Positions 1-56,280 of a DNA stretch of 56,280 bases are shown here, piece by piece (position 1 is the stretch's first letter; every line of letters starts with the position of its first letter). The position numbers and the translations under genes were made by a program. The DNA is taken from positions 1 through 56,280 of the forward strand of contig ONMJ01000010.1 of assembly GCA_900318955.1 (NCBI GenBank), read 5' to 3'. The stretch is from an uncultured Bacteroidales bacterium. GTDB lineage: Bacteria > Bacteroidota > Bacteroidia > Bacteroidales > UBA932. Below the pieces are notes generated by a model. The model was not told the origin of the DNA. It saw nothing but the letters and a program-made list of their open reading frames with translations, and searched no databases.

Positions 1-54
1 TTCAGTCTTTTCAATGAGCGTAAAAAAATTTTGCTTCCCTTTAGGCCGCAAAAA

Positions 55-110
55 ATCCCGTCGTTTCCGAACGGGATTGCAAAGGTACTACTTTTTTTCG
101 TTCCTCCAAA
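55..110 (-). promoter_or_regulatory. Bacteroidota-type promoter with stem-loop at the start site
   Basis: On the minus strand a TTTG (-33) at 107-110 is followed by a 19-base spacer and TACCTTTG (-7) at 80-87, an exact match to the TTTG/TAnnTTTG pattern. The expected start site, about 5 bases further on, falls at the base of a perfect 7-bp stem (55-61 with 71-77, ATCCCGT/ACGGGAT), which is followed on the minus strand by a run of five T. The transcript would leave the window at its left edge, so the gene it serves is not visible. The stem-loop could act as an attenuator, a 5' stabilising hairpin, or the terminator of the glycosyltransferase gene ending at 221. Confidence 0.6.
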
Positions 111-220
111 TCTTTTTCGAACTTTTTTTCAAAAAAATTTAGCTTTTTATTTCACTATTTTTGTAACAACGTGATAATCAAAGAAAAGCCTAAAATGGGG
201 TATCAGAAAAATAATATAAC

Positions 221-1633
221 TCAGCGCGAAGCATTCATCGCTATCCTCGCTTTAAGTTCCCAGGTACGAATCCTGTCTTTATAAAGATTATTGGCATTCA
301 CCTTATAAATATCGAGGGCTGCATCGGAGTTATGCTCCCAGCGACGGCAGTTATACATGATATCATAGATTCTGCCAATCTGGTATTCGCGGCTTACCCT
401 AAGTCCGACAGCATAATCCTCTCCATACTTGGTAGTAGGGAAATTGATAGTCCTCAGAAGAGGCACATAGAAGCCTCTTGGAGCACCGAGTCCGTTGATT
501 CTGAGCGCATTATTGCGTCCATTCTCAGGGGTCCACTCCCTATGGTCGATTTTCCCCGGAGGAATCGGATTGAGCTTGAAATCGGTGAGCTGATATGTAC
601 CTACCACCATAGCGCAGTTCTGCGCATAGAAGGCGTCAACGAACTTCTGAACAGTATTCTCGTCCGAATACATGTCGTCGGAATCGAGCTGGAGGGCGAA
701 TCGGCCACACTTGGGATGGTGAAGAGCCACATTCCAGTTGCCTCCGATTGCATGGTAGGTCTTATCCTGGGCGACGTAGATAAGCTTGGAATCACCAAGG
801 AACGTTTTGATCACATCCACTGTCCCGTCATCGGAATTGTCATCAACGACAATAACATTATATTTAAATGATGTCTTCTGGTTGAGAGCAGAATGAATCG
901 CATCCCCTATTGACTGTACCCTGTTCTTGCAAGGGATTATGACAGAGGCCTCATACTCAAATTCCTCATCAGAGAACTTAACGTCCTTGAAAACCGGCTC
1001 GAGATAGCCTCCGATGGCTTTAAGATGCTCTGTGACAACTTTTTCCATCTCGATCTGGACTCCTCTGTTTTTAGGGTCCACATAGTCGAAAAGCTTTTCT
1101 CCCGAAAGACGGGTATCGTTCTCAATCTCATAATAGAGGAACTCGTTGATATGCTCAAGCGCTCCCTTCTGAGAGACCTTGAGACGAAGATCGTAAAGAG
1201 CAGCGAACTCGTAATCTGTATCCATCCTCGTTACAGCGTCCTTTAGAGCGGAAGTCCTGTAAAGAAGAACTGAGCCAAAATCGAAATCGTCACGGAGAGA
1301 GCCCATCTGGTAATCAATGACAGGAGCCTCTTTACGGATACCGTCCTTCTCATTGAAGTGGTCTGCATAAACCATTGCAGCTCCGGTGTCATCAGCGATT
1401 GCTAGCATCCTTTCAAGGGCGAAAAGGCCGAATGACAGGTCTGTATACTTGGTATAAATCAATGAATAATCGGCTTCTGCGACAGAAGCGATATAACGAA
1501 GAGTGGATGTCGACTTAAGGGACTCTTTAACCAAAACCACCTTGGCTACGTCCTCCTCCTTGGAAAGGGACTCGAGAGTTCTAGACACCTGAGCGTCATC
1601 TTCGTAAGGAATAAAACAATCTATTCTTTTCAT
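221..1633 (-). CDS. Two-domain family 2 glycosyltransferase
   Basis: The C-terminal half carries a GT-A family 2 domain: ASVIIPCKNR at its start, the nucleotide-binding VVDDNSDDGT segment and an LDSDD acidic metal site. The N-terminal ~200 residues also look like a GT-A fold (MKRIDCFIPY, ESLSKEEDVAKVVLV, YADHFNE) but without a clear DxD, so they may be a degenerate second transferase or an acceptor-binding module. I start the protein at 1633 rather than at the longer frame start (1684), because a TATATTTG -7 box on this strand (1653-1660) lies inside the longer reading. The protein is about 470 aa with no signal peptide, so it should act in the cytoplasm on surface-glycan assembly. Donor and acceptor are unknown. 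It is divergent from the polyprenol-phosphate transferase gene. Confidence 0.85.
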   Translation of the reverse strand: MKRIDCFIPYEDDAQVSRTLESLSKEEDVAKVVLVKESLKSTSTLRYIASVAEADYSLIYTKYTDLSFGLFALERMLAIADDTGAAMVYADHFNEKDGIRKEAPVIDYQMGSLRDDFDFGSVLLYRTSALKDAVTRMDTDYEFAALYDLRLKVSQKGALEHINEFLYYEIENDTRLSGEKLFDYVDPKNRGVQIEMEKVVTEHLKAIGGYLEPVFKDVKFSDEEFEYEASVIIPCKNRVQSIGDAIHSALNQKTSFKYNVIVVDDNSDDGTVDVIKTFLGDSKLIYVAQDKTYHAIGGNWNVALHHPKCGRFALQLDSDDMYSDENTVQKFVDAFYAQNCAMVVGTYQLTDFKLNPIPPGKIDHREWTPENGRNNALRINGLGAPRGFYVPLLRTINFPTTKYGEDYAVGLRVSREYQIGRIYDIMYNCRRWEHNSDAALDIYKVNANNLYKDRIRTWELKARIAMNASR

Positions 1634-1652
1634 ATAAATAGGGTTAGGTTCG

Positions 1653-1679
1653 CAAATATAAAAAATATTCTTATATTTA
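1653..1679. promoter_or_regulatory. Divergent -7 boxes between the two glycosyltransferase genes
   Basis: CAAATATA at 1653-1660 is TATATTTG on the minus strand and would start the leftward gene. TATATTTA at 1672-1679 on the plus strand is one base off the TAnnTTTG consensus and would start the rightward gene. The boxes are back to back, 11 bases apart. No -33 TTTG is seen for either. Confidence 0.4.
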
Positions 1680-1700
1680 TGCATTTAATTGAAAGAAGAG

Positions 1701-2429
1701 ATGGATAAGAAAATAGTAATTATTCCTACTTATAACGAGAAAGAGAACATCGAAGCTATAATTCGTAAAGTGTTTTCTCTCGAGGGTAATTTCAATATTC
1801 TCATCATAGATGACGGATCTCCGGACGGGACGGCAACAATCGTCAAATCCCTGCAGGAAGAATTCCCCGAGAAGCTTTTCATGATTGAAAGAGAAGGGAA
1901 ACTCGGTCTTGGAACGGCATACCTCACAGGGTTCAAATGGTCTCTTGAGAAGGGGTACGATTATATCTTCGAGATGGATGCCGATTTCTCCCATAATCCC
2001 GACGACCTCATCCGCCTCTACAAAGCCTGCGCGGAAGACGGGGCCGACCTAGCGATAGGATCCCGCTACTGCCATGGAGTCAGTGTCGTAGACTGGCCCA
2101 TTTCAAGGATAGTAATGTCCTATTACGCATCAGTTTATGTAAGGATGGTCCTTGGCATGAAGATATATGACACGACTGCAGGATTCAAGTGCTACTCAAG
2201 AAAAGTTCTCGAAACCATAGATCTGGATGCCATAGAGATGAAAGGCTATGGATTCCAGATTGAGATGAAATACACCACCTATAAACTCGGGTTCAAGATC
2301 AAAGAGGTCCCTATAATCTTCATCAACCGCCAATTGGGTACGTCCAAGATGAGCGGAGGCATCTTCGGAGAGGCCTTCTGGGGGGTCATCAAACTGAAAT
2401 TCAGGAAGATCCGCCCTAAGAATTCTTAA
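1701..2429 (+). CDS. Polyprenol-phosphate mannosyltransferase-like GT2 (DPM1 type)
   Basis: A compact 242-aa GT-A transferase of the dolichol/polyprenol monophosphomannose synthase type. It has VIIPTYNEKENI at the N-terminus, IIDDGSPDGT, the EMDADFSH metal-binding motif and AIGSRY, then the C-terminal FKCYSRKVL and GFQIEMKY segments typical of DPM1 homologues. There is no C-terminal membrane anchor, as in the soluble catalytic type. The likely role is transfer of a sugar from a GDP- or UDP-sugar to a polyprenyl phosphate, giving a lipid-linked donor for periplasmic glycosylation. I prefer the ATG at 1701 to the TTG at 1689. The 3' end overlaps the convergent transporter gene by 14 bases. Confidence 0.85.
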   Translation: MDKKIVIIPTYNEKENIEAIIRKVFSLEGNFNILIIDDGSPDGTATIVKSLQEEFPEKLFMIEREGKLGLGTAYLTGFKWSLEKGYDYIFEMDADFSHNPDDLIRLYKACAEDGADLAIGSRYCHGVSVVDWPISRIVMSYYASVYVRMVLGMKIYDTTAGFKCYSRKVLETIDLDAIEMKGYGFQIEMKYTTYKLGFKIKEVPIIFINRQLGTSKMSGGIFGEAFWGVIKLKFRKIRPKNS

Positions 2430-3324
2430 TCTTGGGATTGTACTGATTCATTATCAGCCCGGCAATAGCGACTGCGATTCCTATCCACTGCAAAGGGGAA
2501 AGTATTTCTGTACCCAGAACAATCCCGGCAATAGCCGTAACCACCGGAATCATAGCCTGGAAGACGCTGGACTTCGCTACTCCGAGTTCCCTTATGGAAG
2601 TAACCCAAAGGGAGAAAGAAATACATGAACAGAAAAATGCCAGGAATAGAATGGGCTTCCATACTGACCAGCTCAGGTATAGCTCCGGGGTAAAATCGCC
2701 AAGACCCCTTGTCAGGAACAGAGGGAGAAGATAGATGCAACCTATCATGAACTGATACATTACAATCACCGTCGGCTCATACTTGAAGGCCAGCTTTTTA
2801 GTAAAAGAAGCATGTCCCACTTCGGCGAATACGGCAAAGATGAGAAGAATCACTCCCCATATGAATTTATCTCCTATGGTATCCGCTGAAAGCGTCACAA
2901 GCACAAGGCCGGCCAGACATACAGCAATACCGAAATAGTTCATAGGGCGTAATTTCTCCTTGAAGAACAAAATTCCGGCAATCGTCGCAACAATAGGGGT
3001 AGCTGCAATTATAAGAGCGCTGTAAGTCGGAGACTCGGTCAGTTGAATTCCGTATGTTTCGCATGTGAAATAGACAAGAGGCTCGCAAACAGCCAGAAGG
3101 AGGAAATAAGGAAGATCCTTCATGTCCATTTTGATTGACTTCCCCATCAAAAGGTTCATCACCAGCAGTAAAAGGCTTCCTATCACGGTCCTTACGAATA
3201 CGAAATACTCGACCCTGACGCCCTGCGCCAATAATTGATCATTCCATATATATGATAATCCCCAGAGGGTAATAACTACCATGGAGATGATATACACAAG
3301 CAAATTGCCTCTCGCTTTTACCAT
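2416..3324 (-). CDS. DMT superfamily (EamA) transporter
   Basis: A 302-aa hydrophobic protein with about ten transmembrane helices in two EamA repeats. The first repeat runs from the N-terminus to about residue 140 and the second from about 150 to 290 (GIVLGTEILSPLQWIGIAVAIAG is the typical end of an EamA repeat; the C-terminus is short and basic). Family members export amino acids, nucleobases or other metabolites; the substrate cannot be read from sequence. It is the last gene of a minus-strand run (small acidic protein, ClC, Tex, this gene), with only 17 bases after tex. Confidence 0.85.
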   Translation of the reverse strand: MVKARGNLLVYIISMVVITLWGLSYIWNDQLLAQGVRVEYFVFVRTVIGSLLLLVMNLLMGKSIKMDMKDLPYFLLLAVCEPLVYFTCETYGIQLTESPTYSALIIAATPIVATIAGILFFKEKLRPMNYFGIAVCLAGLVLVTLSADTIGDKFIWGVILLIFAVFAEVGHASFTKKLAFKYEPTVIVMYQFMIGCIYLLPLFLTRGLGDFTPELYLSWSVWKPILFLAFFCSCISFSLWVTSIRELGVAKSSVFQAMIPVVTAIAGIVLGTEILSPLQWIGIAVAIAGLIMNQYNPKIKNS

Positions 3325-3341
3325 GCCGCAAAGATAGGAAT

Positions 3342-5480
3342 TTATTTGATAAGGGAGAGCGATATTCTCCTTCTTTCGATGTCTGTGGAAAGGACAGTAA
3401 CGCGTACTTTCTGATGCAACTTCAATATCTTGGAAGGATCGGCCATCCCGCGAACACCCATTTTGGAAGCATGTATAAGGCCGTTTTCATGAAGCCCGAT
3501 ATCGACAAAAGCCCCGAAGGCGGTAATGTTAGTTATTATTCCGGGGAGTTCCATTCCGGGGTGAAGATCCTCAATCTCATGAATATCCTCTGCAAAAGAG
3601 AATTCTTCCGCTTTCTCTCGAGGATCAAGACCGGGTTTGGCAAGTTCCTTAAGAATATCGCTTACAGTAGGGAGACCGAAACGATTGTCCACATAATCGG
3701 ACGTCTTTATCTTTGAGCAAAGATCGGGATTGCCGACAAGAGTAGAAGTGGCAACGCCCATATCTGATGCCATTCTATCTACAAGGGAGTAAGCTTCCGG
3801 ATGAACGGAAGAGTTGTCAAGCGGATTCTCTCCTCCCGGAATTCTGAGGAAACCGGCGCACTGCTCGAAGGTCTTTTCTCCAAGGCGTGGGACTTTTAAT
3901 AGATCCCTCCTGGTCTTGAAAGGCCCGTTATTTTTTCTCCATAAGACGATCGCTGATGCAAGAGAAGGACCGATTCCGGATACATATTGGAGAAGGTATG
4001 GGCTCGCAGTATTAAGATTGACACCAACTGTATTGACGCAGGATTCAACGACATCATCCAACTTCTCACGAAGAAGATTCTGATCCACATCATGCTGATA
4101 CTGGCCAACCCCAAGAGACTTGGGATCAATCTTCACAAGTTCAGCGAGGGGGTCCATAAGACGCCGCCCAATCGATACCGCTCCCCTAACGGTGACATCA
4201 TAGTCGGGGAACTCCTCTCTCGCAATATCAGATGCCGAGTAAATAGACGCTCCGTCCTCGCTGACAGAGAATATTTTGATACTCTCGTCAAGGCCTACCT
4301 TACGCACGAAATCCTCCGTCTCGCGCCCGGCAGTCCCGTTTCCGATTGCAATCACCTCGATTCTATATTTTTCGACCATATCGGTGATCGCAGTCAAAGC
4401 CTGAATCTTCTTTGCAATGGGAGGATGGGGGAAAATCGCCTCAAAATGAAGGAGGTTCCCCTGCTCGTCAAGACAGACCACCTTGCATCCCGTCCTGAAA
4501 CCAGGATCAATTGCCATCGTCCTTTTTCCTCCTACAGGAGAGGCCAGAAGGAGCTGCCGAAGATTATCACCAAAAATCCTAATAGATTCTATATCAGCTT
4601 TTTCCTTAGCCTCACGAAGGACTTCTCCAGTGATGGATGGTTCGATAAGTCTCTTAAACGAATCGTCGACGGCAAGGCGTATCTCCTGAGCCGATTCTTG
4701 AGGAGGATATCCATGCTCTGTGGCATAATCATAATAGATTTTCTTTGCGCACCTCTCGGGGTCGGCATCGATGGAGGCGCTCACAAATCCCTCGTTCTCA
4801 GCCCTCAAAAGCCCAAGAAGATTGTGGGCAGGAATTTTTGAAAGCGGCATCGAGAAGGAAAAATAAGCCCTGTACTTAGCAGCCTCGGGGGACGACTTTC
4901 CAGCCTTTGTCTGCTTGGAAACAACTCTCCTAGAGCGAAATATGACTCTTTGGTTCTCTCTTATAGATGCCGTCTCGGAAAGCCTTTCTGCAATAATATC
5001 ACGAGCTCCGGAGAGGGCCTCATCTACAGATTCTACTTCACCCTTGACATATTTAGCCGCCTCGACTCTTGGGTGCGAAAGCTTGCCGTCCCAAAGAAGG
5101 TCTGCAAGAGGCTCCAGCCCCTTTGCAATGGCAACTGTAGCACGAGTCTTGCGCTTTGGTCTAAAAGGCAGATAAAGGTCTTCCAGCTCGCTGGAGACAA
5201 CGCAATTCTCTATCTTTTCCTTCAACTCAGGAGTAAGCTTCCCGGCTTCTTCTATTGTAGAGAGGATGGAAGCCTTTCGCTTTTCCATTTCAGCGAAAAC
5301 GTCGCACCAGTGCCTTATCTCGGCGACTGAAACATCGTCAAGCGACCCGGTGCGCTCCTTGCGGTAGCGGCTGATGAAAGGGACGGTACATCCATCTTCA
5401 AGGAGTTCAGCGCAATTTTCAACCTGCCATTTTTTAACGCCGAGAATGGAGGCTATGTGGTCAGTATATATTTCTTTCAT
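3342..5480 (-). CDS. tex: Tex family RNA-binding transcription accessory protein
   Basis: A 712-aa protein with the full Tex architecture: N-terminal helical region (FISRYRKERTGSLDD is the hallmark), a YqgF/RuvX-like RNase H fold in the middle (AIDPGFRTGCK, AIGNGTAGRETE), tandem helix-hairpin-helix motifs (VGVNLNTASPYLLQYVSGIG and FKTRRDLLKVPRLGEKTFEQ), and a C-terminal S1 RNA-binding domain (GIITNITAFGAFVDIGLHENGLIH). Tex proteins bind structured nucleic acid and affect transcription and translation of some genes. I take ATG at 5480; the upstream TTG at 5486 would overlap the ClC stop codon. It lies 2 bases after the ClC gene and is probably co-transcribed with it. Confidence 0.95.
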   Translation of the reverse strand: MKEIYTDHIASILGVKKWQVENCAELLEDGCTVPFISRYRKERTGSLDDVSVAEIRHWCDVFAEMEKRKASILSTIEEAGKLTPELKEKIENCVVSSELEDLYLPFRPKRKTRATVAIAKGLEPLADLLWDGKLSHPRVEAAKYVKGEVESVDEALSGARDIIAERLSETASIRENQRVIFRSRRVVSKQTKAGKSSPEAAKYRAYFSFSMPLSKIPAHNLLGLLRAENEGFVSASIDADPERCAKKIYYDYATEHGYPPQESAQEIRLAVDDSFKRLIEPSITGEVLREAKEKADIESIRIFGDNLRQLLLASPVGGKRTMAIDPGFRTGCKVVCLDEQGNLLHFEAIFPHPPIAKKIQALTAITDMVEKYRIEVIAIGNGTAGRETEDFVRKVGLDESIKIFSVSEDGASIYSASDIAREEFPDYDVTVRGAVSIGRRLMDPLAELVKIDPKSLGVGQYQHDVDQNLLREKLDDVVESCVNTVGVNLNTASPYLLQYVSGIGPSLASAIVLWRKNNGPFKTRRDLLKVPRLGEKTFEQCAGFLRIPGGENPLDNSSVHPEAYSLVDRMASDMGVATSTLVGNPDLCSKIKTSDYVDNRFGLPTVSDILKELAKPGLDPREKAEEFSFAEDIHEIEDLHPGMELPGIITNITAFGAFVDIGLHENGLIHASKMGVRGMADPSKILKLHQKVRVTVLSTDIERRRISLSLIK

Positions 5481-5482
5481 AA

Positions 5483-7267
5483 TCAATCCTGCGAGAAATC
5501 TCTCAGTTCATCCCGGTATGCGTTGAATATCTTGGATTTTGAAACGAAGCCGAGATACTTGCGATCAGGCGTCACTACCGGAAGGTTCCATGCTCCCGTC
5601 TTCTCGAACTTACGCATCACACTTTCCATAGACTCGTCTTCATATACATACTCCGGAGTGCTCCTGACATAGTTGAAGACATGTTTGGTCTCATAAAGGG
5701 AGGTATCGAACATATCCTTGCGTATATCCCCGAGAGAGACAAAACCCTGGAAACGTCCCTTCCCGTCAATAACCGGGAAAATGTTACGAGAAGAAGAGGA
5801 GAACGCCTCTACGAGTTCTTTCAGAGGCGCATCTATCCGGACAGTAGTAAAATCCTGCTCGATCAAGGATGAAACCTTCAAAAGGGTGAGAACAGCCTGA
5901 TCCGAGTCATGGGTAAGCAACTCACCGGTGTTTGCGATTCGCTTGGTATATATCGAATACTTCTCAAAGAACCTCATGGTCCAATAAGAGACAGTAGCAG
6001 TCAGAATCAGCGGCAGCAAAAGAGCATAGCCTCCCGATATCTCGGCTATGAGAAAAATGGCTGTCATAGGAGCCTGCATCACTCCGGCCATGAGCCCTGC
6101 CATTCCGACAAGCACGAAATTGGCCACCGGAATTGTCCCGGGACTGATCAGATTGGTAACCGAAGCCATTACAAAGCCTGTTATCGCTCCTACAAAGAGA
6201 GTCGGTCCGAAGGTCCCGCCGACTCCTCCGCCGGCATTGGTAAATGTCATGGCAAAGACCTTCATCAGGAGCACGAGGGTGAAGAAAATCGGCACAGCCC
6301 AAGGGAAATGGAGCATGAATGATAGAGGAGTCATCTTATCATATGACACCTCCTGACCATTGAGAAGAGGTCCTAAAAAAGCATATCCCTCACCATATAA
6401 AGGGGGGAATATGAATATAAGGGTCCCAAGGGCAGCAGCGCAGAGGAGCCACAATAGATATGGGTTTTTCACCTTCGAAAGCCTGTCCTCAAGCGATAAG
6501 GTCATCCTCATGAAATACAAAGAGCAGAATCCGCAAATCACGCCCAGAATCAGATAGAACGGCACATTGCCCATCTTGAAAGCAGCCAGAGTGCAAGCAA
6601 ACTGAGTCTCCTGTCCAAGGCAAAGGTACGAAACTATGGTAGCCGAAACCGTAGAAATCAGGAGGGGCAGAATAGAAGACATCGAGATATTGAAAAGGAG
6701 TATCTCTAATGTAAACAGGACTCCGGCGAGAGGAGCATTGAAGATACCGGCTACAGCTCCTGCCGCTCCGCATCCCAGAAGAATCGTTATATTACGATAG
6801 GACATCCCCATATGGCGGCCGATATTGGACCCGATTGCCGCGCCGGAATAGACAATAGGAGCCTCTGCACCTACAGATCCGCCGAAACCGATTGTCAGCG
6901 CACTTGTAACAAGAGATGACCAAATATTGTGACGGGCGATTCTGGATTCATTCTTTGAAATAGCGACCAAGACCCTTGTCACTCCATGCCCGATATTGTC
7001 TTTTACTATGTATTTAACAATCAGCAGCGACAGAAGCATGCCGACTCCGGGAAGCAGGAAAACCAGATAATTGCTACCCATCAGGCGGAAAAGGGATACC
7101 ACTGAATGCTGGATTGCATGGATAGAAAGCTTCAGAAGCACCGCGGCAAGGCCACAGGAAATACCCACGAAAATGGAAAGAAGCAGAAGCAGGTTCTGCT
7201 CCGGCATCTTACGCAAAAGGGCCCTCAGCGGGCCCAGGATGTATTTCACTGCGTTGTTTTTCGGCAT
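5483..7267 (-). CDS. ClC family chloride channel/antiporter with CBS pair
   Basis: A 594-aa membrane protein. The first ~440 residues form the ClC core: an inter-helix GHGVTRVL segment in place of the usual GSGIP, GGSVGAEAPIVYSG in place of the usual GREGP motif with the gating glutamate kept, and GGGVGGTFGPTLFVGAITG close to the usual third signature. The last ~150 residues form two CBS domains (around IDAPLKELVEAFSSSSRNIFP and ESMESVMRKFEKTGAWNLP), which bind adenine nucleotides in relatives. The substitutions at motif I suggest anion selectivity may differ from the E. coli protein. It lies 13 bases after the small acidic protein gene and directly before tex. Confidence 0.92.
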   Translation of the reverse strand: MPKNNAVKYILGPLRALLRKMPEQNLLLLLSIFVGISCGLAAVLLKLSIHAIQHSVVSLFRLMGSNYLVFLLPGVGMLLSLLIVKYIVKDNIGHGVTRVLVAISKNESRIARHNIWSSLVTSALTIGFGGSVGAEAPIVYSGAAIGSNIGRHMGMSYRNITILLGCGAAGAVAGIFNAPLAGVLFTLEILLFNISMSSILPLLISTVSATIVSYLCLGQETQFACTLAAFKMGNVPFYLILGVICGFCSLYFMRMTLSLEDRLSKVKNPYLLWLLCAAALGTLIFIFPPLYGEGYAFLGPLLNGQEVSYDKMTPLSFMLHFPWAVPIFFTLVLLMKVFAMTFTNAGGGVGGTFGPTLFVGAITGFVMASVTNLISPGTIPVANFVLVGMAGLMAGVMQAPMTAIFLIAEISGGYALLLPLILTATVSYWTMRFFEKYSIYTKRIANTGELLTHDSDQAVLTLLKVSSLIEQDFTTVRIDAPLKELVEAFSSSSRNIFPVIDGKGRFQGFVSLGDIRKDMFDTSLYETKHVFNYVRSTPEYVYEDESMESVMRKFEKTGAWNLPVVTPDRKYLGFVSKSKIFNAYRDELRDFSQD

Positions 7268-7280
7268 TTTGGACTAAAAA

Positions 7281-7646
7281 CTATTCTGCAGAATCGTCAG
7301 AGCCGTCGGAATACTGCGAGATGTTGTCATCAGGTAGCGCTTCCGTACCGGTATCGCCGGTATCTGAAGCCCCGGCAACCGACTCGTTATTGGCTTCTTC
7401 CTCGCCCTCAAGCCACCTCTCGAGATCGTCGATATCATCTTCCTTGACATTAATCTTGACAAGGTAGATAGCATCCGGTATCTCCAGCGTAACAGCATAG
7501 AAAGAAGTACCGTCCGGCTTGGGATACTTAACGAGGTCTGTCAGATAATCGTTGTACCCCCTTGGATACTTCTCCGAAAAGACCTCCTTTAGTTCTTCGG
7601 ACATCTTCTCATAGCTTATTACGTGTCTTTTCTTATTATCGGCCAT
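7281..7646 (-). CDS. Small acidic conserved protein, function unknown
   Basis: A 121-aa soluble protein. The N-terminal ~85 residues look folded (ISYEKMSEELKEVFSEKYPRGYNDYL, then an aromatic beta-rich TSFYAVTLEIPDAIYLVKINV). The last ~35 residues are a low-complexity, strongly acidic Glu/Asp/Ser tail. I remember short proteins of this kind as common in Bacteroidota but know no function. It starts a probable operon with the ClC channel and tex. Upstream, TTTG followed by an 18-base spacer and TATTATTG is a possible weak promoter. Confidence 0.75.
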   Translation of the reverse strand: MADNKKRHVISYEKMSEELKEVFSEKYPRGYNDYLTDLVKYPKPDGTSFYAVTLEIPDAIYLVKINVKEDDIDDLERWLEGEEEANNESVAGASDTGDTGTEALPDDNISQYSDGSDDSAE

Positions 7647-7745
7647 AATCAGTCATTGTTTTGCGCTGCAATAATAGAACATTTTTTTCGATTACAAAGA
7701 ATAATCCTCAAAAAAAATCAAAAAAAACGTAATTACCGCTCTTCA

Positions 7746-10661
7746 TTATTCGTTTTTACCAATGAATGCCTTTCCCGCAAACCCATCCACGCATATTCGG
7801 AGCGGCCGGGGAAGACGTACATGGCGCAGGTAAACGGTCTCGTCCTCTGCAGGGAGGGAATCCAGGGAGGAAAGATCTACCGAATCGTCCGGACGTCCGA
7901 ATGGATCGACATTGACATACCCTGCATTGAAAGAAGTGAGATTCTGGAAGAAATGGGTCCCCTGGCTGGGATCGACGCGGAAAGTCGGCAGGGAGCATTC
8001 AACGATGACCCTTGCCTCTGATATGTCGCTCCATACGACAGGAACTCCGAGAGAAGGAATACTAGAGCCCCAACGGCCGTAACCAATCAGAGCATATGGC
8101 TTTCCTTCAGCGCGCATCCTCGCGTTGAGTTCCCTTATCTGGGCGGCCATCTCTACAGTCTTCAGCGTGTCAAACGCCGATTCTTTAAGATATATGACAT
8201 CCTGAATCCCATTTATCCAGCCGGTCCCAAGAGCAGACGAACTATTCAAAATAGCATCCCGGGTATCAATTTCATCCCAGTCTATCCTCGCCTGCATGCT
8301 GTCTGAAGAAATTGGACGTACCTGAAGCACATCAAACACGCCCTTGTCCAGCTCAGCGGCATACTCTATTTCTACATTGCATTTCATTTCTTCGACAGCC
8401 ATCGAAAGCAATTCAGAGAGAATTTCCGCCAAAGGGAAAGTTCTATACTTGAGGATGTGGGAGAAGGTAACGAATTTCGGCCCCTCCGCAAGCGGAGAGT
8501 CCACCATCCGCATGCCCGTATAGTCATAGGTGGATACAACCTTGGAGAAGGATTTAAACTTCGAGCAATCGCTGATTGGAATTCTCTCCAGGTTGACCGC
8601 ATCATCGACGGAAGTCTTAAACTTTTCCGGGCGGATATCAAGGGCATACATCACCTGCTGAGTATCCCGCATAGTCAGTTCCGGGGTAGAAGTCTGAAGG
8701 GCCTTTCCAGGATATCTGGGAGAAAACCGCAGAACCTTTTCGCCATCGACTACGGCTTTCCCGAGACCGAATGCCACTTTGGCGACACCTTCCTCCGCCC
8801 GCTCATATCCTATTGGATAAAAGTTGACGGACCTTGCGACTCCTGATAAGGTCGGGAAGAAATACCCGCTGTCTTCACTGCCGCAGAGCTGCTGGATGAC
8901 TATGGCCATTTTCTCCTCTGAAATCACGTTCGCTGTCGCTGTGATATAGCCCCTCGAAGAAGCATAATACACAGAGGCATAAACGCTCTTAACCGCTTTT
9001 GCAAGAAGCCTCACCTGCTGATCCGGATTTGACACAGAAGGTATCATATATGTCGAATACACTCCTGCAAACGGCTGATAATAAGAATCTTCCAGCTTCG
9101 AAGAGGAGCGTACGGCAAATGGACCTTCGACAGAATTTACAAATACCCTGAGTGCATCTGTCAGATCCTGAGGGAGCCTTGACGAGACGAACTCGGAGAG
9201 AATTTCTTCGTCGGAAATATCTGAGTTGATGACATACTGGAGTCCGTTCTCCATTATGAACTTGTCGAAATAATCAGTAGCTATGACAAATGTCCTCGGA
9301 ACTGTAACATGAACTCCTTCCCATTTATCAAATACCCCGTGCTTGTAAAGGATGCGGTTGAGGAATGCCAGTCCCCTGGCCTTTCCGCCAAGCGAACCTT
9401 CACCAAGCCGAGAGAACCAGATAGTGTCATTGAAAGTTGCTGGATCAAACTTCGCCACAACACCGAGTCCCTGAGATATCCGATAATCATGGAGTATGGG
9501 AACGACCACAGAACGGAAGGTCTCCGAATCGGAGGAAGTCCAATTTTTAATATGGTTTCCAGGGCCGAAAATACCTCTGGCAAGGAGCCATCTGGACACA
9601 TAATTCTTGCTCCTGAGAACATCGAGAACCCTAGCAGGGATAGTAGAGATAACACGTTCCGCCCCTTGAAGATCCCTTGCACGTCCATAAACCTTCCCGG
9701 AAGCGTCAGCCGCAACAAAATCTCCGAATCCGAACTCGCGGCCGATGTACTCGGAAAGTTCATGAGTCAGCGTCTTCGACCGCTTATTTAGAAATCCCGC
9801 ATTCAGATTTTTGGCAACCGACCTCATGCTTTCCTGAGAGGACTGCATAAGAATCGGCATCTTCGGCACTTCGCTCCGAATCAGATTGCAAAGGTCGACA
9901 CCGGCATCGAGTTTTTCCTCGGAGGGATGATCGTGACGATGGATAACAAATCCGATATCGGATATCACACCGAGAAGATTGTCCCTGTATTTATGGAAAA
10001 GGCCGACAGCGTCATTATAGTTTGTTGCAAGAAGTATCTTCGGACGAGCTCTTTTCCTGAAGATCTGCTGATCCTCGTTAAGGGCATCCCTTATAGCCGC
10101 CACATTCTGTTGAAGGACAAGTCTGTACAGGAGGGGAAGATAGGTGGAATAATACCTTACCGAATCCTCTACAAGCAGGATGCACTGGACTCCCCCCTCG
10201 AGGATGTCGTAATCCGCATTCACACTGTCCTCAAGGAGCTTCACGATTGCAAGAATAAGGTCGGCCTGACCGTTCCAGCAGAAAATATAATCAACGGCGG
10301 ACCGGTCGCTTTCTTCAATCTTGCGATATACTTCTCTCGAGAAAGAGGAAAGGAGAACTATCGGAGTCTCACTGTCATATGACTTCATTTTGGAGGCGAA
10401 CGAAAACACGTCGGTACCTCCGACATTGAACATAGTGATAATGAGATCGAAGCGCTCTCCGGAAGCAGCCTTCGCAATGGCCTCGTCAGGGGTCTCAACC
10501 CTTTCGAATACGGGAGGATTGGAGAGGTTGAGATCGGAATACTCTCGGGCAAGCCTGGCATCCAATCTACCATCCTCTTCGAGCGAGAAATTGTCGTAGT
10601 TGTTGCAGACAAGGAGGATCCTCCGGATCCTTCGGGCCATGAAGGTTGTCGAATCTGTCAT
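7746..10661 (-). CDS. Receiver-like domains fused to a PEP synthase/PPDK ATP-binding domain
   Basis: A 971-aa cytoplasmic protein. Residues ~10-150 form a receiver-like alpha/beta domain (RRILLVCNNYDN, FDLIITMFNVGG, TPIVLLSSFS). A second, larger one covers ~160-310 (QCILLVEDSVRYY, PKILLATNYNDA, GVISDIGF). From ~415 comes the PEP synthase/pyruvate phosphate dikinase N-terminal nucleotide-binding domain (GSLGGKARGLAFLNR, GPFAVRSSSKLEDSYYQPFAG, FGLGKAVVDGEKVLRFSP). The swivelling phosphohistidine domain and the PEP-binding barrel are absent, so it cannot run the full PEP synthase cycle. It may be a phosphotransfer or signalling protein; that is inference. It lies 7 bases after argS. Confidence 0.85.
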   Translation of the reverse strand: MTDSTTFMARRIRRILLVCNNYDNFSLEEDGRLDARLAREYSDLNLSNPPVFERVETPDEAIAKAASGERFDLIITMFNVGGTDVFSFASKMKSYDSETPIVLLSSFSREVYRKIEESDRSAVDYIFCWNGQADLILAIVKLLEDSVNADYDILEGGVQCILLVEDSVRYYSTYLPLLYRLVLQQNVAAIRDALNEDQQIFRKRARPKILLATNYNDAVGLFHKYRDNLLGVISDIGFVIHRHDHPSEEKLDAGVDLCNLIRSEVPKMPILMQSSQESMRSVAKNLNAGFLNKRSKTLTHELSEYIGREFGFGDFVAADASGKVYGRARDLQGAERVISTIPARVLDVLRSKNYVSRWLLARGIFGPGNHIKNWTSSDSETFRSVVVPILHDYRISQGLGVVAKFDPATFNDTIWFSRLGEGSLGGKARGLAFLNRILYKHGVFDKWEGVHVTVPRTFVIATDYFDKFIMENGLQYVINSDISDEEILSEFVSSRLPQDLTDALRVFVNSVEGPFAVRSSSKLEDSYYQPFAGVYSTYMIPSVSNPDQQVRLLAKAVKSVYASVYYASSRGYITATANVISEEKMAIVIQQLCGSEDSGYFFPTLSGVARSVNFYPIGYERAEEGVAKVAFGLGKAVVDGEKVLRFSPRYPGKALQTSTPELTMRDTQQVMYALDIRPEKFKTSVDDAVNLERIPISDCSKFKSFSKVVSTYDYTGMRMVDSPLAEGPKFVTFSHILKYRTFPLAEILSELLSMAVEEMKCNVEIEYAAELDKGVFDVLQVRPISSDSMQARIDWDEIDTRDAILNSSSALGTGWINGIQDVIYLKESAFDTLKTVEMAAQIRELNARMRAEGKPYALIGYGRWGSSIPSLGVPVVWSDISEARVIVECSLPTFRVDPSQGTHFFQNLTSFNAGYVNVDPFGRPDDSVDLSSLDSLPAEDETVYLRHVRLPRPLRICVDGFAGKAFIGKNE

Positions 10662-10668
10662 TTCTCCT

Positions 10669-12459
10669 TTACATTCTCTCGGGAAGTTCTATTCCGAGGA
10701 TATCCATTGCGCGGCGAAGCACCGAAGAAAGAGTATCTATCAGCTGGAGACGGAACTTCAGCACAGATGCATCTTCTTCTTTAAGAATAGGAGTATCGTG
10801 ATAATACTGGTTGAACTCCTTGGCGAGATCATACGAGTAATTGGCGATGACCGCCGGGGAAAGGGCGGAAACGGCCTCCTGTACCTTCTGAGGCAGGATT
10901 CCAATCAGTTTGATAAGACGGATTTCCTTGGCGGAGGGGACGATTTCGGTCGTAATATCCTCTGGACCATAGGAAATACCCTGTTCAGCAGATTTACGAA
11001 GAATGGAGCGGATACGGGCATGGGTATACTGGATGAAAGGGCCTGTATTGCCGTTGAAATCGATAGACTCCTTCGGATTGAAAAGCATGGTCTTTTTGGG
11101 ATCCACCTTGATAATGAAATACTTGAGAGCGCCAAGGCCGATCATATGGTAAAGCCTCTCTTTCTCTTCGGGCGAGACATCCGCAAGCTTGCCGCTCTCC
11201 TCGGAAGTAGCTTTCGCCTCCTCGTACATCTTCTCGATCAGATCGTCCGCATCCACGACAGTCCCTTCGCGGGATTTCATCTTCCCCTCAGGAAGCTCTA
11301 CCATTCCATACGAGAGATGGTAGATCTGGTCCGCCCAATCAAATCCAAGCTTCTTGAGAATGAGTTTCAGCACCTGGAAATGGTAATCCTGCTCATTTCC
11401 GACCACATAGACATGGGAATCGAGGTCGTAGAGGGAGAATCTTCTCTCAGCTGTCCCGAGATCCTGGGTGATATAGACAGAGGTGCCGTCTCCGCGAAGA
11501 ACGAGCTTTCGATCCAGTCCGTCTGCGGTAAGGTCGCACCATACAGAGCCATCGGCCTCTTTTTCAAAGACACCCATTTCCAGCCCCTTCCGGACCAATT
11601 CCTTACCAAGAAGATATGTATCAGATTCCCTGTCCACCTTGTCAAAAGAGATGCCTAGAGCTTTGTAAGTCTCATCAAACCCCTTGAAAACCCAAGAGTT
11701 CATCATGTTCCAAAGGTCACGGACTTCCTTATCGCCCTGCTCCCACTGGACAAGCATCTTATGAGCCTCAACAAGGGACGGGGCGTTTTTCTTGGCCTCC
11801 TCTTCACTCATCCCCTCTTCCATCAGCTGCTTGACCTCAGCCTTGTACATCTTGTCGAAAGCGACATAGCAGTCGCCGACGAGATGGTCGCCCTTGATTC
11901 CGGTCGACTCCGGAGTCTTCCCGTCGAAGAGTTTCTTCCAAGCGAGCATGCTCTTGCAGATATGGACTCCCCTGTCATTGATAAGGGTTGCCTTTATCAC
12001 TTCGTTGCCGCCGGCCTTAAGGAGCCTGGAGACGGAATCTCCGAGAAGATTGTTACGGATATGTCCAAGGTGGAGAGGCTTGTTGGTATTAGGAGAGGAG
12101 AACTCAACCATTATTCTCTTTCCTGTCGAAGGAAGCTGGCCAAAATCAGGGTCAGAGGCTATTGAGGCGAACATTTCGTCCCAATAAACAGAGGAGAACA
12201 AAAGATTGAGAAAGCCCTTTACGCTATTATATGAAGCTATTTCAGGGACATTGGCAACGAGGTATTCTCCGATAGCGTTACCTGTCGCCTCGGGAGCGGC
12301 ATGGGAGATCCTTAGAAGCGGAAAAACTACGAGAGTATAGTCTCCTTCGAATTCCTTACGGGTAACACTTACCTGAAGGGTCGAAGCATCTGTATCTACG
12401 CCGTAAAGGGCCTTTATAGCCTCAGCGGCCTTTTGCTGAATAAAACTTTCCGGTGTCAT
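10669..12459 (-). CDS. argS: Arginyl-tRNA synthetase
   Basis: A 596-aa class I aminoacyl-tRNA synthetase charging tRNA-Arg with arginine. The N-terminal Arg-specific Add1 domain is followed by SSPNTNKPLHLGHIRNN, with the HIGH motif as HLGH at residues 130-133. The KMSKS loop is degenerate (EGKMKSREGTVVDADDL), as usual for ArgRS. The DALR anticodon-binding domain is at the C-terminus (QYTHARIRSILRK, FNQYYHDTPIL, LSSVLRRAMDILGIELPERM). Length and ends are those of a complete protein. It begins 3 bases after rpoD ends, so the sigma factor and this enzyme are very likely co-transcribed. Confidence 0.97.
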   Translation of the reverse strand: MTPESFIQQKAAEAIKALYGVDTDASTLQVSVTRKEFEGDYTLVVFPLLRISHAAPEATGNAIGEYLVANVPEIASYNSVKGFLNLLFSSVYWDEMFASIASDPDFGQLPSTGKRIMVEFSSPNTNKPLHLGHIRNNLLGDSVSRLLKAGGNEVIKATLINDRGVHICKSMLAWKKLFDGKTPESTGIKGDHLVGDCYVAFDKMYKAEVKQLMEEGMSEEEAKKNAPSLVEAHKMLVQWEQGDKEVRDLWNMMNSWVFKGFDETYKALGISFDKVDRESDTYLLGKELVRKGLEMGVFEKEADGSVWCDLTADGLDRKLVLRGDGTSVYITQDLGTAERRFSLYDLDSHVYVVGNEQDYHFQVLKLILKKLGFDWADQIYHLSYGMVELPEGKMKSREGTVVDADDLIEKMYEEAKATSEESGKLADVSPEEKERLYHMIGLGALKYFIIKVDPKKTMLFNPKESIDFNGNTGPFIQYTHARIRSILRKSAEQGISYGPEDITTEIVPSAKEIRLIKLIGILPQKVQEAVSALSPAVIANYSYDLAKEFNQYYHDTPILKEEDASVLKFRLQLIDTLSSVLRRAMDILGIELPERM

Positions 12460-12462
12460 CGC

Positions 12463-13323
12463 TTATCCGAGATAGTCTTTCAGCAGTTTACTTCTTGAAG
12501 GGCTCTTGAGACGGCGGATAGCCTTCTCCTTGATCTGGCGGACGCGCTCCCTTGTAAGGCCGAAACGCTCCCCGATCTCTTCAAGGGTCATTTCCTGGCA
12601 GCCGATGCCGAAGAAGGATTTGATTATTTCCCTCTCGCGGTCGGTAAGAGTAGAAAGGGCACGCTCTATCTCTGTATTGAGCGATTCATTGACAAGGCCC
12701 TTGTCCGCACTCGGAGAATCGTCGTTCGGAAGGACATCGAGAAGAGAGTTATCCTCTCCTTCGACAAAAGGCGCATCGACAGAAACATGACGTCCGGACA
12801 CACGGAGAGTGTCTGATATCTTGTCCCTAGGGACATCGATTATCTCTGAAAGCTCTTCGTCTGAAGGCTGGCGCTCGTTCTCCTGCTCAAACTTGGAGAG
12901 AGCTTTGTTGATCTTGTTGAGGGAGCCTACCTGATTGAGCGGCAGACGGACTATTCTCGACTGCTCGGCAAGAGCCTGGAGAATTGACTGACGAATCCAC
13001 CAAACGGCATAAGAGATAAACTTGAAGCCTCTGGTCTCATCAAATTTCTCAGCAGCCTTGATAAGGCCGAGATTTCCTTCATTGATAAGGTCGGGAAGAG
13101 AAAGTCCCTGATTCTGATACTGTTTCGCTACGGAAACCACGAAACGGAGGTTGGCTCTTGTAAGTTTTTCTAGTGCAGCCTGGTCTCCCTTACGGATTCT
13201 CTGGGCAAGTTCGACTTCTTCTTCAGGAGTCACGAGCTCCTCCCTGCCGATCTCCTGGAGATACTTGTCAAGAGACGCGCTCTCACGGTTGGTGATCGAC
13301 TTTGTAATCTTTAATTGTCTCAT
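12463..13323 (-). CDS. rpoD: Primary sigma factor RpoD/SigA (short Bacteroidota type)
   Basis: A 286-aa sigma-70 factor. Region 1.2 is near the N-terminus ([20 protein letters not shown]), region 2 has the core-binding and -10 recognition helices ([36 protein letters not shown]), region 3 follows [13 protein letters not shown], and region 4.2 carries the helix-turn-helix [20 protein letters not shown]. Lack of region 1.1 and of the large non-conserved insert is typical of Bacteroidota housekeeping sigma factors, which recognise the TTTG/TAnnTTTG promoters seen across this window. No clear promoter of that type is visible in the 83 bases upstream; GACATTTG is the closest match. Confidence 0.96.
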
Positions 13324-13406
13324 ATTTTGTTATAAATCAATTATTTCTTACAAATGTCACCGTCCCCGCGAGAGCGCGTCTCCGATATTTCAACCGGCCG
13401 GGTCCG

Positions 13407-14861
13407 CTACTTGGCGAAACCGAAGTAGAATGACTTTCCGTTGGCGTCCACTCCTTCTATAAAGATAGACCTTGAGGCCTTCTTGGTAAGAGCGATGACA
13501 TCTTCCGGTTTCGAAACGGCCTGATCGTTGACATAGAGGATTATACTTCCTGCCTCGGCTCCCGCCTCGGCCATCTTGCCCTGACCTACGCTCACGATTT
13601 CAACTCCACCCTTTGCTCCTATTGCCCTGAGGGTCTCGGCGTCTGCGGACTTTAGCGAAGCTCCATAGAAAGCTATGCTTCCGTCGACATTGGTCTCTCC
13701 AGTATTGGTGGCAACGCCTTGGAATTCAACCTCTGTCACTTTCTCCTTTCCATCACGGATATATGTGATAGAAGCTTTGTCTCCCGGATGGTAATTATTG
13801 ACCTTCGCCTGAACAGAAGGAGCATCTTTTACTTTCTCCCCGTCGATAGCTATAATCACGTCACCTTTCTGAAGTCCTGCCTTCTCAGCTGCTCCGGATT
13901 TCGAAACCTCGTTAATATATACGCCTGAAAGTGAGGAAAGTTTCAATTCTTTTGCAATTTTATCATCAACTGTCTGCATGGTGATGCCGAGGATGGCACG
14001 CTTGACCGAGCCGAAATCGATAAGGTCTTCGACAACCTTCTTGACGATATTGACCGGAACAGCGAATGAGTAACCGCTATATGAACCTGTCTGGGATATG
14101 ATCGCAGTGTTAATGCCCACCAGCTGGCCTTTCTTGTTGACAAGGGCACCACCCGAGTTACCGGGGTTGACCGCGGCGTCAGTCTGAATGAAAGATTCGA
14201 TTTTGAACTCTCCGGAATTGCTAGGCATAGAACGGCCCTTGGCACTCACGATACCTGCGGTAATAGTCGAACGGAGGTTGTATGAAAGCGGGCTTCCGAT
14301 AGCAAGGACCCACTCGCCAAGACGGAGAGCATCGCTGTCGCCCATCTCTATGACCGGAAGGTCTGTAGCATCGATTTTAATAAGAGCCACATCGGTTGCT
14401 GGATCGGTTCCTACCACCGTTGCGTCATAAACCTTATTGTTATTGAGGGTGACACTGACCTTGGATGCGTTCTCAACGACATGATTGTTGGTCACTATAT
14501 AGCCGTCGGAACGGATAATGACACCGGAACCGCTGCCCTTCTGCTCCCTGGACTGGGGCTGGCCGAATTCCTCTCCGAAGAAATAGCGGAAGAACGGATC
14601 AATCTGCTGATACTGCTGACGCATTTTGACCGTAACTTCAACATAAACGACAGCGTCTACTGCAGATTCTGCCGCATAAGTAAAATCCGGGTAATCGGAA
14701 TCTGCCAAATTGACAGTTTTTGTCCTGTACTCGACAGCATTGCCGCTGCCGTCGGACGGAGAAGAAACAAATACTCCTTCATTGTTGGCTTTCACCACTC
14801 CATATGCTGTCAGGCCGCTCAGAAGAACGGACAGAAGCACTACAAAGAAACCTTTTTTCAT
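13407..14861 (-). CDS. DegQ/HtrA-type periplasmic serine protease
   Basis: A 484-aa Do-family protease/chaperone of the periplasm. A signal peptide or N-terminal anchor (FFVVLLSVLLSGLTAYGVV) precedes a trypsin-like domain with His127 in TNNHVVENA, Asp157 in ATDVALIKI and Ser236 in NPGNSGGAL. The first PDZ domain begins near LSGVYINEVSKSGAAEKAGL and a second, more divergent one occupies the C-terminus (GGVEIVSVGQGKMAEAGAEAGSII). The extended LA loop (QQIDPFFRYFFGEEFGQPQSREQKGSG) is typical of DegP/DegQ. It degrades or refolds misfolded envelope proteins. It lies upstream of rpoD on the same strand, 83 bases away, and is divergent from dnaN. Confidence 0.94.
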   Translation of the reverse strand: MKKGFFVVLLSVLLSGLTAYGVVKANNEGVFVSSPSDGSGNAVEYRTKTVNLADSDYPDFTYAAESAVDAVVYVEVTVKMRQQYQQIDPFFRYFFGEEFGQPQSREQKGSGSGVIIRSDGYIVTNNHVVENASKVSVTLNNNKVYDATVVGTDPATDVALIKIDATDLPVIEMGDSDALRLGEWVLAIGSPLSYNLRSTITAGIVSAKGRSMPSNSGEFKIESFIQTDAAVNPGNSGGALVNKKGQLVGINTAIISQTGSYSGYSFAVPVNIVKKVVEDLIDFGSVKRAILGITMQTVDDKIAKELKLSSLSGVYINEVSKSGAAEKAGLQKGDVIIAIDGEKVKDAPSVQAKVNNYHPGDKASITYIRDGKEKVTEVEFQGVATNTGETNVDGSIAFYGASLKSADAETLRAIGAKGGVEIVSVGQGKMAEAGAEAGSIILYVNDQAVSKPEDVIALTKKASRSIFIEGVDANGKSFYFGFAK

Positions 14862-14988
14862 AACTATATCGATTTATTTTATCCTATGACATTCGGCTCG
14901 AAAGACGGGCCGGTCTCAATTTTTCAAATTATATGCCATTCCCACTCTCTCGAGGAATTGTTTTATAGGCACTATTATTATGCGGGGA

Positions 14989-15020
14989 TTTGACTAATTT
15001 GTCGAAAATAATTATATTTG
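14989..15020 (+). promoter_or_regulatory. dnaN operon promoter
   Basis: TTTG at 14989-14992, a 20-base spacer, and TATATTTG at 15013-15020 match the Bacteroidota consensus. The start site would be near 15026, giving a leader of about 33 bases before the dnaN ATG. Confidence 0.75.
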
Positions 15021-15058
15021 TATGCTAACTGCGAGATTAAAGATAAAAACATTTAAAT

Positions 15059-16180
15059 ATGAAATTCAGTATTTCCAGCACAGACCTTCTGAAGGCTCTC
15101 ACAGACGTTTCCAAGGCTATCCCCGCCAAGTCTGCACTCCCTATTCTTGAGAACTTCCTCTTTGTTCTTAAAGATAACCGCCTCCAGATTACAGCTTCTG
15201 ACCAAGAACTGACACTTCGCACAGAAATCGATGTCGATTCCGCCGAGGAAGGAGGAAGCATAGCTATCCCTGCAAGGCACACTATCGAGCTCCTGAAGGT
15301 CCTCCCCGACCAGCCTCTTAAGATCAGGACACTCAACGACAGCTCATTCGAATGCAGCTGGTCGAGCGGAAATTCCGTCCTCCCCTATTTCCCCGCAGAC
15401 GACTATCCTGAAATAAAAATGGCGGGCGAAGACGCCCAGAAAGTCGTTTTCCCTGCAGAGAGTCTTGTAGACGGCATCGGCGGGACAGTCTATGCCACGG
15501 CTGACGATGAGATCCGTCCGGCAATGAACGGTATCTTCTTCGATATCGACACCGCCTCTACCACCCTTGTCGCATCTGATTCCCATAAGCTGATTTGCTA
15601 CACAACAGGCGACGTCGAAGCTTCCGAGAAGGCTTCATTCATCCTCCACAAGAAACCGGCGAACGTTCTCAAATCAATTATCGGCAAGGATGTAGAAAAG
15701 GTTGAGATAGCCTTCGACGCCTCTACTGTCGTATTCACTTTCGGAAGCACTATGATGGTATGCCGCCTTGTTGTCGGCAAATACCCGCGCTACCGCGACG
15801 TCATTCCGCAGAACAACTCCAACATCCTTAAGATAGACAGGCAGCTGCTTCTCAACACCGTCCGCCGTGTAGCCGTATGCGCCAACAAAGCGTCCAATCA
15901 CATCAAATTCGACCTCAAGCAGGGCCAGCTCGAAGTTTCCGCCCAGGATCTCGGATTCGCCCTTGCAGCTTATGAGAAGATTCTCTGCGACTATCAGGGA
16001 GATGAGCTTACTATCGGATTCAAGTCTACTTTCCTGACTGAAATCCTCGCCAACATGAGCTGCAACACTCTGGTAATAAAGTTTGCCGACTCCCGCCGCG
16101 CCGCTCTGTTGCTTCCTTCCGAAGAAGAGGCCGAAAGCGAGAAGATTTGCGGTATCCTGATGCCTATAATGATTTCATAG
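15059..16180 (+). CDS. dnaN: DNA polymerase III beta sliding clamp
   Basis: A 373-aa clamp protein of three repeated domains. It starts with the typical MKFSISSTDLLKAL, has ALPILENFLFVLKDNRLQITASDQEL in domain 1, RPAMNGIFFDI and ASDSHKL in domain 2, and ends with the C-terminal ICGILMPIMIS (LMPM-type hydrophobic pocket edge). The dimer encircles DNA and tethers polymerase III and other clamp-binding proteins. It is the first gene of a plus-strand group and is followed after 4 bases by a DnaQ-like exonuclease, a pairing common in this phylum. Confidence 0.97.
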   Translation: MKFSISSTDLLKALTDVSKAIPAKSALPILENFLFVLKDNRLQITASDQELTLRTEIDVDSAEEGGSIAIPARHTIELLKVLPDQPLKIRTLNDSSFECSWSSGNSVLPYFPADDYPEIKMAGEDAQKVVFPAESLVDGIGGTVYATADDEIRPAMNGIFFDIDTASTTLVASDSHKLICYTTGDVEASEKASFILHKKPANVLKSIIGKDVEKVEIAFDASTVVFTFGSTMMVCRLVVGKYPRYRDVIPQNNSNILKIDRQLLLNTVRRVAVCANKASNHIKFDLKQGQLEVSAQDLGFALAAYEKILCDYQGDELTIGFKSTFLTEILANMSCNTLVIKFADSRRAALLLPSEEEAESEKICGILMPIMIS

Positions 16181-16184
16181 AAAT

Positions 16185-17099
16185 ATGGAACTGAATCTTG
16201 AAAGACCGCTGCTCTTTTTCGACATAGAGAGCACCGGTCTTAATATTGCAACCGACTGCATTGCCGAGCTTAGTTTTGTCAAAGCCCTTCCTGGTGGAGA
16301 GTTAAGGATCAAGACATGGCGCTTCAAGCCATGGGACTATGCCTTAAAGAAGCAGTATCCTATCAATCCTTCCGCTTCTGCCGTCAACGGGATAAAGGAC
16401 GAGGACCTGAAGGACTGCCCGAGATTCATGGACAAGGTCGACGAAGTGATTGAATGGATTGGCGACAGCGATCTCGCCGGCTTCAACTCCGCTAAATTCG
16501 ACCTCCCGATGCTTGCCGAGGAGATAGAAAGGGTACGGAAATATGCCGGCAGGGAGGATATCTCTATCAATCTCCATGAGAAGCTGATGGTTGATGTCCA
16601 GAATATCTACCATTACATGGAGCCGAGGAATCTTCGCGCCGCCCACCGCTTTTATTGCGGCTCTGACTTCGACAACGCACATTCTGCGGAAGCTGATACT
16701 ATGGCCACTTACGAAGTGCTGGTCGGTCAGCTCGAAATGTACGGAGATAAACTCAAGAACGATGTCAATTTCCTATCTTCCGTCGGGGGAAGGCCAAAGA
16801 GCATAGACTACGCAGGAAGGCTCATTTATAATGATGCCGGAGAAGCTGTAGTCAGCTTCGGAAAGCACAAAGGAAAGACAGCCAGAGAGGTCTACAGGAC
16901 AGATCCCTCGTACTTTGCCTGGATAGATGGAGGAGAATTCACCCTCGATACAAAGAGGCAGTTCAGCATTCTGAAGCACCAGTTTGACAAGGAGAGGAAG
17001 GCGGCCTATGATGCCCGTCAGGCATCTTTGAACAGGCCTGCAACAGAAGATGAGCTCGCTTCGCTTGCAAACAGGTTCAATACCGGAAAGCTATTTTAA
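16185..17099 (+). CDS. DnaQ-like 3'-5' exonuclease (epsilon type)
   Basis: A 304-aa exonuclease of the DEDDh group. FFDIESTG carries the first Asp and Glu, GFNSAKFDLPML the second Asp, and the His/Asp pair is in HSAEADTMATYEVL. After the ~180-residue nuclease core comes a C-terminal module with SFGKHKGKTAREVYRTDPSYFAWI, a motif seen at the end of ExoX-like exonucleases. It probably acts in proofreading or DNA repair; whether it is the main epsilon subunit or an ExoX-like repair enzyme is not settled by sequence. Its place next to dnaN supports a replication role. Confidence 0.9.
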   Translation: MELNLERPLLFFDIESTGLNIATDCIAELSFVKALPGGELRIKTWRFKPWDYALKKQYPINPSASAVNGIKDEDLKDCPRFMDKVDEVIEWIGDSDLAGFNSAKFDLPMLAEEIERVRKYAGREDISINLHEKLMVDVQNIYHYMEPRNLRAAHRFYCGSDFDNAHSAEADTMATYEVLVGQLEMYGDKLKNDVNFLSSVGGRPKSIDYAGRLIYNDAGEAVVSFGKHKGKTAREVYRTDPSYFAWIDGGEFTLDTKRQFSILKHQFDKERKAAYDARQASLNRPATEDELASLANRFNTGKLF

Positions 17100-17105
17100 C
17101 GCTCC

Positions 17106-17657
17106 ATGAATATACTGGTCCTTAACTATGAGGGGAAAGTCTGTAATTTCAGACCGGATACCACATTGGAGAAATTCAGCAGGGATTATTATATCCCCGA
17201 CGGGATGGACAGGGTTGCATTCGCCCCTGTCGCCTTTGCCGAAATAGTAAGGACCGGGAAAGCAGTGAGCGAAAAATTTGCTCCGAGATACCTTGGAAAA
17301 AGAAGTTTCGGCCTTTTGATCTATGACGGGACCGCTTTGGACCGCTCTGACATGTTCTCCTATGCGGAGGCTTCATGCCTGGACAAGACCTCAGTACTCT
17401 CATGGCCTCTTCCGGAAAAGGTCGACGATTTCGTCCTCTATTCCGGCGGGAAAGAGATATTCAGATTTGATGGAGATGCCTCTAGTATACTGGAAGATGC
17501 TGCAGCGAAAGCCAGTGCAAGGACATTTTTCCGAACGGGAGATGTTATATGTGCGGAGCTCTCGCCGATAGGGACCCTCTGCATGAGAGAAGACTCCGGA
17601 ATAACAGTATCCGGAGAATCCGGAAATGAGAAACTTTTTGAATTCAGTATTATATGA
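17106..17657 (+). CDS. Degenerate fumarylacetoacetate hydrolase-fold protein
   Basis: A 183-aa protein that I match to the short FAH family (about 200 aa in Bacteroidota) from spaced similarities: IVRTGKAV...KFAPRYLGKRSFGL corresponds to the family segment around a GKN..P..A..Y motif, FFRTGDVICAELSPIGT to the TGD-x-(I/L)-x-TGTP-x-G segment, and EKLFEFSII to the usual C-terminus. The two glutamates that bind the metal (in a YExEL-like motif) are replaced by small residues (AFAPVAFAE), and the aspartate of the GxDFTARD motif is not in its normal place. It therefore looks like a pseudoenzyme. It sits between dnaQ and a membrane protein, overlapping the latter by 4 bases. Confidence 0.55.
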   Translation: MNILVLNYEGKVCNFRPDTTLEKFSRDYYIPDGMDRVAFAPVAFAEIVRTGKAVSEKFAPRYLGKRSFGLLIYDGTALDRSDMFSYAEASCLDKTSVLSWPLPEKVDDFVLYSGGKEIFRFDGDASSILEDAAAKASARTFFRTGDVICAELSPIGTLCMREDSGITVSGESGNEKLFEFSII

Positions 17658-18103
17658 AAAAAGTCGGAATGATGATGGACAGTGGGACAGCCACCTTCGA
17701 CACTGAAGGGGGAATGGAAGCCGCTGCGTCAAAGGTCATGAAAGCTATGGAAGAAGAAGGCGGTGAGGTCTCGAGGGAGAATGAGAATTTCATCCTTCTG
17801 GACTCTTCTGACAAGTGGATGACCCGCTACATCAGAGCTACTATCCAAAAAGCTGCCATCGAAGGCCGCCAGGACGCTTACTGCGTTTCTTTCAAGGAAG
17901 CCAGCAATTCGACAGCCCTTCGCCACTATTCTCTTCTTTTAGGAACACTGGCACTGCTTGTCATACTGGTCAGGCTTATCGGCAACTGGTGGGGGCTAAT
18001 TCCCGCCGCAGTCATTATCTGCTGCTATGTCTTCCTCACATATTCCCCTGACAAGGGAAATATCGCCCGCATGAAAAGAATTATCAATAAGCTCAACAAG
18101 TAG
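17654..18103 (+). CDS. Small membrane protein with two C-terminal helices, unknown
   Basis: A 149-aa protein not recognised. The first ~95 residues are polar and partly acidic (GGMEAAASKVMKAMEEEGG, RYIRATIQKAAIEGRQDAY). Two membrane helices follow closely (HYSLLLGTLALLVILVRLIG and WWGLIPAAVIICCYVFLTY), and the tail is basic (IARMKRIINKLNK). The two-helix hairpin with a basic tail predicts both ends in the cytoplasm. The start ATG overlaps the stop of the FAH-like gene (ATGA), which implies translational coupling. Confidence 0.7.
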   Translation: MKKVGMMMDSGTATFDTEGGMEAAASKVMKAMEEEGGEVSRENENFILLDSSDKWMTRYIRATIQKAAIEGRQDAYCVSFKEASNSTALRHYSLLLGTLALLVILVRLIGNWWGLIPAAVIICCYVFLTYSPDKGNIARMKRIINKLNK

Positions 18104-18105
18104 AT

Positions 18106-18759
18106 ATGTTACCGCTAGAAATAGTCAAAATAGCTCTTACCGGCGTAGTCGCAGCCTGTGATGTTCCGGCGATCATGGACCGCGCGGATATTGAATGGCA
18201 CAAGATAGAGTGCGACACTTGGAAATGCGCAGAAATAAACCCTGCGGTCACTTTCAGGATTGCCCATACGGGATCCCATATTCTTCTCCAGTTCCATGTT
18301 TCAGACAACAACCTTCGGGCTGAAGTTGCAGAAGATAACGGGCGCGTCTGGGAAGACTCATGCTGCGAATTCTTCGTTTCTCCGGATTGCGACGACAACT
18401 ATTACAACTTCGAATGTAACTGCATAGGGACTCTCCTTCTCCACGGAGGCTGGAAGGGAACCGACCGCGGCAACGCTCCCGAAGAGATTTACGGCACAAT
18501 AGGGCGCTGGAGTTCCCTAGGAGATGAAGCATTTGGATATAGGATGGGACCTGTTGAATGGGACCTTGTAGAGGTTATCCCCTCGACAGCCCTTTTCAAT
18601 CATGAAATCAAGGATTTCTCGGGTCTTAAAATGAAAGCCAACTTCTATAAGTGCGGGGATAAGACGGCTACACCTCATTTCCTTTCATGGGCGCCTATAG
18701 ACCTCCCTTCACCGGCATTCCACTGCCCAGAGTTTTTTAGCGAAATTGTATTTGAATAA
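18106..18759 (+). CDS. CBM9-like carbohydrate-binding family protein
   Basis: A 217-aa beta-sandwich protein resembling the carbohydrate-binding module 9-like family that is common in Bacteroidota. Key segments are the opposed strands TFRIAHTGSHILLQFHVSDNNLRA, the VWEDSCCEFFVSPD motif, YYNFECNCIG, and WDLVEVIPSTALFNHEI. No signal peptide or lipobox is visible, so it may stay in the cytoplasm, unlike secreted CBM9 domains. Six cysteines lie in the first two thirds. It follows the membrane protein by 2 bases. The ligand is unknown. Confidence 0.75.
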   Translation: MLPLEIVKIALTGVVAACDVPAIMDRADIEWHKIECDTWKCAEINPAVTFRIAHTGSHILLQFHVSDNNLRAEVAEDNGRVWEDSCCEFFVSPDCDDNYYNFECNCIGTLLLHGGWKGTDRGNAPEEIYGTIGRWSSLGDEAFGYRMGPVEWDLVEVIPSTALFNHEIKDFSGLKMKANFYKCGDKTATPHFLSWAPIDLPSPAFHCPEFFSEIVFE

Positions 18760-18761
18760 AA

Positions 18762-19595
18762 ATGAAAGCAAGTTTTAAATTATTACTAATCTCAAGCATT
18801 TTACTTACCGCCTTCTCTTCTTGCAACAAACTTCCTGAAGACTCCAAAGCTTTAGATAAGGATTCTGCTCAGTTTATCGGCGTTTGGGCTGTTTCATCTG
18901 ATAATCCCGCAAGGAAATACGCATATTGGATTTTTTATGACGACGGCACAGCTAAAAAGGTCATCTCAGAGTATTCATACTCAAATTATTACGAATGGAA
19001 AAGCGGTGGTTTCGGGAAATGGTCTTATGACAAAGACACGAAAATATTAGCTACAACAGTCGACCTTTTCCAAGTCCAGATCACTATGGTTAGCGAAAAT
19101 GAATGGTCTGCAATAGGAACTGACGGAAAATACCACTACACCGGAACTCTGTACAAGGGCTCTGAGATAAGTAATCTCTACATGTTTCTTATTGGGACTA
19201 AGTGGGAAGGCAGCAAATTCGGAAAACTAGCGATAGAAGCACCATTTTCCGGATATGCTGGAAAGAATAGCTCGTTATATCTCCATACACTCTGGTTTTC
19301 TACGCCTTCGGTGATCAAAGAGACTGAAGCGGATTTCTGGACTAACCTTTATATTTACGATTACGAGGATCAGTTGCACTATAGTCTTTTTAGGCGATAT
19401 TATAGCACCACATATGGAAGAGAGCAGTATTTATCTATAACCGGAGAAGACATCATTAAAATTACTAAATTTGAACTCACCAATCCACTAAGCCCTTCTT
19501 CATGCCGCCTGGTCTTCAATGTCACATACTCCGCTGATGGGAATGGACTCCTCAATGTCAGGAAATACGACGACACATACAAACTTAAGTTATAA
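18762..19595 (+). CDS. Putative lipoprotein, unknown function
   Basis: A 277-aa protein with a clear lipoprotein signal (FKLLLISSILLTAFSSC, lipid-modified Cys21). After that it looks like an all-beta protein with repeated short motifs (FIGVWAVSSDNPARKYAYWIFYDDGTAKK, GFGKWSYDKDTKILATTVD, GTKWEGSKFG), reminiscent of lipocalin-like lipoproteins in which GTW-type strands recur. The gene is noticeably richer in A and T than the replication genes before it, which suggests later acquisition. It starts 2 bases after the CBM9-like gene and ends the plus-strand group. Confidence 0.75.
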   Translation: MKASFKLLLISSILLTAFSSCNKLPEDSKALDKDSAQFIGVWAVSSDNPARKYAYWIFYDDGTAKKVISEYSYSNYYEWKSGGFGKWSYDKDTKILATTVDLFQVQITMVSENEWSAIGTDGKYHYTGTLYKGSEISNLYMFLIGTKWEGSKFGKLAIEAPFSGYAGKNSSLYLHTLWFSTPSVIKETEADFWTNLYIYDYEDQLHYSLFRRYYSTTYGREQYLSITGEDIIKITKFELTNPLSPSSCRLVFNVTYSADGNGLLNVRKYDDTYKLKL

Positions 19596-19653
19596 TCAAC
19601 TCTGATGACACTCAAGAGATCACCACAAAAAAGGAGGGTTACAAAAAAGTACG

Positions 19654-19691
19654 AAAAAAAAGACCGACGAATTGTTCGCCGGTCTTTTTAG
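19654..19691 (-). terminator. Intrinsic terminator after rplI
   Basis: On the minus strand AGACCGGCGAA-CAA-TTCGTCGGTCT forms an 11-bp stem that is continuous only because of one G-U pair, followed by a run of eight T. On the plus strand the same pair becomes an A-C mismatch, so the hairpin fits the minus-strand ribosomal operon best. The flanking A run and T run also allow it to end the plus-strand lipoprotein transcript. Confidence 0.8.
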
Positions 19692-19708
19692 TAATAAGGG
19701 CTGAATAA

Positions 19709-20152
19709 TTATTCAGAAACGACTTCGAATTTGAATGCGCCCTTGATACCCTTGTAGATCTTCACTGCTGCCTCATAGGTGCCGAGCTCCTTGATATCGG
19801 AAGGAATAGTGATATTCTTCTTGTCGATATCGAGACCTGCTGCCTGGAGAGCCTCTGCGAGCTGAGCAGAAGTAACAGAGCCATATATCTTTCCGCTTTC
19901 GCTAACCTTGACAGCGACCTTGAGGGTCTGCTCTGCGAGCTTGGCTGCGAGAGCCTCAGCATCAGCGACGAGCTTAGCCTCTTTGTGAGCCCTCTGGCGG
20001 AGAGTCTCAGCGTGCTGCTTCTTTACAGACTCAGTAGCAACGGTAGCGAAGCCCTGAGGAACAAGGTAATTGACTGCATAACCTGCCTTTACCTTTACGA
20101 TCTCGCCTGCGTAGCCGAGATTCGCAACATCTTTCTTAAGCAAAATTTCCAT
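19709..20152 (-). CDS. rplI: Ribosomal protein bL9
   Basis: A 147-aa large-subunit protein. The N-terminal rRNA-binding domain (MEILLKKDVANLGYAGEIVKVKAGYAVNYLVPQG) joins by the long central helix (LRQRAHKEAKLVADAEALAAKLAEQ) to the C-terminal domain (KIYGSVTSAQLAEALQ). It is the third gene of the rpsF-rpsR-rplI operon, 8 bases after rpsR, and is followed by a terminator. Confidence 0.98.
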   Translation of the reverse strand: MEILLKKDVANLGYAGEIVKVKAGYAVNYLVPQGFATVATESVKKQHAETLRQRAHKEAKLVADAEALAAKLAEQTLKVAVKVSESGKIYGSVTSAQLAEALQAAGLDIDKKNITIPSDIKELGTYEAAVKIYKGIKGAFKFEVVSE

Positions 20153-20160
20153 AGGGCAAA

Positions 20161-20430
20161 TTATTTAAGGAGGTCAGTTACATACGGGAGAAGAGCAAGA
20201 GAGCGTGCCCTCTTAACAGCCTGAGCGACCTTTCTCTGGAACTTCAGGGAAGTACCGGTGATACGGCGGGGAAGAATCTTACCCTGCTCGTTGAGGAACT
20301 TCTTGAGGAACTCAGGGTCCTTATAATCTACATACTTAATACCAGCCTTTTTGAAACGGCAGTATTTCTTCTTTCTCACCTCCACTGCCGGCGGGTTGAG
20401 ATAACGGATTTCATTATTTTCCTGTGCCAT
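20161..20430 (-). CDS. rpsR: Ribosomal protein bS18
   Basis: An 89-aa small-subunit protein. Diagnostic segments are [35 protein letters not shown] and [21 protein letters not shown]. The single cysteine (YCRF) agrees with a form lacking the four-cysteine zinc site. In the ribosome it binds next to bS6, encoded just upstream. Confidence 0.98.
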
Positions 20431-20446
20431 AGTTGTTTCCTCCTGA

Positions 20447-20818
20447 TTACTCTTCTACGATAGGAGCGTCTGAAGCAGCTGCTTTAGCGGCCTTGTTGGC
20501 TCTCCTCTTTTCTGCGTAAGCGGCGGCGTCCTTGTCAAGAGCTACCGTAAGATAACGAATGATCCTCTCGTCACGGTGATACTGTGTCTCGAGAGTAGCG
20601 ACGAACTGGGTGTCCGCCTCGAACTCAATCAGGTAATAGAAACCTGTGGTCTTGTGCTGGATCGGATAAGCAAGCTGACGCAGGCCCCAATCCTCTTCGT
20701 ACACTACTTTCCCACCATTTTCCTCGATGAGCTTGGTGTACTTAGCAACCGCTTCCTTCATCTGGGTCTCAGACAAAACGGGAGTTGCAATGAAAACGGT
20801 CTCGTACTTCTGTACCAT
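20447..20818 (-). CDS. rpsF: Ribosomal protein bS6
   Basis: A 123-aa small-subunit protein starting [20 protein letters not shown], with the [20 protein letters not shown] core and a [12 protein letters not shown] strand, then a low-complexity Ala/Lys tail that ends in acidic residues. It is the first gene of the rpsF-rpsR-rplI operon. The promoter and a leader hairpin lie directly upstream (20851-20918). Confidence 0.98.
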
Positions 20819-20850
20819 TTGGTTGTAATTAATTGTTTATAAATAGTTTA

Positions 20851-20887
20851 CAGTCCTCTTTCGACCTAAAAGGCCCAAAAAGGACTG
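20851..20887 (-). promoter_or_regulatory. Hairpin leader of rpsF-rpsR-rplI (candidate r-protein leader)
   Basis: Immediately after the -7 box the minus strand reads CAGTCC...GGACTG, a 6-bp outer stem (20882-20887 with 20851-20856), enclosing an inner GGCC-TTTTA-GGTC hairpin and mismatched T/A-rich arms. The transcript would begin almost at the first base of the hairpin. bS6:bS18 complexes bind a hairpin in rpsF leaders of other bacteria, so feedback control is a reasonable inference; I cannot confirm the binding motif. Confidence 0.5.
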
Positions 20888-20918
20888 CAAAGATAAGAAT
20901 AAAAATTCGATTTCCAAA
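20888..20918 (-). promoter_or_regulatory. rpsF operon promoter
   Basis: TTTG (-33) at 20915-20918, a 19-base spacer and TATCTTTG (-7) at 20888-20895 on the minus strand form an exact Bacteroidota promoter. The -33 box lies within 12 bases of the stop codon of the upstream DUF4886 gene. Confidence 0.8.
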
Positions 20919-20926
20919 GACTTTTC

Positions 20927-22597
20927 TTAAAGGATTTTAGCCAGAAGAGGCATCAGATACTTCTCTGAAGTGCCCGCTATCCTCTGTTCCGACTGAGTCC
21001 TTGGATGGGGAAAATACTTGTCATTGACCTGATACTCAGAGGCGCAACGAAGCCGCACGCGGAAACCCTCCGTATCATCAGTAAGGGTAGTCTCGAAACT
21101 CAGCATAGTCGGAGTATTCGCCGTCAGCACCACATTACAGTCAAAACTCTCTGAATAAGCGCTCAGGTCAATATGCTGTACCTCATATCCCGTAGCCGGT
21201 TTCCACTGCTTCCCGTCCATGAACTCAAGCATCCAGTACTTGGCCCCATATTTCATCGGATGAAGAGTCAACTGCGCATAGAGCCTCTCCCCCGCATTGA
21301 AACTTCCAGGACACTCCAGCAAGAAATAATCTCCTGCGAGAAGCCCGCAAACATAGGGTTGACCTCCGTCCTTTGCCTTGAAAAGACCGATTCCTGCACG
21401 TTCGTCACCGGTCTCATCGCTCCACGCTCTCTTATCAACTTGAGTAAAACTGAGCCGGCCGGTACCGGAAAGATTAGCATTGAAATAGCCAAGCTCTCCG
21501 GGAACATTGGTATAACGGAAAACACCAAGGTTGTCCATATTATTGTCCAATCCCGCAAATGTTTTCATATATCCATCAGCTCCGGTCGCCGCTTCCGGAG
21601 AGAAAAGCCATGCAGCAAGAGTATCCCGCCTGACAGATACTTCTTCACCCTTGAAATAGGAGAGATCAGCAGTCTTGTACATGTGCTCGGCGGCCTCATG
21701 GGCGGCTGTCTGACAGACGAGGGCGACATTATCGGAGATAGAGGAGGGATGATAGGAGTTCCCTACCACGCTCTCTCCCGTAATCTTTTCATACCAGATA
21801 CAGCCTGCCGTATAGCGTCCATAGGTCATATTAAGATGCCAACCATCGCGGTTGAAGGTGTCTCCGAGGAAAGAAGTACGACCGTTTTGGATAGCATCAA
21901 AAGTATTGATGCAAAGGGCAAAATCGTCTTTATGCTTTTCGAGTACAGTTTGCGTCGCTGTACAGATCATCGAATACATCTTCTTCTGATCGTAGTCATA
22001 GTAGCTGAATTTGACGCCGTCGTATCCCTGCTGAGCCGCCCATGGAGCATGATAAATCAATCGGGCGGAAGGAACAGTCTTTTTCAAGTGGGCTATCAAA
22101 TTTGTCATATAGGGCTCCATGTATTCTGCCTGGCCATGGTGACCGGCTCCCTCTTGAATAGAGATGAGGTCCCATTTCTCATCAGCAAGGCCCGCCGACA
22201 TCTTAGTATCGGCAGTCTTGGTCATACTCCCGCCTACGATTTTGCGATAGCTGTAAGCTGCTGCGTCAGAAGCTGCATTCGAGGCATGTTTCTCCAAAGG
22301 GCAACCTGCAATATACAGGTTGCCTATGATAATCTTTTTACCTGCAGCTGCAAACAAAGGATAGAGCTCCTGCTCCACGGCATCGGCCGAGAAAGAATTG
22401 CCGATAGCGAGGAGTCTAATCGTACCGTCACCGTCAGTGTCCGGATTCCAAACCTTCTCAGGAGTAGGCGGGACTACGACAGGTTCCGGATCCGGGGTCG
22501 GATCCGGCTTGGGATCAGTTTTCTCCTGGGTCTGGGCCGGAGAGCAAGCAGCGAGGGCGCAAATAAGCGCCCCCATCCATAATAAACTCATTTTCAT
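20927..22597 (-). CDS. DUF4886 SGNH-like lipoprotein with extra C-terminal domain
   Basis: A ~556-aa surface or periplasmic lipoprotein (MKMSLLWMGALICALAAC; lipobox Cys18 from this start). A Pro/Asp-rich linker leads to an SGNH-type fold: LLAIGNSFSADAVEQELY (block I Ser), DLISIQEGAGHHGQ, and DGWHLNMTYGRYTAG (catalytic Asp/His pair). This is the DUF4886 family. The last ~225 residues (20930-21610) form a beta-rich domain that also ends the BACON lipoprotein at 42614. I prefer the start at 22597, just after pepD stops at 22602; the longer frame would overlap pepD. The substrate, probably an ester on a glycan, is unknown. Confidence 0.8.
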   Translation of the reverse strand: MKMSLLWMGALICALAACSPAQTQEKTDPKPDPTPDPEPVVVPPTPEKVWNPDTDGDGTIRLLAIGNSFSADAVEQELYPLFAAAGKKIIIGNLYIAGCPLEKHASNAASDAAAYSYRKIVGGSMTKTADTKMSAGLADEKWDLISIQEGAGHHGQAEYMEPYMTNLIAHLKKTVPSARLIYHAPWAAQQGYDGVKFSYYDYDQKKMYSMICTATQTVLEKHKDDFALCINTFDAIQNGRTSFLGDTFNRDGWHLNMTYGRYTAGCIWYEKITGESVVGNSYHPSSISDNVALVCQTAAHEAAEHMYKTADLSYFKGEEVSVRRDTLAAWLFSPEAATGADGYMKTFAGLDNNMDNLGVFRYTNVPGELGYFNANLSGTGRLSFTQVDKRAWSDETGDERAGIGLFKAKDGGQPYVCGLLAGDYFLLECPGSFNAGERLYAQLTLHPMKYGAKYWMLEFMDGKQWKPATGYEVQHIDLSAYSESFDCNVVLTANTPTMLSFETTLTDDTEGFRVRLRCASEYQVNDKYFPHPRTQSEQRIAGTSEKYLMPLLAKIL

Positions 22598-22601
22598 CTT
22601 C

Positions 22602-24056
22602 TTACTTTTCGGGAACATTCTCCAATACAGCCTTGAGATAATCCCAAGTACGGGCGACTGAAGGGATATTTACCTTCTCGTCAGGGCTGTGAGGATACTT
22701 GATGGTAGGTCCGATCGAGACCATCTCCCATGCGGGATATTTGGCACCCATTATAGCGCACTCAAGACCTCCGTGGGTCGCCATAATCTTCATTGGCTCC
22801 CCGTAGACTTTTTGGTACTGGTCCATCATTACCTTGTTCATAGGTGTATCGAGTTTGGGAGTCCACCCGCTATAGCCGCCTTTGAAAGTGATTTCTGCTC
22901 CGGCAAGCTCAAAGAGGCAGCGCATCTTCTCGGCAAGATATGCCTTTGAAGAATCGACCGCGCTTCTCATCAAGGAATGAATCGTGATATGTCCTCTCTG
23001 GGTACGGACAATCGCAAGATTGGTGGAAGTCTCAGTAAGGCCTTCCATAGTCCTTGACATCCTGACAACTCCTGCCGGGCACGCGAGTATCGCCTTGACC
23101 GCACGAAGCATTACGCTCCCCTGGATGAATTTAGGTGCAGCATCGACAGCGTCAACATAGAGGACTGCTGAAGGGTCGCTATCTACATATTCAGCCTTAA
23201 CGAGTGCGAAGATATTGTTGACAGTATCGAGAACAACCTGCTTATTCTCCTGAGGTACAAGTATTTCCGCACTTGCCTCGAAAGGAATTGCGTTGCGGAG
23301 AGATCCTCCGGTGAAATCCACTACCTTCACTCCGTATTTCTCAAGGAGAGGAAGAAGGATGCGGGCAATCACCTTATTGGCGTTCGCGCGGTAGAGGGAA
23401 ATATCCATTCCGGAGTGTCCTCCCTGAAGTCCCTTGACAGTCACTTTGTAGCCTAGCATGCCGGAAGGAGTATTGTACTTGCGGTACTTGAAATCGGCGG
23501 AAGCGTCGAGTCCACCGGCACAACCTACGCAAAGTTCGCCCTCTTCCTCTGAGTCGAGATTAATAAGGATATCGCCCTTGAGAACTCCCGGACGAAGCTC
23601 GTTTGCTCCTGTCATTCCCGTCTCCTCATCATAGGTGACAAGTACCTCGACAGGGCCATGCTTTACATTCTTATCCTCGAGTACTGAGAGGGCCAGAGCG
23701 ACTCCGATACCGTTGTCGGCACCGAGGGTGGTCCTGTCTGCGGTGACCCAGTCTCCGTCGATAAGAGTCACGATAGGGTCTGTCAGAAAGTTATGATTGC
23801 TGTCGCTGGTCTTCTGGGGGACCATATCCATATGGCCCTGAAGTATCACTCCGCGGCGATTCTCAAATCCGGGTGTAGCTCCCTTACGGATAATAATATT
23901 GCCGGTTTCATCACGGAATGTCTCCAATCCGCGGGAAAGTCCCCAATTCAAAAGATACTCCTGAACTTTGCCTTCATGCTTTGAAGGACGAGGAATCTGT
24001 GTTAGGCCGTAGAAGTTGTTCCAGACTATTGTCGGATTCAAATCTTTGATTGTCAT
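22602..24056 (-). CDS. pepD: Aminoacyl-histidine dipeptidase (PepD)
   Basis: A 484-aa M20 family zinc peptidase that cleaves Xaa-His dipeptides such as carnosine. Metal and catalytic motifs are GVILQGHMDMVPQ, TTLGADNGIGVALAL, VTYDEETGMTGA and NLDSEEEGELCVGCAGG. The dimerisation domain follows (GGHSGMDISLYRANANKV). No signal peptide, so cytoplasmic. It is 12 bases after the DUF4831 gene in a four-gene minus-strand group. Confidence 0.95.
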   Translation of the reverse strand: MTIKDLNPTIVWNNFYGLTQIPRPSKHEGKVQEYLLNWGLSRGLETFRDETGNIIIRKGATPGFENRRGVILQGHMDMVPQKTSDSNHNFLTDPIVTLIDGDWVTADRTTLGADNGIGVALALSVLEDKNVKHGPVEVLVTYDEETGMTGANELRPGVLKGDILINLDSEEEGELCVGCAGGLDASADFKYRKYNTPSGMLGYKVTVKGLQGGHSGMDISLYRANANKVIARILLPLLEKYGVKVVDFTGGSLRNAIPFEASAEILVPQENKQVVLDTVNNIFALVKAEYVDSDPSAVLYVDAVDAAPKFIQGSVMLRAVKAILACPAGVVRMSRTMEGLTETSTNLAIVRTQRGHITIHSLMRSAVDSSKAYLAEKMRCLFELAGAEITFKGGYSGWTPKLDTPMNKVMMDQYQKVYGEPMKIMATHGGLECAIMGAKYPAWEMVSIGPTIKYPHSPDEKVNIPSVARTWDYLKAVLENVPEK

Positions 24057-24068
24057 ATCTTTAAACTT

Positions 24069-25094
24069 TTATTTAGTAATCGGGTACACTTCTTCCCTGC
24101 CGAGCTGGTAGACAGGGATTCTCATAGAAACAAGGTCTTTGTCGTCGTTGGACAGGGTCACCGTGCAGATAGCCGGTACGCGGTAATGGAGGGAGGATTT
24201 GGGCTTGGCAGCCTTCGCGGGATCGATTTCAGGCTCTGTAAGTTCCTGAGGATCGAAGAACAGATAGAAAATCTGGTCTCCCCCTTCTTCCGCCGGGACA
24301 AGCCCGTCGCGTCCTGCCGCGAAGAGAGGATAGAGGCCGTTCTTTTTTGTTGGAGAGGGAGTCACCTCAAATGTTTTCTCCAAATCAGTGTAGACTGAAT
24401 ATCCGACAAACATGGTGAGGTATTCCTCCTCTACCCTTGTCAATTCAGCGATAGCGCTTCCAAGGGCTTCGCCGCTGAAGGTAGCGTCTGTATTGCCGGT
24501 TGTAATATTGAACTTCTCGCGACGGGCCTTGAGGATAATTTCAGCAGCTTCCTTTGCCTTCTGCTCCAAGGTCTTGGTCACCACGAAATCCTGCTGCACA
24601 GCTATTCTTGTGAACGAAGTATCCGTCTGGACATCCCTGTAAGTGGTTCTCTTTTCCACAGTATCGGGAGAAGTAAGTCCCTTATTATTGAAATTAGATT
24701 TTGCATAAGGGGTAAAGCGCCACGAAACCGACTCCGCCTCAGCCTTGCTGCCGAATGAGACCAGTCCCTGCGCAGAAAGCTCTGTCATGCTGTCGACGGT
24801 CTTTCCCGGAGCCACGGAGAAACGGGCTTTAGCGTCAGCTTCAACTTTTGGGATCAACGTCACGCTTGTAACACGGACCGAAGAGGAATTCTTCTGACGG
24901 ACATCGAGCCCGAGGTATTTCTTCGCGAACTGGGCATAGGGACCGGCGAAGAATGCTTCATGGACAGCAGTAACTTCAGCCTGGACTGTTGTCAGAGGAA
25001 GGGAGTAAGTTACATTTCCAATCTCCTGCGCCGATGAAAGGGCGGGGATGGCAAGGGCGGCAGCAGCCGCTATAAATGAAAGTCTCATATTCAT
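24069..25094 (-). CDS. DUF4831 family secreted protein
   Basis: A 341-aa protein with a signal peptide (RLSFIAAAAALAIPALSSAQ) and the DUF4831 pattern known from Bacteroidota: an N-terminal GNVTYSLPLTTVQAEVTA strand, FFAGPYAQFAKKYLGL, and a repeated aaeiilkaRrekfnittGntDatf-type segment (AAEIILKARREKFNITTGN). The start ATG at 25094 lies 2 bases after the acyltransferase stop; a longer frame would overlap that gene. Function is unknown; it is probably periplasmic. Confidence 0.85.
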   Translation of the reverse strand: MNMRLSFIAAAAALAIPALSSAQEIGNVTYSLPLTTVQAEVTAVHEAFFAGPYAQFAKKYLGLDVRQKNSSSVRVTSVTLIPKVEADAKARFSVAPGKTVDSMTELSAQGLVSFGSKAEAESVSWRFTPYAKSNFNNKGLTSPDTVEKRTTYRDVQTDTSFTRIAVQQDFVVTKTLEQKAKEAAEIILKARREKFNITTGNTDATFSGEALGSAIAELTRVEEEYLTMFVGYSVYTDLEKTFEVTPSPTKKNGLYPLFAAGRDGLVPAEEGGDQIFYLFFDPQELTEPEIDPAKAAKPKSSLHYRVPAICTVTLSNDDKDLVSMRIPVYQLGREEVYPITK

Positions 25095-25096
25095 AA

Positions 25097-26023
25097 TTAT
25101 TTCCATCTTTTATGTGACCAGAGATAGTTCCACGGCTGCCGCCTGAGGTCCTCCTCAATAAGGTCATAGTAGGTTCTCATTATCTGAAGGGGTGTCATTT
25201 CCGATGCATTTTCGGTAATTGGAACGAATGTGACATCATAACCTCCCTCTCTTTTTTCCCAGCGAAGATATACAACCGCCATGCCGAATTTTACTGCAAG
25301 AGCTGCCGCACCGGTCATAGCCTTTGTTGGCTGATTCATAAACTCTCCTATATCGCATCCTGCAGCCTTCCAATAGGGATACTGGTCGATGTTGAAAACA
25401 TAGAATTTCCTCTCATCCCTATGGGTAAAAGCATGACGGAGCATCATCGAAGACTCGGTATAGCCGTCAAAAGCGGTATCCTCGAGAGGGCCGCACCTGA
25501 CAACTGCCATTATTTTATCGAAAAAAGAGCTGCTGAGCTTCTTATAGGCTACAACGAAATCTTCGGGCTTTACGGCGAAAGTCTCTGAGGAGTAATTATA
25601 TTCCTCTATTCCTCCGGATAGCTCCCAGTTACCCATATGGCTGTTAAGGACGAGCATGCTGGAGCAATCCAAGTACATCCGGTTGAACTCCGGAACATTC
25701 TTAAACTCAAGTACATGCTGCCTATGGAGCTTCTCACATCCCTTTCGCCCAGTCTTCCCTGAGAACCAGATCGCCTCGGTAATGATATCCCCGAAATGAC
25801 GGTAAAATTTCTTTTTTACCTCTTTCAGTTCATTATATTTCATCTCAGGGAAGCTGCGGGCTATATTTGTCGTAACCACATCCTCCCTGTAATGCATTAT
25901 ATCCTTCATCACCCAGGAGAAGAAAGCTGAGAACTTATGGTGCCATTTCAGAGGCATAAGAGAAAAAAGCCTCATAAGCCCAATGACCAGTTTCTGTCCC
26001 GGATTTGTCTTTACCTTTTCCAT
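25097..26023 (-). CDS. LpxL/HtrB-type lipid A acyltransferase-like protein
   Basis: A 308-aa member of the lysophospholipid/lipid A late acyltransferase family. VLNSHMGNWELSGG contains the catalytic HxxxxE motif, and the protein has the usual N-terminal hydrophobic segment (LMRLFSLMPLKWHHKFSAFFSW), REDVVTTNIARSFPE and MTGAAALAVKFGMAVVYL. It likely adds a secondary acyl chain to lipid A at the inner membrane. A -7 box at 26033-26040 leaves only about 3-5 leader bases before this start, so a start at Met17 (25975) is also possible. Confidence 0.85.
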   Translation of the reverse strand: MEKVKTNPGQKLVIGLMRLFSLMPLKWHHKFSAFFSWVMKDIMHYREDVVTTNIARSFPEMKYNELKEVKKKFYRHFGDIITEAIWFSGKTGRKGCEKLHRQHVLEFKNVPEFNRMYLDCSSMLVLNSHMGNWELSGGIEEYNYSSETFAVKPEDFVVAYKKLSSSFFDKIMAVVRCGPLEDTAFDGYTESSMMLRHAFTHRDERKFYVFNIDQYPYWKAAGCDIGEFMNQPTKAMTGAAALAVKFGMAVVYLRWEKREGGYDVTFVPITENASEMTPLQIMRTYYDLIEEDLRRQPWNYLWSHKRWK

Positions 26024-26032
26024 ATTAGATTA

Positions 26033-26063
26033 CAAATATAATAAGAAAACTTTACTATATTTG
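26033..26063. promoter_or_regulatory. Symmetrical divergent promoter pair
   Basis: CAAATATA (26033-26040, TATATTTG on the minus strand) and TATATTTG (26056-26063, plus strand) are back to back, 15 bases apart. The -33 position of each promoter, 19 bases from its -7 box, falls exactly on the other's TTTG in reverse orientation. They would drive the acyltransferase operon leftward and the POT transporter operon rightward. Confidence 0.55.
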
Positions 26064-26080
26064 TAAACCCAACAAGGATT

Positions 26081-26094
26081 TTTAACTGTTAAAA
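26081..26094 (+). promoter_or_regulatory. Palindrome TTTAACTGTTAAAA in POT transporter leader
   Basis: A 6-1-6 inverted repeat (extended to 7-1-7) lies 17 bases after the -7 box and 10 bases before the start codon. The identical 14-mer occurs in the same relative place before the GlpT gene (53417-53430). A one-base loop cannot form in RNA, so a DNA operator is more likely than an RNA hairpin. Confidence 0.45.
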
Positions 26095-26104
26095 CCATAA
26101 ATCT

Positions 26105-27775
26105 ATGTTCAAAGGACAACCAAAAGGCCTGTTCGCTCTGGCTCTCGCAAATACGGGCGAACGTTTTGGCTACTACACCATGCTGGCAATCTTCATGCTG
26201 TTCCTCCAGGCCAAATTCGGCTTCGAGCAGGCAGCGGCCAGCCAGCTCTACGCCATTTTCCTTGCAGCCGTCTACTTTATGCCTGTCGTAGGCGGATGGC
26301 TCGCAGACAAAATCGGTTTCGGAAAGTGCGTAGTAACAGGTATCTGTGTAATGTTCATCGGCTATCTGTGCCTGTCGATTCCGACCCCTGCAAACGGTCT
26401 TGGGCTAGGATTGATGATAGCAGCCCTCGCACTTATCGCAGTGGGTACCGGCCTTTTCAAAGGCAACCTCCAGGTAATGGTCGGCAACCTCTATGACGAT
26501 CCTAAATATGCCTCCAAGCGCGACGCCGCCTTCAGCCTGTTCTACATGGCCATCAACGTAGGCGCAATGTTCGCTCCTTCTGCAGCTACAGCCATCACCA
26601 ACCGTTCCCTTGCAAAGTCAGGCCTCATCTACAAGGCCGACATTCCCGCCCTCGCGCATCAGTTCCTCAACGGGACAATCACCCCTGAAAATACCGAAAA
26701 ACTCACAGGACTCGCCGCTCAAATGCCGGGATACCAGGCCGCTGACCTCACTCAGTTCAGCAACTACTATATTGAGAATCTCGCCTCATCATACAATATG
26801 GGATTCGCCGTTGCATGCGTCTCCCTTATCGTTTCCATTGCAATCTACTTCGGATGCCGCAATTGGTTCAAGCATGCAGATGTCAACGCAAAGCAGGCTG
26901 CAGCAGTGAAGTCCGAGAACTATGTCGAGCTTACTCCCAAGCAGACCAAGGACCGTATCGTCGCTCTCTGCCTCGTATTCGCCGTAGTTATCTTCTTCTG
27001 GATGGCCTTCCACCAGAACGGTTCCTCTCTTACCTGGTTCGCCCGCGACTATACCCAGAGCTTCGCTACCGGATGGACAAGAATCGGCTTCAATATCTGG
27101 GCACTTGCCCTTATCGCCGCTTCGGTCTACACCCTCTTCGCTTCCTTCCAGTCTGAGACTAAAAAGAGCAAGATTATCTGCGCTATTGTGACCCTCGTTC
27201 TTTGGGGCGGAGCCTTCATGATTTACAAAGGCCTCAGCAATCCTCTCGAGATCTTCCCTCAGCTGTTCCAGCAGTTCAACCCGTTCTATGTAGTTGCGCT
27301 TACTCCTGTCAGCATGGCCATATTCTCAGCCCTCGCAAAGAAGGGCAAGGAGCCTTCTGCGCCTAAGAAAATCGGTCTTGGAATGTTTGTCGCCGCACTT
27401 GGTTACCTTGTAATGATCTTCGCTTCCCGAGGACAGGCATCCCCTGCAGCCCTTGCCGGTACAGTATCTCCCGACCCTGTCGTCCCGACATACCTGATGG
27501 GGACATATCTTATCCTCACCTTCGCAGAGCTCCTTCTTTCCCCGATGGGTATCTCCTTCGTTTCAAAGGTAGCTCCACCAAAGTACAAAGGACTCATGAT
27601 GGGACTCTGGTTCGCTGCAACAGCTGTCGGCAACTACCTCAGCTCGATCCCGGGACTTCTTTGGAAAGCTGTTCCGCTCTGGGCCAACTGGGCTATCCTC
27701 ATGGCGCTCTGCGCTATCGCCGGAGTAGTAATGTTCGCACTAATGAAAAAGCTCGAGGCGGCTACCGCTGAGTAA
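26105..27775 (+). CDS. POT/PTR family proton-coupled peptide transporter
   Basis: A 556-aa membrane protein with about 14 helices. The ALANTGERFGYYTMLAIFMLFL segment matches the POT ExxERFxYY motif, with Asn in place of the first Glu. GGWLADKIGFGKCV is the loop after helix 2, and GLFKGNLQVMVGNLYDD and FYMAINVGAMFAP are the PTR2 signatures. It imports di- and tripeptides using the proton gradient. Its operon partner downstream begins at the overlapping TAATG. A PepD dipeptidase gene on the divergent operon suggests shared use of peptides. Confidence 0.92.
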   Translation: MFKGQPKGLFALALANTGERFGYYTMLAIFMLFLQAKFGFEQAAASQLYAIFLAAVYFMPVVGGWLADKIGFGKCVVTGICVMFIGYLCLSIPTPANGLGLGLMIAALALIAVGTGLFKGNLQVMVGNLYDDPKYASKRDAAFSLFYMAINVGAMFAPSAATAITNRSLAKSGLIYKADIPALAHQFLNGTITPENTEKLTGLAAQMPGYQAADLTQFSNYYIENLASSYNMGFAVACVSLIVSIAIYFGCRNWFKHADVNAKQAAAVKSENYVELTPKQTKDRIVALCLVFAVVIFFWMAFHQNGSSLTWFARDYTQSFATGWTRIGFNIWALALIAASVYTLFASFQSETKKSKIICAIVTLVLWGGAFMIYKGLSNPLEIFPQLFQQFNPFYVVALTPVSMAIFSALAKKGKEPSAPKKIGLGMFVAALGYLVMIFASRGQASPAALAGTVSPDPVVPTYLMGTYLILTFAELLLSPMGISFVSKVAPPKYKGLMMGLWFAATAVGNYLSSIPGLLWKAVPLWANWAILMALCAIAGVVMFALMKKLEAATAE

Positions 27776-28476
27776 TGACGAAAGAAACTGTAAATCAACT
27801 GATAGAGTGGGCCGTTAAATACAACGACCCTCTCTATTTCAAAGAGGACCCTATCGCTTTCCCGACGAAGTTCAGGGATAAATACCGCCGGGGAGAAGCC
27901 GACTTGAGAGACATTGAGATTTCCGGCATCTTCGCCGCCCACTTCGCATGGGGTCGCCGTGCAATGATTGTCCGGGACTGCGGAAGGCTTTTCGACGAGA
28001 TGGACTGGAAGCCGTTCGACTATGTAATGAAAGGAGGGTGGAGAAGTGATAATACGAGTATCCACAGAACTGTCAAATGGTCGGAGGTTGCTTCTATTTG
28101 CTCCCGTCTCAAGACAATCTACCTAAGGCAGGATTCTCTGGAGAGCCTCTCGATAGAAGAGATTAGAACGGAGATTTTCGGACAGAAAGAGGATCCGAAG
28201 GCTCCGAATAAAAAGATAAATATGATGAGACGCTGGTTTGTCCGTGATGACGGGGCCGTGGATCTAGGGATTTGGAAAAATACTTCCCCCGAGAATCTTC
28301 TCATTCCCCTCGACGTCCATGTTCACGACATAGCAGTTGAGATTGGGCTTACCACCAGGCGTCAAAAAGACATTATTACTGTTCAGGAGATTACCGACAT
28401 TTTCAAGGATATTTTTCCCGGAGATCCCTGCAAGGGCGATTTCGCCCTCTTCGGATATGGTGTAACCCATTCATAA
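27775..28476 (+). CDS. TIGR02757 (DUF2400) family protein
   Basis: A 233-aa cytoplasmic protein of a family known mainly from Bacteroidota and related groups. Hallmarks are YNDPLYFKEDPIAFPTKF, IFAAHFAWGRRAMI, INMMRRWFVRDDGAVDLGIW and the C-terminal LDVHVHDIAVEIGLTTRRQKD followed by DPCKGDFALFGYGV. The helical layout with HVHD resembles HhH-GPD DNA glycosylases, to which the family has been loosely compared. The reaction is unknown. It overlaps the POT stop codon by one base. Confidence 0.88.
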   Translation: MTKETVNQLIEWAVKYNDPLYFKEDPIAFPTKFRDKYRRGEADLRDIEISGIFAAHFAWGRRAMIVRDCGRLFDEMDWKPFDYVMKGGWRSDNTSIHRTVKWSEVASICSRLKTIYLRQDSLESLSIEEIRTEIFGQKEDPKAPNKKINMMRRWFVRDDGAVDLGIWKNTSPENLLIPLDVHVHDIAVEIGLTTRRQKDIITVQEITDIFKDIFPGDPCKGDFALFGYGVTHS

Positions 28477-28479
28477 GAA

Positions 28480-29073
28480 ATGCCGAGACTTTTCGTAATA
28501 GGAGGATGCAACGGCGCCGGCAAAACGACGGCGTCATATACTATACTGCCAAGGCTTCTGGACTGCTCGGAGTTCATCAATTCCGATGAGTTTGCAAAGA
28601 GCCTCTCCCCTTTCGACCCCGACAAAGCGTCAATAATGGCCGGCAGGTATATGCATATGAAGATGCAGATCCTGATGCAGAAGAAAAAGGATTTTGGCAT
28701 CGAGAGCACCCTCGCGACAAGGTCCCTCCTCAAAATCATCAAAGAGAGCCAGGAGAACGGTTATACTGTCACCGTGCTTTATCTATGGATATCTTCTCCC
28801 GAGCTGGCTATAGAGAGAGTGAAGAAAAGGGTCACGGAAGGAGGTCACGACGTACTTGATGACACTGTCAGGAGACGTTTCAACGCAGGGCTTATCAATT
28901 TTTTCAACGATTACATGAACATCGCCGACGAATGGATTCTCGCGGACAACTCCGATCCTCCTTACAAGACAATCGCCAGCGGCTCCAAGAAAGGGATAAC
29001 GGTCCACGACCTAAAAAAGTACAGGGAAATAAAAGAGTCCATACTCAACGAAATCAGGAATGATAAAGACTAA
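28480..29073 (+). CDS. Zeta-toxin-like P-loop kinase, no antitoxin seen
   Basis: A 197-aa P-loop protein. GGCNGAGKTTAS is the Walker A motif, INSDEFAKSLSPFD the substrate-binding region of zeta-type kinases, FGIESTLATRSLL the switch segment, and DDTVRRRFNAGLINFFNDY the conserved arginine-rich lid. Zeta toxins phosphorylate UDP-N-acetylglucosamine. No epsilon-like antitoxin is adjacent, so it is probably a chromosomal housekeeping homologue with an unknown small-molecule substrate. It sits in a run of co-directional genes and overlaps tldD by 14 bases. Confidence 0.8.
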   Translation: MPRLFVIGGCNGAGKTTASYTILPRLLDCSEFINSDEFAKSLSPFDPDKASIMAGRYMHMKMQILMQKKKDFGIESTLATRSLLKIIKESQENGYTVTVLYLWISSPELAIERVKKRVTEGGHDVLDDTVRRRFNAGLINFFNDYMNIADEWILADNSDPPYKTIASGSKKGITVHDLKKYREIKESILNEIRNDKD

Positions 29074-30601
29074 ACAACAATATTTCAACATATTTGGAGT
29101 AGATCTTCCCCAGCTCGAGCTCCTTACGGCAGAGGCACTGTCAAAAGGAGGAGATTACTCCGATATTTATTTCGAAAACACTACATACGGCAACCTCACC
29201 CTCCGTGACGGAGCTGTCACAAGCGGAGGACAGCATATCGACTTCGGCGTCGGAATCAGGGTCCTTTCCGATGAGAAAACCGGATACGCCTATTCCGAGA
29301 GCACCCTAATGAAAGATATGATAGGGGCGGCAAGGGCCGCCGCTGCAATCGCAGAAGGCTCCGGAAGGACGGCTCCCGTGAAAATCGGCGAAGAAGGGAT
29401 CACTCCTAATGAAGCAGCCAGAATATTGAAGGCCTCGCACGACCTTGCCGACAGTTTCATCCCCTTTTCATCAAACGGAGGGAGAATGGTGCGGAAATTC
29501 TTTCCGGGAGAGCCCAATCCGTCGGCAGACAGATACCCTGTGAGTGTCCATTGGAGAAGCACAGGAGCCGATAAATTCCTTCCTTTTCTCGAAAAACTCG
29601 ATGCTGCCGTAAGAAGTCGCGACAGCAGGGTCGTAAAAGTACTCGCTATGCTCTCATGGCAGGTAAGTGACTACCTGATGTACAACTCTTTCTCGGAACT
29701 GAAATATGATACCCGTCCAATGGGAAGCGTCTCTGTATCAGTTGTTTTCCAGCAGGGAGACAAGATCTGCAACGGAGGTGCGTCAAGAAGCTTCAGGATG
29801 GGAGTGGAGATGCTCACTGACGCCCTTATCGAAGAGCTTGCCAATCTCTCGGTAAAGGGCCTTGACGACAGATTCGCAGCCGGAAGGCCGAAGGGAGGAA
29901 AGATGAGCGTAGTGATGGGAGCAGGAGCTTCTGGGATACTGCTTCATGAGGCCATGGGTCATGCTTTCGAAGCGGACTTCGCCAGAAAGGGTCAGTCTAT
30001 TTTCACGGGCAGAATCGGTGAAAAAGTCTGCCTCGAAGGCATCAACATCATCGACGATGCAACCATCAAAGGGAACCGTGGAGCCCTCAACTACGATGAT
30101 GAGGGAGTCCCCGGGCAGAAGACATATATGGTCGAGGACGGAGTACTGACTTCATTCCTCCATGACAGGATCAGCGCACGTCACTTTGGAGTAATGCCGA
30201 CCGGAAATGGCCGTAGGGAGTCTTTCCGCTACGCTCCTATCCCGAGAATGAGGGCAACCTATATGGAAAGCGGCTCGGAAGAGCCCGGAAGCCTCATCGA
30301 GAGAGTCAAGAAAGGAATCTTCGTAGATGAATTCTCCAACGGACAGGTAAAGATTGGAGAAGGAGACTTTACTTTCTATGTTAAGAGCGGATATCTGATT
30401 GAAGACGGCCGTCTTACTATGCCTGTCAAGGACATTAACATTATCGGCAACGGGCCCAAGGCTCTCTCGGACATCGTCGCAGTAGGGAATGACCTCAAAG
30501 TTGACGAAAGCGCATGGGTCTGCGGGAAGGAGCAGAGTGTCCCTGTTTCCTGCGGAATCCCGACTGTGCTGATTGATAATCTTACTGTAGGAGGAGAATA
30601 G
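29060..30601 (+). CDS. tldD: TldD metalloprotease subunit
   Basis: A 513-aa member of the TldD/PmbA family. The zinc-binding HExxxH is in GILLHEAMGHAFEADFARKGQS; C-terminal segments DDATIKGNRGALNYDDEGVPGQ and PVSCGIPTVLIDNLTVGG are typical of TldD. In E. coli TldD/TldE form a heterodimeric protease that degrades unfolded peptides and matures microcins. Only this subunit carries the metal site. The gene overlaps the zeta-like kinase gene and is followed after 1 base by its partner. Confidence 0.93.
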   Translation: MIKTKQQYFNIFGVDLPQLELLTAEALSKGGDYSDIYFENTTYGNLTLRDGAVTSGGQHIDFGVGIRVLSDEKTGYAYSESTLMKDMIGAARAAAAIAEGSGRTAPVKIGEEGITPNEAARILKASHDLADSFIPFSSNGGRMVRKFFPGEPNPSADRYPVSVHWRSTGADKFLPFLEKLDAAVRSRDSRVVKVLAMLSWQVSDYLMYNSFSELKYDTRPMGSVSVSVVFQQGDKICNGGASRSFRMGVEMLTDALIEELANLSVKGLDDRFAAGRPKGGKMSVVMGAGASGILLHEAMGHAFEADFARKGQSIFTGRIGEKVCLEGINIIDDATIKGNRGALNYDDEGVPGQKTYMVEDGVLTSFLHDRISARHFGVMPTGNGRRESFRYAPIPRMRATYMESGSEEPGSLIERVKKGIFVDEFSNGQVKIGEGDFTFYVKSGYLIEDGRLTMPVKDINIIGNGPKALSDIVAVGNDLKVDESAWVCGKEQSVPVSCGIPTVLIDNLTVGGE

Positions 30602-30602
30602 G

Positions 30603-31958
30603 ATGGAAGAGAAACTAACTGAAAATGAGATACTTCTAGCCAAGGAATGCATAACTCTGGCAAAAGAGGCCGGCGCTGAGAAGGTCAGAATCACTTTGAA
30701 CAAGAGCCTGATGGAGCTATTCGGAATGCTTGATGGAGAACTCGACAAGGTCACCCATGCCCTTGACAAGAGTCTGAGCATTGTCCTTTTTGCGGACGGG
30801 AAATCAGGTTCTTTCTCAACCAACCGACTGGTAAAGGAAGATCTCAAAGAATTTATTACAAGGGCAGTATCTACCGTCCGGATGCTTGCAAAGGATGAAT
30901 GCAGGGATCTTCCCTCCCCAGACAGGACGGTAAAAAAAGCAATCAAAGGGAATGAGCTTGGACTTTATGACAAAGAGTACGAGACTCTAACACCGGAGAA
31001 ACGGCTCACGATGGCAAAGTCTTCATCCATTTGGAAAGGTAAAGAAGCTCTCGAGAAAGGTTTCAGGATCATCTCAGAAGAAGGAGAATACTCCGACAGC
31101 GTTTTTGACACTGTTACCATCGATAGCAACGGCCTTTACGCCCGCCACACAGAAACCTCTTTCGAGATAGGATACGAAGTGACAGTAGAGGATCCGCAAG
31201 GCAACAGAATAAGCGCGTATTGGTGGGATGCCTCCCCGACTTTAAAGGGGATATGCGGTTCTCTGACAGATTGTTCGATGACTGCTGTAAAAAGGGCTGC
31301 AGGGAAAATAGGTCCCCGCCCCCACGAAGGAGGCCTTATGAATCTCGTTGTAGACAGCGAATGCGCCTCCAAGGTAGTCAGCCCCATACTGAATGCTCTG
31401 AGCGGCCATTCTATCCAACAGAAAAACTCTTTTCTCACAGGGAAAAAAGGAGAGAAAGTTTTCGGAGAGAATGTCACTATCATAGACCGTCCTCACGAAG
31501 AGGGCAAGACAGGAAGCCGGCTCTTCGACAGCGAAGGCGTAGCGACCGGAGACCTTCCAATAATTGAAAACGGAGTCGTCAAGAATTATTTTATTAATAC
31601 CTATATCGCTGGCAAGCTTGGGATAGAGCCAACAATTGAAGACTGCTCCAGGCCGGTTCTATCCACTGTCGGAGACTCAAAGGAAGTCAGTGACCTCCTC
31701 GAAAAGGTAGGGAGCGGAATCTATGTCACCGGTTTCAACGGAGGCAACAGCAATTCTGCCACCGGCGACTTCTCGTACGGAATTGAAGGCTTCGCATTCG
31801 AAAACGGGAAGATCCTCCACCCCGTACGGGAAATGCTCATGACCGGAAATTTCATTGACCTTTGGAACAACCTGATTGCAACGGCCGATGACGCCAGAAG
31901 CTGCATGTCGAAAATAATTCCTACATTAGCATTTTCAAACGTATATTTTGCAGGATGA
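30603..31958 (+). CDS. TldE/PmbA-like metalloprotease partner
   Basis: A 451-aa TldD/PmbA family protein lacking HExxxH (LVVDSECASKVVSPILNAL occupies that region), the expected form of the non-catalytic TldE/PmbA partner. SRLFDSEGVATGDLPIIENGVVKNYFINTYIAGKLG and the C-terminal SATGDFSYGIEGFAFENGKI are family hallmarks. It should pair with the adjacent TldD. It ends in an ATGA overlap with the SlyD-like gene. Confidence 0.9.
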   Translation: MEEKLTENEILLAKECITLAKEAGAEKVRITLNKSLMELFGMLDGELDKVTHALDKSLSIVLFADGKSGSFSTNRLVKEDLKEFITRAVSTVRMLAKDECRDLPSPDRTVKKAIKGNELGLYDKEYETLTPEKRLTMAKSSSIWKGKEALEKGFRIISEEGEYSDSVFDTVTIDSNGLYARHTETSFEIGYEVTVEDPQGNRISAYWWDASPTLKGICGSLTDCSMTAVKRAAGKIGPRPHEGGLMNLVVDSECASKVVSPILNALSGHSIQQKNSFLTGKKGEKVFGENVTIIDRPHEEGKTGSRLFDSEGVATGDLPIIENGVVKNYFINTYIAGKLGIEPTIEDCSRPVLSTVGDSKEVSDLLEKVGSGIYVTGFNGGNSNSATGDFSYGIEGFAFENGKILHPVREMLMTGNFIDLWNNLIATADDARSCMSKIIPTLAFSNVYFAG

Positions 31959-32590
31959 AAATAGAAAAAGATAAAGTGGTCGTACTGACCTATGAACTCG
32001 AAGTCGACGGTGTGATTGCCGACAGGGCAAGTGAAGATCATCCTCTTGACTTTATTCATGGCACCCATATGCTCCTCCCGAAGTTCGAATCGGAGGTAGA
32101 CGGACTGGAAGAGGGCGAAAGTTTTGCCTTCACCCTCCTTCCCGAAGAAGGATACGGTCCGTATGACGAGAGTAAGGTGCTTGAGCTTCCAAAGGCGGCT
32201 TTTACCATCGAAGGAGTTGTAAGAGAGGATCTTATGGAAATCGGAAGGACTCTCCCCATGATGGGGAAGGATGGAGGAATACTCTACGCCACCGTAAAGG
32301 AAGTTACCGATAATGGTGTCGTTATGGATTTCAATGACCGCATGGCCGGGAAAACCTTGAATTTCAAGGGAACTGTCCTCTCCGTCCGGGATGCTACCGA
32401 GAAGGAACTTCGTGAAGGTCTCCATGGAGAATATCTTCCTCCGGAAGAAGGGCACCACTGCTGCCATGGAAAGGGGAAGGGCCACTGTCATAAGCACGAA
32501 GGAGGAGAAGGATGCTGCCACGGTGGCGGCGAAGGCCATTGCCATGAGGGTGGTGAAGGCTGCTGCCATGACAAAGCGCCGGAGAACTAG
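31955..32590 (+). CDS. SlyD-like FKBP prolyl isomerase with Cys/His metal tail
   Basis: A 211-aa protein. The FKBP core has YELEVDGVIADRASEDHPLDFIHG and LPKFESEVDGLEEGESFAFTLLPEEGYGPYDE, with an insert-in-flap domain from ~70 to 130. The last ~45 residues are a Gly/Cys/His-rich tail with 10 His and 8 Cys and a repeated GGEGCCH unit. In SlyD this tail binds nickel and serves hydrogenase assembly; no hydrogenase or urease gene is in this window. The enzyme folds proteins at Xaa-Pro bonds in the cytoplasm. It overlaps the TldE-like gene by 4 bases. Confidence 0.93.
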   Translation: MKIEKDKVVVLTYELEVDGVIADRASEDHPLDFIHGTHMLLPKFESEVDGLEEGESFAFTLLPEEGYGPYDESKVLELPKAAFTIEGVVREDLMEIGRTLPMMGKDGGILYATVKEVTDNGVVMDFNDRMAGKTLNFKGTVLSVRDATEKELREGLHGEYLPPEEGHHCCHGKGKGHCHKHEGGEGCCHGGGEGHCHEGGEGCCHDKAPEN

Positions 32591-32592
32591 AG

Positions 32593-33579
32593 ATGAAAAC
32601 GGCCGTAGTCATACTGAACTGGAACACGAAGGAATTTCTCGAGAAGTTCCTTCCTCCTCTTATTGAATCGACGGAAGGACTTGACGCAGAGGTTATTGTC
32701 GCAGACAGTGCCTCTACCGACGCTTCTATGGAGATGATGTCGGAGAAGTTCCCCAAGATAAGGCAGATCCGCCTTGAGAAGAACTACGGCTTTACAGGAG
32801 GATATAACCGCTCGCTCGCACTTGTCGAAGCCGAGTACTATGTCCTTATAAACTCAGATATTGAAGTCCCGAAAAATTGGCTCTCACCGCTGGTCGAGTG
32901 GATGGATACCCATCCGGAATGCGGAGCCTGCGGTCCGAAGCTTCATTCCTGGTACGACAGGGACATGTTCGAGTATGCAGGGGCCGCCGGAGGATATCTC
33001 GACCGCTACGGCTATCCTTTCTGTAGAGGAAGGGTAATGAGCAAGATAGAGAAAGACACCGGACAGTACGACACCCCCGCCAATGTCCTGTGGGTTTCAG
33101 GAGCATGCCTTATGGTCAGGTCTTCCCTCTGGAATAGCCTCGGAGGGCTGGATGACCGTTTCTTTGCCCATATGGAAGAGATTGACCTTTGTTGGAGGAT
33201 ACAGCTCTCCGGATTCAAGGTTACCGTAGTCCCTTCTTCTGTAGTCTATCACATCGGAGGCGGAACTCTTCCGAAGAAGTCTCCATATAAACTCTTCCTC
33301 AACTACCGCAACAACCTTCTTATGCTGGAGAACAACCTGCCAAAGACTATCGGCAGAAAGAGGGCAAGAAGAAGAATTTTGACCAGAATGATTCTCGACG
33401 GAATGTCAGGAATCGTATACCTCATTACAGGTAAATGGGAATCATTCAAGGCCGTTGTCAAAGCCCACTGGGAGTACAGGAAACTCAGAAGAAGGACTGA
33501 CGAAGATGCTCATGCAAACATCGACGGATTGGTCAATTACTGGATGATACCAAGGAATTTGCTATTTTTGCAAAAATAA
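32593..33579 (+). CDS. Family 2 glycosyltransferase (rhamnosyltransferase-like)
   Basis: A 328-aa GT2 enzyme: MKTAVVILNWNTKEFLEKFL, VIVADSASTDAS, the YVLINSDIEVPKNWL metal site, VSGACLMVRSSLWNSLGGLDDRFFAHMEEIDLCWRI and VYHIGGGTL. This pattern is that of the large group often annotated as rhamnosyltransferases. A short basic, hydrophobic C-terminal segment (MILDGMSGIVYLITGK) may attach it to the membrane. The sugar is unknown. It begins 2 bases after the SlyD-like gene. Confidence 0.88.
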   Translation: MKTAVVILNWNTKEFLEKFLPPLIESTEGLDAEVIVADSASTDASMEMMSEKFPKIRQIRLEKNYGFTGGYNRSLALVEAEYYVLINSDIEVPKNWLSPLVEWMDTHPECGACGPKLHSWYDRDMFEYAGAAGGYLDRYGYPFCRGRVMSKIEKDTGQYDTPANVLWVSGACLMVRSSLWNSLGGLDDRFFAHMEEIDLCWRIQLSGFKVTVVPSSVVYHIGGGTLPKKSPYKLFLNYRNNLLMLENNLPKTIGRKRARRRILTRMILDGMSGIVYLITGKWESFKAVVKAHWEYRKLRRRTDEDAHANIDGLVNYWMIPRNLLFLQK

Positions 33580-33591
33580 AGGGAATACACT

Positions 33592-34956
33592 ATGAAGATC
33601 ATTATCGAAGGAGCCGGCGAGGTCGGATCGCATCTAGCGAAAATGCTCAGTCATGAAGCCAATGACATCACGGTCATCGACACCGATGCCGAAAGGCTGA
33701 CAAAGCTGTCGGCTGCTGCCGATGTAATCACCATCCAAGGCGACCCCTCGTCCGTGGATGTCCTAAAGAAAGCTGGTGCCGCAAGTGCGGATCTTCTAAT
33801 AGCCGTGAATCCCTTTGTCCCGCAGTCAATCAATCTGGTAAGCAGCCTGCTCGCAAAAAAACTCGGGACAAAAAGAGTTACTGCCAGAATCGATGACGAG
33901 AGCTATCTTGCTGTTGAGAACAAACTGATGTTCAAGGACATGGGAGTAGATCTTATGTTCTATCCCGAAAAGATTGCCTGCGACGAGACGATAGAGCTCC
34001 TCAAGCACAGTTCTACTTCCGATTCAATGGACTTCGCTAGGGGAAAACTCCAGCTCTCAGTATTCAAAGTTGACGAGGACTCCCCCATCCTCGATATGAA
34101 TGTAGCCGAATTCACGTCACAGTTCTCTTCTGTCAATGCTGAGACCCAATTCAGAATCATTGCAATCTCCCGAAGAGACCAGACTATCATTCCAAGATTC
34201 GACACAAGGTTCAAATATTTCGACCATATCTACATTATCTCTACTCGCGAGGGAATGAAAAACGTTATGCGTTTTCTCGGCAAGAGTGATGTCGAAATCA
34301 ACAGCGTCATGATTCTCGGAGGAGGACAGATAGGCTCCATGGTCGCCGACGCCCTCTCCAAGACCGTTGAGGATGTCAAGATTATCGAGATGGATAAAGA
34401 GCGTTGCATAGCACTCTCTGAAAAGCTTCCTCAAACGGTCAACATAGTCAACGGGGACGGCCGTAACTCGGATCTCCTGGTCGAGGAATCGATAAAGTCT
34501 TATGACGCCTTTATCGCCGTTACCGGAAATGACGAAGCCAATATTCTCGCATCCGTAGTAGCCAAGAAGTTCGGCGTCGGTCGCGTTATCGCAGAAGTGG
34601 AAAATATTGAATATCTGAGGCTTGCCGAGGAAATGGGGGTTGATGCCGTCATCAATAAGAAGCTCCTGACCGCCGGTCGTATTTTCAAGTTCACCCTCTC
34701 GGATAAGGTCCGTTTTGTCAAATACATGAACGGCACCGACGCTGAGGTATTAGAATATACCGTCGCTCCCGGCAGCAAGATTACAAGAGAAACACTCAAG
34801 GATACCGACTTCCCTTCCAATGCCATTATCGGTGGCGTGATTCGCGGATCCGATGCATTCATTGCAATAGGCAGTACCCATATAGAGCCTTATGACAGGG
34901 TTGCTGTCTTCGCCCTTCCTGAAGCAGTCAAGGATGTGGATCGTTTCTTCAAATAG
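33592..34956 (+). CDS. trkA: TrkA potassium uptake regulatory subunit
   Basis: A 454-aa peripheral protein with two RCK_N/RCK_C units. The first Rossmann motif is IIIEGAGEVGSHLAKML and the second VMILGGGQIGSMVADAL, each followed by acidic beta2 ends (VIDTDAERL and IIEMDKERC) expected for NAD(H) binding. The full-length duplicated form fits TrkA that gates TrkH/TrkG K+ channels. No trkH is present in this window. It lies 12 bases after the GT2 gene. Confidence 0.93.
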   Translation: MKIIIEGAGEVGSHLAKMLSHEANDITVIDTDAERLTKLSAAADVITIQGDPSSVDVLKKAGAASADLLIAVNPFVPQSINLVSSLLAKKLGTKRVTARIDDESYLAVENKLMFKDMGVDLMFYPEKIACDETIELLKHSSTSDSMDFARGKLQLSVFKVDEDSPILDMNVAEFTSQFSSVNAETQFRIIAISRRDQTIIPRFDTRFKYFDHIYIISTREGMKNVMRFLGKSDVEINSVMILGGGQIGSMVADALSKTVEDVKIIEMDKERCIALSEKLPQTVNIVNGDGRNSDLLVEESIKSYDAFIAVTGNDEANILASVVAKKFGVGRVIAEVENIEYLRLAEEMGVDAVINKKLLTAGRIFKFTLSDKVRFVKYMNGTDAEVLEYTVAPGSKITRETLKDTDFPSNAIIGGVIRGSDAFIAIGSTHIEPYDRVAVFALPEAVKDVDRFFK

Positions 34957-34965
34957 AGTCCGGCG

Positions 34966-36753
34966 ATGGCTTCATATCTCCAGATTGAGAATATCTCCAA
35001 ATCCTACGGGCCGAAGATCCTCTTCGAGCATATCGGGTTCAATGTCAATGAGGGCGACAAAATCGCCCTCATCGCTCCCAACGGCACAGGAAAGACCTCC
35101 CTTCTAAGAATTCTGGCAGGGAAAGACAAGTCCGACAGCGGAGGGAAAATCCTGTTTCTGAAGGATATAAGAATAGCCTTCCTGGAGCAGGACTACTCGT
35201 TTGACCCGGAGAAGACAATCTTCCGTCAGATAATGGATTCTTCCGTTGAATGGACAAAGAACCTCGACAGCGAGCACCTTTTCGCCTATGAAAGAAGGGT
35301 TGTCCAGATTCTGACAGATTTCTCTCTCGGAGAGGGAGAAAGACTCATGGGAGACCTCTCGGGAGGAGAGGTAAAAAGAGTTGCAATCACCGAAATGCTT
35401 GCCTCTGAGGCCGATTTTTTCATAATGGACGAGCCGACCAACCATCTTGATGTCGACGCCATAGAATACCTTGAGAATATTCTGAAGCGATCACGATGCA
35501 CTCTCCTCATGGTCACCCATGACCGTTATTTCCTCGACAGGGTCTGCAACATAGTGATGGAAATCGACCACGGAGCCGTCTACACATATAAGGGAGATTA
35601 CGAGAATTATCTTGAAAAGAGAACCGAGAGAATCGACCTTTACAATGCCGAGACTGACAAAGTAAGGAACGTCCTGAGGAGGGAGCTGGAATGGATGCAC
35701 AGCACTCCATGCGCTCGTTCCGGGAAAGCAAAATACCGCAAAAACGCCTTCTATGCCCTAAAGGACAGAGCAGAGGACACATACACTGTTAAGAGCGTAG
35801 ACATGAGCGAGATGACCAGGAAAGGCACCTATCTCGGCAATAAAGTCATAGACTGCAAGGATGTTTCTTTCTATTGGGGCGGGAAATGCTATCTGGACAG
35901 GTTCTCCTATAAATTCCAGCGCTACGAAAGGGTCGGAATAGTTGGGAAGAACGCTTCAGGGAAGACCACTTTTCTCAATCTTCTAACCGGAGGATGGGAC
36001 CCTTCGATGGGCGGAGAGCTGACAGGAACAATTGAAAGAGGAGACTCACTCATTGTAGGATATTATCACCAGAGCGGGATACAGTTCAAAGAGGATCAGA
36101 CAGTCCTCGAGACAGTGAACGACACCCACCTTCTTTCCATGTTCCTATTCTCCCACGATATGCTTAACACCCCCGTTGCGAGGCTGTCCGGAGGGGAAAA
36201 AAGACGCCTTTATCTTCTGACTATTCTTAAGCAGGAGCCGAATCTTCTCATTCTCGACGAACCGACCAACGATCTCGACATAGTTACCCTCAACATACTG
36301 GAAGAGTATCTGATGGAATACAAGGGAAGCCTTATTATAGTCTCGCACGACCGTCATTTCCTCGACCGCCTGGTAGACCATCTCTTCGTCTTCTGCGGAG
36401 ACGGAGTAGTCAAGGATTTTATCGGAGGTTATTCCGAATACAGGGAATACATAAAAGAGGTCGACGCTGCCAAAAAGGCATCCCAAAAAGCAATTGAGAA
36501 GGCCTCCAAGCCTGATTCCGTTCCTTTGGAGAAGGAGAAGAAAAAGAAACTGAGCTGGAAAGAAGCGAGAGAATTGGAAGCCCTCGACAAAGAGATTCCC
36601 GAGCTTGAAAACGAGAAAGCCTCAATAGAAGAAAAGCTCTCTTCCGGAACACTTTCCTCTGATGAAATTATAAAGGCCTCGAACCGCTATAGCGAGATCA
36701 AGGCCCTCCTCGATGAAAAAGAGCTCCGTTGGCTGGAGCTCTCTGAAATCTGA
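34966..36753 (+). CDS. ABC-F ATPase (Uup-like)
   Basis: A 595-aa soluble protein with two ABC domains. Walker A motifs are APNGTGKTS and GKNASGKTT, signatures LSGGEVKR and LSGGEKRR, Walker B FIMDEPTNHLD and LILDEPTNDLD. The linker contains the ABC-F arm region, and a charged coiled-coil C-terminus (KKKLSWKEARELEALDKEIP) is typical of Uup. ABC-F proteins act on the ribosome or, for Uup, also in precise excision and DNA-related roles. The last codons hold a perfect hairpin that works as a terminator for the opposite strand. Confidence 0.9.
   Translation: MASYLQIENISKSYGPKILFEHIGFNVNEGDKIALIAPNGTGKTSLLRILAGKDKSDSGGKILFLKDIRIAFLEQDYSFDPEKTIFRQIMDSSVEWTKNLDSEHLFAYERRVVQILTDFSLGEGERLMGDLSGGEVKRVAITEMLASEADFFIMDEPTNHLDVDAIEYLENILKRSRCTLLMVTHDRYFLDRVCNIVMEIDHGAVYTYKGDYENYLEKRTERIDLYNAETDKVRNVLRRELEWMHSTPCARSGKAKYRKNAFYALKDRAEDTYTVKSVDMSEMTRKGTYLGNKVIDCKDVSFYWGGKCYLDRFSYKFQRYERVGIVGKNASGKTTFLNLLTGGWDPSMGGELTGTIERGDSLIVGYYHQSGIQFKEDQTVLETVNDTHLLSMFLFSHDMLNTPVARLSGGEKRRLYLLTILKQEPNLLILDEPTNDLDIVTLNILEEYLMEYKGSLIIVSHDRHFLDRLVDHLFVFCGDGVVKDFIGGYSEYREYIKEVDAAKKASQKAIEKASKPDSVPLEKEKKKKLSWKEARELEALDKEIPELENEKASIEEKLSSGTLSSDEIIKASNRYSEIKALLDEKELRWLELSEI
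36715..36742 (-). terminator. Terminator for the GDPD gene, inside the ABC-F coding end
   Basis: AGAGCTCC (36720-36727) and GGAGCTCT (36735-36742) form a perfect 8-bp stem with a 7-base loop, followed on the minus strand by a T run (36716-36719). It lies within the last codons of the plus-strand ABC-F gene and 13 bases beyond the stop of the convergent phosphoesterase gene at 36755, so its function is for the minus-strand transcript. Confidence 0.7.
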
Positions 36754-36754
36754 T

Positions 36755-39040
36755 TTATTCTTTCGCGTAGCTTGTCGCGCCGTATCCTCTTGTGAGGTTC
36801 AGCACCCTTTCCGGGTAATTGGAGATGATTGCATCCACATCGCATTTAATCATTCTCTCAATCTCCTGAGGATCGTCAACCGTCCAAGGAACTACCTTTA
36901 TTCCCTTTTCGTGGGCGAGTTTGACATTCTCCTCCGTTACCCCTGCGTAATTGGGGCTCCACCAGTCAGGAACAAATGAAAGATGGGAGAGGAGTTCCTC
37001 AAGATCAGTCTCCTTATTGGTCAGATATGAAAGGAAGAGGTCGGGATACTGCTCATGCATATATTCCAAGGCCCTTTCATCGAAGCACTGAACCACAAGG
37101 CGGTCGCCCAGATTCTTTGACAGGAGAAGCGGAATGGCTGTATCCACAAAATCGTGATACTCCGGCCATTTTACACCTTCGCCTTCCTTGGCACTTGTCT
37201 TTACCTCGATATTGTATCTCATCGGCGAGACTCCTATCTCAGCTGTATAGCTCTCGATGAAATCGATAAGAGCGGAAGCCAGAGGCTTATGCTCGCGAAT
37301 CTTCTTTTGCTCGGGGAAGCGAGGATTCTCCTTCAGACCTGTCTCGTACTTAGCCACGGAGTCATAGGGCATTGTATAAATGTACTCCCTAGGATCTTTC
37401 TTCTTTATTTCAGATCCGTCCGGACGAGTGCAATAATCGGGATGGAAGTAGTTCTCATGCGAAATAATCACCTTTCCGTCGGCAGTTATCTGCATATCCA
37501 TTTCAAGAGTATTGACGCCGAGTTCGATTGCATGCTGCATCGCCGAGAAAGTATTCTCCGGCATCACTCCAGCACCGCCTCTGTGGGGCTGCACATCGAC
37601 ATAGTCACTCATGTTGAAAGTATACTCCCACTCCCTTCCGAGAGGATTTGTAACCTTGATTCCTACAGTCTTTGCATACTGGGAAGGTATTGCAGCGAAA
37701 TAATGGATATTAAGACGAGGTTTCTTATACTGAGAGACGCTCTTTTTTCTAGGAGCGAAAACAGCGTTGATCTCTTTAATGTAAGTAGGAGAGACATCAG
37801 CAACAGGTGCAAGCTCACCCATAAGGGCGCCGTCCTGGTACCATTCTACTGTCCAACCCTCATCATAGTCCCATACATTAGCGACAAGGGCATTCGGATA
37901 CCTTGGAGACTGGCCGAGATCGATGAATTCTACCTGATAATCGTCCGGATAATCTACATTATGCCAGGACCAAGTCAGATAATTACCGACATTGTTGAAT
38001 ATCTCGTATCCTCGAGGGGTTCCGTCGTTGCAGATCTTGGTATCCCACCACGCTCCGCAAAGGCTTGCGGCGTTGTGCTCGTGGATATTGTCAGAATAGG
38101 TAAAATTATTCTGAATATGGGTATGTCCGGAAAGGAAGTCCACATCGTAGTCTTTCACTACTTCGAGCATCCTGTCAGCATTGACAATATACTTGTCTGT
38201 CCACCAGTGGTACAGAGGACTATGCTGCCCGATAAAAATATGCGTTCCGGAAGGAATATAGCTAAGAAGACCTTCCAGCCAGTCGAGAGTCGAATCTTTA
38301 TAGCCCTCCTTATACTTTCCGCTCTTTGTAGGATCGCCTATTCCATTGCCCGTAAAGATGATATCTTCCAGTCCGATGACAAGGTCATTACCAAGGAAGA
38401 AAGCATAATTGACAGGTCCAAAGGCCTCCCTGTAGGCCTCTGATGCTTCTTCTCCCCCTTTGTCCTGGATAAAGTCGTGATTACCGATGACATTGTAAAC
38501 GGGAATACCCAGTTGAGACATTGCCGCCTTATAGTCAGGGAAGACTTCCGTAAGATTCCATCCGAGATCCCCGAGGCAAATAGCAACGGTATTACGCTCC
38601 TTGCTATATTTTGCGGCCTGCTCGATAAGGTCCTTCAGGGGTTCTGCAGAGAATTTCTCAAAATGGTCATACCCACCTTGAACCGACTTCATCTGGGGAT
38701 CCGAGATCGAGAAGAGGGTATAATCAGATGAAGGAGAGGTAGCCTTAAGGTCGAAATTGTATTTCGAGGACTCAGTGAGCTTCTGATAGAATTCGGTAGT
38801 CCCGGAAGAGTAATCGGCAACGAAGCCGGAAGGGGTTACCAAATAGACAAAATTAGCAGCAGGATCAACTTCAAGCGAATACTTCCCCCTGGAATTGGTC
38901 TGCGTAAAATTCTTTCCATCGGTTACAATCACACCGGAAAGCGCCTTGCCTTCTCCGGTCACCTTTCCCTTTACCTTTCGCGCCTCAGATGTTGAAGCAA
39001 CGGTAAGGAATGCGAGAAGAATGATGAGAAATTTTTTCAT
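36755..39040 (-). CDS. Secreted metallophosphoesterase fused to GDPD
   Basis: A 761-aa protein with a cleavable signal peptide (FLIILLAFLTVASTSEA). Residues ~22-100 are a Metallophos_N/CarboxypepD_reg-like domain (GKALSGVIVTDG). A calcineurin-like phosphoesterase follows: SDPQ (Asp114), LGDLGWN, GNHD (186-189), GQHSP and SGHTH. A Metallophos_C domain runs to ~480. Residues ~481-761 are a glycerophosphodiester phosphodiesterase: HRGG with His486, MPENTF, LEMD (Glu513, Asp515) and ISHEN (His528; HE replaces the usual HD). The GDPD should release glycerol-3-phosphate from diesters in the periplasm; the other domain may take a further ester. Start predicted from a near-consensus TATATTTA 20 bases upstream. 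It ends the phosphoesterase locus. Confidence 0.92.
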   Translation of the reverse strand: MKKFLIILLAFLTVASTSEARKVKGKVTGEGKALSGVIVTDGKNFTQTNSRGKYSLEVDPAANFVYLVTPSGFVADYSSGTTEFYQKLTESSKYNFDLKATSPSSDYTLFSISDPQMKSVQGGYDHFEKFSAEPLKDLIEQAAKYSKERNTVAICLGDLGWNLTEVFPDYKAAMSQLGIPVYNVIGNHDFIQDKGGEEASEAYREAFGPVNYAFFLGNDLVIGLEDIIFTGNGIGDPTKSGKYKEGYKDSTLDWLEGLLSYIPSGTHIFIGQHSPLYHWWTDKYIVNADRMLEVVKDYDVDFLSGHTHIQNNFTYSDNIHEHNAASLCGAWWDTKICNDGTPRGYEIFNNVGNYLTWSWHNVDYPDDYQVEFIDLGQSPRYPNALVANVWDYDEGWTVEWYQDGALMGELAPVADVSPTYIKEINAVFAPRKKSVSQYKKPRLNIHYFAAIPSQYAKTVGIKVTNPLGREWEYTFNMSDYVDVQPHRGGAGVMPENTFSAMQHAIELGVNTLEMDMQITADGKVIISHENYFHPDYCTRPDGSEIKKKDPREYIYTMPYDSVAKYETGLKENPRFPEQKKIREHKPLASALIDFIESYTAEIGVSPMRYNIEVKTSAKEGEGVKWPEYHDFVDTAIPLLLSKNLGDRLVVQCFDERALEYMHEQYPDLFLSYLTNKETDLEELLSHLSFVPDWWSPNYAGVTEENVKLAHEKGIKVVPWTVDDPQEIERMIKCDVDAIISNYPERVLNLTRGYGATSYAKE

Positions 39041-39086
39041 ATTAGACTTTTTATGATAGAATCACGTAAATATAAACAATATTTTC

Positions 39087-39494
39087 CTAATAAAGCCCTT
39101 TCAGTATCGATAGATCGAAATCTCCGAATATTTCCCTTGTCTTCGAGAGAGCCTGGTCTTTGACCGACGGAGTAATACACTTTATAACGGTAAAAATCGC
39201 CCATGTCAAGGCGGCGAGATCATCTGTGTATCCGGCGACGGGTATAAAATCCGGAATAAGGTCGAGGGGAAGAATCAGATACCCGAGTGCCCCGAGAATT
39301 TTTGTGCGGTCCTTCTTGGGCGTCATCGGGTCTTTTACCACATAATAGAGAAGCAGGGCGGCATATACCACCTTTATTCCCGCTTTGGTGCCGAACACTT
39401 TGATTTTATTCCAGAAATCATTGTCTGAATAGTGACCGGAATACTTTTCATACCCCTGGTCATCAGGTTCTTGTACGTATCTTTCGTTTTCCAT
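39087..39494 (-). CDS. DUF1232 (YkvA-type) membrane protein
   Basis: A 135-aa protein with the DUF1232 signature in the middle: LLYYVVKDPMTPKKDRTKILGALGYLILPLDLIPDFIPVAGYTDD, where the ILPLDLIPDFIP motif is diagnostic. There is one or two short hydrophobic stretches and a polar N-terminus. Function is unknown. It lies between the second sulfatase-like gene and the phosphoesterase-GDPD gene, with gaps of 68 and 46 bases, so it may be unrelated to the locus. Confidence 0.88.
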   Translation of the reverse strand: MENERYVQEPDDQGYEKYSGHYSDNDFWNKIKVFGTKAGIKVVYAALLLYYVVKDPMTPKKDRTKILGALGYLILPLDLIPDFIPVAGYTDDLAALTWAIFTVIKCITPSVKDQALSKTREIFGDFDLSILKGLY

Positions 39495-39562
39495 TGCTTA
39501 TATGATTAGCCGTTGTATTTATGCATAAATCGAGCCTGTTTTGTGAATTTAAAAATAACCTA

Positions 39563-40954
39563 TCAAAACGGGTTCTGGGGAGGGGCGAAATCGTAGAAGG
39601 TCTTATAAGGGAACTTTCTGGGAGCGCCCGGCTTGTCAGGATAGAAATCAGCCATCTCATCTACTCTGGCTTTGAGCGGACGAAGTTGCTCCTGAAGCTC
39701 GGAAGAAGCATCGGCCCACATAAGGGGATGAGTAAACTCAGGATCCGTTCGATAATTGTAGATGCGTCCATCCCAGAAATAAGCATATGTATCATCCATG
39801 GCATAGCGGGAAGCCTTCGGGGAAGGGGTTGTAGGCCAAAGAGGATTGAAATGGACAAGGACCAGATCCTTTTTATTAGGTTCATTTCCACATAGCTCCG
39901 GATACAGACTGACTCCGTCAAGATCCCAATCCTCAGGTATTTCCACACCTGCAATATCGGCAATTGTAGGAAGAATGTCCGTAAGGTCCGCAAGATGGTC
40001 GGCCCTCCTTTCCTTGAGCCTGTCGCCCCAGCAGATAATCATGGGGACATGGGTCCCGAGATAAGTCGGCTCACCTTTTCCTCCGCGGACTTCCTTTCCG
40101 TCAGAGGTCTTGGAAAGAATCCTCGTAGATGTGCCATTATCGGAGGCGAAAATGAAGATTGTGTTGTCCCAGACGCCTTTATCCTTCAGGTGCTGAACCA
40201 TTTGTCCGACCTGCTTGTCAAGATATTTTACCATGTACTTAAAATACGAGGTGTCGGCCCCATGAATGAAACGGGAATCATAATTATGGTCCCAGTCCCA
40301 GTCATCAGGGGTCGTGGTATGGGGAGTATGGACAAGAGGTTCGGTATAATAGAGAAGGAACGGCTTTCCAGACGCCGCCTTGCGGTCGATATAGTCGAAA
40401 GCATAGTCCTGCATGGCGTCGGGGCCATAAATAGCGAAATCATAACGCTCGCCATTATTGTCCCACATGCTGTTCGCATAGCGGTCAGTCTGCCACTCAC
40501 CTCTCGATTCGAGATACATTTCTATCTGAGAGCAGAAGAACTCGTCGAATCCGCATATCGGGAGCATCGCCCTGTCTCGTCCCAGTTGCCATTTTCCGAC
40601 AATCGCAGTCTCGTAACCACCTTCTTTTGCAACCTGGGCGAATGTGTGTTCGTCCTGGTTCATATAGCCGAAATTGACATAATTGCGGTCATTGTAAAGG
40701 CCGGTCATCACCTGGACGCGACTGGGAGATGAAAGGGGCTGGGCATTCATGTTGGAATACAATATGCCCTGCCTGGCAAGAGAGTCTATGAAAGGCGTCT
40801 CGTACTCAACTCCTCCATAGCATCCAAAGCACTCGGCTCCGATGTCGTCAGCAAAGAAAAAGACAATATTAGGCTTCTGCTGTTTCGGAGCGGAACATCC
40901 CGCCAAAGCGGCAAGGGTGCCGACTCCGGCACCAATTTTTTTCAGATTATTCAT
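39563..40954 (-). CDS. Sulfatase-superfamily lipoprotein (Ser type, GKWQLG variant)
   Basis: A 463-aa arylsulfatase-like protein with a lipobox (TLAALAGC, Cys20). ADD (36-37) binds metal, and the nucleophile motif is SSPSR with Ser75, a serine at the position that is modified to formylglycine. The usual GKWHLG is GKWQLG, with Gln123 in place of His. Later motifs are VHTPH and FASDNG. Serine-type sulfatases are matured by anaerobic enzymes (anSME), none of which is in this window; a free serine would favour phospho-ester chemistry instead. It overlaps the preceding sulfatase gene by 8 bases (ATGAATAA). Confidence 0.88.
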   Translation of the reverse strand: MNNLKKIGAGVGTLAALAGCSAPKQQKPNIVFFFADDIGAECFGCYGGVEYETPFIDSLARQGILYSNMNAQPLSSPSRVQVMTGLYNDRNYVNFGYMNQDEHTFAQVAKEGGYETAIVGKWQLGRDRAMLPICGFDEFFCSQIEMYLESRGEWQTDRYANSMWDNNGERYDFAIYGPDAMQDYAFDYIDRKAASGKPFLLYYTEPLVHTPHTTTPDDWDWDHNYDSRFIHGADTSYFKYMVKYLDKQVGQMVQHLKDKGVWDNTIFIFASDNGTSTRILSKTSDGKEVRGGKGEPTYLGTHVPMIICWGDRLKERRADHLADLTDILPTIADIAGVEIPEDWDLDGVSLYPELCGNEPNKKDLVLVHFNPLWPTTPSPKASRYAMDDTYAYFWDGRIYNYRTDPEFTHPLMWADASSELQEQLRPLKARVDEMADFYPDKPGAPRKFPYKTFYDFAPPQNPF

Positions 40955-42494
40955 TGCGTTTTTTCAGTTTTGCTGTAATATCAGGATCATAGTAATCTCC
41001 GACGAGAGAGTGGAAAGAGGTTTTCATCGCCTCGAGCTTTTCGGGCTCGGCAGATGCCAAATCCCTATCCTGATGGGGGTCTTCGGCGAGATTGAAAAGT
41101 GCATATTCACTTAAATTACCAAGCTCCGTACCTGTATCCGGACGAACTTTTCGTCCATTATATGGAGGAATAAGAATCCATGGGCCCTCTTTCAAGGCAA
41201 GGTGGCTTTTAGCTTCAAGAATAAGGTTGTCGCGACCTTTCTTGGATTTTCCGAGAAAGGCTTTCGATAAGTTCTTGCTATCTATGTCGGTCGGGACGTC
41301 GGCACCTGCGATGTTTCCAAACGAAGCGAAGAAATCAAGCTGGGACAGGAATGCGTCAGATACCTGACTCTTTGTATGTCCTTTCCAATAAACAATCATA
41401 GGAATATGCGTCCCACCATCATAAGCGCTGTATTTTCCACCGCGGAAAATGCCGGCAGGGGTATGATCGGCTACCAGGGAGTCTGCAAGATCATTGTATC
41501 CATCCTGAAGGACCGGACCGTTGTCTGATGTGAATATTACAATAGTATTATCGAGGATTCCTTTTGAATCCAGATAGCGAATCACCTCTCCGACACACCA
41601 ATCCGCCTCTACGATAGCATCCCCTCGGGTCCCGAACGGGGTTGACCCGAGGAATCTGTTATTTGGAAGGCGCGGAACATGAGGCTCATGGAGCCCGTAA
41701 TAGAGGAAGAACGGCTTCCCGCGGTTCTCATCGATGTATTTCTTTACTTTCTGAGCAAAGTAGTCTGCCATCTCCTCGTCATTCCAAAGCGCTTTCTTTC
41801 CCCCTCTCATGTAACCGATTCGCGGGACTCCATTCACAATCGAGCAGTTGTGCCCATGATGCCATGTCAGCCGCAGCATCTCCGGATTTGTAAGGGCAGT
41901 CGGTTCACCATCGAAATTGTGCTTGTAATCGACCTCGATAGGATCGTCTGGGTCTATGCCTAGGACATTCCCATTCTCTACATAAACAGTAGGAACCCTG
42001 TCGTTTGTAGCCGCTATAAGGCAACTATAATCAAAACCTATGTCATTTGCACAAGGAGAGATATGCTCGTTCCAGTTGATATTTCCCCTACCCATACCGA
42101 GATGCCATTTACCGATTGCGGCAGTTGAGTATCCTGCGGATTGAAGTGCCTTCGGGAGGGTCGGTATATCGGTCGGGATTATCAGAGGTGCATCGCCCGG
42201 TAGAATCCTGGCCTCAGGGTTGGTCCATGGATAGAGGCCGGTAAACATAGCATATCGGCTTGGAGTAGAAGTAGCACTGGTAGCATAAGCATTCGTGAAC
42301 CTGACTCCCATTGAAGCAAGGGAGTCGATATTGGGGGTATGTATCTTTCCCATCCCGTAGCAGCTGACATCTCCGATACCAAGGTCATCCGCAACGATAA
42401 GCAAGATATTTGGTTTCTCCGTCTGCTTGGCACAAGATCCGACCGCAGTCGCTACTGCTCCAATGCCTGCTGCCACTTTCAGAAAAGGTTTCAT
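40947..42494 (-). CDS. Sulfatase-superfamily lipoprotein (Ser type)
   Basis: A 515-aa arylsulfatase-like protein with a lipobox-like VGSC (Cys21). Motifs are VADDLG (metal Asp36-37), STPSR with Ser76 at the formylglycine position, FTGLYPW, GKWHLG (Lys129, His131), EPHVPR and FTSDNGPV, the full sulfatase set. The enzyme probably acts on a sulfate ester, or on a phosphate ester given its neighbours. It has its own promoter, TAAGTTTG at 42516-42523, and follows the terminator of the SusCD transcript. Confidence 0.9.
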   Translation of the reverse strand: MKPFLKVAAGIGAVATAVGSCAKQTEKPNILLIVADDLGIGDVSCYGMGKIHTPNIDSLASMGVRFTNAYATSATSTPSRYAMFTGLYPWTNPEARILPGDAPLIIPTDIPTLPKALQSAGYSTAAIGKWHLGMGRGNINWNEHISPCANDIGFDYSCLIAATNDRVPTVYVENGNVLGIDPDDPIEVDYKHNFDGEPTALTNPEMLRLTWHHGHNCSIVNGVPRIGYMRGGKKALWNDEEMADYFAQKVKKYIDENRGKPFFLYYGLHEPHVPRLPNNRFLGSTPFGTRGDAIVEADWCVGEVIRYLDSKGILDNTIVIFTSDNGPVLQDGYNDLADSLVADHTPAGIFRGGKYSAYDGGTHIPMIVYWKGHTKSQVSDAFLSQLDFFASFGNIAGADVPTDIDSKNLSKAFLGKSKKGRDNLILEAKSHLALKEGPWILIPPYNGRKVRPDTGTELGNLSEYALFNLAEDPHQDRDLASAEPEKLEAMKTSFHSLVGDYYDPDITAKLKKRNE

Positions 42495-42515
42495 AATAAT
42501 GTGATTAGATACTTA

Positions 42516-42523
42516 CAAACTTA
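42516..42523 (-). promoter_or_regulatory. -7 box for the sulfatase-like gene pair
   Basis: TAAGTTTG on the minus strand matches TAnnTTTG and lies 22 bases before the ATG at 42494. No clear -33 TTTG is visible at the expected spacing. Confidence 0.45.
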
Positions 42524-42540
42524 ACAATTTTCAGAATTAT

Positions 42541-42580
42541 AAAAAAGAGACCGGCCGATAATTACTTACCGGTCGGCCTC
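42541..42580 (-). terminator. Intrinsic terminator after the SusCD transcript
   Basis: GAGGCCGACCG and CGGCCGGTCTC on the minus strand form an 11-bp stem (42570-42580 with 42547-42557) with one G-U pair and one mismatch, followed by six T. It lies 34 bases after the BACON lipoprotein stop and upstream of the sulfatase promoter. Confidence 0.75.
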
Positions 42581-42613
42581 AAAATAGAAAATACTAAAGA
42601 TCAGGAGGGATCG

Positions 42614-44860
42614 TTACTTACTGATCTCAAGAATAGAGTTGTTACCTTCACCACCGCAGAAACGGATGGTGCCTCCATTAGGAGCTGTCAGCGTCTTTGC
42701 ATCGTTTGCCTGACGGCTACTCATTGCAGTAACCCTGACCTGTACAGAAGAAACAGCTTTAGTAGTTGTATATGTGAATTCTACCCTATTGAGGTCAGTC
42801 CCGACCATTTCAACGTTGTACTGAACATTATCGCTATCTACGGTTGCTGTCTGAAGGTCAATCGGAGCAACCCACTCTGTTCCGTCCAGAACTTCAACTT
42901 TCCAGTGCTTCAATCCGGTGGCTGAAGTCTTCATGGTTCCCGCGAAATGGATTTTCGATCCTGCCGGATAAGAGCCAGGGAGTGTCATCGAATAGAGCCA
43001 ATAATCTCCTGGCCACGCTCCCGCGCAGTAAGGTTCTCCCGTCTTTCCAACATTTCTCACGCTCTTGCCAGCTGTGTCAATTGAGGTTTTATCAATATTG
43101 ACATATGTTAGCACGGCATTCTTTTCATCGGAATCTATATACTTACCTCCGTCTCCGGCATTCTTGTCATTAGTTCCGACATACGCGCCATCAGCGTCTT
43201 TTGTCGATCCTCCGAAAGTTGGGCCATAGGTATCATAGTGGTCAACATCGAAGAACCAATTGGCAGAAATATTTGAAGGCACATCATCTCCACCACCAGG
43301 AGTGATGTCACCATTGACAGCAACACCAATATTGTCGAGATACCAGCGGTTCTGGTCCCTCGTACTGGAGATTGAAGGATCTGCGTTGGTAGGTCTGATA
43401 ATGATCCTAGTGCCTGCATCAATACCCTTGATTGCAACCTTAACATTCTGCCAAGCGAAATTACTCAGATCACCTTCTGTAGGCTGTGAAGATTCGAATA
43501 CGCTCTGTTCGAGAGTACCGGTACCCTGAAGTTCAACAGTAATGGTCATGATATCCGGTTTCATCTTGCCAGTCAGCTGCCAGCACCAGTCGAATGAGAG
43601 CTCGACATCAGCTGTCTTGCTGCCGAGGCCATTGAACGCAGGAAGTACGATACCTGCATTATATGAGGTCTTACCGAACTTGAGATAGTTGGTCTGCAGA
43701 TAAACAATATTTTGGCTCTTTGAAGGATCGAGGCTGATATCGACGAAATCCTGTCCCTTCCAGCCATTAACGATTGAATATCCTCTATTGGCAAGTTCAT
43801 CGAGAACGCCGGCACAAGACTCAGCAGTAAAAATGTTAGGAGCGGTTGAAGAAGGATTGCTTGTCCCAACTGCATCTCCAGCGGAAGAAGCAGTAGTCCA
43901 AGGCTCCAGCCACTCGAAATCATCGAAGAACGGTAGGTTGAATACTACGAGAAGGCCGTTATCCTCAGCACCAGTAACAACCATTGTAAAGTTCGTTGAG
44001 CTATTTGCAATGATGTATCCGGTGAGAGTGGCCTTATGGCCTGCAAGGTTTCCAAGAGCCTTATCGGCCGAAGCGTTTGCTATGATGGAATTATCGACTC
44101 CGTCAATAGTGAGCTTAGAACCGTTGAATACACCTGAAACAGTCACATAATCATATGCTTTGAACTTGTATGAAGCAAGAGTAGATGTAATATCCGTAGC
44201 TGCAGGATAGGTAACTTCCTTATTTGAGACCACTTTGAAATCCTCAAGATCTATAAGGGTAGCGAGATCGGATGATGTTGATTTAGATCCCTTGAAAGAA
44301 AGGACGTCTCCAACCTTCACACTCTGCTTCGACTTGATATACATGAGAGCAGTGCCGTCAGAAACGATAAATCCGTTTCCATCCATTGCGACGACCTGAG
44401 GGCCGTTTACGCTGCAAAACTCGCCGTCAGGAAGGGCTGCAACTTCTGCAAGGCTCTTCTCCGCAAGTCCGCGATATTTGTCGCCTTTCTGGTAGACAAT
44501 CACATAGGAATAGCTGATAAGTCTGTTTCCATGGAATTTAACAGTATCCCTACGGGGAAGAAGTACACCTTCGGCATCCTTGTTGTCAGCCGCTGTGATA
44601 GTAACGCCTTCGGTCGTTCCAGACTGACCTGAAGTCTGAGAGAGGGTTATCCATGAAGGATAATCAGCCACCCAGTTTCCGTCAGAAAAGACCGTCACTG
44701 CTACGGGTGAGGCGCCCTCTGCCTCGAACTCAATATACTGCTCGCTGGCAAGGACAGCCTTTGCTACCGGAGATTCCTCCTGCTTACAAGCCGCAAAAAG
44801 CATAGCAGCCAAAGCCAAAGAACCGGCAATAAATATGTTCGTTATTGTTTTCATATCCAT
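42614..44860 (-). CDS. BACON/DUF5689 surface lipoprotein with jelly-roll and shared C-terminal domain
   Basis: A 748-aa lipoprotein (AAMLFAAC, Cys25). Residues ~38-110 match a BACON domain (YIEFEAEGASPVAVTVFSDG, WITLSQTSGQSG). An OB-fold-like DUF5689 region follows (~125-305, GDKYRGLAEKSLAEVAALPDG, IVSDGTALMYIKSK, VGDVLSFKGSK, VSGVFNGSKLTIDG). Then comes a jelly-roll-like segment (FFDDFEWLEPW, WYLDNIGV) and a C-terminal domain (~534-748) shared with the DUF4886 lipoprotein. No catalytic motif is seen. Its place after SusD suggests a cell-surface ligand-binding role, like SusE/SusF. It starts 6 bases after the susD stop. Confidence 0.85.
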   Translation of the reverse strand: MDMKTITNIFIAGSLALAAMLFAACKQEESPVAKAVLASEQYIEFEAEGASPVAVTVFSDGNWVADYPSWITLSQTSGQSGTTEGVTITAADNKDAEGVLLPRRDTVKFHGNRLISYSYVIVYQKGDKYRGLAEKSLAEVAALPDGEFCSVNGPQVVAMDGNGFIVSDGTALMYIKSKQSVKVGDVLSFKGSKSTSSDLATLIDLEDFKVVSNKEVTYPAATDITSTLASYKFKAYDYVTVSGVFNGSKLTIDGVDNSIIANASADKALGNLAGHKATLTGYIIANSSTNFTMVVTGAEDNGLLVVFNLPFFDDFEWLEPWTTASSAGDAVGTSNPSSTAPNIFTAESCAGVLDELANRGYSIVNGWKGQDFVDISLDPSKSQNIVYLQTNYLKFGKTSYNAGIVLPAFNGLGSKTADVELSFDWCWQLTGKMKPDIMTITVELQGTGTLEQSVFESSQPTEGDLSNFAWQNVKVAIKGIDAGTRIIIRPTNADPSISSTRDQNRWYLDNIGVAVNGDITPGGGDDVPSNISANWFFDVDHYDTYGPTFGGSTKDADGAYVGTNDKNAGDGGKYIDSDEKNAVLTYVNIDKTSIDTAGKSVRNVGKTGEPYCAGAWPGDYWLYSMTLPGSYPAGSKIHFAGTMKTSATGLKHWKVEVLDGTEWVAPIDLQTATVDSDNVQYNVEMVGTDLNRVEFTYTTTKAVSSVQVRVTAMSSRQANDAKTLTAPNGGTIRFCGGEGNNSILEISK

Positions 44861-44866
44861 AAAATA

Positions 44867-46723
44867 TTAGAAGCTGAGACCGTCATTCCATCCAGGATTC
44901 TGGCTGAGATTATTGTTGAGAGAACGCTCATCTATCGGAATCGGGAAGAAGTAGTCTCTAGCCTCGTTGAATGAAGGCTGAGGATCAAGATACTGGAAAG
45001 GCTCCAGATACCCCTTGTTACCGTCTGAAAGATAGACGTCAGTGCCAATCTTGAAGAGATAGGTAGCAGATGTCTTTGCAGGGACCGGATCTTCCGCTCC
45101 GTAGAAATTGACATCCATTGTACCGTCGCCGTCGATATCCACAGGACCTTTGCCAGAGATATAGATTCCTCTGTAATACTTTGGCTTGCTATCGGTAGCA
45201 TTGAGGCAGTATCCTGCCTTCCAACGGTCGATATCCTCGATTCTGAATCCTTCCATACAAAGCTCGACAGCCCTTTCGCGACGAATTTCAAGAATAACTC
45301 CCTTGTTGGTGCCGGTTACATTGGGATAGCCGTAGTCCGCAGAAGAAAGATATGGATCAGGATTTGCGTTAGCCTGGGCCATGTTCATATGAGGCATTCC
45401 TACCCTATCACGAAGTTTGTTGACAGAGATGTCCAAGTCATTCTGATCGAGAGTACCAAGCTCTGCCTTCGCTTCTGCATAGATGAGGTATACTTCTGCA
45501 AGACGGAAGATGGGTAGATCATTGTATGAACGGTCAAATTTGTCGTTTGAGGCATTGTTTACGGGCATCACCCACTTGCCGAATTGGAAACCGGTCAAGG
45601 TAATATTCATGTCAACGCCTTCCTTTACACCGGAATACGAATACTTGCCAGCATTTTCGGTAATTCTGGAATAACCTGGAAGACGTACAGTCTGAGCAAG
45701 ACGAGGATCGCGGTCCTTGACTTCTTCAACAAACGGCATTGTTTCCCAACCAGCCTTGTCGGTAAAGCGGGAACCATCTTTCATCAGGTACATGTCAACG
45801 AACTTCTTGGTAAGACTGTAGCGGCCTTGTGAGTTCATGAGAGAAATAGCAGTTCCGTTGTGGAAGAGCTCTGTTCCTAAATCGAAATTGACGGAAAGGA
45901 GGTACTCTTGAGGATACTCGTCATACCTTGAGAAGAGAACCGCATAGTCTAGGTTGGGATCTCCCGTAGAATAAAGTTTGAGAGAGCCTTCATCCATAAT
46001 CTCCTTTGCTGCCTTTGCTGCCAGATCGAGATAGTAGTTGTAATCATGCCCGTCAAGAACGAGATCGTGATACTTTCTGAACGTACCCTCAAAGAGGCAG
46101 AAACGAGCCTTTAGAGCAAGTGCCGCCCACTTTGTTACACGATAGTGATGACCGTTGGGATAGCTAACGGGGAGATTCTCAATAGCATAGTCGATATCCT
46201 CGATCATATGTGTCATTACAAGTTCCCTGCTGTCACGGGGTGCCTGAAGAATAGGATCGTCAGTACCGGGCTCATGATCAAGCCACGGGACATCTCCGAA
46301 ACGAACGACTTTCGTGTAGTAGATATAAGCCCTAAAAAATCTTGCGACGCCTGCATATTTCTTGTAAGCAGCTTCATCCTTGCAGTTTTTAGCAGACCAT
46401 TCCAGACAGGTGTTAAGTTTGCGGAGATCGGTCCATGACCAGCCACCGCCGGAGTTCGGAACAATCCTATTGTCTCCGCCCTTGATAAAGTCGGAGGGGT
46501 TATTCTTGATGACCTGGTCGCTCTGCTCGTTATAAACACCTTCCTTGGGAAGAAGGTTGTTGTAAAGCGAGTTGGTAAAGAGCTGAAGCTCAGTTTCAGA
46601 AGTAAAGTAAGACTCCAGTGACATCTTTGACTGGGGAGTCTTTTCCAGGACATCATCACAAGCAGTCAAGCCTAATACAGCAACTGCCAAAAGCATAATA
46701 TATTTTTTCATATCTATTTTCAT
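44867..46723 (-). CDS. SusD/RagB outer-membrane substrate-binding lipoprotein
   Basis: A 618-aa lipoprotein (LLAVAVLGLTAC, Cys22 counted from this start). SusD-like helices and TPR-like repeats include SLESYFTSETELQLFTNSLY near the N-terminus, FRAYIYYTKVVRFGDVPWLD, VTKWAALALKARFCLFEG, PIFRLAEVYLIYAEAKAELG and the C-terminal EIRRERAVELCMEGFRIEDIDRWK, YFFPIPIDERSLNNNLSQNPG. It lies on the outer face, capping the SusC channel. A start 12 bases downstream (46711) is also possible. The ligand cannot be read from sequence. Confidence 0.95.
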   Translation of the reverse strand: MKIDMKKYIMLLAVAVLGLTACDDVLEKTPQSKMSLESYFTSETELQLFTNSLYNNLLPKEGVYNEQSDQVIKNNPSDFIKGGDNRIVPNSGGGWSWTDLRKLNTCLEWSAKNCKDEAAYKKYAGVARFFRAYIYYTKVVRFGDVPWLDHEPGTDDPILQAPRDSRELVMTHMIEDIDYAIENLPVSYPNGHHYRVTKWAALALKARFCLFEGTFRKYHDLVLDGHDYNYYLDLAAKAAKEIMDEGSLKLYSTGDPNLDYAVLFSRYDEYPQEYLLSVNFDLGTELFHNGTAISLMNSQGRYSLTKKFVDMYLMKDGSRFTDKAGWETMPFVEEVKDRDPRLAQTVRLPGYSRITENAGKYSYSGVKEGVDMNITLTGFQFGKWVMPVNNASNDKFDRSYNDLPIFRLAEVYLIYAEAKAELGTLDQNDLDISVNKLRDRVGMPHMNMAQANANPDPYLSSADYGYPNVTGTNKGVILEIRRERAVELCMEGFRIEDIDRWKAGYCLNATDSKPKYYRGIYISGKGPVDIDGDGTMDVNFYGAEDPVPAKTSATYLFKIGTDVYLSDGNKGYLEPFQYLDPQPSFNEARDYFFPIPIDERSLNNNLSQNPGWNDGLSF

Positions 46724-46737
46724 TTTGAAGTCCCGAA

Positions 46738-49700
46738 TTAGAATTTAATATCGATACCGAACATGAAGGACTTCTGCCAAGGATAGAACATACGGTTGTA
46801 TGAACCGTCCCTGTTCAGTGCGCCTTCAGGATCAACATAGATAGAGTGTTTCTTGAGAGGAGACCAGTACTGAAGGTTTTCTCCAGTAAAATATACTCTC
46901 GCGCTGCTAAGGCCGACAACCTTGGAAACATTCTTCGGAAGAGTGTAACCTATAGTGAGGTTCTTGAGACGGAGATATCTGACATTCTGAAGATAACGGG
47001 TATTGACATAACGCAGCTGTCCCTTGCCGTTATATGCGAGATATGCAACAGCACGGGGGAAATATGCGTCAGTATTGTCATAATCCCAGCACTGATCAAG
47101 GAAATTCTTAGGAAGATATGATGTCATAGGCTGCGAGAACGGTCCCCAGAAAGCAAAGGACTGATACTGCGGATACCAGTAGTGGTTACCTGTTCCCTGG
47201 AAGAAGATCTGGAAATCGAACCCGGCGAAGTCAGCCCCGAGTGTAAGACCATACTGAAAATGAGGTAGAGAGTTTCCGAGAATCTTACGGTCTCCCGGAT
47301 CATCTACTGTATTGGCACCAATTCCGATAACACCATCAGGAACGCCATCAGGGCCGCTGATATCTTCATATTTGAGATAACCTGCAGCCCACTTTCCATT
47401 GGTAATCTTACCATTGACATAGGCCAGATTGACTATCGAAGCATATTCCTGTGCCTCTTCATCTGTCTGGAAAAGGTCATTAGCGACAAAGCCCCAGATC
47501 TCGCCTATCTTCTGCCCAACATAGAAATCCTTAGCGAAAGATTTGTTAGGGTTGTCATATTTGGTGATCTCGGAATCATAGTCGCTCAATGTTGCCCTGA
47601 AGAAATATCCAAAAGGTTTAGCGCCAAGTTTGAAGGAATCCTTCCAGGTAAGTGATAATTCATATCCCTTTGTGCGGAGGTCAGCGGTATTCTGCTTAGG
47701 TGCATCTGCTCCGTAGAGAGATGGAAGTTTGACACCTTCTGTGAGCATGTCCTTGGTGTCACGGATGTAAGCCTCACCGGTAAACTGGAGTCTGTCGTTC
47801 CAAAGACCTAGATCGAGACCGAGGTTATATTGCTCTGTCCTCTCCCAGGTAAGGTCCGAACTGTTAGGAGCCTGTACATTGGAGTACTTGGCAACTGTCG
47901 ATCCCTCACCGAATGTATAGTGGGCGAAGTTATTGACATTGATATTTCTGATATAGAGATAGTTGCTTACATTCTGGTTACCAAGCGTACCGTATGAAGC
48001 ACGAAGCTTGAGGTTGCTGATGGTGCTCTTAAGAGGCTTGAAGAAAGGTTCTTCAGAAATACGCCAGCCTGCGGAAGCCGAAGGGAAGAAGCCCCAGCGG
48101 TGACCAGCAGCAAAACGGGAAGTTCCGTCATAACGGCCTGAAGCCTCAAAAAGATAACGTCCCTTATAGTCATAGTTGAGACGGCCGAAGAAACCGAGGA
48201 GAGCATATTCGGACTGACCGCCCTCAATCATCATGACCGTAGAACCGTCCACAGCTGCACCGACAAGGTCAAAGTCAGAAAGTTCTTCAGTAAGAAGATA
48301 ATCACCAGTCATGGTAAGGCTCTTTGAGTGCTGAGTCTCGTAGTTGCCTCCACCCATTATCTTGAAGTTGTGGCCATCGCCGAAGGTATTCTCATATGTA
48401 GCATAAACATTAGTAGAATAGTAGTTGTAAGTTGTCTGGCTCTCAACAAGTTCATCAAGACCTGCTCCCTGATCGTAGACCTGTATCTCCTGCTCGGGAT
48501 ACTGGCGATAACGGAAATTGGTCTTTCTGTGCATATTCCTGTTCTGGTGGAACCTATATGTAAAGTTACCAACGATGGACATACCCTTGAAAGGCTTGAT
48601 AGTCAACTCAGAAGTATTCGCGAAGTCGGTTCTCTTTGCATAGTTGACATCCTTACCTTCGTTGAAGACGATATGACGTCCATTTCCTACAGCATAAGTT
48701 CCATTCAGCACTCCTGATTCGGGGAGATAGACCCAGCTTCCGTCAGGATTCTGCATCGGGAAGATAGGAAGAGCATGGGCTGCGCTGTAAGCGATAGCAT
48801 TCTCTGTATTGTCGACGCCGATGTAATCGTAACTTGAGCTATAGAAAGAGGTATTGTTTGAGAAACGGATGTATTTGTTCACATCGAAATCAACCTTCGA
48901 ACGGAGATTGTATTTCTGGAATACATCGGGATTAGCCTTGATGATACCGGTCTCGTTGTCATATCCGCCGGAAACATAGTAGCGTACGCTCTTGTTGCCT
49001 CCTGAAAGTGAGACATTGTGCTGCTGGACCGGATGGCGGTCATTGAAGAGGCTATGCCACCAGTCGTTATTTCCATAATATCTCCAATGGAGGGATCCGC
49101 TTCTTTCCTGAAGAACTGTCCAGGGACGACTGGGATCCTCGACCTTATCGTTGACACGAGCAAGAAGCTGAGTCATGTCGTAGTCATCATAGAGAACATA
49201 GTTGGAGCCTTCAGAAGCCATACGGAATTTATTGATAGTATAGACTGACCAATAACCCGTTGTCTCGAAATCGGTTGACGTCGTGGGCTCTTCCCAGCCA
49301 AAACGTCCGCTGTAACGAACAGTTGCCTTGCCACCAGCATCAATTCCTGATTTGGTCGTAACCAAAATGACTCCGAAAGCTGCACGAGCACCATAAACGG
49401 CAGCAGCAGATGCATCCTTGATAACTGAAATGGATTCGACATCGTTGGGGTTGACCCTGTTGATATCACCAACGGCTCCGTCAATGAGGACTAGAGGAGA
49501 AGCACCGTTAATGGATGTGTATCCACGGATGTTTAAAGTTCCTGTTGCACCAGGATTACCTGCTGAGGTAGTGATGTTGAGTCCAGGGACAGCACCCTGA
49601 AGCATGTTGGAAAGAGAGTGAGAAGAGCGGTTCTCAAGTTCAGTTGCCTCGACGGCAGTTACGGCTCCGGTCAAGTTGACCTTCTTCTGAACACCATAAC

Positions 49701-50031
49701 CGACGACAACCGTCTCTTCCAGAGTCATGGAATCTTCCTCAAGAACAATGACTACATTGCTCTGGGAAGGATTGACTGTAATCCTCTTGGCAGTGTAGCC
49801 GAGGCTGGACACTTCCAGTTCAACTGCGCCGGACGGAATTCTCAAAGAGAAAGAACCGTCAGCACCAGTAACGGTACCGTTAGAGGTTCCGACCTGGATT
49901 ACTGCAGCACCGGGGACAGCCTGGTCTCCGGTGTCGATCACTCTACCACTGAGTGCACGGTTCTGGGCATTCATCCCAAGAGCTATACACAGTGCTGTGA
50001 GCGTAAGAGCGATTCGTTTGAAATGAATCAT
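46738..50031 (-). CDS. SusC/RagA TonB-dependent outer-membrane transporter
   Basis: A 1097-aa protein with a signal peptide (ALTLTALCIALGMNAQ), a CarboxypepD_reg-like domain (LSGRVIDTGDQAVPGAAVIQVGTSNGT), a TonB box region (TVVVGYGVQKKVNLTGAV), a plug domain (NMLQGAVPGLNI, LNIRGYTSINGASPLVLIDG, NDVESISVIKDASAAAVYGARAAFGVILVTTK) and a 22-strand barrel ending in MFGIDIKF. No STN domain is present, so it probably does not signal to a FecR-type anti-sigma factor. It pairs with the SusD 14 bases downstream and is preceded after 27 bases by the lipoprotein phosphoesterase. Confidence 0.97.
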   Translation of the reverse strand: MIHFKRIALTLTALCIALGMNAQNRALSGRVIDTGDQAVPGAAVIQVGTSNGTVTGADGSFSLRIPSGAVELEVSSLGYTAKRITVNPSQSNVVIVLEEDSMTLEETVVVGYGVQKKVNLTGAVTAVEATELENRSSHSLSNMLQGAVPGLNITTSAGNPGATGTLNIRGYTSINGASPLVLIDGAVGDINRVNPNDVESISVIKDASAAAVYGARAAFGVILVTTKSGIDAGGKATVRYSGRFGWEEPTTSTDFETTGYWSVYTINKFRMASEGSNYVLYDDYDMTQLLARVNDKVEDPSRPWTVLQERSGSLHWRYYGNNDWWHSLFNDRHPVQQHNVSLSGGNKSVRYYVSGGYDNETGIIKANPDVFQKYNLRSKVDFDVNKYIRFSNNTSFYSSSYDYIGVDNTENAIAYSAAHALPIFPMQNPDGSWVYLPESGVLNGTYAVGNGRHIVFNEGKDVNYAKRTDFANTSELTIKPFKGMSIVGNFTYRFHQNRNMHRKTNFRYRQYPEQEIQVYDQGAGLDELVESQTTYNYYSTNVYATYENTFGDGHNFKIMGGGNYETQHSKSLTMTGDYLLTEELSDFDLVGAAVDGSTVMMIEGGQSEYALLGFFGRLNYDYKGRYLFEASGRYDGTSRFAAGHRWGFFPSASAGWRISEEPFFKPLKSTISNLKLRASYGTLGNQNVSNYLYIRNINVNNFAHYTFGEGSTVAKYSNVQAPNSSDLTWERTEQYNLGLDLGLWNDRLQFTGEAYIRDTKDMLTEGVKLPSLYGADAPKQNTADLRTKGYELSLTWKDSFKLGAKPFGYFFRATLSDYDSEITKYDNPNKSFAKDFYVGQKIGEIWGFVANDLFQTDEEAQEYASIVNLAYVNGKITNGKWAAGYLKYEDISGPDGVPDGVIGIGANTVDDPGDRKILGNSLPHFQYGLTLGADFAGFDFQIFFQGTGNHYWYPQYQSFAFWGPFSQPMTSYLPKNFLDQCWDYDNTDAYFPRAVAYLAYNGKGQLRYVNTRYLQNVRYLRLKNLTIGYTLPKNVSKVVGLSSARVYFTGENLQYWSPLKKHSIYVDPEGALNRDGSYNRMFYPWQKSFMFGIDIKF

Positions 50032-50058
50032 AATAAAATGATAGTTAGTTAATAATTG

Positions 50059-52002
50059 TTATTTGTTTAAATAGTTGTTCGTATTGAAGGCCTTTGGTCT
50101 TGTCATTGTCTCTGTGTAGACATTGCCGAAGCGGTCCGTCACCTTGACTGAGAGAGTAGAACTGGCCGATGACGCGTTCACTTTGAAGAAATGGGTAAAT
50201 GAATCTGTACAGAAACTGGGGCTTTTGGATGTCGACATTCTCTTTGCAGTCAAAGCTATGACATGAAGGGGGTCATATGCCCATACAGGAATGACTTCCA
50301 GCTCTTTTCCGTCTTCAGTAACGGATATTTTCCACGTAGGATCATAGTTCCAGACGTTGATAAGGACATCATTCACTGCATAACCGCTATAGGATGTCAC
50401 ATATTTCTGGAAATTGCTATTGTCGTTAGCAATGGACATTGTGACATTTTTCTTTACCTCGTTCATGTCATACGAACGGAACTGATAGCTTATCGGCCAT
50501 GTAGAAGACTTATACTGCCAAGTCATATCGGTACCGTTAACCTTAAGGATAGTATATCCGCCCGGAGCCCCGTCAGTAGAGACATGGACTCCGGGAGTAA
50601 GCTTGCCGCTCCACCACCATGCGGCACAAACGGCTCCGGCATTGTGCTCAAAATATCCGCCTTTTTCCATATTGTCATAATTGAAGGTCTTATGAGTATG
50701 GGCGGTAAACGCATGGACCTTATAGTCTTTCAGTGCGGCAAGAAGTGCATCCGTGTTAGCCTCTCCGGTTGCGTTCGCCCCTGACATTCCGGCATACCAG
50801 CCCTTCGAGTTCGGCCGCATTATCGGAGCATGGGTGGAGAGAATAATAGTGGAGCCCTTCGGAACATAAGCGAGGTCTTTTCTCAGCCAGTCCATCTGGT
50901 TCTTGGTGATGTCGCAGACATACTCTCCTCTCGCGTCAGATCCCGTACCCACATTGTTGTAGTCGATATCGTCTAGCACGATACCATGGATCTTGCCGAG
51001 ATTATATGAATAATAAGTAGGACCGACATCGCGTATGTAACGGAATTCTTTCTTGAAATCGCCCGCTTCATTCATATCGTTGTCATGATTTCCCATGGTA
51101 TGGAAGAAGAGGATATTCTTGAAGTACTTATTGGTCTCCAGAAGATAATTCGGGAAAGTGAAGTTCTTGTCATACCAATATAGATCCCATGTCATATCAC
51201 CGAGGGTCAGACAGTACTTTTTGCCGGAAGTCGCGTTGATCTCATCAACACAGTCAAGAGCAACTTCCTTAAACTGATTGAGGTCATTGTTGCGGTTGGC
51301 AAGATGCATATCTCCGAGAATGAAGAATGTGAAGTTCTCATTATCAGATTTAATCAGAGTGAAGTCTCGTCTGTCAACAGTCGAAATCGATGACGAAACG
51401 GATGAATGGAATTCAGGGAGAATGCCGTCTGAAGGGACCTCATAACCGCTTGGAATGGTCATGAAAACATATCCCTGCTGCTTCTGCGACTGAATCTGGT
51501 ACACTCCATTTGAATCTGTGGTAACCACTTCGTAGCCATCCGAAACGATAACTCCGGGGACTCCGACTCCATTGCAAGTGATCAGTCCATAAATGTTTGT
51601 ACCATCTTTGACTTCTATATCGAGAGATTTCATGACAGTAATCTCTGTCGCTCCTACGTACTTATTGATCCCGTTGGACTGGATATAGACTGTATACCGT
51701 CCTCCGACGAGATCCGACGGAAGCTCAAACACCAACGCGTTGGACCCTACGGATACAATCTTGCAGACATAATCATTCTGGGAAGCAGACCGCAGGACAA
51801 TATAGTCGGAAGTAGTAGCTCCCGTAGTTGCTATCAGACGGAAAGATATGTTATCGCCCTCCTGGACTTCAATCTTGGATGGCACCACGATATTGGACGC
51901 GACAATTTTATTGACGGATGTATTATTCTCAGGCTCCTTCCCGCATGAGAATGCCAGAATAAGCGAGAAGATGATAAAAAAACACTGTTTTGTTATTTTC
52001 AT
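50059..52002 (-). CDS. Lipoprotein calcineurin-like metallophosphoesterase
   Basis: A 647-aa lipoprotein (FFIIFSLILAFSC, Cys20). Residues ~30-125 are an IPT/TIG-like or Ig-like strand domain (SKIEVQEGDNISFRL). Next is a Metallophos_N domain (LITCNGVGVPGVIVSDGYEVV), then the phosphoesterase core: GDMH, LGDMTWD, MGNHDND, STHAP and AHTH (the usual GHxH with Ala for Gly), and a Metallophos_C domain. The last three domains correspond to those of the secreted GDPD fusion at 36755. It should remove phosphate groups at the cell surface or in the periplasm. It lies 6 bases after the GlpT gene. Confidence 0.9.
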   Translation of the reverse strand: MKITKQCFFIIFSLILAFSCGKEPENNTSVNKIVASNIVVPSKIEVQEGDNISFRLIATTGATTSDYIVLRSASQNDYVCKIVSVGSNALVFELPSDLVGGRYTVYIQSNGINKYVGATEITVMKSLDIEVKDGTNIYGLITCNGVGVPGVIVSDGYEVVTTDSNGVYQIQSQKQQGYVFMTIPSGYEVPSDGILPEFHSSVSSSISTVDRRDFTLIKSDNENFTFFILGDMHLANRNNDLNQFKEVALDCVDEINATSGKKYCLTLGDMTWDLYWYDKNFTFPNYLLETNKYFKNILFFHTMGNHDNDMNEAGDFKKEFRYIRDVGPTYYSYNLGKIHGIVLDDIDYNNVGTGSDARGEYVCDITKNQMDWLRKDLAYVPKGSTIILSTHAPIMRPNSKGWYAGMSGANATGEANTDALLAALKDYKVHAFTAHTHKTFNYDNMEKGGYFEHNAGAVCAAWWWSGKLTPGVHVSTDGAPGGYTILKVNGTDMTWQYKSSTWPISYQFRSYDMNEVKKNVTMSIANDNSNFQKYVTSYSGYAVNDVLINVWNYDPTWKISVTEDGKELEVIPVWAYDPLHVIALTAKRMSTSKSPSFCTDSFTHFFKVNASSASSTLSVKVTDRFGNVYTETMTRPKAFNTNNYLNK

Positions 52003-52008
52003 ATTGAG

Positions 52009-53403
52009 CTATTCTTGAGTAAGACGTTTTTCACTTGGGATAAGAAGGGCGCAGAGAACTACTCCGATAAGAGACCCGATTGCGACAGAGAGCATTGCGG
52101 CATCCCAGCTGCTGCTGTTGGCGATTCCGCCGACAACAATCTTGGAGCATACGGCATCACCGAGAAGGTAACCGAACAGGCCGACGAAACCGGCTGCAGT
52201 TCCGGCGGCATTCTTCGGAACCAGATTGAGGGCCTGAACGCCGGTAAGGGCAACAGGGCCATAAATAAAGAAGCCTATCATGCAAAGGGCTACGTACACA
52301 AGCACCTTCTGAGTTCCGGGCTCAGCCTGGATTATACCGGCACCGACCATCCAGTACAAGAGGACTCCAAGGCCGCAAAGGAGCATACAGATGACATTCA
52401 TCGGGGCGCAGCGTCCCTTGAAGATTTTAGAGGTTGCCCAGCCGCAGGCGATAGTACCGACAGCACCGACAATATTGTGGACGGAGAAGGCCACCTTACT
52501 CTCGGCAGCGGTCATGATTCCCTTGGCCTGGAGATATGTCGGGGCCCAGTCGCCAATTCCATAGCGTACCATGTAGACAGCGACATTAGAGATGGCAACG
52601 ATCCAAAGAAGCTTATTCTTCAGGACATAATCTACAAACAGCACTTTGAAAGGAAGTTTCTCTCCCGCCGCGCCCTTGGACTTGACTCCGCTATGATCGT
52701 TGCGCCAATCTCCAACAGCGGGAAGACCACATGATTCTGGAGTATCGCGGATGGCCCACCAGCAAAACAGAGCTATAACGAGGGCTATGAGGGCCGGGAA
52801 AACAAAATTACCGCGCCAGGACTGGGCGACACCGAGATCGGCGGCCAAAGCCACTCCGGCTATAGCCAGGAAACCGAGTGAGAAACTGCCGATGGTATGA
52901 GATACGTTCCAGATACTCATCTTGAAACTTCTCTCGTTCTGGCTGAACCAGTGCGCCATGATACGGCCGCATGGAGGCCAGCCGAAACCGCTGAGCCACC
53001 CGACAAGGAGCATCATGACAAAAATAATAGCGGTATTGACAGCAGTATTGGTTCCGAACGGGATCAAGCCGACTGACATCATCACCAAGGCAGAGAGGAC
53101 AAGCCCCACGCAAAGGAACTTTCTGGCATCGGAGCGATCCGAAACGCTGCCCATCACGAATTTACTGAAGGCATAAGCTATGGAAACCGCAGACATCGCG
53201 AGACCCACCTTACCGGCATCGAGGATGCCGTCCGCAATCATATCCGGAGCTGCAAGAGAGAGGTTTTTTCTCACTAAATAATAGGCCGCGTACCCGAAGA
53301 ATGCGCCAAGGAAGACCTTTAGTCTCATGGATTTATAGGTCTTGTCTACTTTTTCCTCAGAGATCAGTGGTTTAGGCTGAGGAGGATCCAAAAATCTTGA
53401 CAT
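52009..53403 (-). CDS. glpT: GlpT-type glycerol-3-phosphate/phosphate antiporter
   Basis: A 464-aa MFS protein of the organophosphate:phosphate antiporter family. The residues known to bind substrate in E. coli GlpT are in place: Arg45 (YYLVRKN), His169 (IWNVSHT) and Arg280 (VYMVRYGIGDWAPTY). GWPPCGRIMAHWFSQNERS and FFIYGPVALTGVQALNLVPKNAAGTAAGF are further family motifs. It imports glycerol-3-phosphate in exchange for phosphate at the inner membrane. It is the first gene of the SusCD transcript, with a full promoter and a palindrome upstream. A related organophosphate such as phosphoglycerate cannot be fully excluded. Confidence 0.93.
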   Translation of the reverse strand: MSRFLDPPQPKPLISEEKVDKTYKSMRLKVFLGAFFGYAAYYLVRKNLSLAAPDMIADGILDAGKVGLAMSAVSIAYAFSKFVMGSVSDRSDARKFLCVGLVLSALVMMSVGLIPFGTNTAVNTAIIFVMMLLVGWLSGFGWPPCGRIMAHWFSQNERSFKMSIWNVSHTIGSFSLGFLAIAGVALAADLGVAQSWRGNFVFPALIALVIALFCWWAIRDTPESCGLPAVGDWRNDHSGVKSKGAAGEKLPFKVLFVDYVLKNKLLWIVAISNVAVYMVRYGIGDWAPTYLQAKGIMTAAESKVAFSVHNIVGAVGTIACGWATSKIFKGRCAPMNVICMLLCGLGVLLYWMVGAGIIQAEPGTQKVLVYVALCMIGFFIYGPVALTGVQALNLVPKNAAGTAAGFVGLFGYLLGDAVCSKIVVGGIANSSSWDAAMLSVAIGSLIGVVLCALLIPSEKRLTQE

Positions 53404-53416
53404 AATATGCTATTAG

Positions 53417-53430
53417 TTTTAACAGTTAAA
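53417..53430 (-). promoter_or_regulatory. Palindrome TTTAACTGTTAAAA in glpT leader
   Basis: The same 14-mer as at 26081, in the same orientation relative to the gene. It lies 15 bases after the -7 box (53446-53453) and 13 bases before the glpT ATG. A shared regulator for the two transporters is inferred. Confidence 0.45.
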
Positions 53431-53445
53431 TCAATTTACAATTAA

Positions 53446-53476
53446 CAAATTTAGGCAATCCGACGCAAAATACAAA
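53446..53476 (-). promoter_or_regulatory. glpT/SusCD locus promoter
   Basis: On the minus strand TTTG (-33) at 53473-53476, a 19-base spacer and TAAATTTG (-7) at 53446-53453 match the Bacteroidota consensus. It would drive glpT, the phosphoesterase, SusC, SusD and the BACON lipoprotein, ~10.8 kb to the terminator at 42541. Confidence 0.7.
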
Positions 53477-53500
53477 ATCTTTTGCCTCCAACGCCGTTTT

Positions 53501-53515
53501 CTGACAGTTTGTCAG
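53501..53515 (+). promoter_or_regulatory. Palindromic operator candidate over the grpE -33 box
   Basis: CTGACA-GTT-TGTCAG is a perfect 6-3-6 inverted repeat. The -33 TTTG of the grpE promoter (53508-53511) lies in its centre, so a bound protein would block or recruit polymerase. A partial third copy, TGGCAG, is at 53526-53531. Confidence 0.55.
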
Positions 53516-53539
53516 TTTCGTAAAATGGCAGTAAATTTG
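53508..53539 (+). promoter_or_regulatory. grpE-dnaJ promoter
   Basis: TTTG at 53508-53511, a 20-base spacer and TAAATTTG at 53532-53539 match the consensus. The start site would be near 53545, giving a leader of about 17 to 29 bases, depending on the start codon used. Confidence 0.75.
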
Positions 53540-53561
53540 CAAACTCAAATGACCGGAAAAA

Positions 53562-54149
53562 ATGGCATATACTATGGCAGAACATAAAGAAAACAAAAAA
53601 TCGGAAAATTTCGAAAAGAAATTCAAAGAGGCTGAAAAGGCTCTTGAGAAAGCCGAAAAATCGCTTCAGGAAGCTCAGAAGGCTCAAGAAGAAGCTGAAA
53701 AGGCGAAGGAAGAAGCGCTCAGCAAGGCGGAAGCCAACAAAAACGATTATCTGAGGTTGATGGCAGAGTTTGACACTTTCCGCCGTAGAAGTGCAGAAGA
53801 GAAGCTGGAGCTCACAAAGTCAGCCTCTGCCGATACGATAAAAGGGTTGCTCCCTGTCCTGGACGACTGTGAGATTGCTCTAAAGCAACTTTCGGACATC
53901 GAAGGCAGCGAGGACGCAGTAGAAGGCATCAGCCTTATACTTAATAAATTGACATCATACCTGAAGACCAAGGGGCTCGAAAAGATAGAAGCCAAAGGAA
54001 AGGATTTCGATACCGAATTCCATGAGGCTGTCACAATGTTTCCTGCCCCCTCCGAAGACCTTAAAGGAAAAGTCATAGATGTGGCCCAGAACGGCTACAC
54101 CCTAGGCGGAAAGGTCCTCAGATATGCAAAAGTGATAGTAGGAGCATAA
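53562..54149 (+). CDS. grpE: GrpE nucleotide exchange factor
   Basis: A 195-aa cochaperone. The N-terminal half is a long Lys/Glu/Ala coiled coil (EKKFKEAEKALEKAEKSLQ), followed by LRLMAEFDTFRRRSAEEK, GLLPVLDDCEIAL and the C-terminal beta domain VIDVAQNGYTLGGKVLRYAKVIVG. It removes ADP from DnaK. The start could also be the ATG at 53574 (MAEHKEN). It is followed by dnaJ after 6 bases; dnaK is not in this window. Confidence 0.95.
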   Translation: MAYTMAEHKENKKSENFEKKFKEAEKALEKAEKSLQEAQKAQEEAEKAKEEALSKAEANKNDYLRLMAEFDTFRRRSAEEKLELTKSASADTIKGLLPVLDDCEIALKQLSDIEGSEDAVEGISLILNKLTSYLKTKGLEKIEAKGKDFDTEFHEAVTMFPAPSEDLKGKVIDVAQNGYTLGGKVLRYAKVIVGA

Positions 54150-54155
54150 GCGAAT

Positions 54156-55349
54156 ATGGCACAGAAAAGAGATTATTACGAGGTTCTCGGGGTCCAGAAG
54201 ACCGCCTCTGCCGATGAGATAAAGTCGGCTTACCGTAAGCTTGCCATGAAGTGGCATCCTGACAGGTGGGTCAGCGGGACCGATGCGGAGAAGAAGACCG
54301 CAGAAGAGAACTTCAAAGAGGCCGCTGAAGCATATTCTGTGCTTAGCGACCCAGACAAGAGGGCACGCTACGACCAGTTCGGATTCGCGGGAACTGAGTC
54401 TATGGGCGGCGGTGCCGGAGGATTCCAGGACTTCGACCTCAACGATATCCTGCGTCAGGTATTCGGAGAAGGTGGATTCTCGTTCGGCGGCGGCTTCGGT
54501 GATATCTTCGGCCGTTTTACTGGCGGCGGCGACTCATCATCCGCAACAAGGCAATCCCGGGGAAGGGATATCAGGACCAGTGTCCGCCTTACTCTGGAAG
54601 AGATAGCAACCGGCTGCACAAAAGAAGTTTCCATCGAGCGAAACCGTCCATGCCCGGACTGCGGCGGAAAAGGAGCAAGGAGTTCTTCGGATATCAAGAC
54701 TTGCCCTTCATGTAACGGCTCCGGCTACACCCAGCAGGTTGTCAACTCCCTCTTTGGAAGGACAGTGACAAGAAGCGTCTGCTCCCGCTGCGGCGGCGAA
54801 GGCAGCATTATTTCCAATCCATGCCGCCGTTGCAACGGTACCGGCCTTGAGAGGAAGAGAGAGACTGTCAAGGTCACCATTCCCGCAGGTGTCGAGGACG
54901 GAATGCAGATAAAGATAACCGGAGAGGGCCATTCAGCGATGCGAGGCGGCACGAACGGGGACCTTCTTCTGGTAATAAACGAAATTCCTCACGCAACTCT
55001 TCGGCGCGACGGGCAGAACCTCTTCTATACCAAGATTATATCTGTAATGGATGCAATGCTCGGTTGCGAGATTTCTGTTCCCTGTCTGGATGGAAATTAT
55101 AAAGTTAAGATAGATCCTGGGACACAGTCAGGAGCAGTTGTCAAACTTCGGAACAAAGGACTCCCCGCAATCAAGGGATACGGAAGCGGGACCGGCGATC
55201 TATATGTAAAGATACTGGTTTGGATTCCTCACAGACTATCAAAGAACGAAAAGGATCAACTCGAGGCAATGAAGTATTCCAATTCATTCACTCCTGATCC
55301 CACGAGAGAAGATAAAGCCATTTTCGACAAAGAGAAGAATATTTTTTAG
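54156..55349 (+). CDS. dnaJ: DnaJ (Hsp40) chaperone
   Basis: A 397-aa class A J-protein. The J domain has HPD at residues 34-36 and a few extra residues after it (RWVSGTDAEKKT). A Gly/Phe-rich linker follows (GGGFGDIFGRFTGGGD), then four CxxCxGxG zinc repeats (CPDCGGKG, CPSCNGSG, CSRCGGEG, CRRCNGTG) and the C-terminal substrate-binding region (VTIPAGVEDGMQIKITGEG). It delivers substrates to DnaK and stimulates its ATPase. Co-transcribed with grpE. Confidence 0.97.
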   Translation: MAQKRDYYEVLGVQKTASADEIKSAYRKLAMKWHPDRWVSGTDAEKKTAEENFKEAAEAYSVLSDPDKRARYDQFGFAGTESMGGGAGGFQDFDLNDILRQVFGEGGFSFGGGFGDIFGRFTGGGDSSSATRQSRGRDIRTSVRLTLEEIATGCTKEVSIERNRPCPDCGGKGARSSSDIKTCPSCNGSGYTQQVVNSLFGRTVTRSVCSRCGGEGSIISNPCRRCNGTGLERKRETVKVTIPAGVEDGMQIKITGEGHSAMRGGTNGDLLLVINEIPHATLRRDGQNLFYTKIISVMDAMLGCEISVPCLDGNYKVKIDPGTQSGAVVKLRNKGLPAIKGYGSGTGDLYVKILVWIPHRLSKNEKDQLEAMKYSNSFTPDPTREDKAIFDKEKNIF

Positions 55350-55357
55350 GGAAAACA

Positions 55358-55388
55358 TTTGTAAAATGAAAAATTCTTTCTAATTTTG
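55358..55388 (+). promoter_or_regulatory. rplS promoter
   Basis: TTTG at 55358-55361, a 19-base spacer and TAATTTTG at 55381-55388 match the consensus exactly. The leader of ~73 bases contains GCAA-cgt-TTGC (55436-55449), a small inverted repeat that could belong to a ribosomal-protein leader. Confidence 0.75.
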
Positions 55389-55466
55389 CAGTCCCAAAAA
55401 ATAAGCAACCTCTTACTATAAGAACAGCATAAAGCAAGTAACGTTGCGCTTAAAGATTGAAAGAAA

Positions 55467-55841
55467 ATGGATTTGATTAAAATTGCACAGGAAGCTTTAC
55501 AGTCAGGAAAGGCAGCTTCATTCCCTGAGTTCAAAGCGGGAGACACAATCACCGTTACCCTCAGGATCAAGGAAGGCGACAAGGAGAGACTCCAGAAATT
55601 CAGAGGTGTCGTCATTCAGATGAAAGGACAGGATCCTTATACAAGGACATTCACTGTTCGCAAGGTCTCCGGCGGTATTGGAGTCGAGAGGATTTTCCCC
55701 TTCCAGTCTCCGTTTATCGACAGCATCGAGGTCAACAAGGTCGGTAAGGTCCGTCGCGCACGTATCTTCTACCTCCGCAACCTCTCCGGTAAGAAGGCTC
55801 GTATCAAGGAGAAGCCTTTCGTAAAGCAGAGTGCAGAATAA
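55467..55841 (+). CDS. rplS: Ribosomal protein bL19
   Basis: A 124-aa large-subunit protein. FPEFKAGDTITVTLRIKEGDKERLQKFRGVVI, TFTVRKVSGGIGVERIFPFQSPFIDSIEV and KVRRARIFYLRNLSGKKARIKE are the diagnostic segments. It sits at the interface with the 30S subunit. It is followed 27 bases later by tRNA-Arg. Confidence 0.98.
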   Translation: MDLIKIAQEALQSGKAASFPEFKAGDTITVTLRIKEGDKERLQKFRGVVIQMKGQDPYTRTFTVRKVSGGIGVERIFPFQSPFIDSIEVNKVGKVRRARIFYLRNLSGKKARIKEKPFVKQSAE

Positions 55842-55868
55842 TAAAGATTGCCAAGAGGCATCTTACCT

Positions 55869-55942
55869 GGCGCGTTAGCTCAGCTGAATAGAGCATTTGA
55901 CTACGGATCAAAAGGTCATAGGTTTGAATCCTATACGCGTCA
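55869..55942 (+). tRNA. tRNA-Arg (anticodon ACG)
   Basis: A 74-base cloverleaf: acceptor GGCGCGT pairs with ACGCGTC (one G-U), the D arm contains TAGCTCAGCTGAATAGAGC, the anticodon arm is TTTGA-CTACGGA-TCAAA with anticodon ACG, and the T arm is TATAGG-TTTGAATC-CTATA. The discriminator is A; no CCA is encoded. The wobble A is normally converted to inosine and reads CGU, CGC and CGA. Confidence 0.95.
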
Positions 55943-55944
55943 CA

Positions 55945-55980
55945 AAAGGGGTCGACCAAAGGGTCGACCTCTTCTTTTTT
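55945..55980 (+). terminator. Terminator after tRNA-Arg
   Basis: GGTCGACC (55950-55957) pairs with GGTCGACC (55962-55969) around an AAAG loop; the stem extends by G-U, G-C and A-T pairs outward. It is followed by TTCTTTTTT at 55973-55980. Confidence 0.85.
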
Positions 55981-56174
55981 GTGAGCCAGGCTCCGCAGCG
56001 GCTGCAGCTTGCCTCTTCGAGGACTCCGCTCACTGCGTTCGCTCCGGCCCCTCCCATCGTCATCTGCGTCATCGCTGCGCGATAACTTGCTGCCGACAGG
56101 CCCCTCCCCCTGCCCGTGTCCGGGGGTGGACACGCCTCTCAGAGGCAACTGCCGCCCGCTACGCTGCGCCTTGG
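55981..56174. other. GC-rich stretch with small inverted repeats, no gene recognised
   Basis: This flank of the tRNA is markedly richer in G and C than the neighbouring DNA. It holds several perfect or near-perfect inverted repeats: GTGTCC-GGGGGT-GGACAC near 56117-56134, and GCCTCT-C-AGAGGC near 56134-56146, followed by TTGG-CGCA-CCAA near 56171-56182. Several reading frames are open but none looks like a known protein. Confidence 0.4.
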
Positions 56175-56280
56175 CGCACCAAGGGCGATGCATTTCCTGA
56201 GATTGTAGCTGCTGGTGCCGCCGCCCTTGTAACCGGCCTCTATCTCGGATATGTCAAGCCTGTCGATGATGGTGCATGCT
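56175..56280 (+). pseudogene. Possible coding fragment at the right edge
   Basis: The frame containing GAT at 56187 stays open to the window end and reads like protein (DAFPEIVAAGAAALVTGLYL, then GYVKPVDDG). The pattern loosely resembles the GAAxLAGLxxGYW segment near the C-terminus of FGGY carbohydrate kinases. A full kinase would not fit between the tRNA and this point, so it may be a remnant, the start of another gene, or chance. No start codon is assigned. Confidence 0.2.

Follow-up and report, generated by a model that had tools for sequence, protein, structure and literature searches.

We found that nine minus-strand genes at 36755-53403 of the window (the whole stretch of DNA analysed, 56,280 nucleotides from an uncultured Bacteroidales bacterium) probably form an operon that uses phosphoesters by way of SusCD, in this case a glycerophosphate variant, a reading to which we assign a probability of roughly 0.6. 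The phosphoester role of the locus is well supported, and release and import of glycerol-3-phosphate is the best reading of this variant. The genes retain intact catalytic and substrate residues and include a conserved core, and GlpT, a metallophosphoesterase (MPE) and an MPE-GDPD fusion are recurrently linked to one another among relatives.

Genes of the locus

The nine genes, all open frames, are separated by -8 to 119 bp and are listed in order of transcription.

52009..53403, minus strand: GlpT-type glycerol-3-phosphate:phosphate antiporter, 464 aa, first gene of the operon (TIGR00712, 1pw4)
50059..52002, minus strand: lipoprotein MPE, 647 aa (MetallophosN, Metallophos, MetallophosC)
46738..50031, minus strand: SusC, TonB-dependent outer-membrane transporter, 1097 aa (TIGR04056, 878 bits)
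44867..46723, minus strand: SusD, substrate-binding lipoprotein, 618 aa (PF07980, 170 bits)
42614..44860, minus strand: BACON-type lipoprotein, putative surface binding protein, 748 aa (BACON, 19.5 bits, below cut-off)
40947..42494, minus strand: SULF1, Ser-type sulfatase, probably of family S1_15, 515 aa (PF00884; 7ozc match)
39563..40954, minus strand: SULF2, second Ser-type sulfatase, 463 aa (PF00884, 148 bits)
39087..39494, minus strand: DUF1232 protein, 135 aa (PF06803)
36755..39040, minus strand: secreted MPE-GDPD fusion, 761 aa, last gene of the operon (PF16371, PF00149, PF16370, PF03009)

The locus is flanked by grpE/dnaJ on the opposite strand, from 53562 on, and by a convergent ABC-F-like gene with two ABC ATPase domains that ends at 36753. 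Open frames and domain searches confirmed, in place and on the minus strand, every gene named in the original prediction, which had overlooked the DUF1232 gene; the latter directly precedes MPE-GDPD in two further loci (L083 and L090). As had also been predicted, a Pfam scan of the nine proteins (E 0.001) detected no GH or PL domain.

The best model for the transporter was TIGR00712 (460.4 bits), ahead of UhpC (300), PgtP (NF047787; 250) and UhpT (234), and its closest solved chain was the glycerol-3-phosphate transporter 1pw4 (396 bits), whose PDB numbering runs one below that of E. coli GlpT. Since the score falls under the curated glpT cut-off of 632.55, the protein is, judged by sequence, GlpT-like, short of a strict equivalog. 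Its R45, K81, H169, R280 and D285 align with R45, K80, H165, R269 and D274 of E. coli GlpT, which we take to be the substrate residues; all five are retained, in agreement with the intact substrate residues predicted originally. GlpT imports glycerol-3-phosphate while exporting phosphate, and the exchange therefore gives no net phosphate. The DAO_C domain of aerobic GlpD was not found in the genome, which counts against our reading and bears on the use of glycerol-3-phosphate as carbon.

Residues D231, H233, D269, N305, H306, H391, H435 and H437 of the lipoprotein MPE were invariant in 32 aligned sequences and, going by family, are presumably metal ligands. In a fold search with its model (pLDDT 85), the closest matches to the catalytic fold were purple acid phosphatases and Rv0805, a result that identifies the general metallophosphoesterase fold and does not separate specificities within it. 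In the last gene product, the predicted fusion was recovered in full, the MPE domains being followed by PF03009 at residues 486-744 (112 bits, over the cut-off); this half carries the motifs HRGG, ENT, EMD and ISHE, which we take to correspond to the GDPD set HR, ENT, ExD and H, and its nearest solved chain was 3ch0 (204 bits). Four loci matched by BLAST with the fusion (L087, L096, L099 and L104) nevertheless have the MPE half only.

The SusD had no close relative among solved chains (best 60.7 bits). The protein described originally as a BACON/DUF5689 lipoprotein kept the first half of that label, as BACON was matched by 24 of 30 family members at E 0.01 although the window copy scored 19.5 bits against a cut-off of 25, and lost the second, as a domain search found DUF5689 neither in it nor in 29 relatives. 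With DUF5689 absent, a nucleic acid target bound through a DUF5689 or OB-like domain is unsupported. Fold searches with the BACON protein (model pTM 0.41) gave loose multi-domain beta matches, with query-length TM values of at most 0.16 among the 50 matches listed.

A conserved MPE-SusC-SusD-BACON core

In a SusD tree built by a quick method, the window fell in a clade of 56 loci, 32 found by the SusD query (window included) and 24 by the MPE query; as the latter are biased towards MPE, the 32 were also counted separately. The 60 non-control stretches were taken in descending order of identity rather than at random, and their genes were predicted with a codon-usage caller. Duplicate SusD proteins and those shorter than 450 aa were removed before counting, and L123, L124 and one short control SusD were left out of the tree.

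The gene immediately before SusC encodes an MPE in 51 of the 56 loci, Exo_endo_phos in two and another protein in two, the remaining one being at a contig end, and BACON follows SusD in 55. The SusD-query loci alone gave 27, two, two and one, respectively, with BACON after SusD in 31/32. Any phosphoesterase lay within three genes in 31 of these 32 loci, the sole exception (L138) being at a contig end, versus 5 of 18 other SusD loci, all from the window's own genome; for MPE alone, the figures were 28/32 versus 1/18 in this one-genome control. Phosphoesterases beside SusCD are fairly common in that genome, as the 5/18 control loci and Pfam tallies show, which counts against our reading. MPE also has non-homologous replacements: in L125 and L127, Exo_endo_phos sits both before SusC and after BACON, and a phosphodiesterase of NPP type lies two genes ahead of the paralogue that the window's genome carries on C57.

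MPE-SusC-SusD-BACON is the conserved core, carried also by Heminiphilus faecis AM35 (L118). The original prediction had proposed a conserved order glpT-phosphoesterase-SusC-SusD-BACON with GDPD nearby; gene order is conserved beyond SusCD for the MPE and BACON genes, and GlpT and GDPD lie outside the core as accessories. On the related question of where the SusCD pair clusters, the neighbours within the clade are phosphoesterases, in a tree that holds no SusD of characterised glycan loci. Within this scope, neither outcome refutes the phosphodiester role predicted originally.

GlpT occurs in 11 of the 56 stretches read and GDPD in seven, and 42 show neither (the stretches differ in length), so that glycerophosphate is not necessarily what the core serves, a point against our reading. 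The accessories are nevertheless linked. Among genomes that have both GlpT and MPE, the two are no more than 10 kb apart in 19/45; MPE-GDPD and MPE are at most 12 kb apart in 13/19, and GlpT and the fusion at most 15 kb apart in 9/21, against 0.2-0.5 genomes each under random placement, figures that count related genomes as independent. In addition, 11/15 genomes have a stand-alone GDPD no further than 3 kb from GlpT. The linkage set comprised GlpT rows with E values up to 6e-102, MPE rows up to 2e-134, 22 full-length fusions and 16 stand-alone GDPD rows, with weak, other-genus and MPE-half-only rows excluded. Cassettes with GlpT, MPE, a SusCD pair, BACON and MPE-GDPD were present in six genomes, and in L090 the accessories recur together even where SusCD is missing.

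Sulfatases and alternative explanations

Both PF00884 proteins have the S-x-P-S-R motif, at Ser76 and Ser75, in agreement with the serine nucleophile positions predicted for them. SULF1 matched 7ozc with 708 bits over residues 23-506 and is thus close in sequence to a characterised enzyme, BT3109, tabulated as S1_15 acting on 6S-Gal/GalNAc (table in PMC10154620). The best solved chains for SULF2 were 6bia ('Sulfatase'; 131 bits) and an iota-carrageenan sulfatase (130 bits), neither a close characterised relative. Both are best read as probable carbohydrate sulfatases, SULF2 more tentatively; a role as phosphodiesterases is not favoured, given the proximity of SULF1 to a 6S-Gal/GalNAc sulfatase. 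The pathway proposed earlier gives them no task, and two unexplained sulfatases, one near a 6S-Gal/GalNAc enzyme, count against our reading as well.

The sulfatases would find a place if the locus served a sulfated, phosphate-decorated glycan, such as host mucin or a microbial phosphoglycan, with sulfatases and MPE stripping charges, the sugars being the nutrient and GlpT/GDPD handling a minor substituent. Besides SULF1, this explanation draws on an anaerobic sulfatase maturase encoded in the genome (488.5 bits), on L066, where a SULF1 of 62% identity and a PF03009 GDPD lie beside the core on the opposite strand, on NAGPA, BT_3987-like and FecR genes accompanying SusD loci outside the clade, and on GHs in a few relatives, which likewise count against our reading: GH31 within a complete cassette (L072), GH89 downstream of BACON (L143), GH106 upstream of SusC (L147), and a divergent GH92 adjoining MPE (L122). 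However, the window operon has no GH or PL, and a sulfatase was present in only two of the 56 stretches read (the window and L066), versus MPE before SusC in 51; we consider the explanation unlikely.

Phosphate scavenging during starvation, with any organic phosphodiester (nucleic acids and lipid headgroups among them) as the source of inorganic phosphate, is at odds with the GlpT exchange, which yields no net phosphate, and seems to us quite improbable. It is consistent with Exo_endo_phos taking the MPE slot in two loci of the clade and with PUSI of Flavobacterium johnsoniae, which pairs SusCD with two phosphodiesterases (pf00149 and pf16670) and whose SusCD complex is among those described as induced under phosphate depletion only (PMC8115612). 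Very improbable is a chance insertion of a SusCD cassette into a glpT/MPE-GDPD unit without a common substrate: one locus (L090) has GlpT-MPE-DUF1232-MPE-GDPD without SusCD and in about 20 fetched loci the core adjoins rny and a zapA-like gene and lacks GlpT, but the combination is seen repeatedly, with GlpT proteins that have diverged (91%, 62% and 66-68%) and are placed upstream, divergently or downstream, L110 has a swapped pair (a distant SusC of 24% and a SusD-like_2 protein) in the same frame, and the nine genes of the locus share one orientation and are closely spaced.

Proposed function and relation to known systems

For the glycerophosphate operon, we infer enzyme activities, cell locations, order of steps and substrate as follows. 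At the surface, an oligomer or polymer that carries phosphodiesters would be captured by SusD, the BACON protein and SusC and passed across the outer membrane; the lipoprotein MPE would cut this molecule by endo-cleavage or take off a substituent; a periplasmic MPE-GDPD would trim the fragments and liberate sn-glycerol-3-phosphate; and GlpT would bring this in, exchanging phosphate outward. Likely targets are sn-3 glycerophosphate polymers (e.g. wall teichoic acid), glycerophosphate-decorated glycans or phospholipid-derived diesters, although the last are small enough to make a SusCD pair look superfluous. The original interpretation is partly supported: its phosphoester role is borne out by the gene neighbourhoods, and its preferred polymers need revision. 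By analogy, lipoteichoic acid is weakened as the main target because Bacillus GlpQ, whose activity is on sn-glycerol-3-phosphate ends such as those of wall teichoic acid, is described as leaving intact lipoteichoic acid uncut (passages of PMC7086022).

The same passages assign to GlpQ an exo mode of attack on wall teichoic acid and to PhoD an endo mode, a split that matches the roles proposed here for GDPD and MPE; this route and gdpD-glpT pairs resemble the window in joining GDPD to glycerol-3-phosphate import, whereas Bacillus degrades its own wall and a Gram-negative cell would here import an outside polymer via SusCD. A more specific reading, which we hold to be rather unlikely, is that Bacteroidales Sus-like loci harvest Gram-positive wall teichoic acid through BACON-SusCD uptake of poly(sn-glycerol-3-phosphate), endo-cuts by MPE, stepwise MPE-GDPD action and GlpT import, with GH31/GH89 removing substituents; if true, GH31 (L072) would remove alpha-glucosyl and GH89 (L143) alpha-GlcNAc substituents that stop GDPD. 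The genus concerned belongs to the Gram-negative Bacteroidales and is seen in ruminants.

Like ordinary polysaccharide utilisation loci, the window has a SusC/SusD pair, a further lipoprotein and sulfatases; unlike them, it has phosphoesterases and a glycerol-3-phosphate antiporter in place of GH or PL. By analogy, the locus appears to work like the published PUS of F. johnsoniae, in which a SusCD-like pair adjoins phosphodi- and phosphomonoesterases rather than CAZymes, PUSI including a pf00149 enzyme; inner-membrane organophosphate transporters are likewise reported beside PusCD, and PusD is described as polyphyletic (PMC8115612). The window likewise combines a SusCD-like complex with co-localised phosphoesterases replacing carbohydrate enzymes, with two sulfatases in addition. 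It differs in host family and in its MetallophosN/C-type MPE, MPE-GDPD fusion, GlpT, BACON protein and sulfatases; GlpT does not occur in the main text of PMC8115612. No described Sus locus with GlpT/GDPD or a calcineurin phosphoesterase was found in the open-licence literature, which is no proof of novelty.

SusCD pairs are usually taken for glycan importers, and the published phosphoester example that we found is from a plant-associated Flavobacterium. A SusD clade with phosphoesterases in the partner slot, of unrelated folds in a few loci, provides concrete loci for SusCD-mediated organophosphate uptake in animal-associated Bacteroidales, and the glycerophosphate variant offers a testable link to the turnover of teichoic acid or glycerophosphoglycans between bacteria.

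Gene organization

As in the original prediction, the locus is a co-oriented set on the minus strand; the nine genes read there fill 36755-53403:

52009..53403, minus strand, GlpT
50059..52002, minus strand, lipoprotein metallophosphoesterase (MPE)
between MPE and SULF1, minus strand, SusC, SusD and a BACON-type lipoprotein, in that order
40947..42494, minus strand, Ser-type sulfatase SULF1
39563..40954, minus strand, Ser-type sulfatase SULF2
39087..39494, minus strand, DUF1232 gene
36755..39040, minus strand, MPE-GDPD fusion

The intergenic gaps, in this order, are 6, 27, 14, 6, 119, -8, 68 and 46 bp, and with gaps this short (-8 to 119 bp) the nine genes fit a single operon, flanked on the opposite strand by grpE/dnaJ on one side and an ABC-F-like gene on the other. 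The genome (2.40 Mb, 67 contigs, completeness 98.9%), which we take to be probably that of a Cryptobacteroides, has 12 matches to PF03009 (GDPD) and 10 to MetallophosC. The relatives with names comprise Bacteroidales MAGs, of which many carry sample names pointing to the ruminant stomach, together with records of Alistipes, Muribaculaceae and Heminiphilus.

The metal-ligand positions of MPE did not vary across 32 aligned sequences, and the GDPD motifs of MPE-GDPD, the substrate residues of GlpT and the S-x-P-S-R sites of both sulfatases are present. Since a sulfatase maturase is encoded elsewhere in the genome (488.5 bits; cut-off 349.45), these sulfatases could be activated. The N-terminal sequences suggest lipoproteins in the case of MPE, SusD, the BACON protein and both sulfatases, and a secreted protein in the case of MPE-GDPD.

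A conserved phosphoesterase-SusCD core

The SusD query matched 80 of 200 related genomes at E <= 1e-60, and the MPE query against the named collection gave 46 loci; neighbourhoods were called with a codon-usage gene caller on stretches chosen in descending order of identity. In a tree of 99 SusD loci, the window fell inside a clade of 56 (SH-aLRT 98), in which the gene immediately upstream of SusC was MPE in 51, Exo_endo_phos in two, another gene in two and a contig end in one, and BACON followed SusD in 55. Because 24 of these loci came via the MPE query, the 32 found with SusD (window included) are the fair set; here the corresponding counts were 27, 2, 2 and 1, with BACON in 31. A phosphoesterase lay within three genes in 31/32 of them versus 5/18 control SusD loci elsewhere in the own genome (Fisher p 3e-7, ignoring kinship among loci and with controls from one genome). 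Phosphoesterases therefore often adjoin SusCD in this genome, but the clade still stands apart, supporting the proposed phosphoester role. The 72 genes beside those 18 loci included one glycoside hydrolase family (GH88, one gene) among the 25 of 69 Pfam families listed.

An rny-like gene (RNase Y) lay divergently upstream of the core in 21 fetched loci (L061, L064, L091 and others; some are the same contig twice), with a zapA-like gene downstream in 19 of them; the Pfam check of these neighbours covers the L061 copies only.

The MPE slot may be occupied by other enzymes. For example, L125 and L127 carry Exo_endo_phos proteins in the slot and again after BACON; L139, just outside the clade, holds a NAGPA/histidine phosphatase fusion; and a paralogous locus on contig C57 of the own genome lacks a BACON gene and carries, two genes upstream, an NPP-type phosphodiesterase. 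That unrelated folds occupy one slot points to phosphoester chemistry as the common theme. L147 is a counter-case, with GH106 before SusC and MPE downstream on the opposite strand.

SusD loci outside the clade often include NAGPA and Exo_endo_phos genes, and FecR regulators are present in some. Among these loci, L139, L140, L146 and L162 combine SusCD with genes for NAGPA (phosphodiester glycosidase), BT_3987-like proteins or histidine phosphatase, a few of them also with FecR/ECF regulators; their substrates are perhaps GlcNAc-1-phosphate diester glycans.

GlpT and MPE-GDPD

The order glpT-phosphoesterase-SusC-SusD-BACON had been expected to be conserved; its core was, but within the stretches read, which were of unequal length with further fusions just beyond some (e.g. 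L128, L133), GlpT occurred in 11 of the 56 clade loci, GDPD in seven and neither in 42. Downstream of the core, L087, L096, L099 and L104 show only an MPE and no GDPD.

Loci with the full cassette (GlpT, MPE, SusCD pair, BACON, MPE-GDPD)
Window: complete
L083: fusion cut by locus end
L072/L115 (genome G110): GH31 inside the L072 cassette
L126 (G024): fusion cut by locus end
L128, together with G039: fusion just beyond the L128 stretch read
L110 (coordinates agree with G013): apparently swapped SusCD, distant SusC and SusD-like_2 protein

At L110:8486-21831, SusC is 24% like that of the window and SusD-like_2 replaces SusD, so the pair was apparently exchanged, on sequence comparison, within a kept frame of GlpT, MPE, BACON and MPE-GDPD. 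L090, whose coordinates match those of G095, reads GlpT-MPE-DUF1232-MPE-GDPD without SusCD, and in G120 GlpT lies 23 bp from MPE-GDPD. GlpT was <=10 kb from MPE in 19/45 genomes, MPE-GDPD <=12 kb from MPE in 13/19 and GlpT <=15 kb from MPE-GDPD in 9/21, versus 0.2 to 0.5 genomes expected per pair under random placement. In addition, a stand-alone GDPD (56-62% like that half of the fusion) lay <=3 kb from a 43-49% GlpT in 11/15 genomes. Given this recurrent linkage, GlpT and fusion-type GDPD seem to belong together.

In the window, L083 and L090 a DUF1232 gene comes before MPE-GDPD; in L062, L130 and L141 it comes after BACON. Inside the full cassettes of L126 and L128, the protein of L126:11689-12900 matches metallo-beta-lactamase weakly (22.7 bits, at the cut-off) and has a homologue at L128:11770-12987.

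Sulfatases

The sulfatase pair lies between BACON and DUF1232, and looks like an insertion in the window's lineage because L083 has no gene at that position. SULF1 matched 7ozc with 708 bits, a structure listed as BT3109, family S1_15, acting on 6S-Gal/GalNAc (PMC10154620). L066 has a SULF1 homologue (62%) and a different GDPD (PF03009 with DUF4996) adjoining the core; no sulfatase was found within the stretches read of the other clade loci. The substrate may include a sulfated glycan moiety.

Substrate and mechanism

The locus appears to work like PUSI, a phosphate utilisation system of Flavobacterium johnsoniae (PMC8115612), and resembles by role GlpQ (exo) and PhoD (endo) acting on wall teichoic acid (WTA; PMC7086022). 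According to PMC7086022, GlpQ frees sn-glycerol-3-phosphate from WTA, is halted by glycosylated units and leaves intact lipoteichoic acid (LTA) uncut. If the window GDPD acts like GlpQ, the GH31 in L072 would have a role, and WTA or sn-3 phospholipid diesters would suit better than LTA. The aerobic GlpD domain, which would bear on how imported glycerol-3-phosphate is used, was looked for in the own genome and not found. The original observation of the genes holds; of the predicted route, the phosphoester role is supported, and a glycerophosphate pathway is likely for the window variant.
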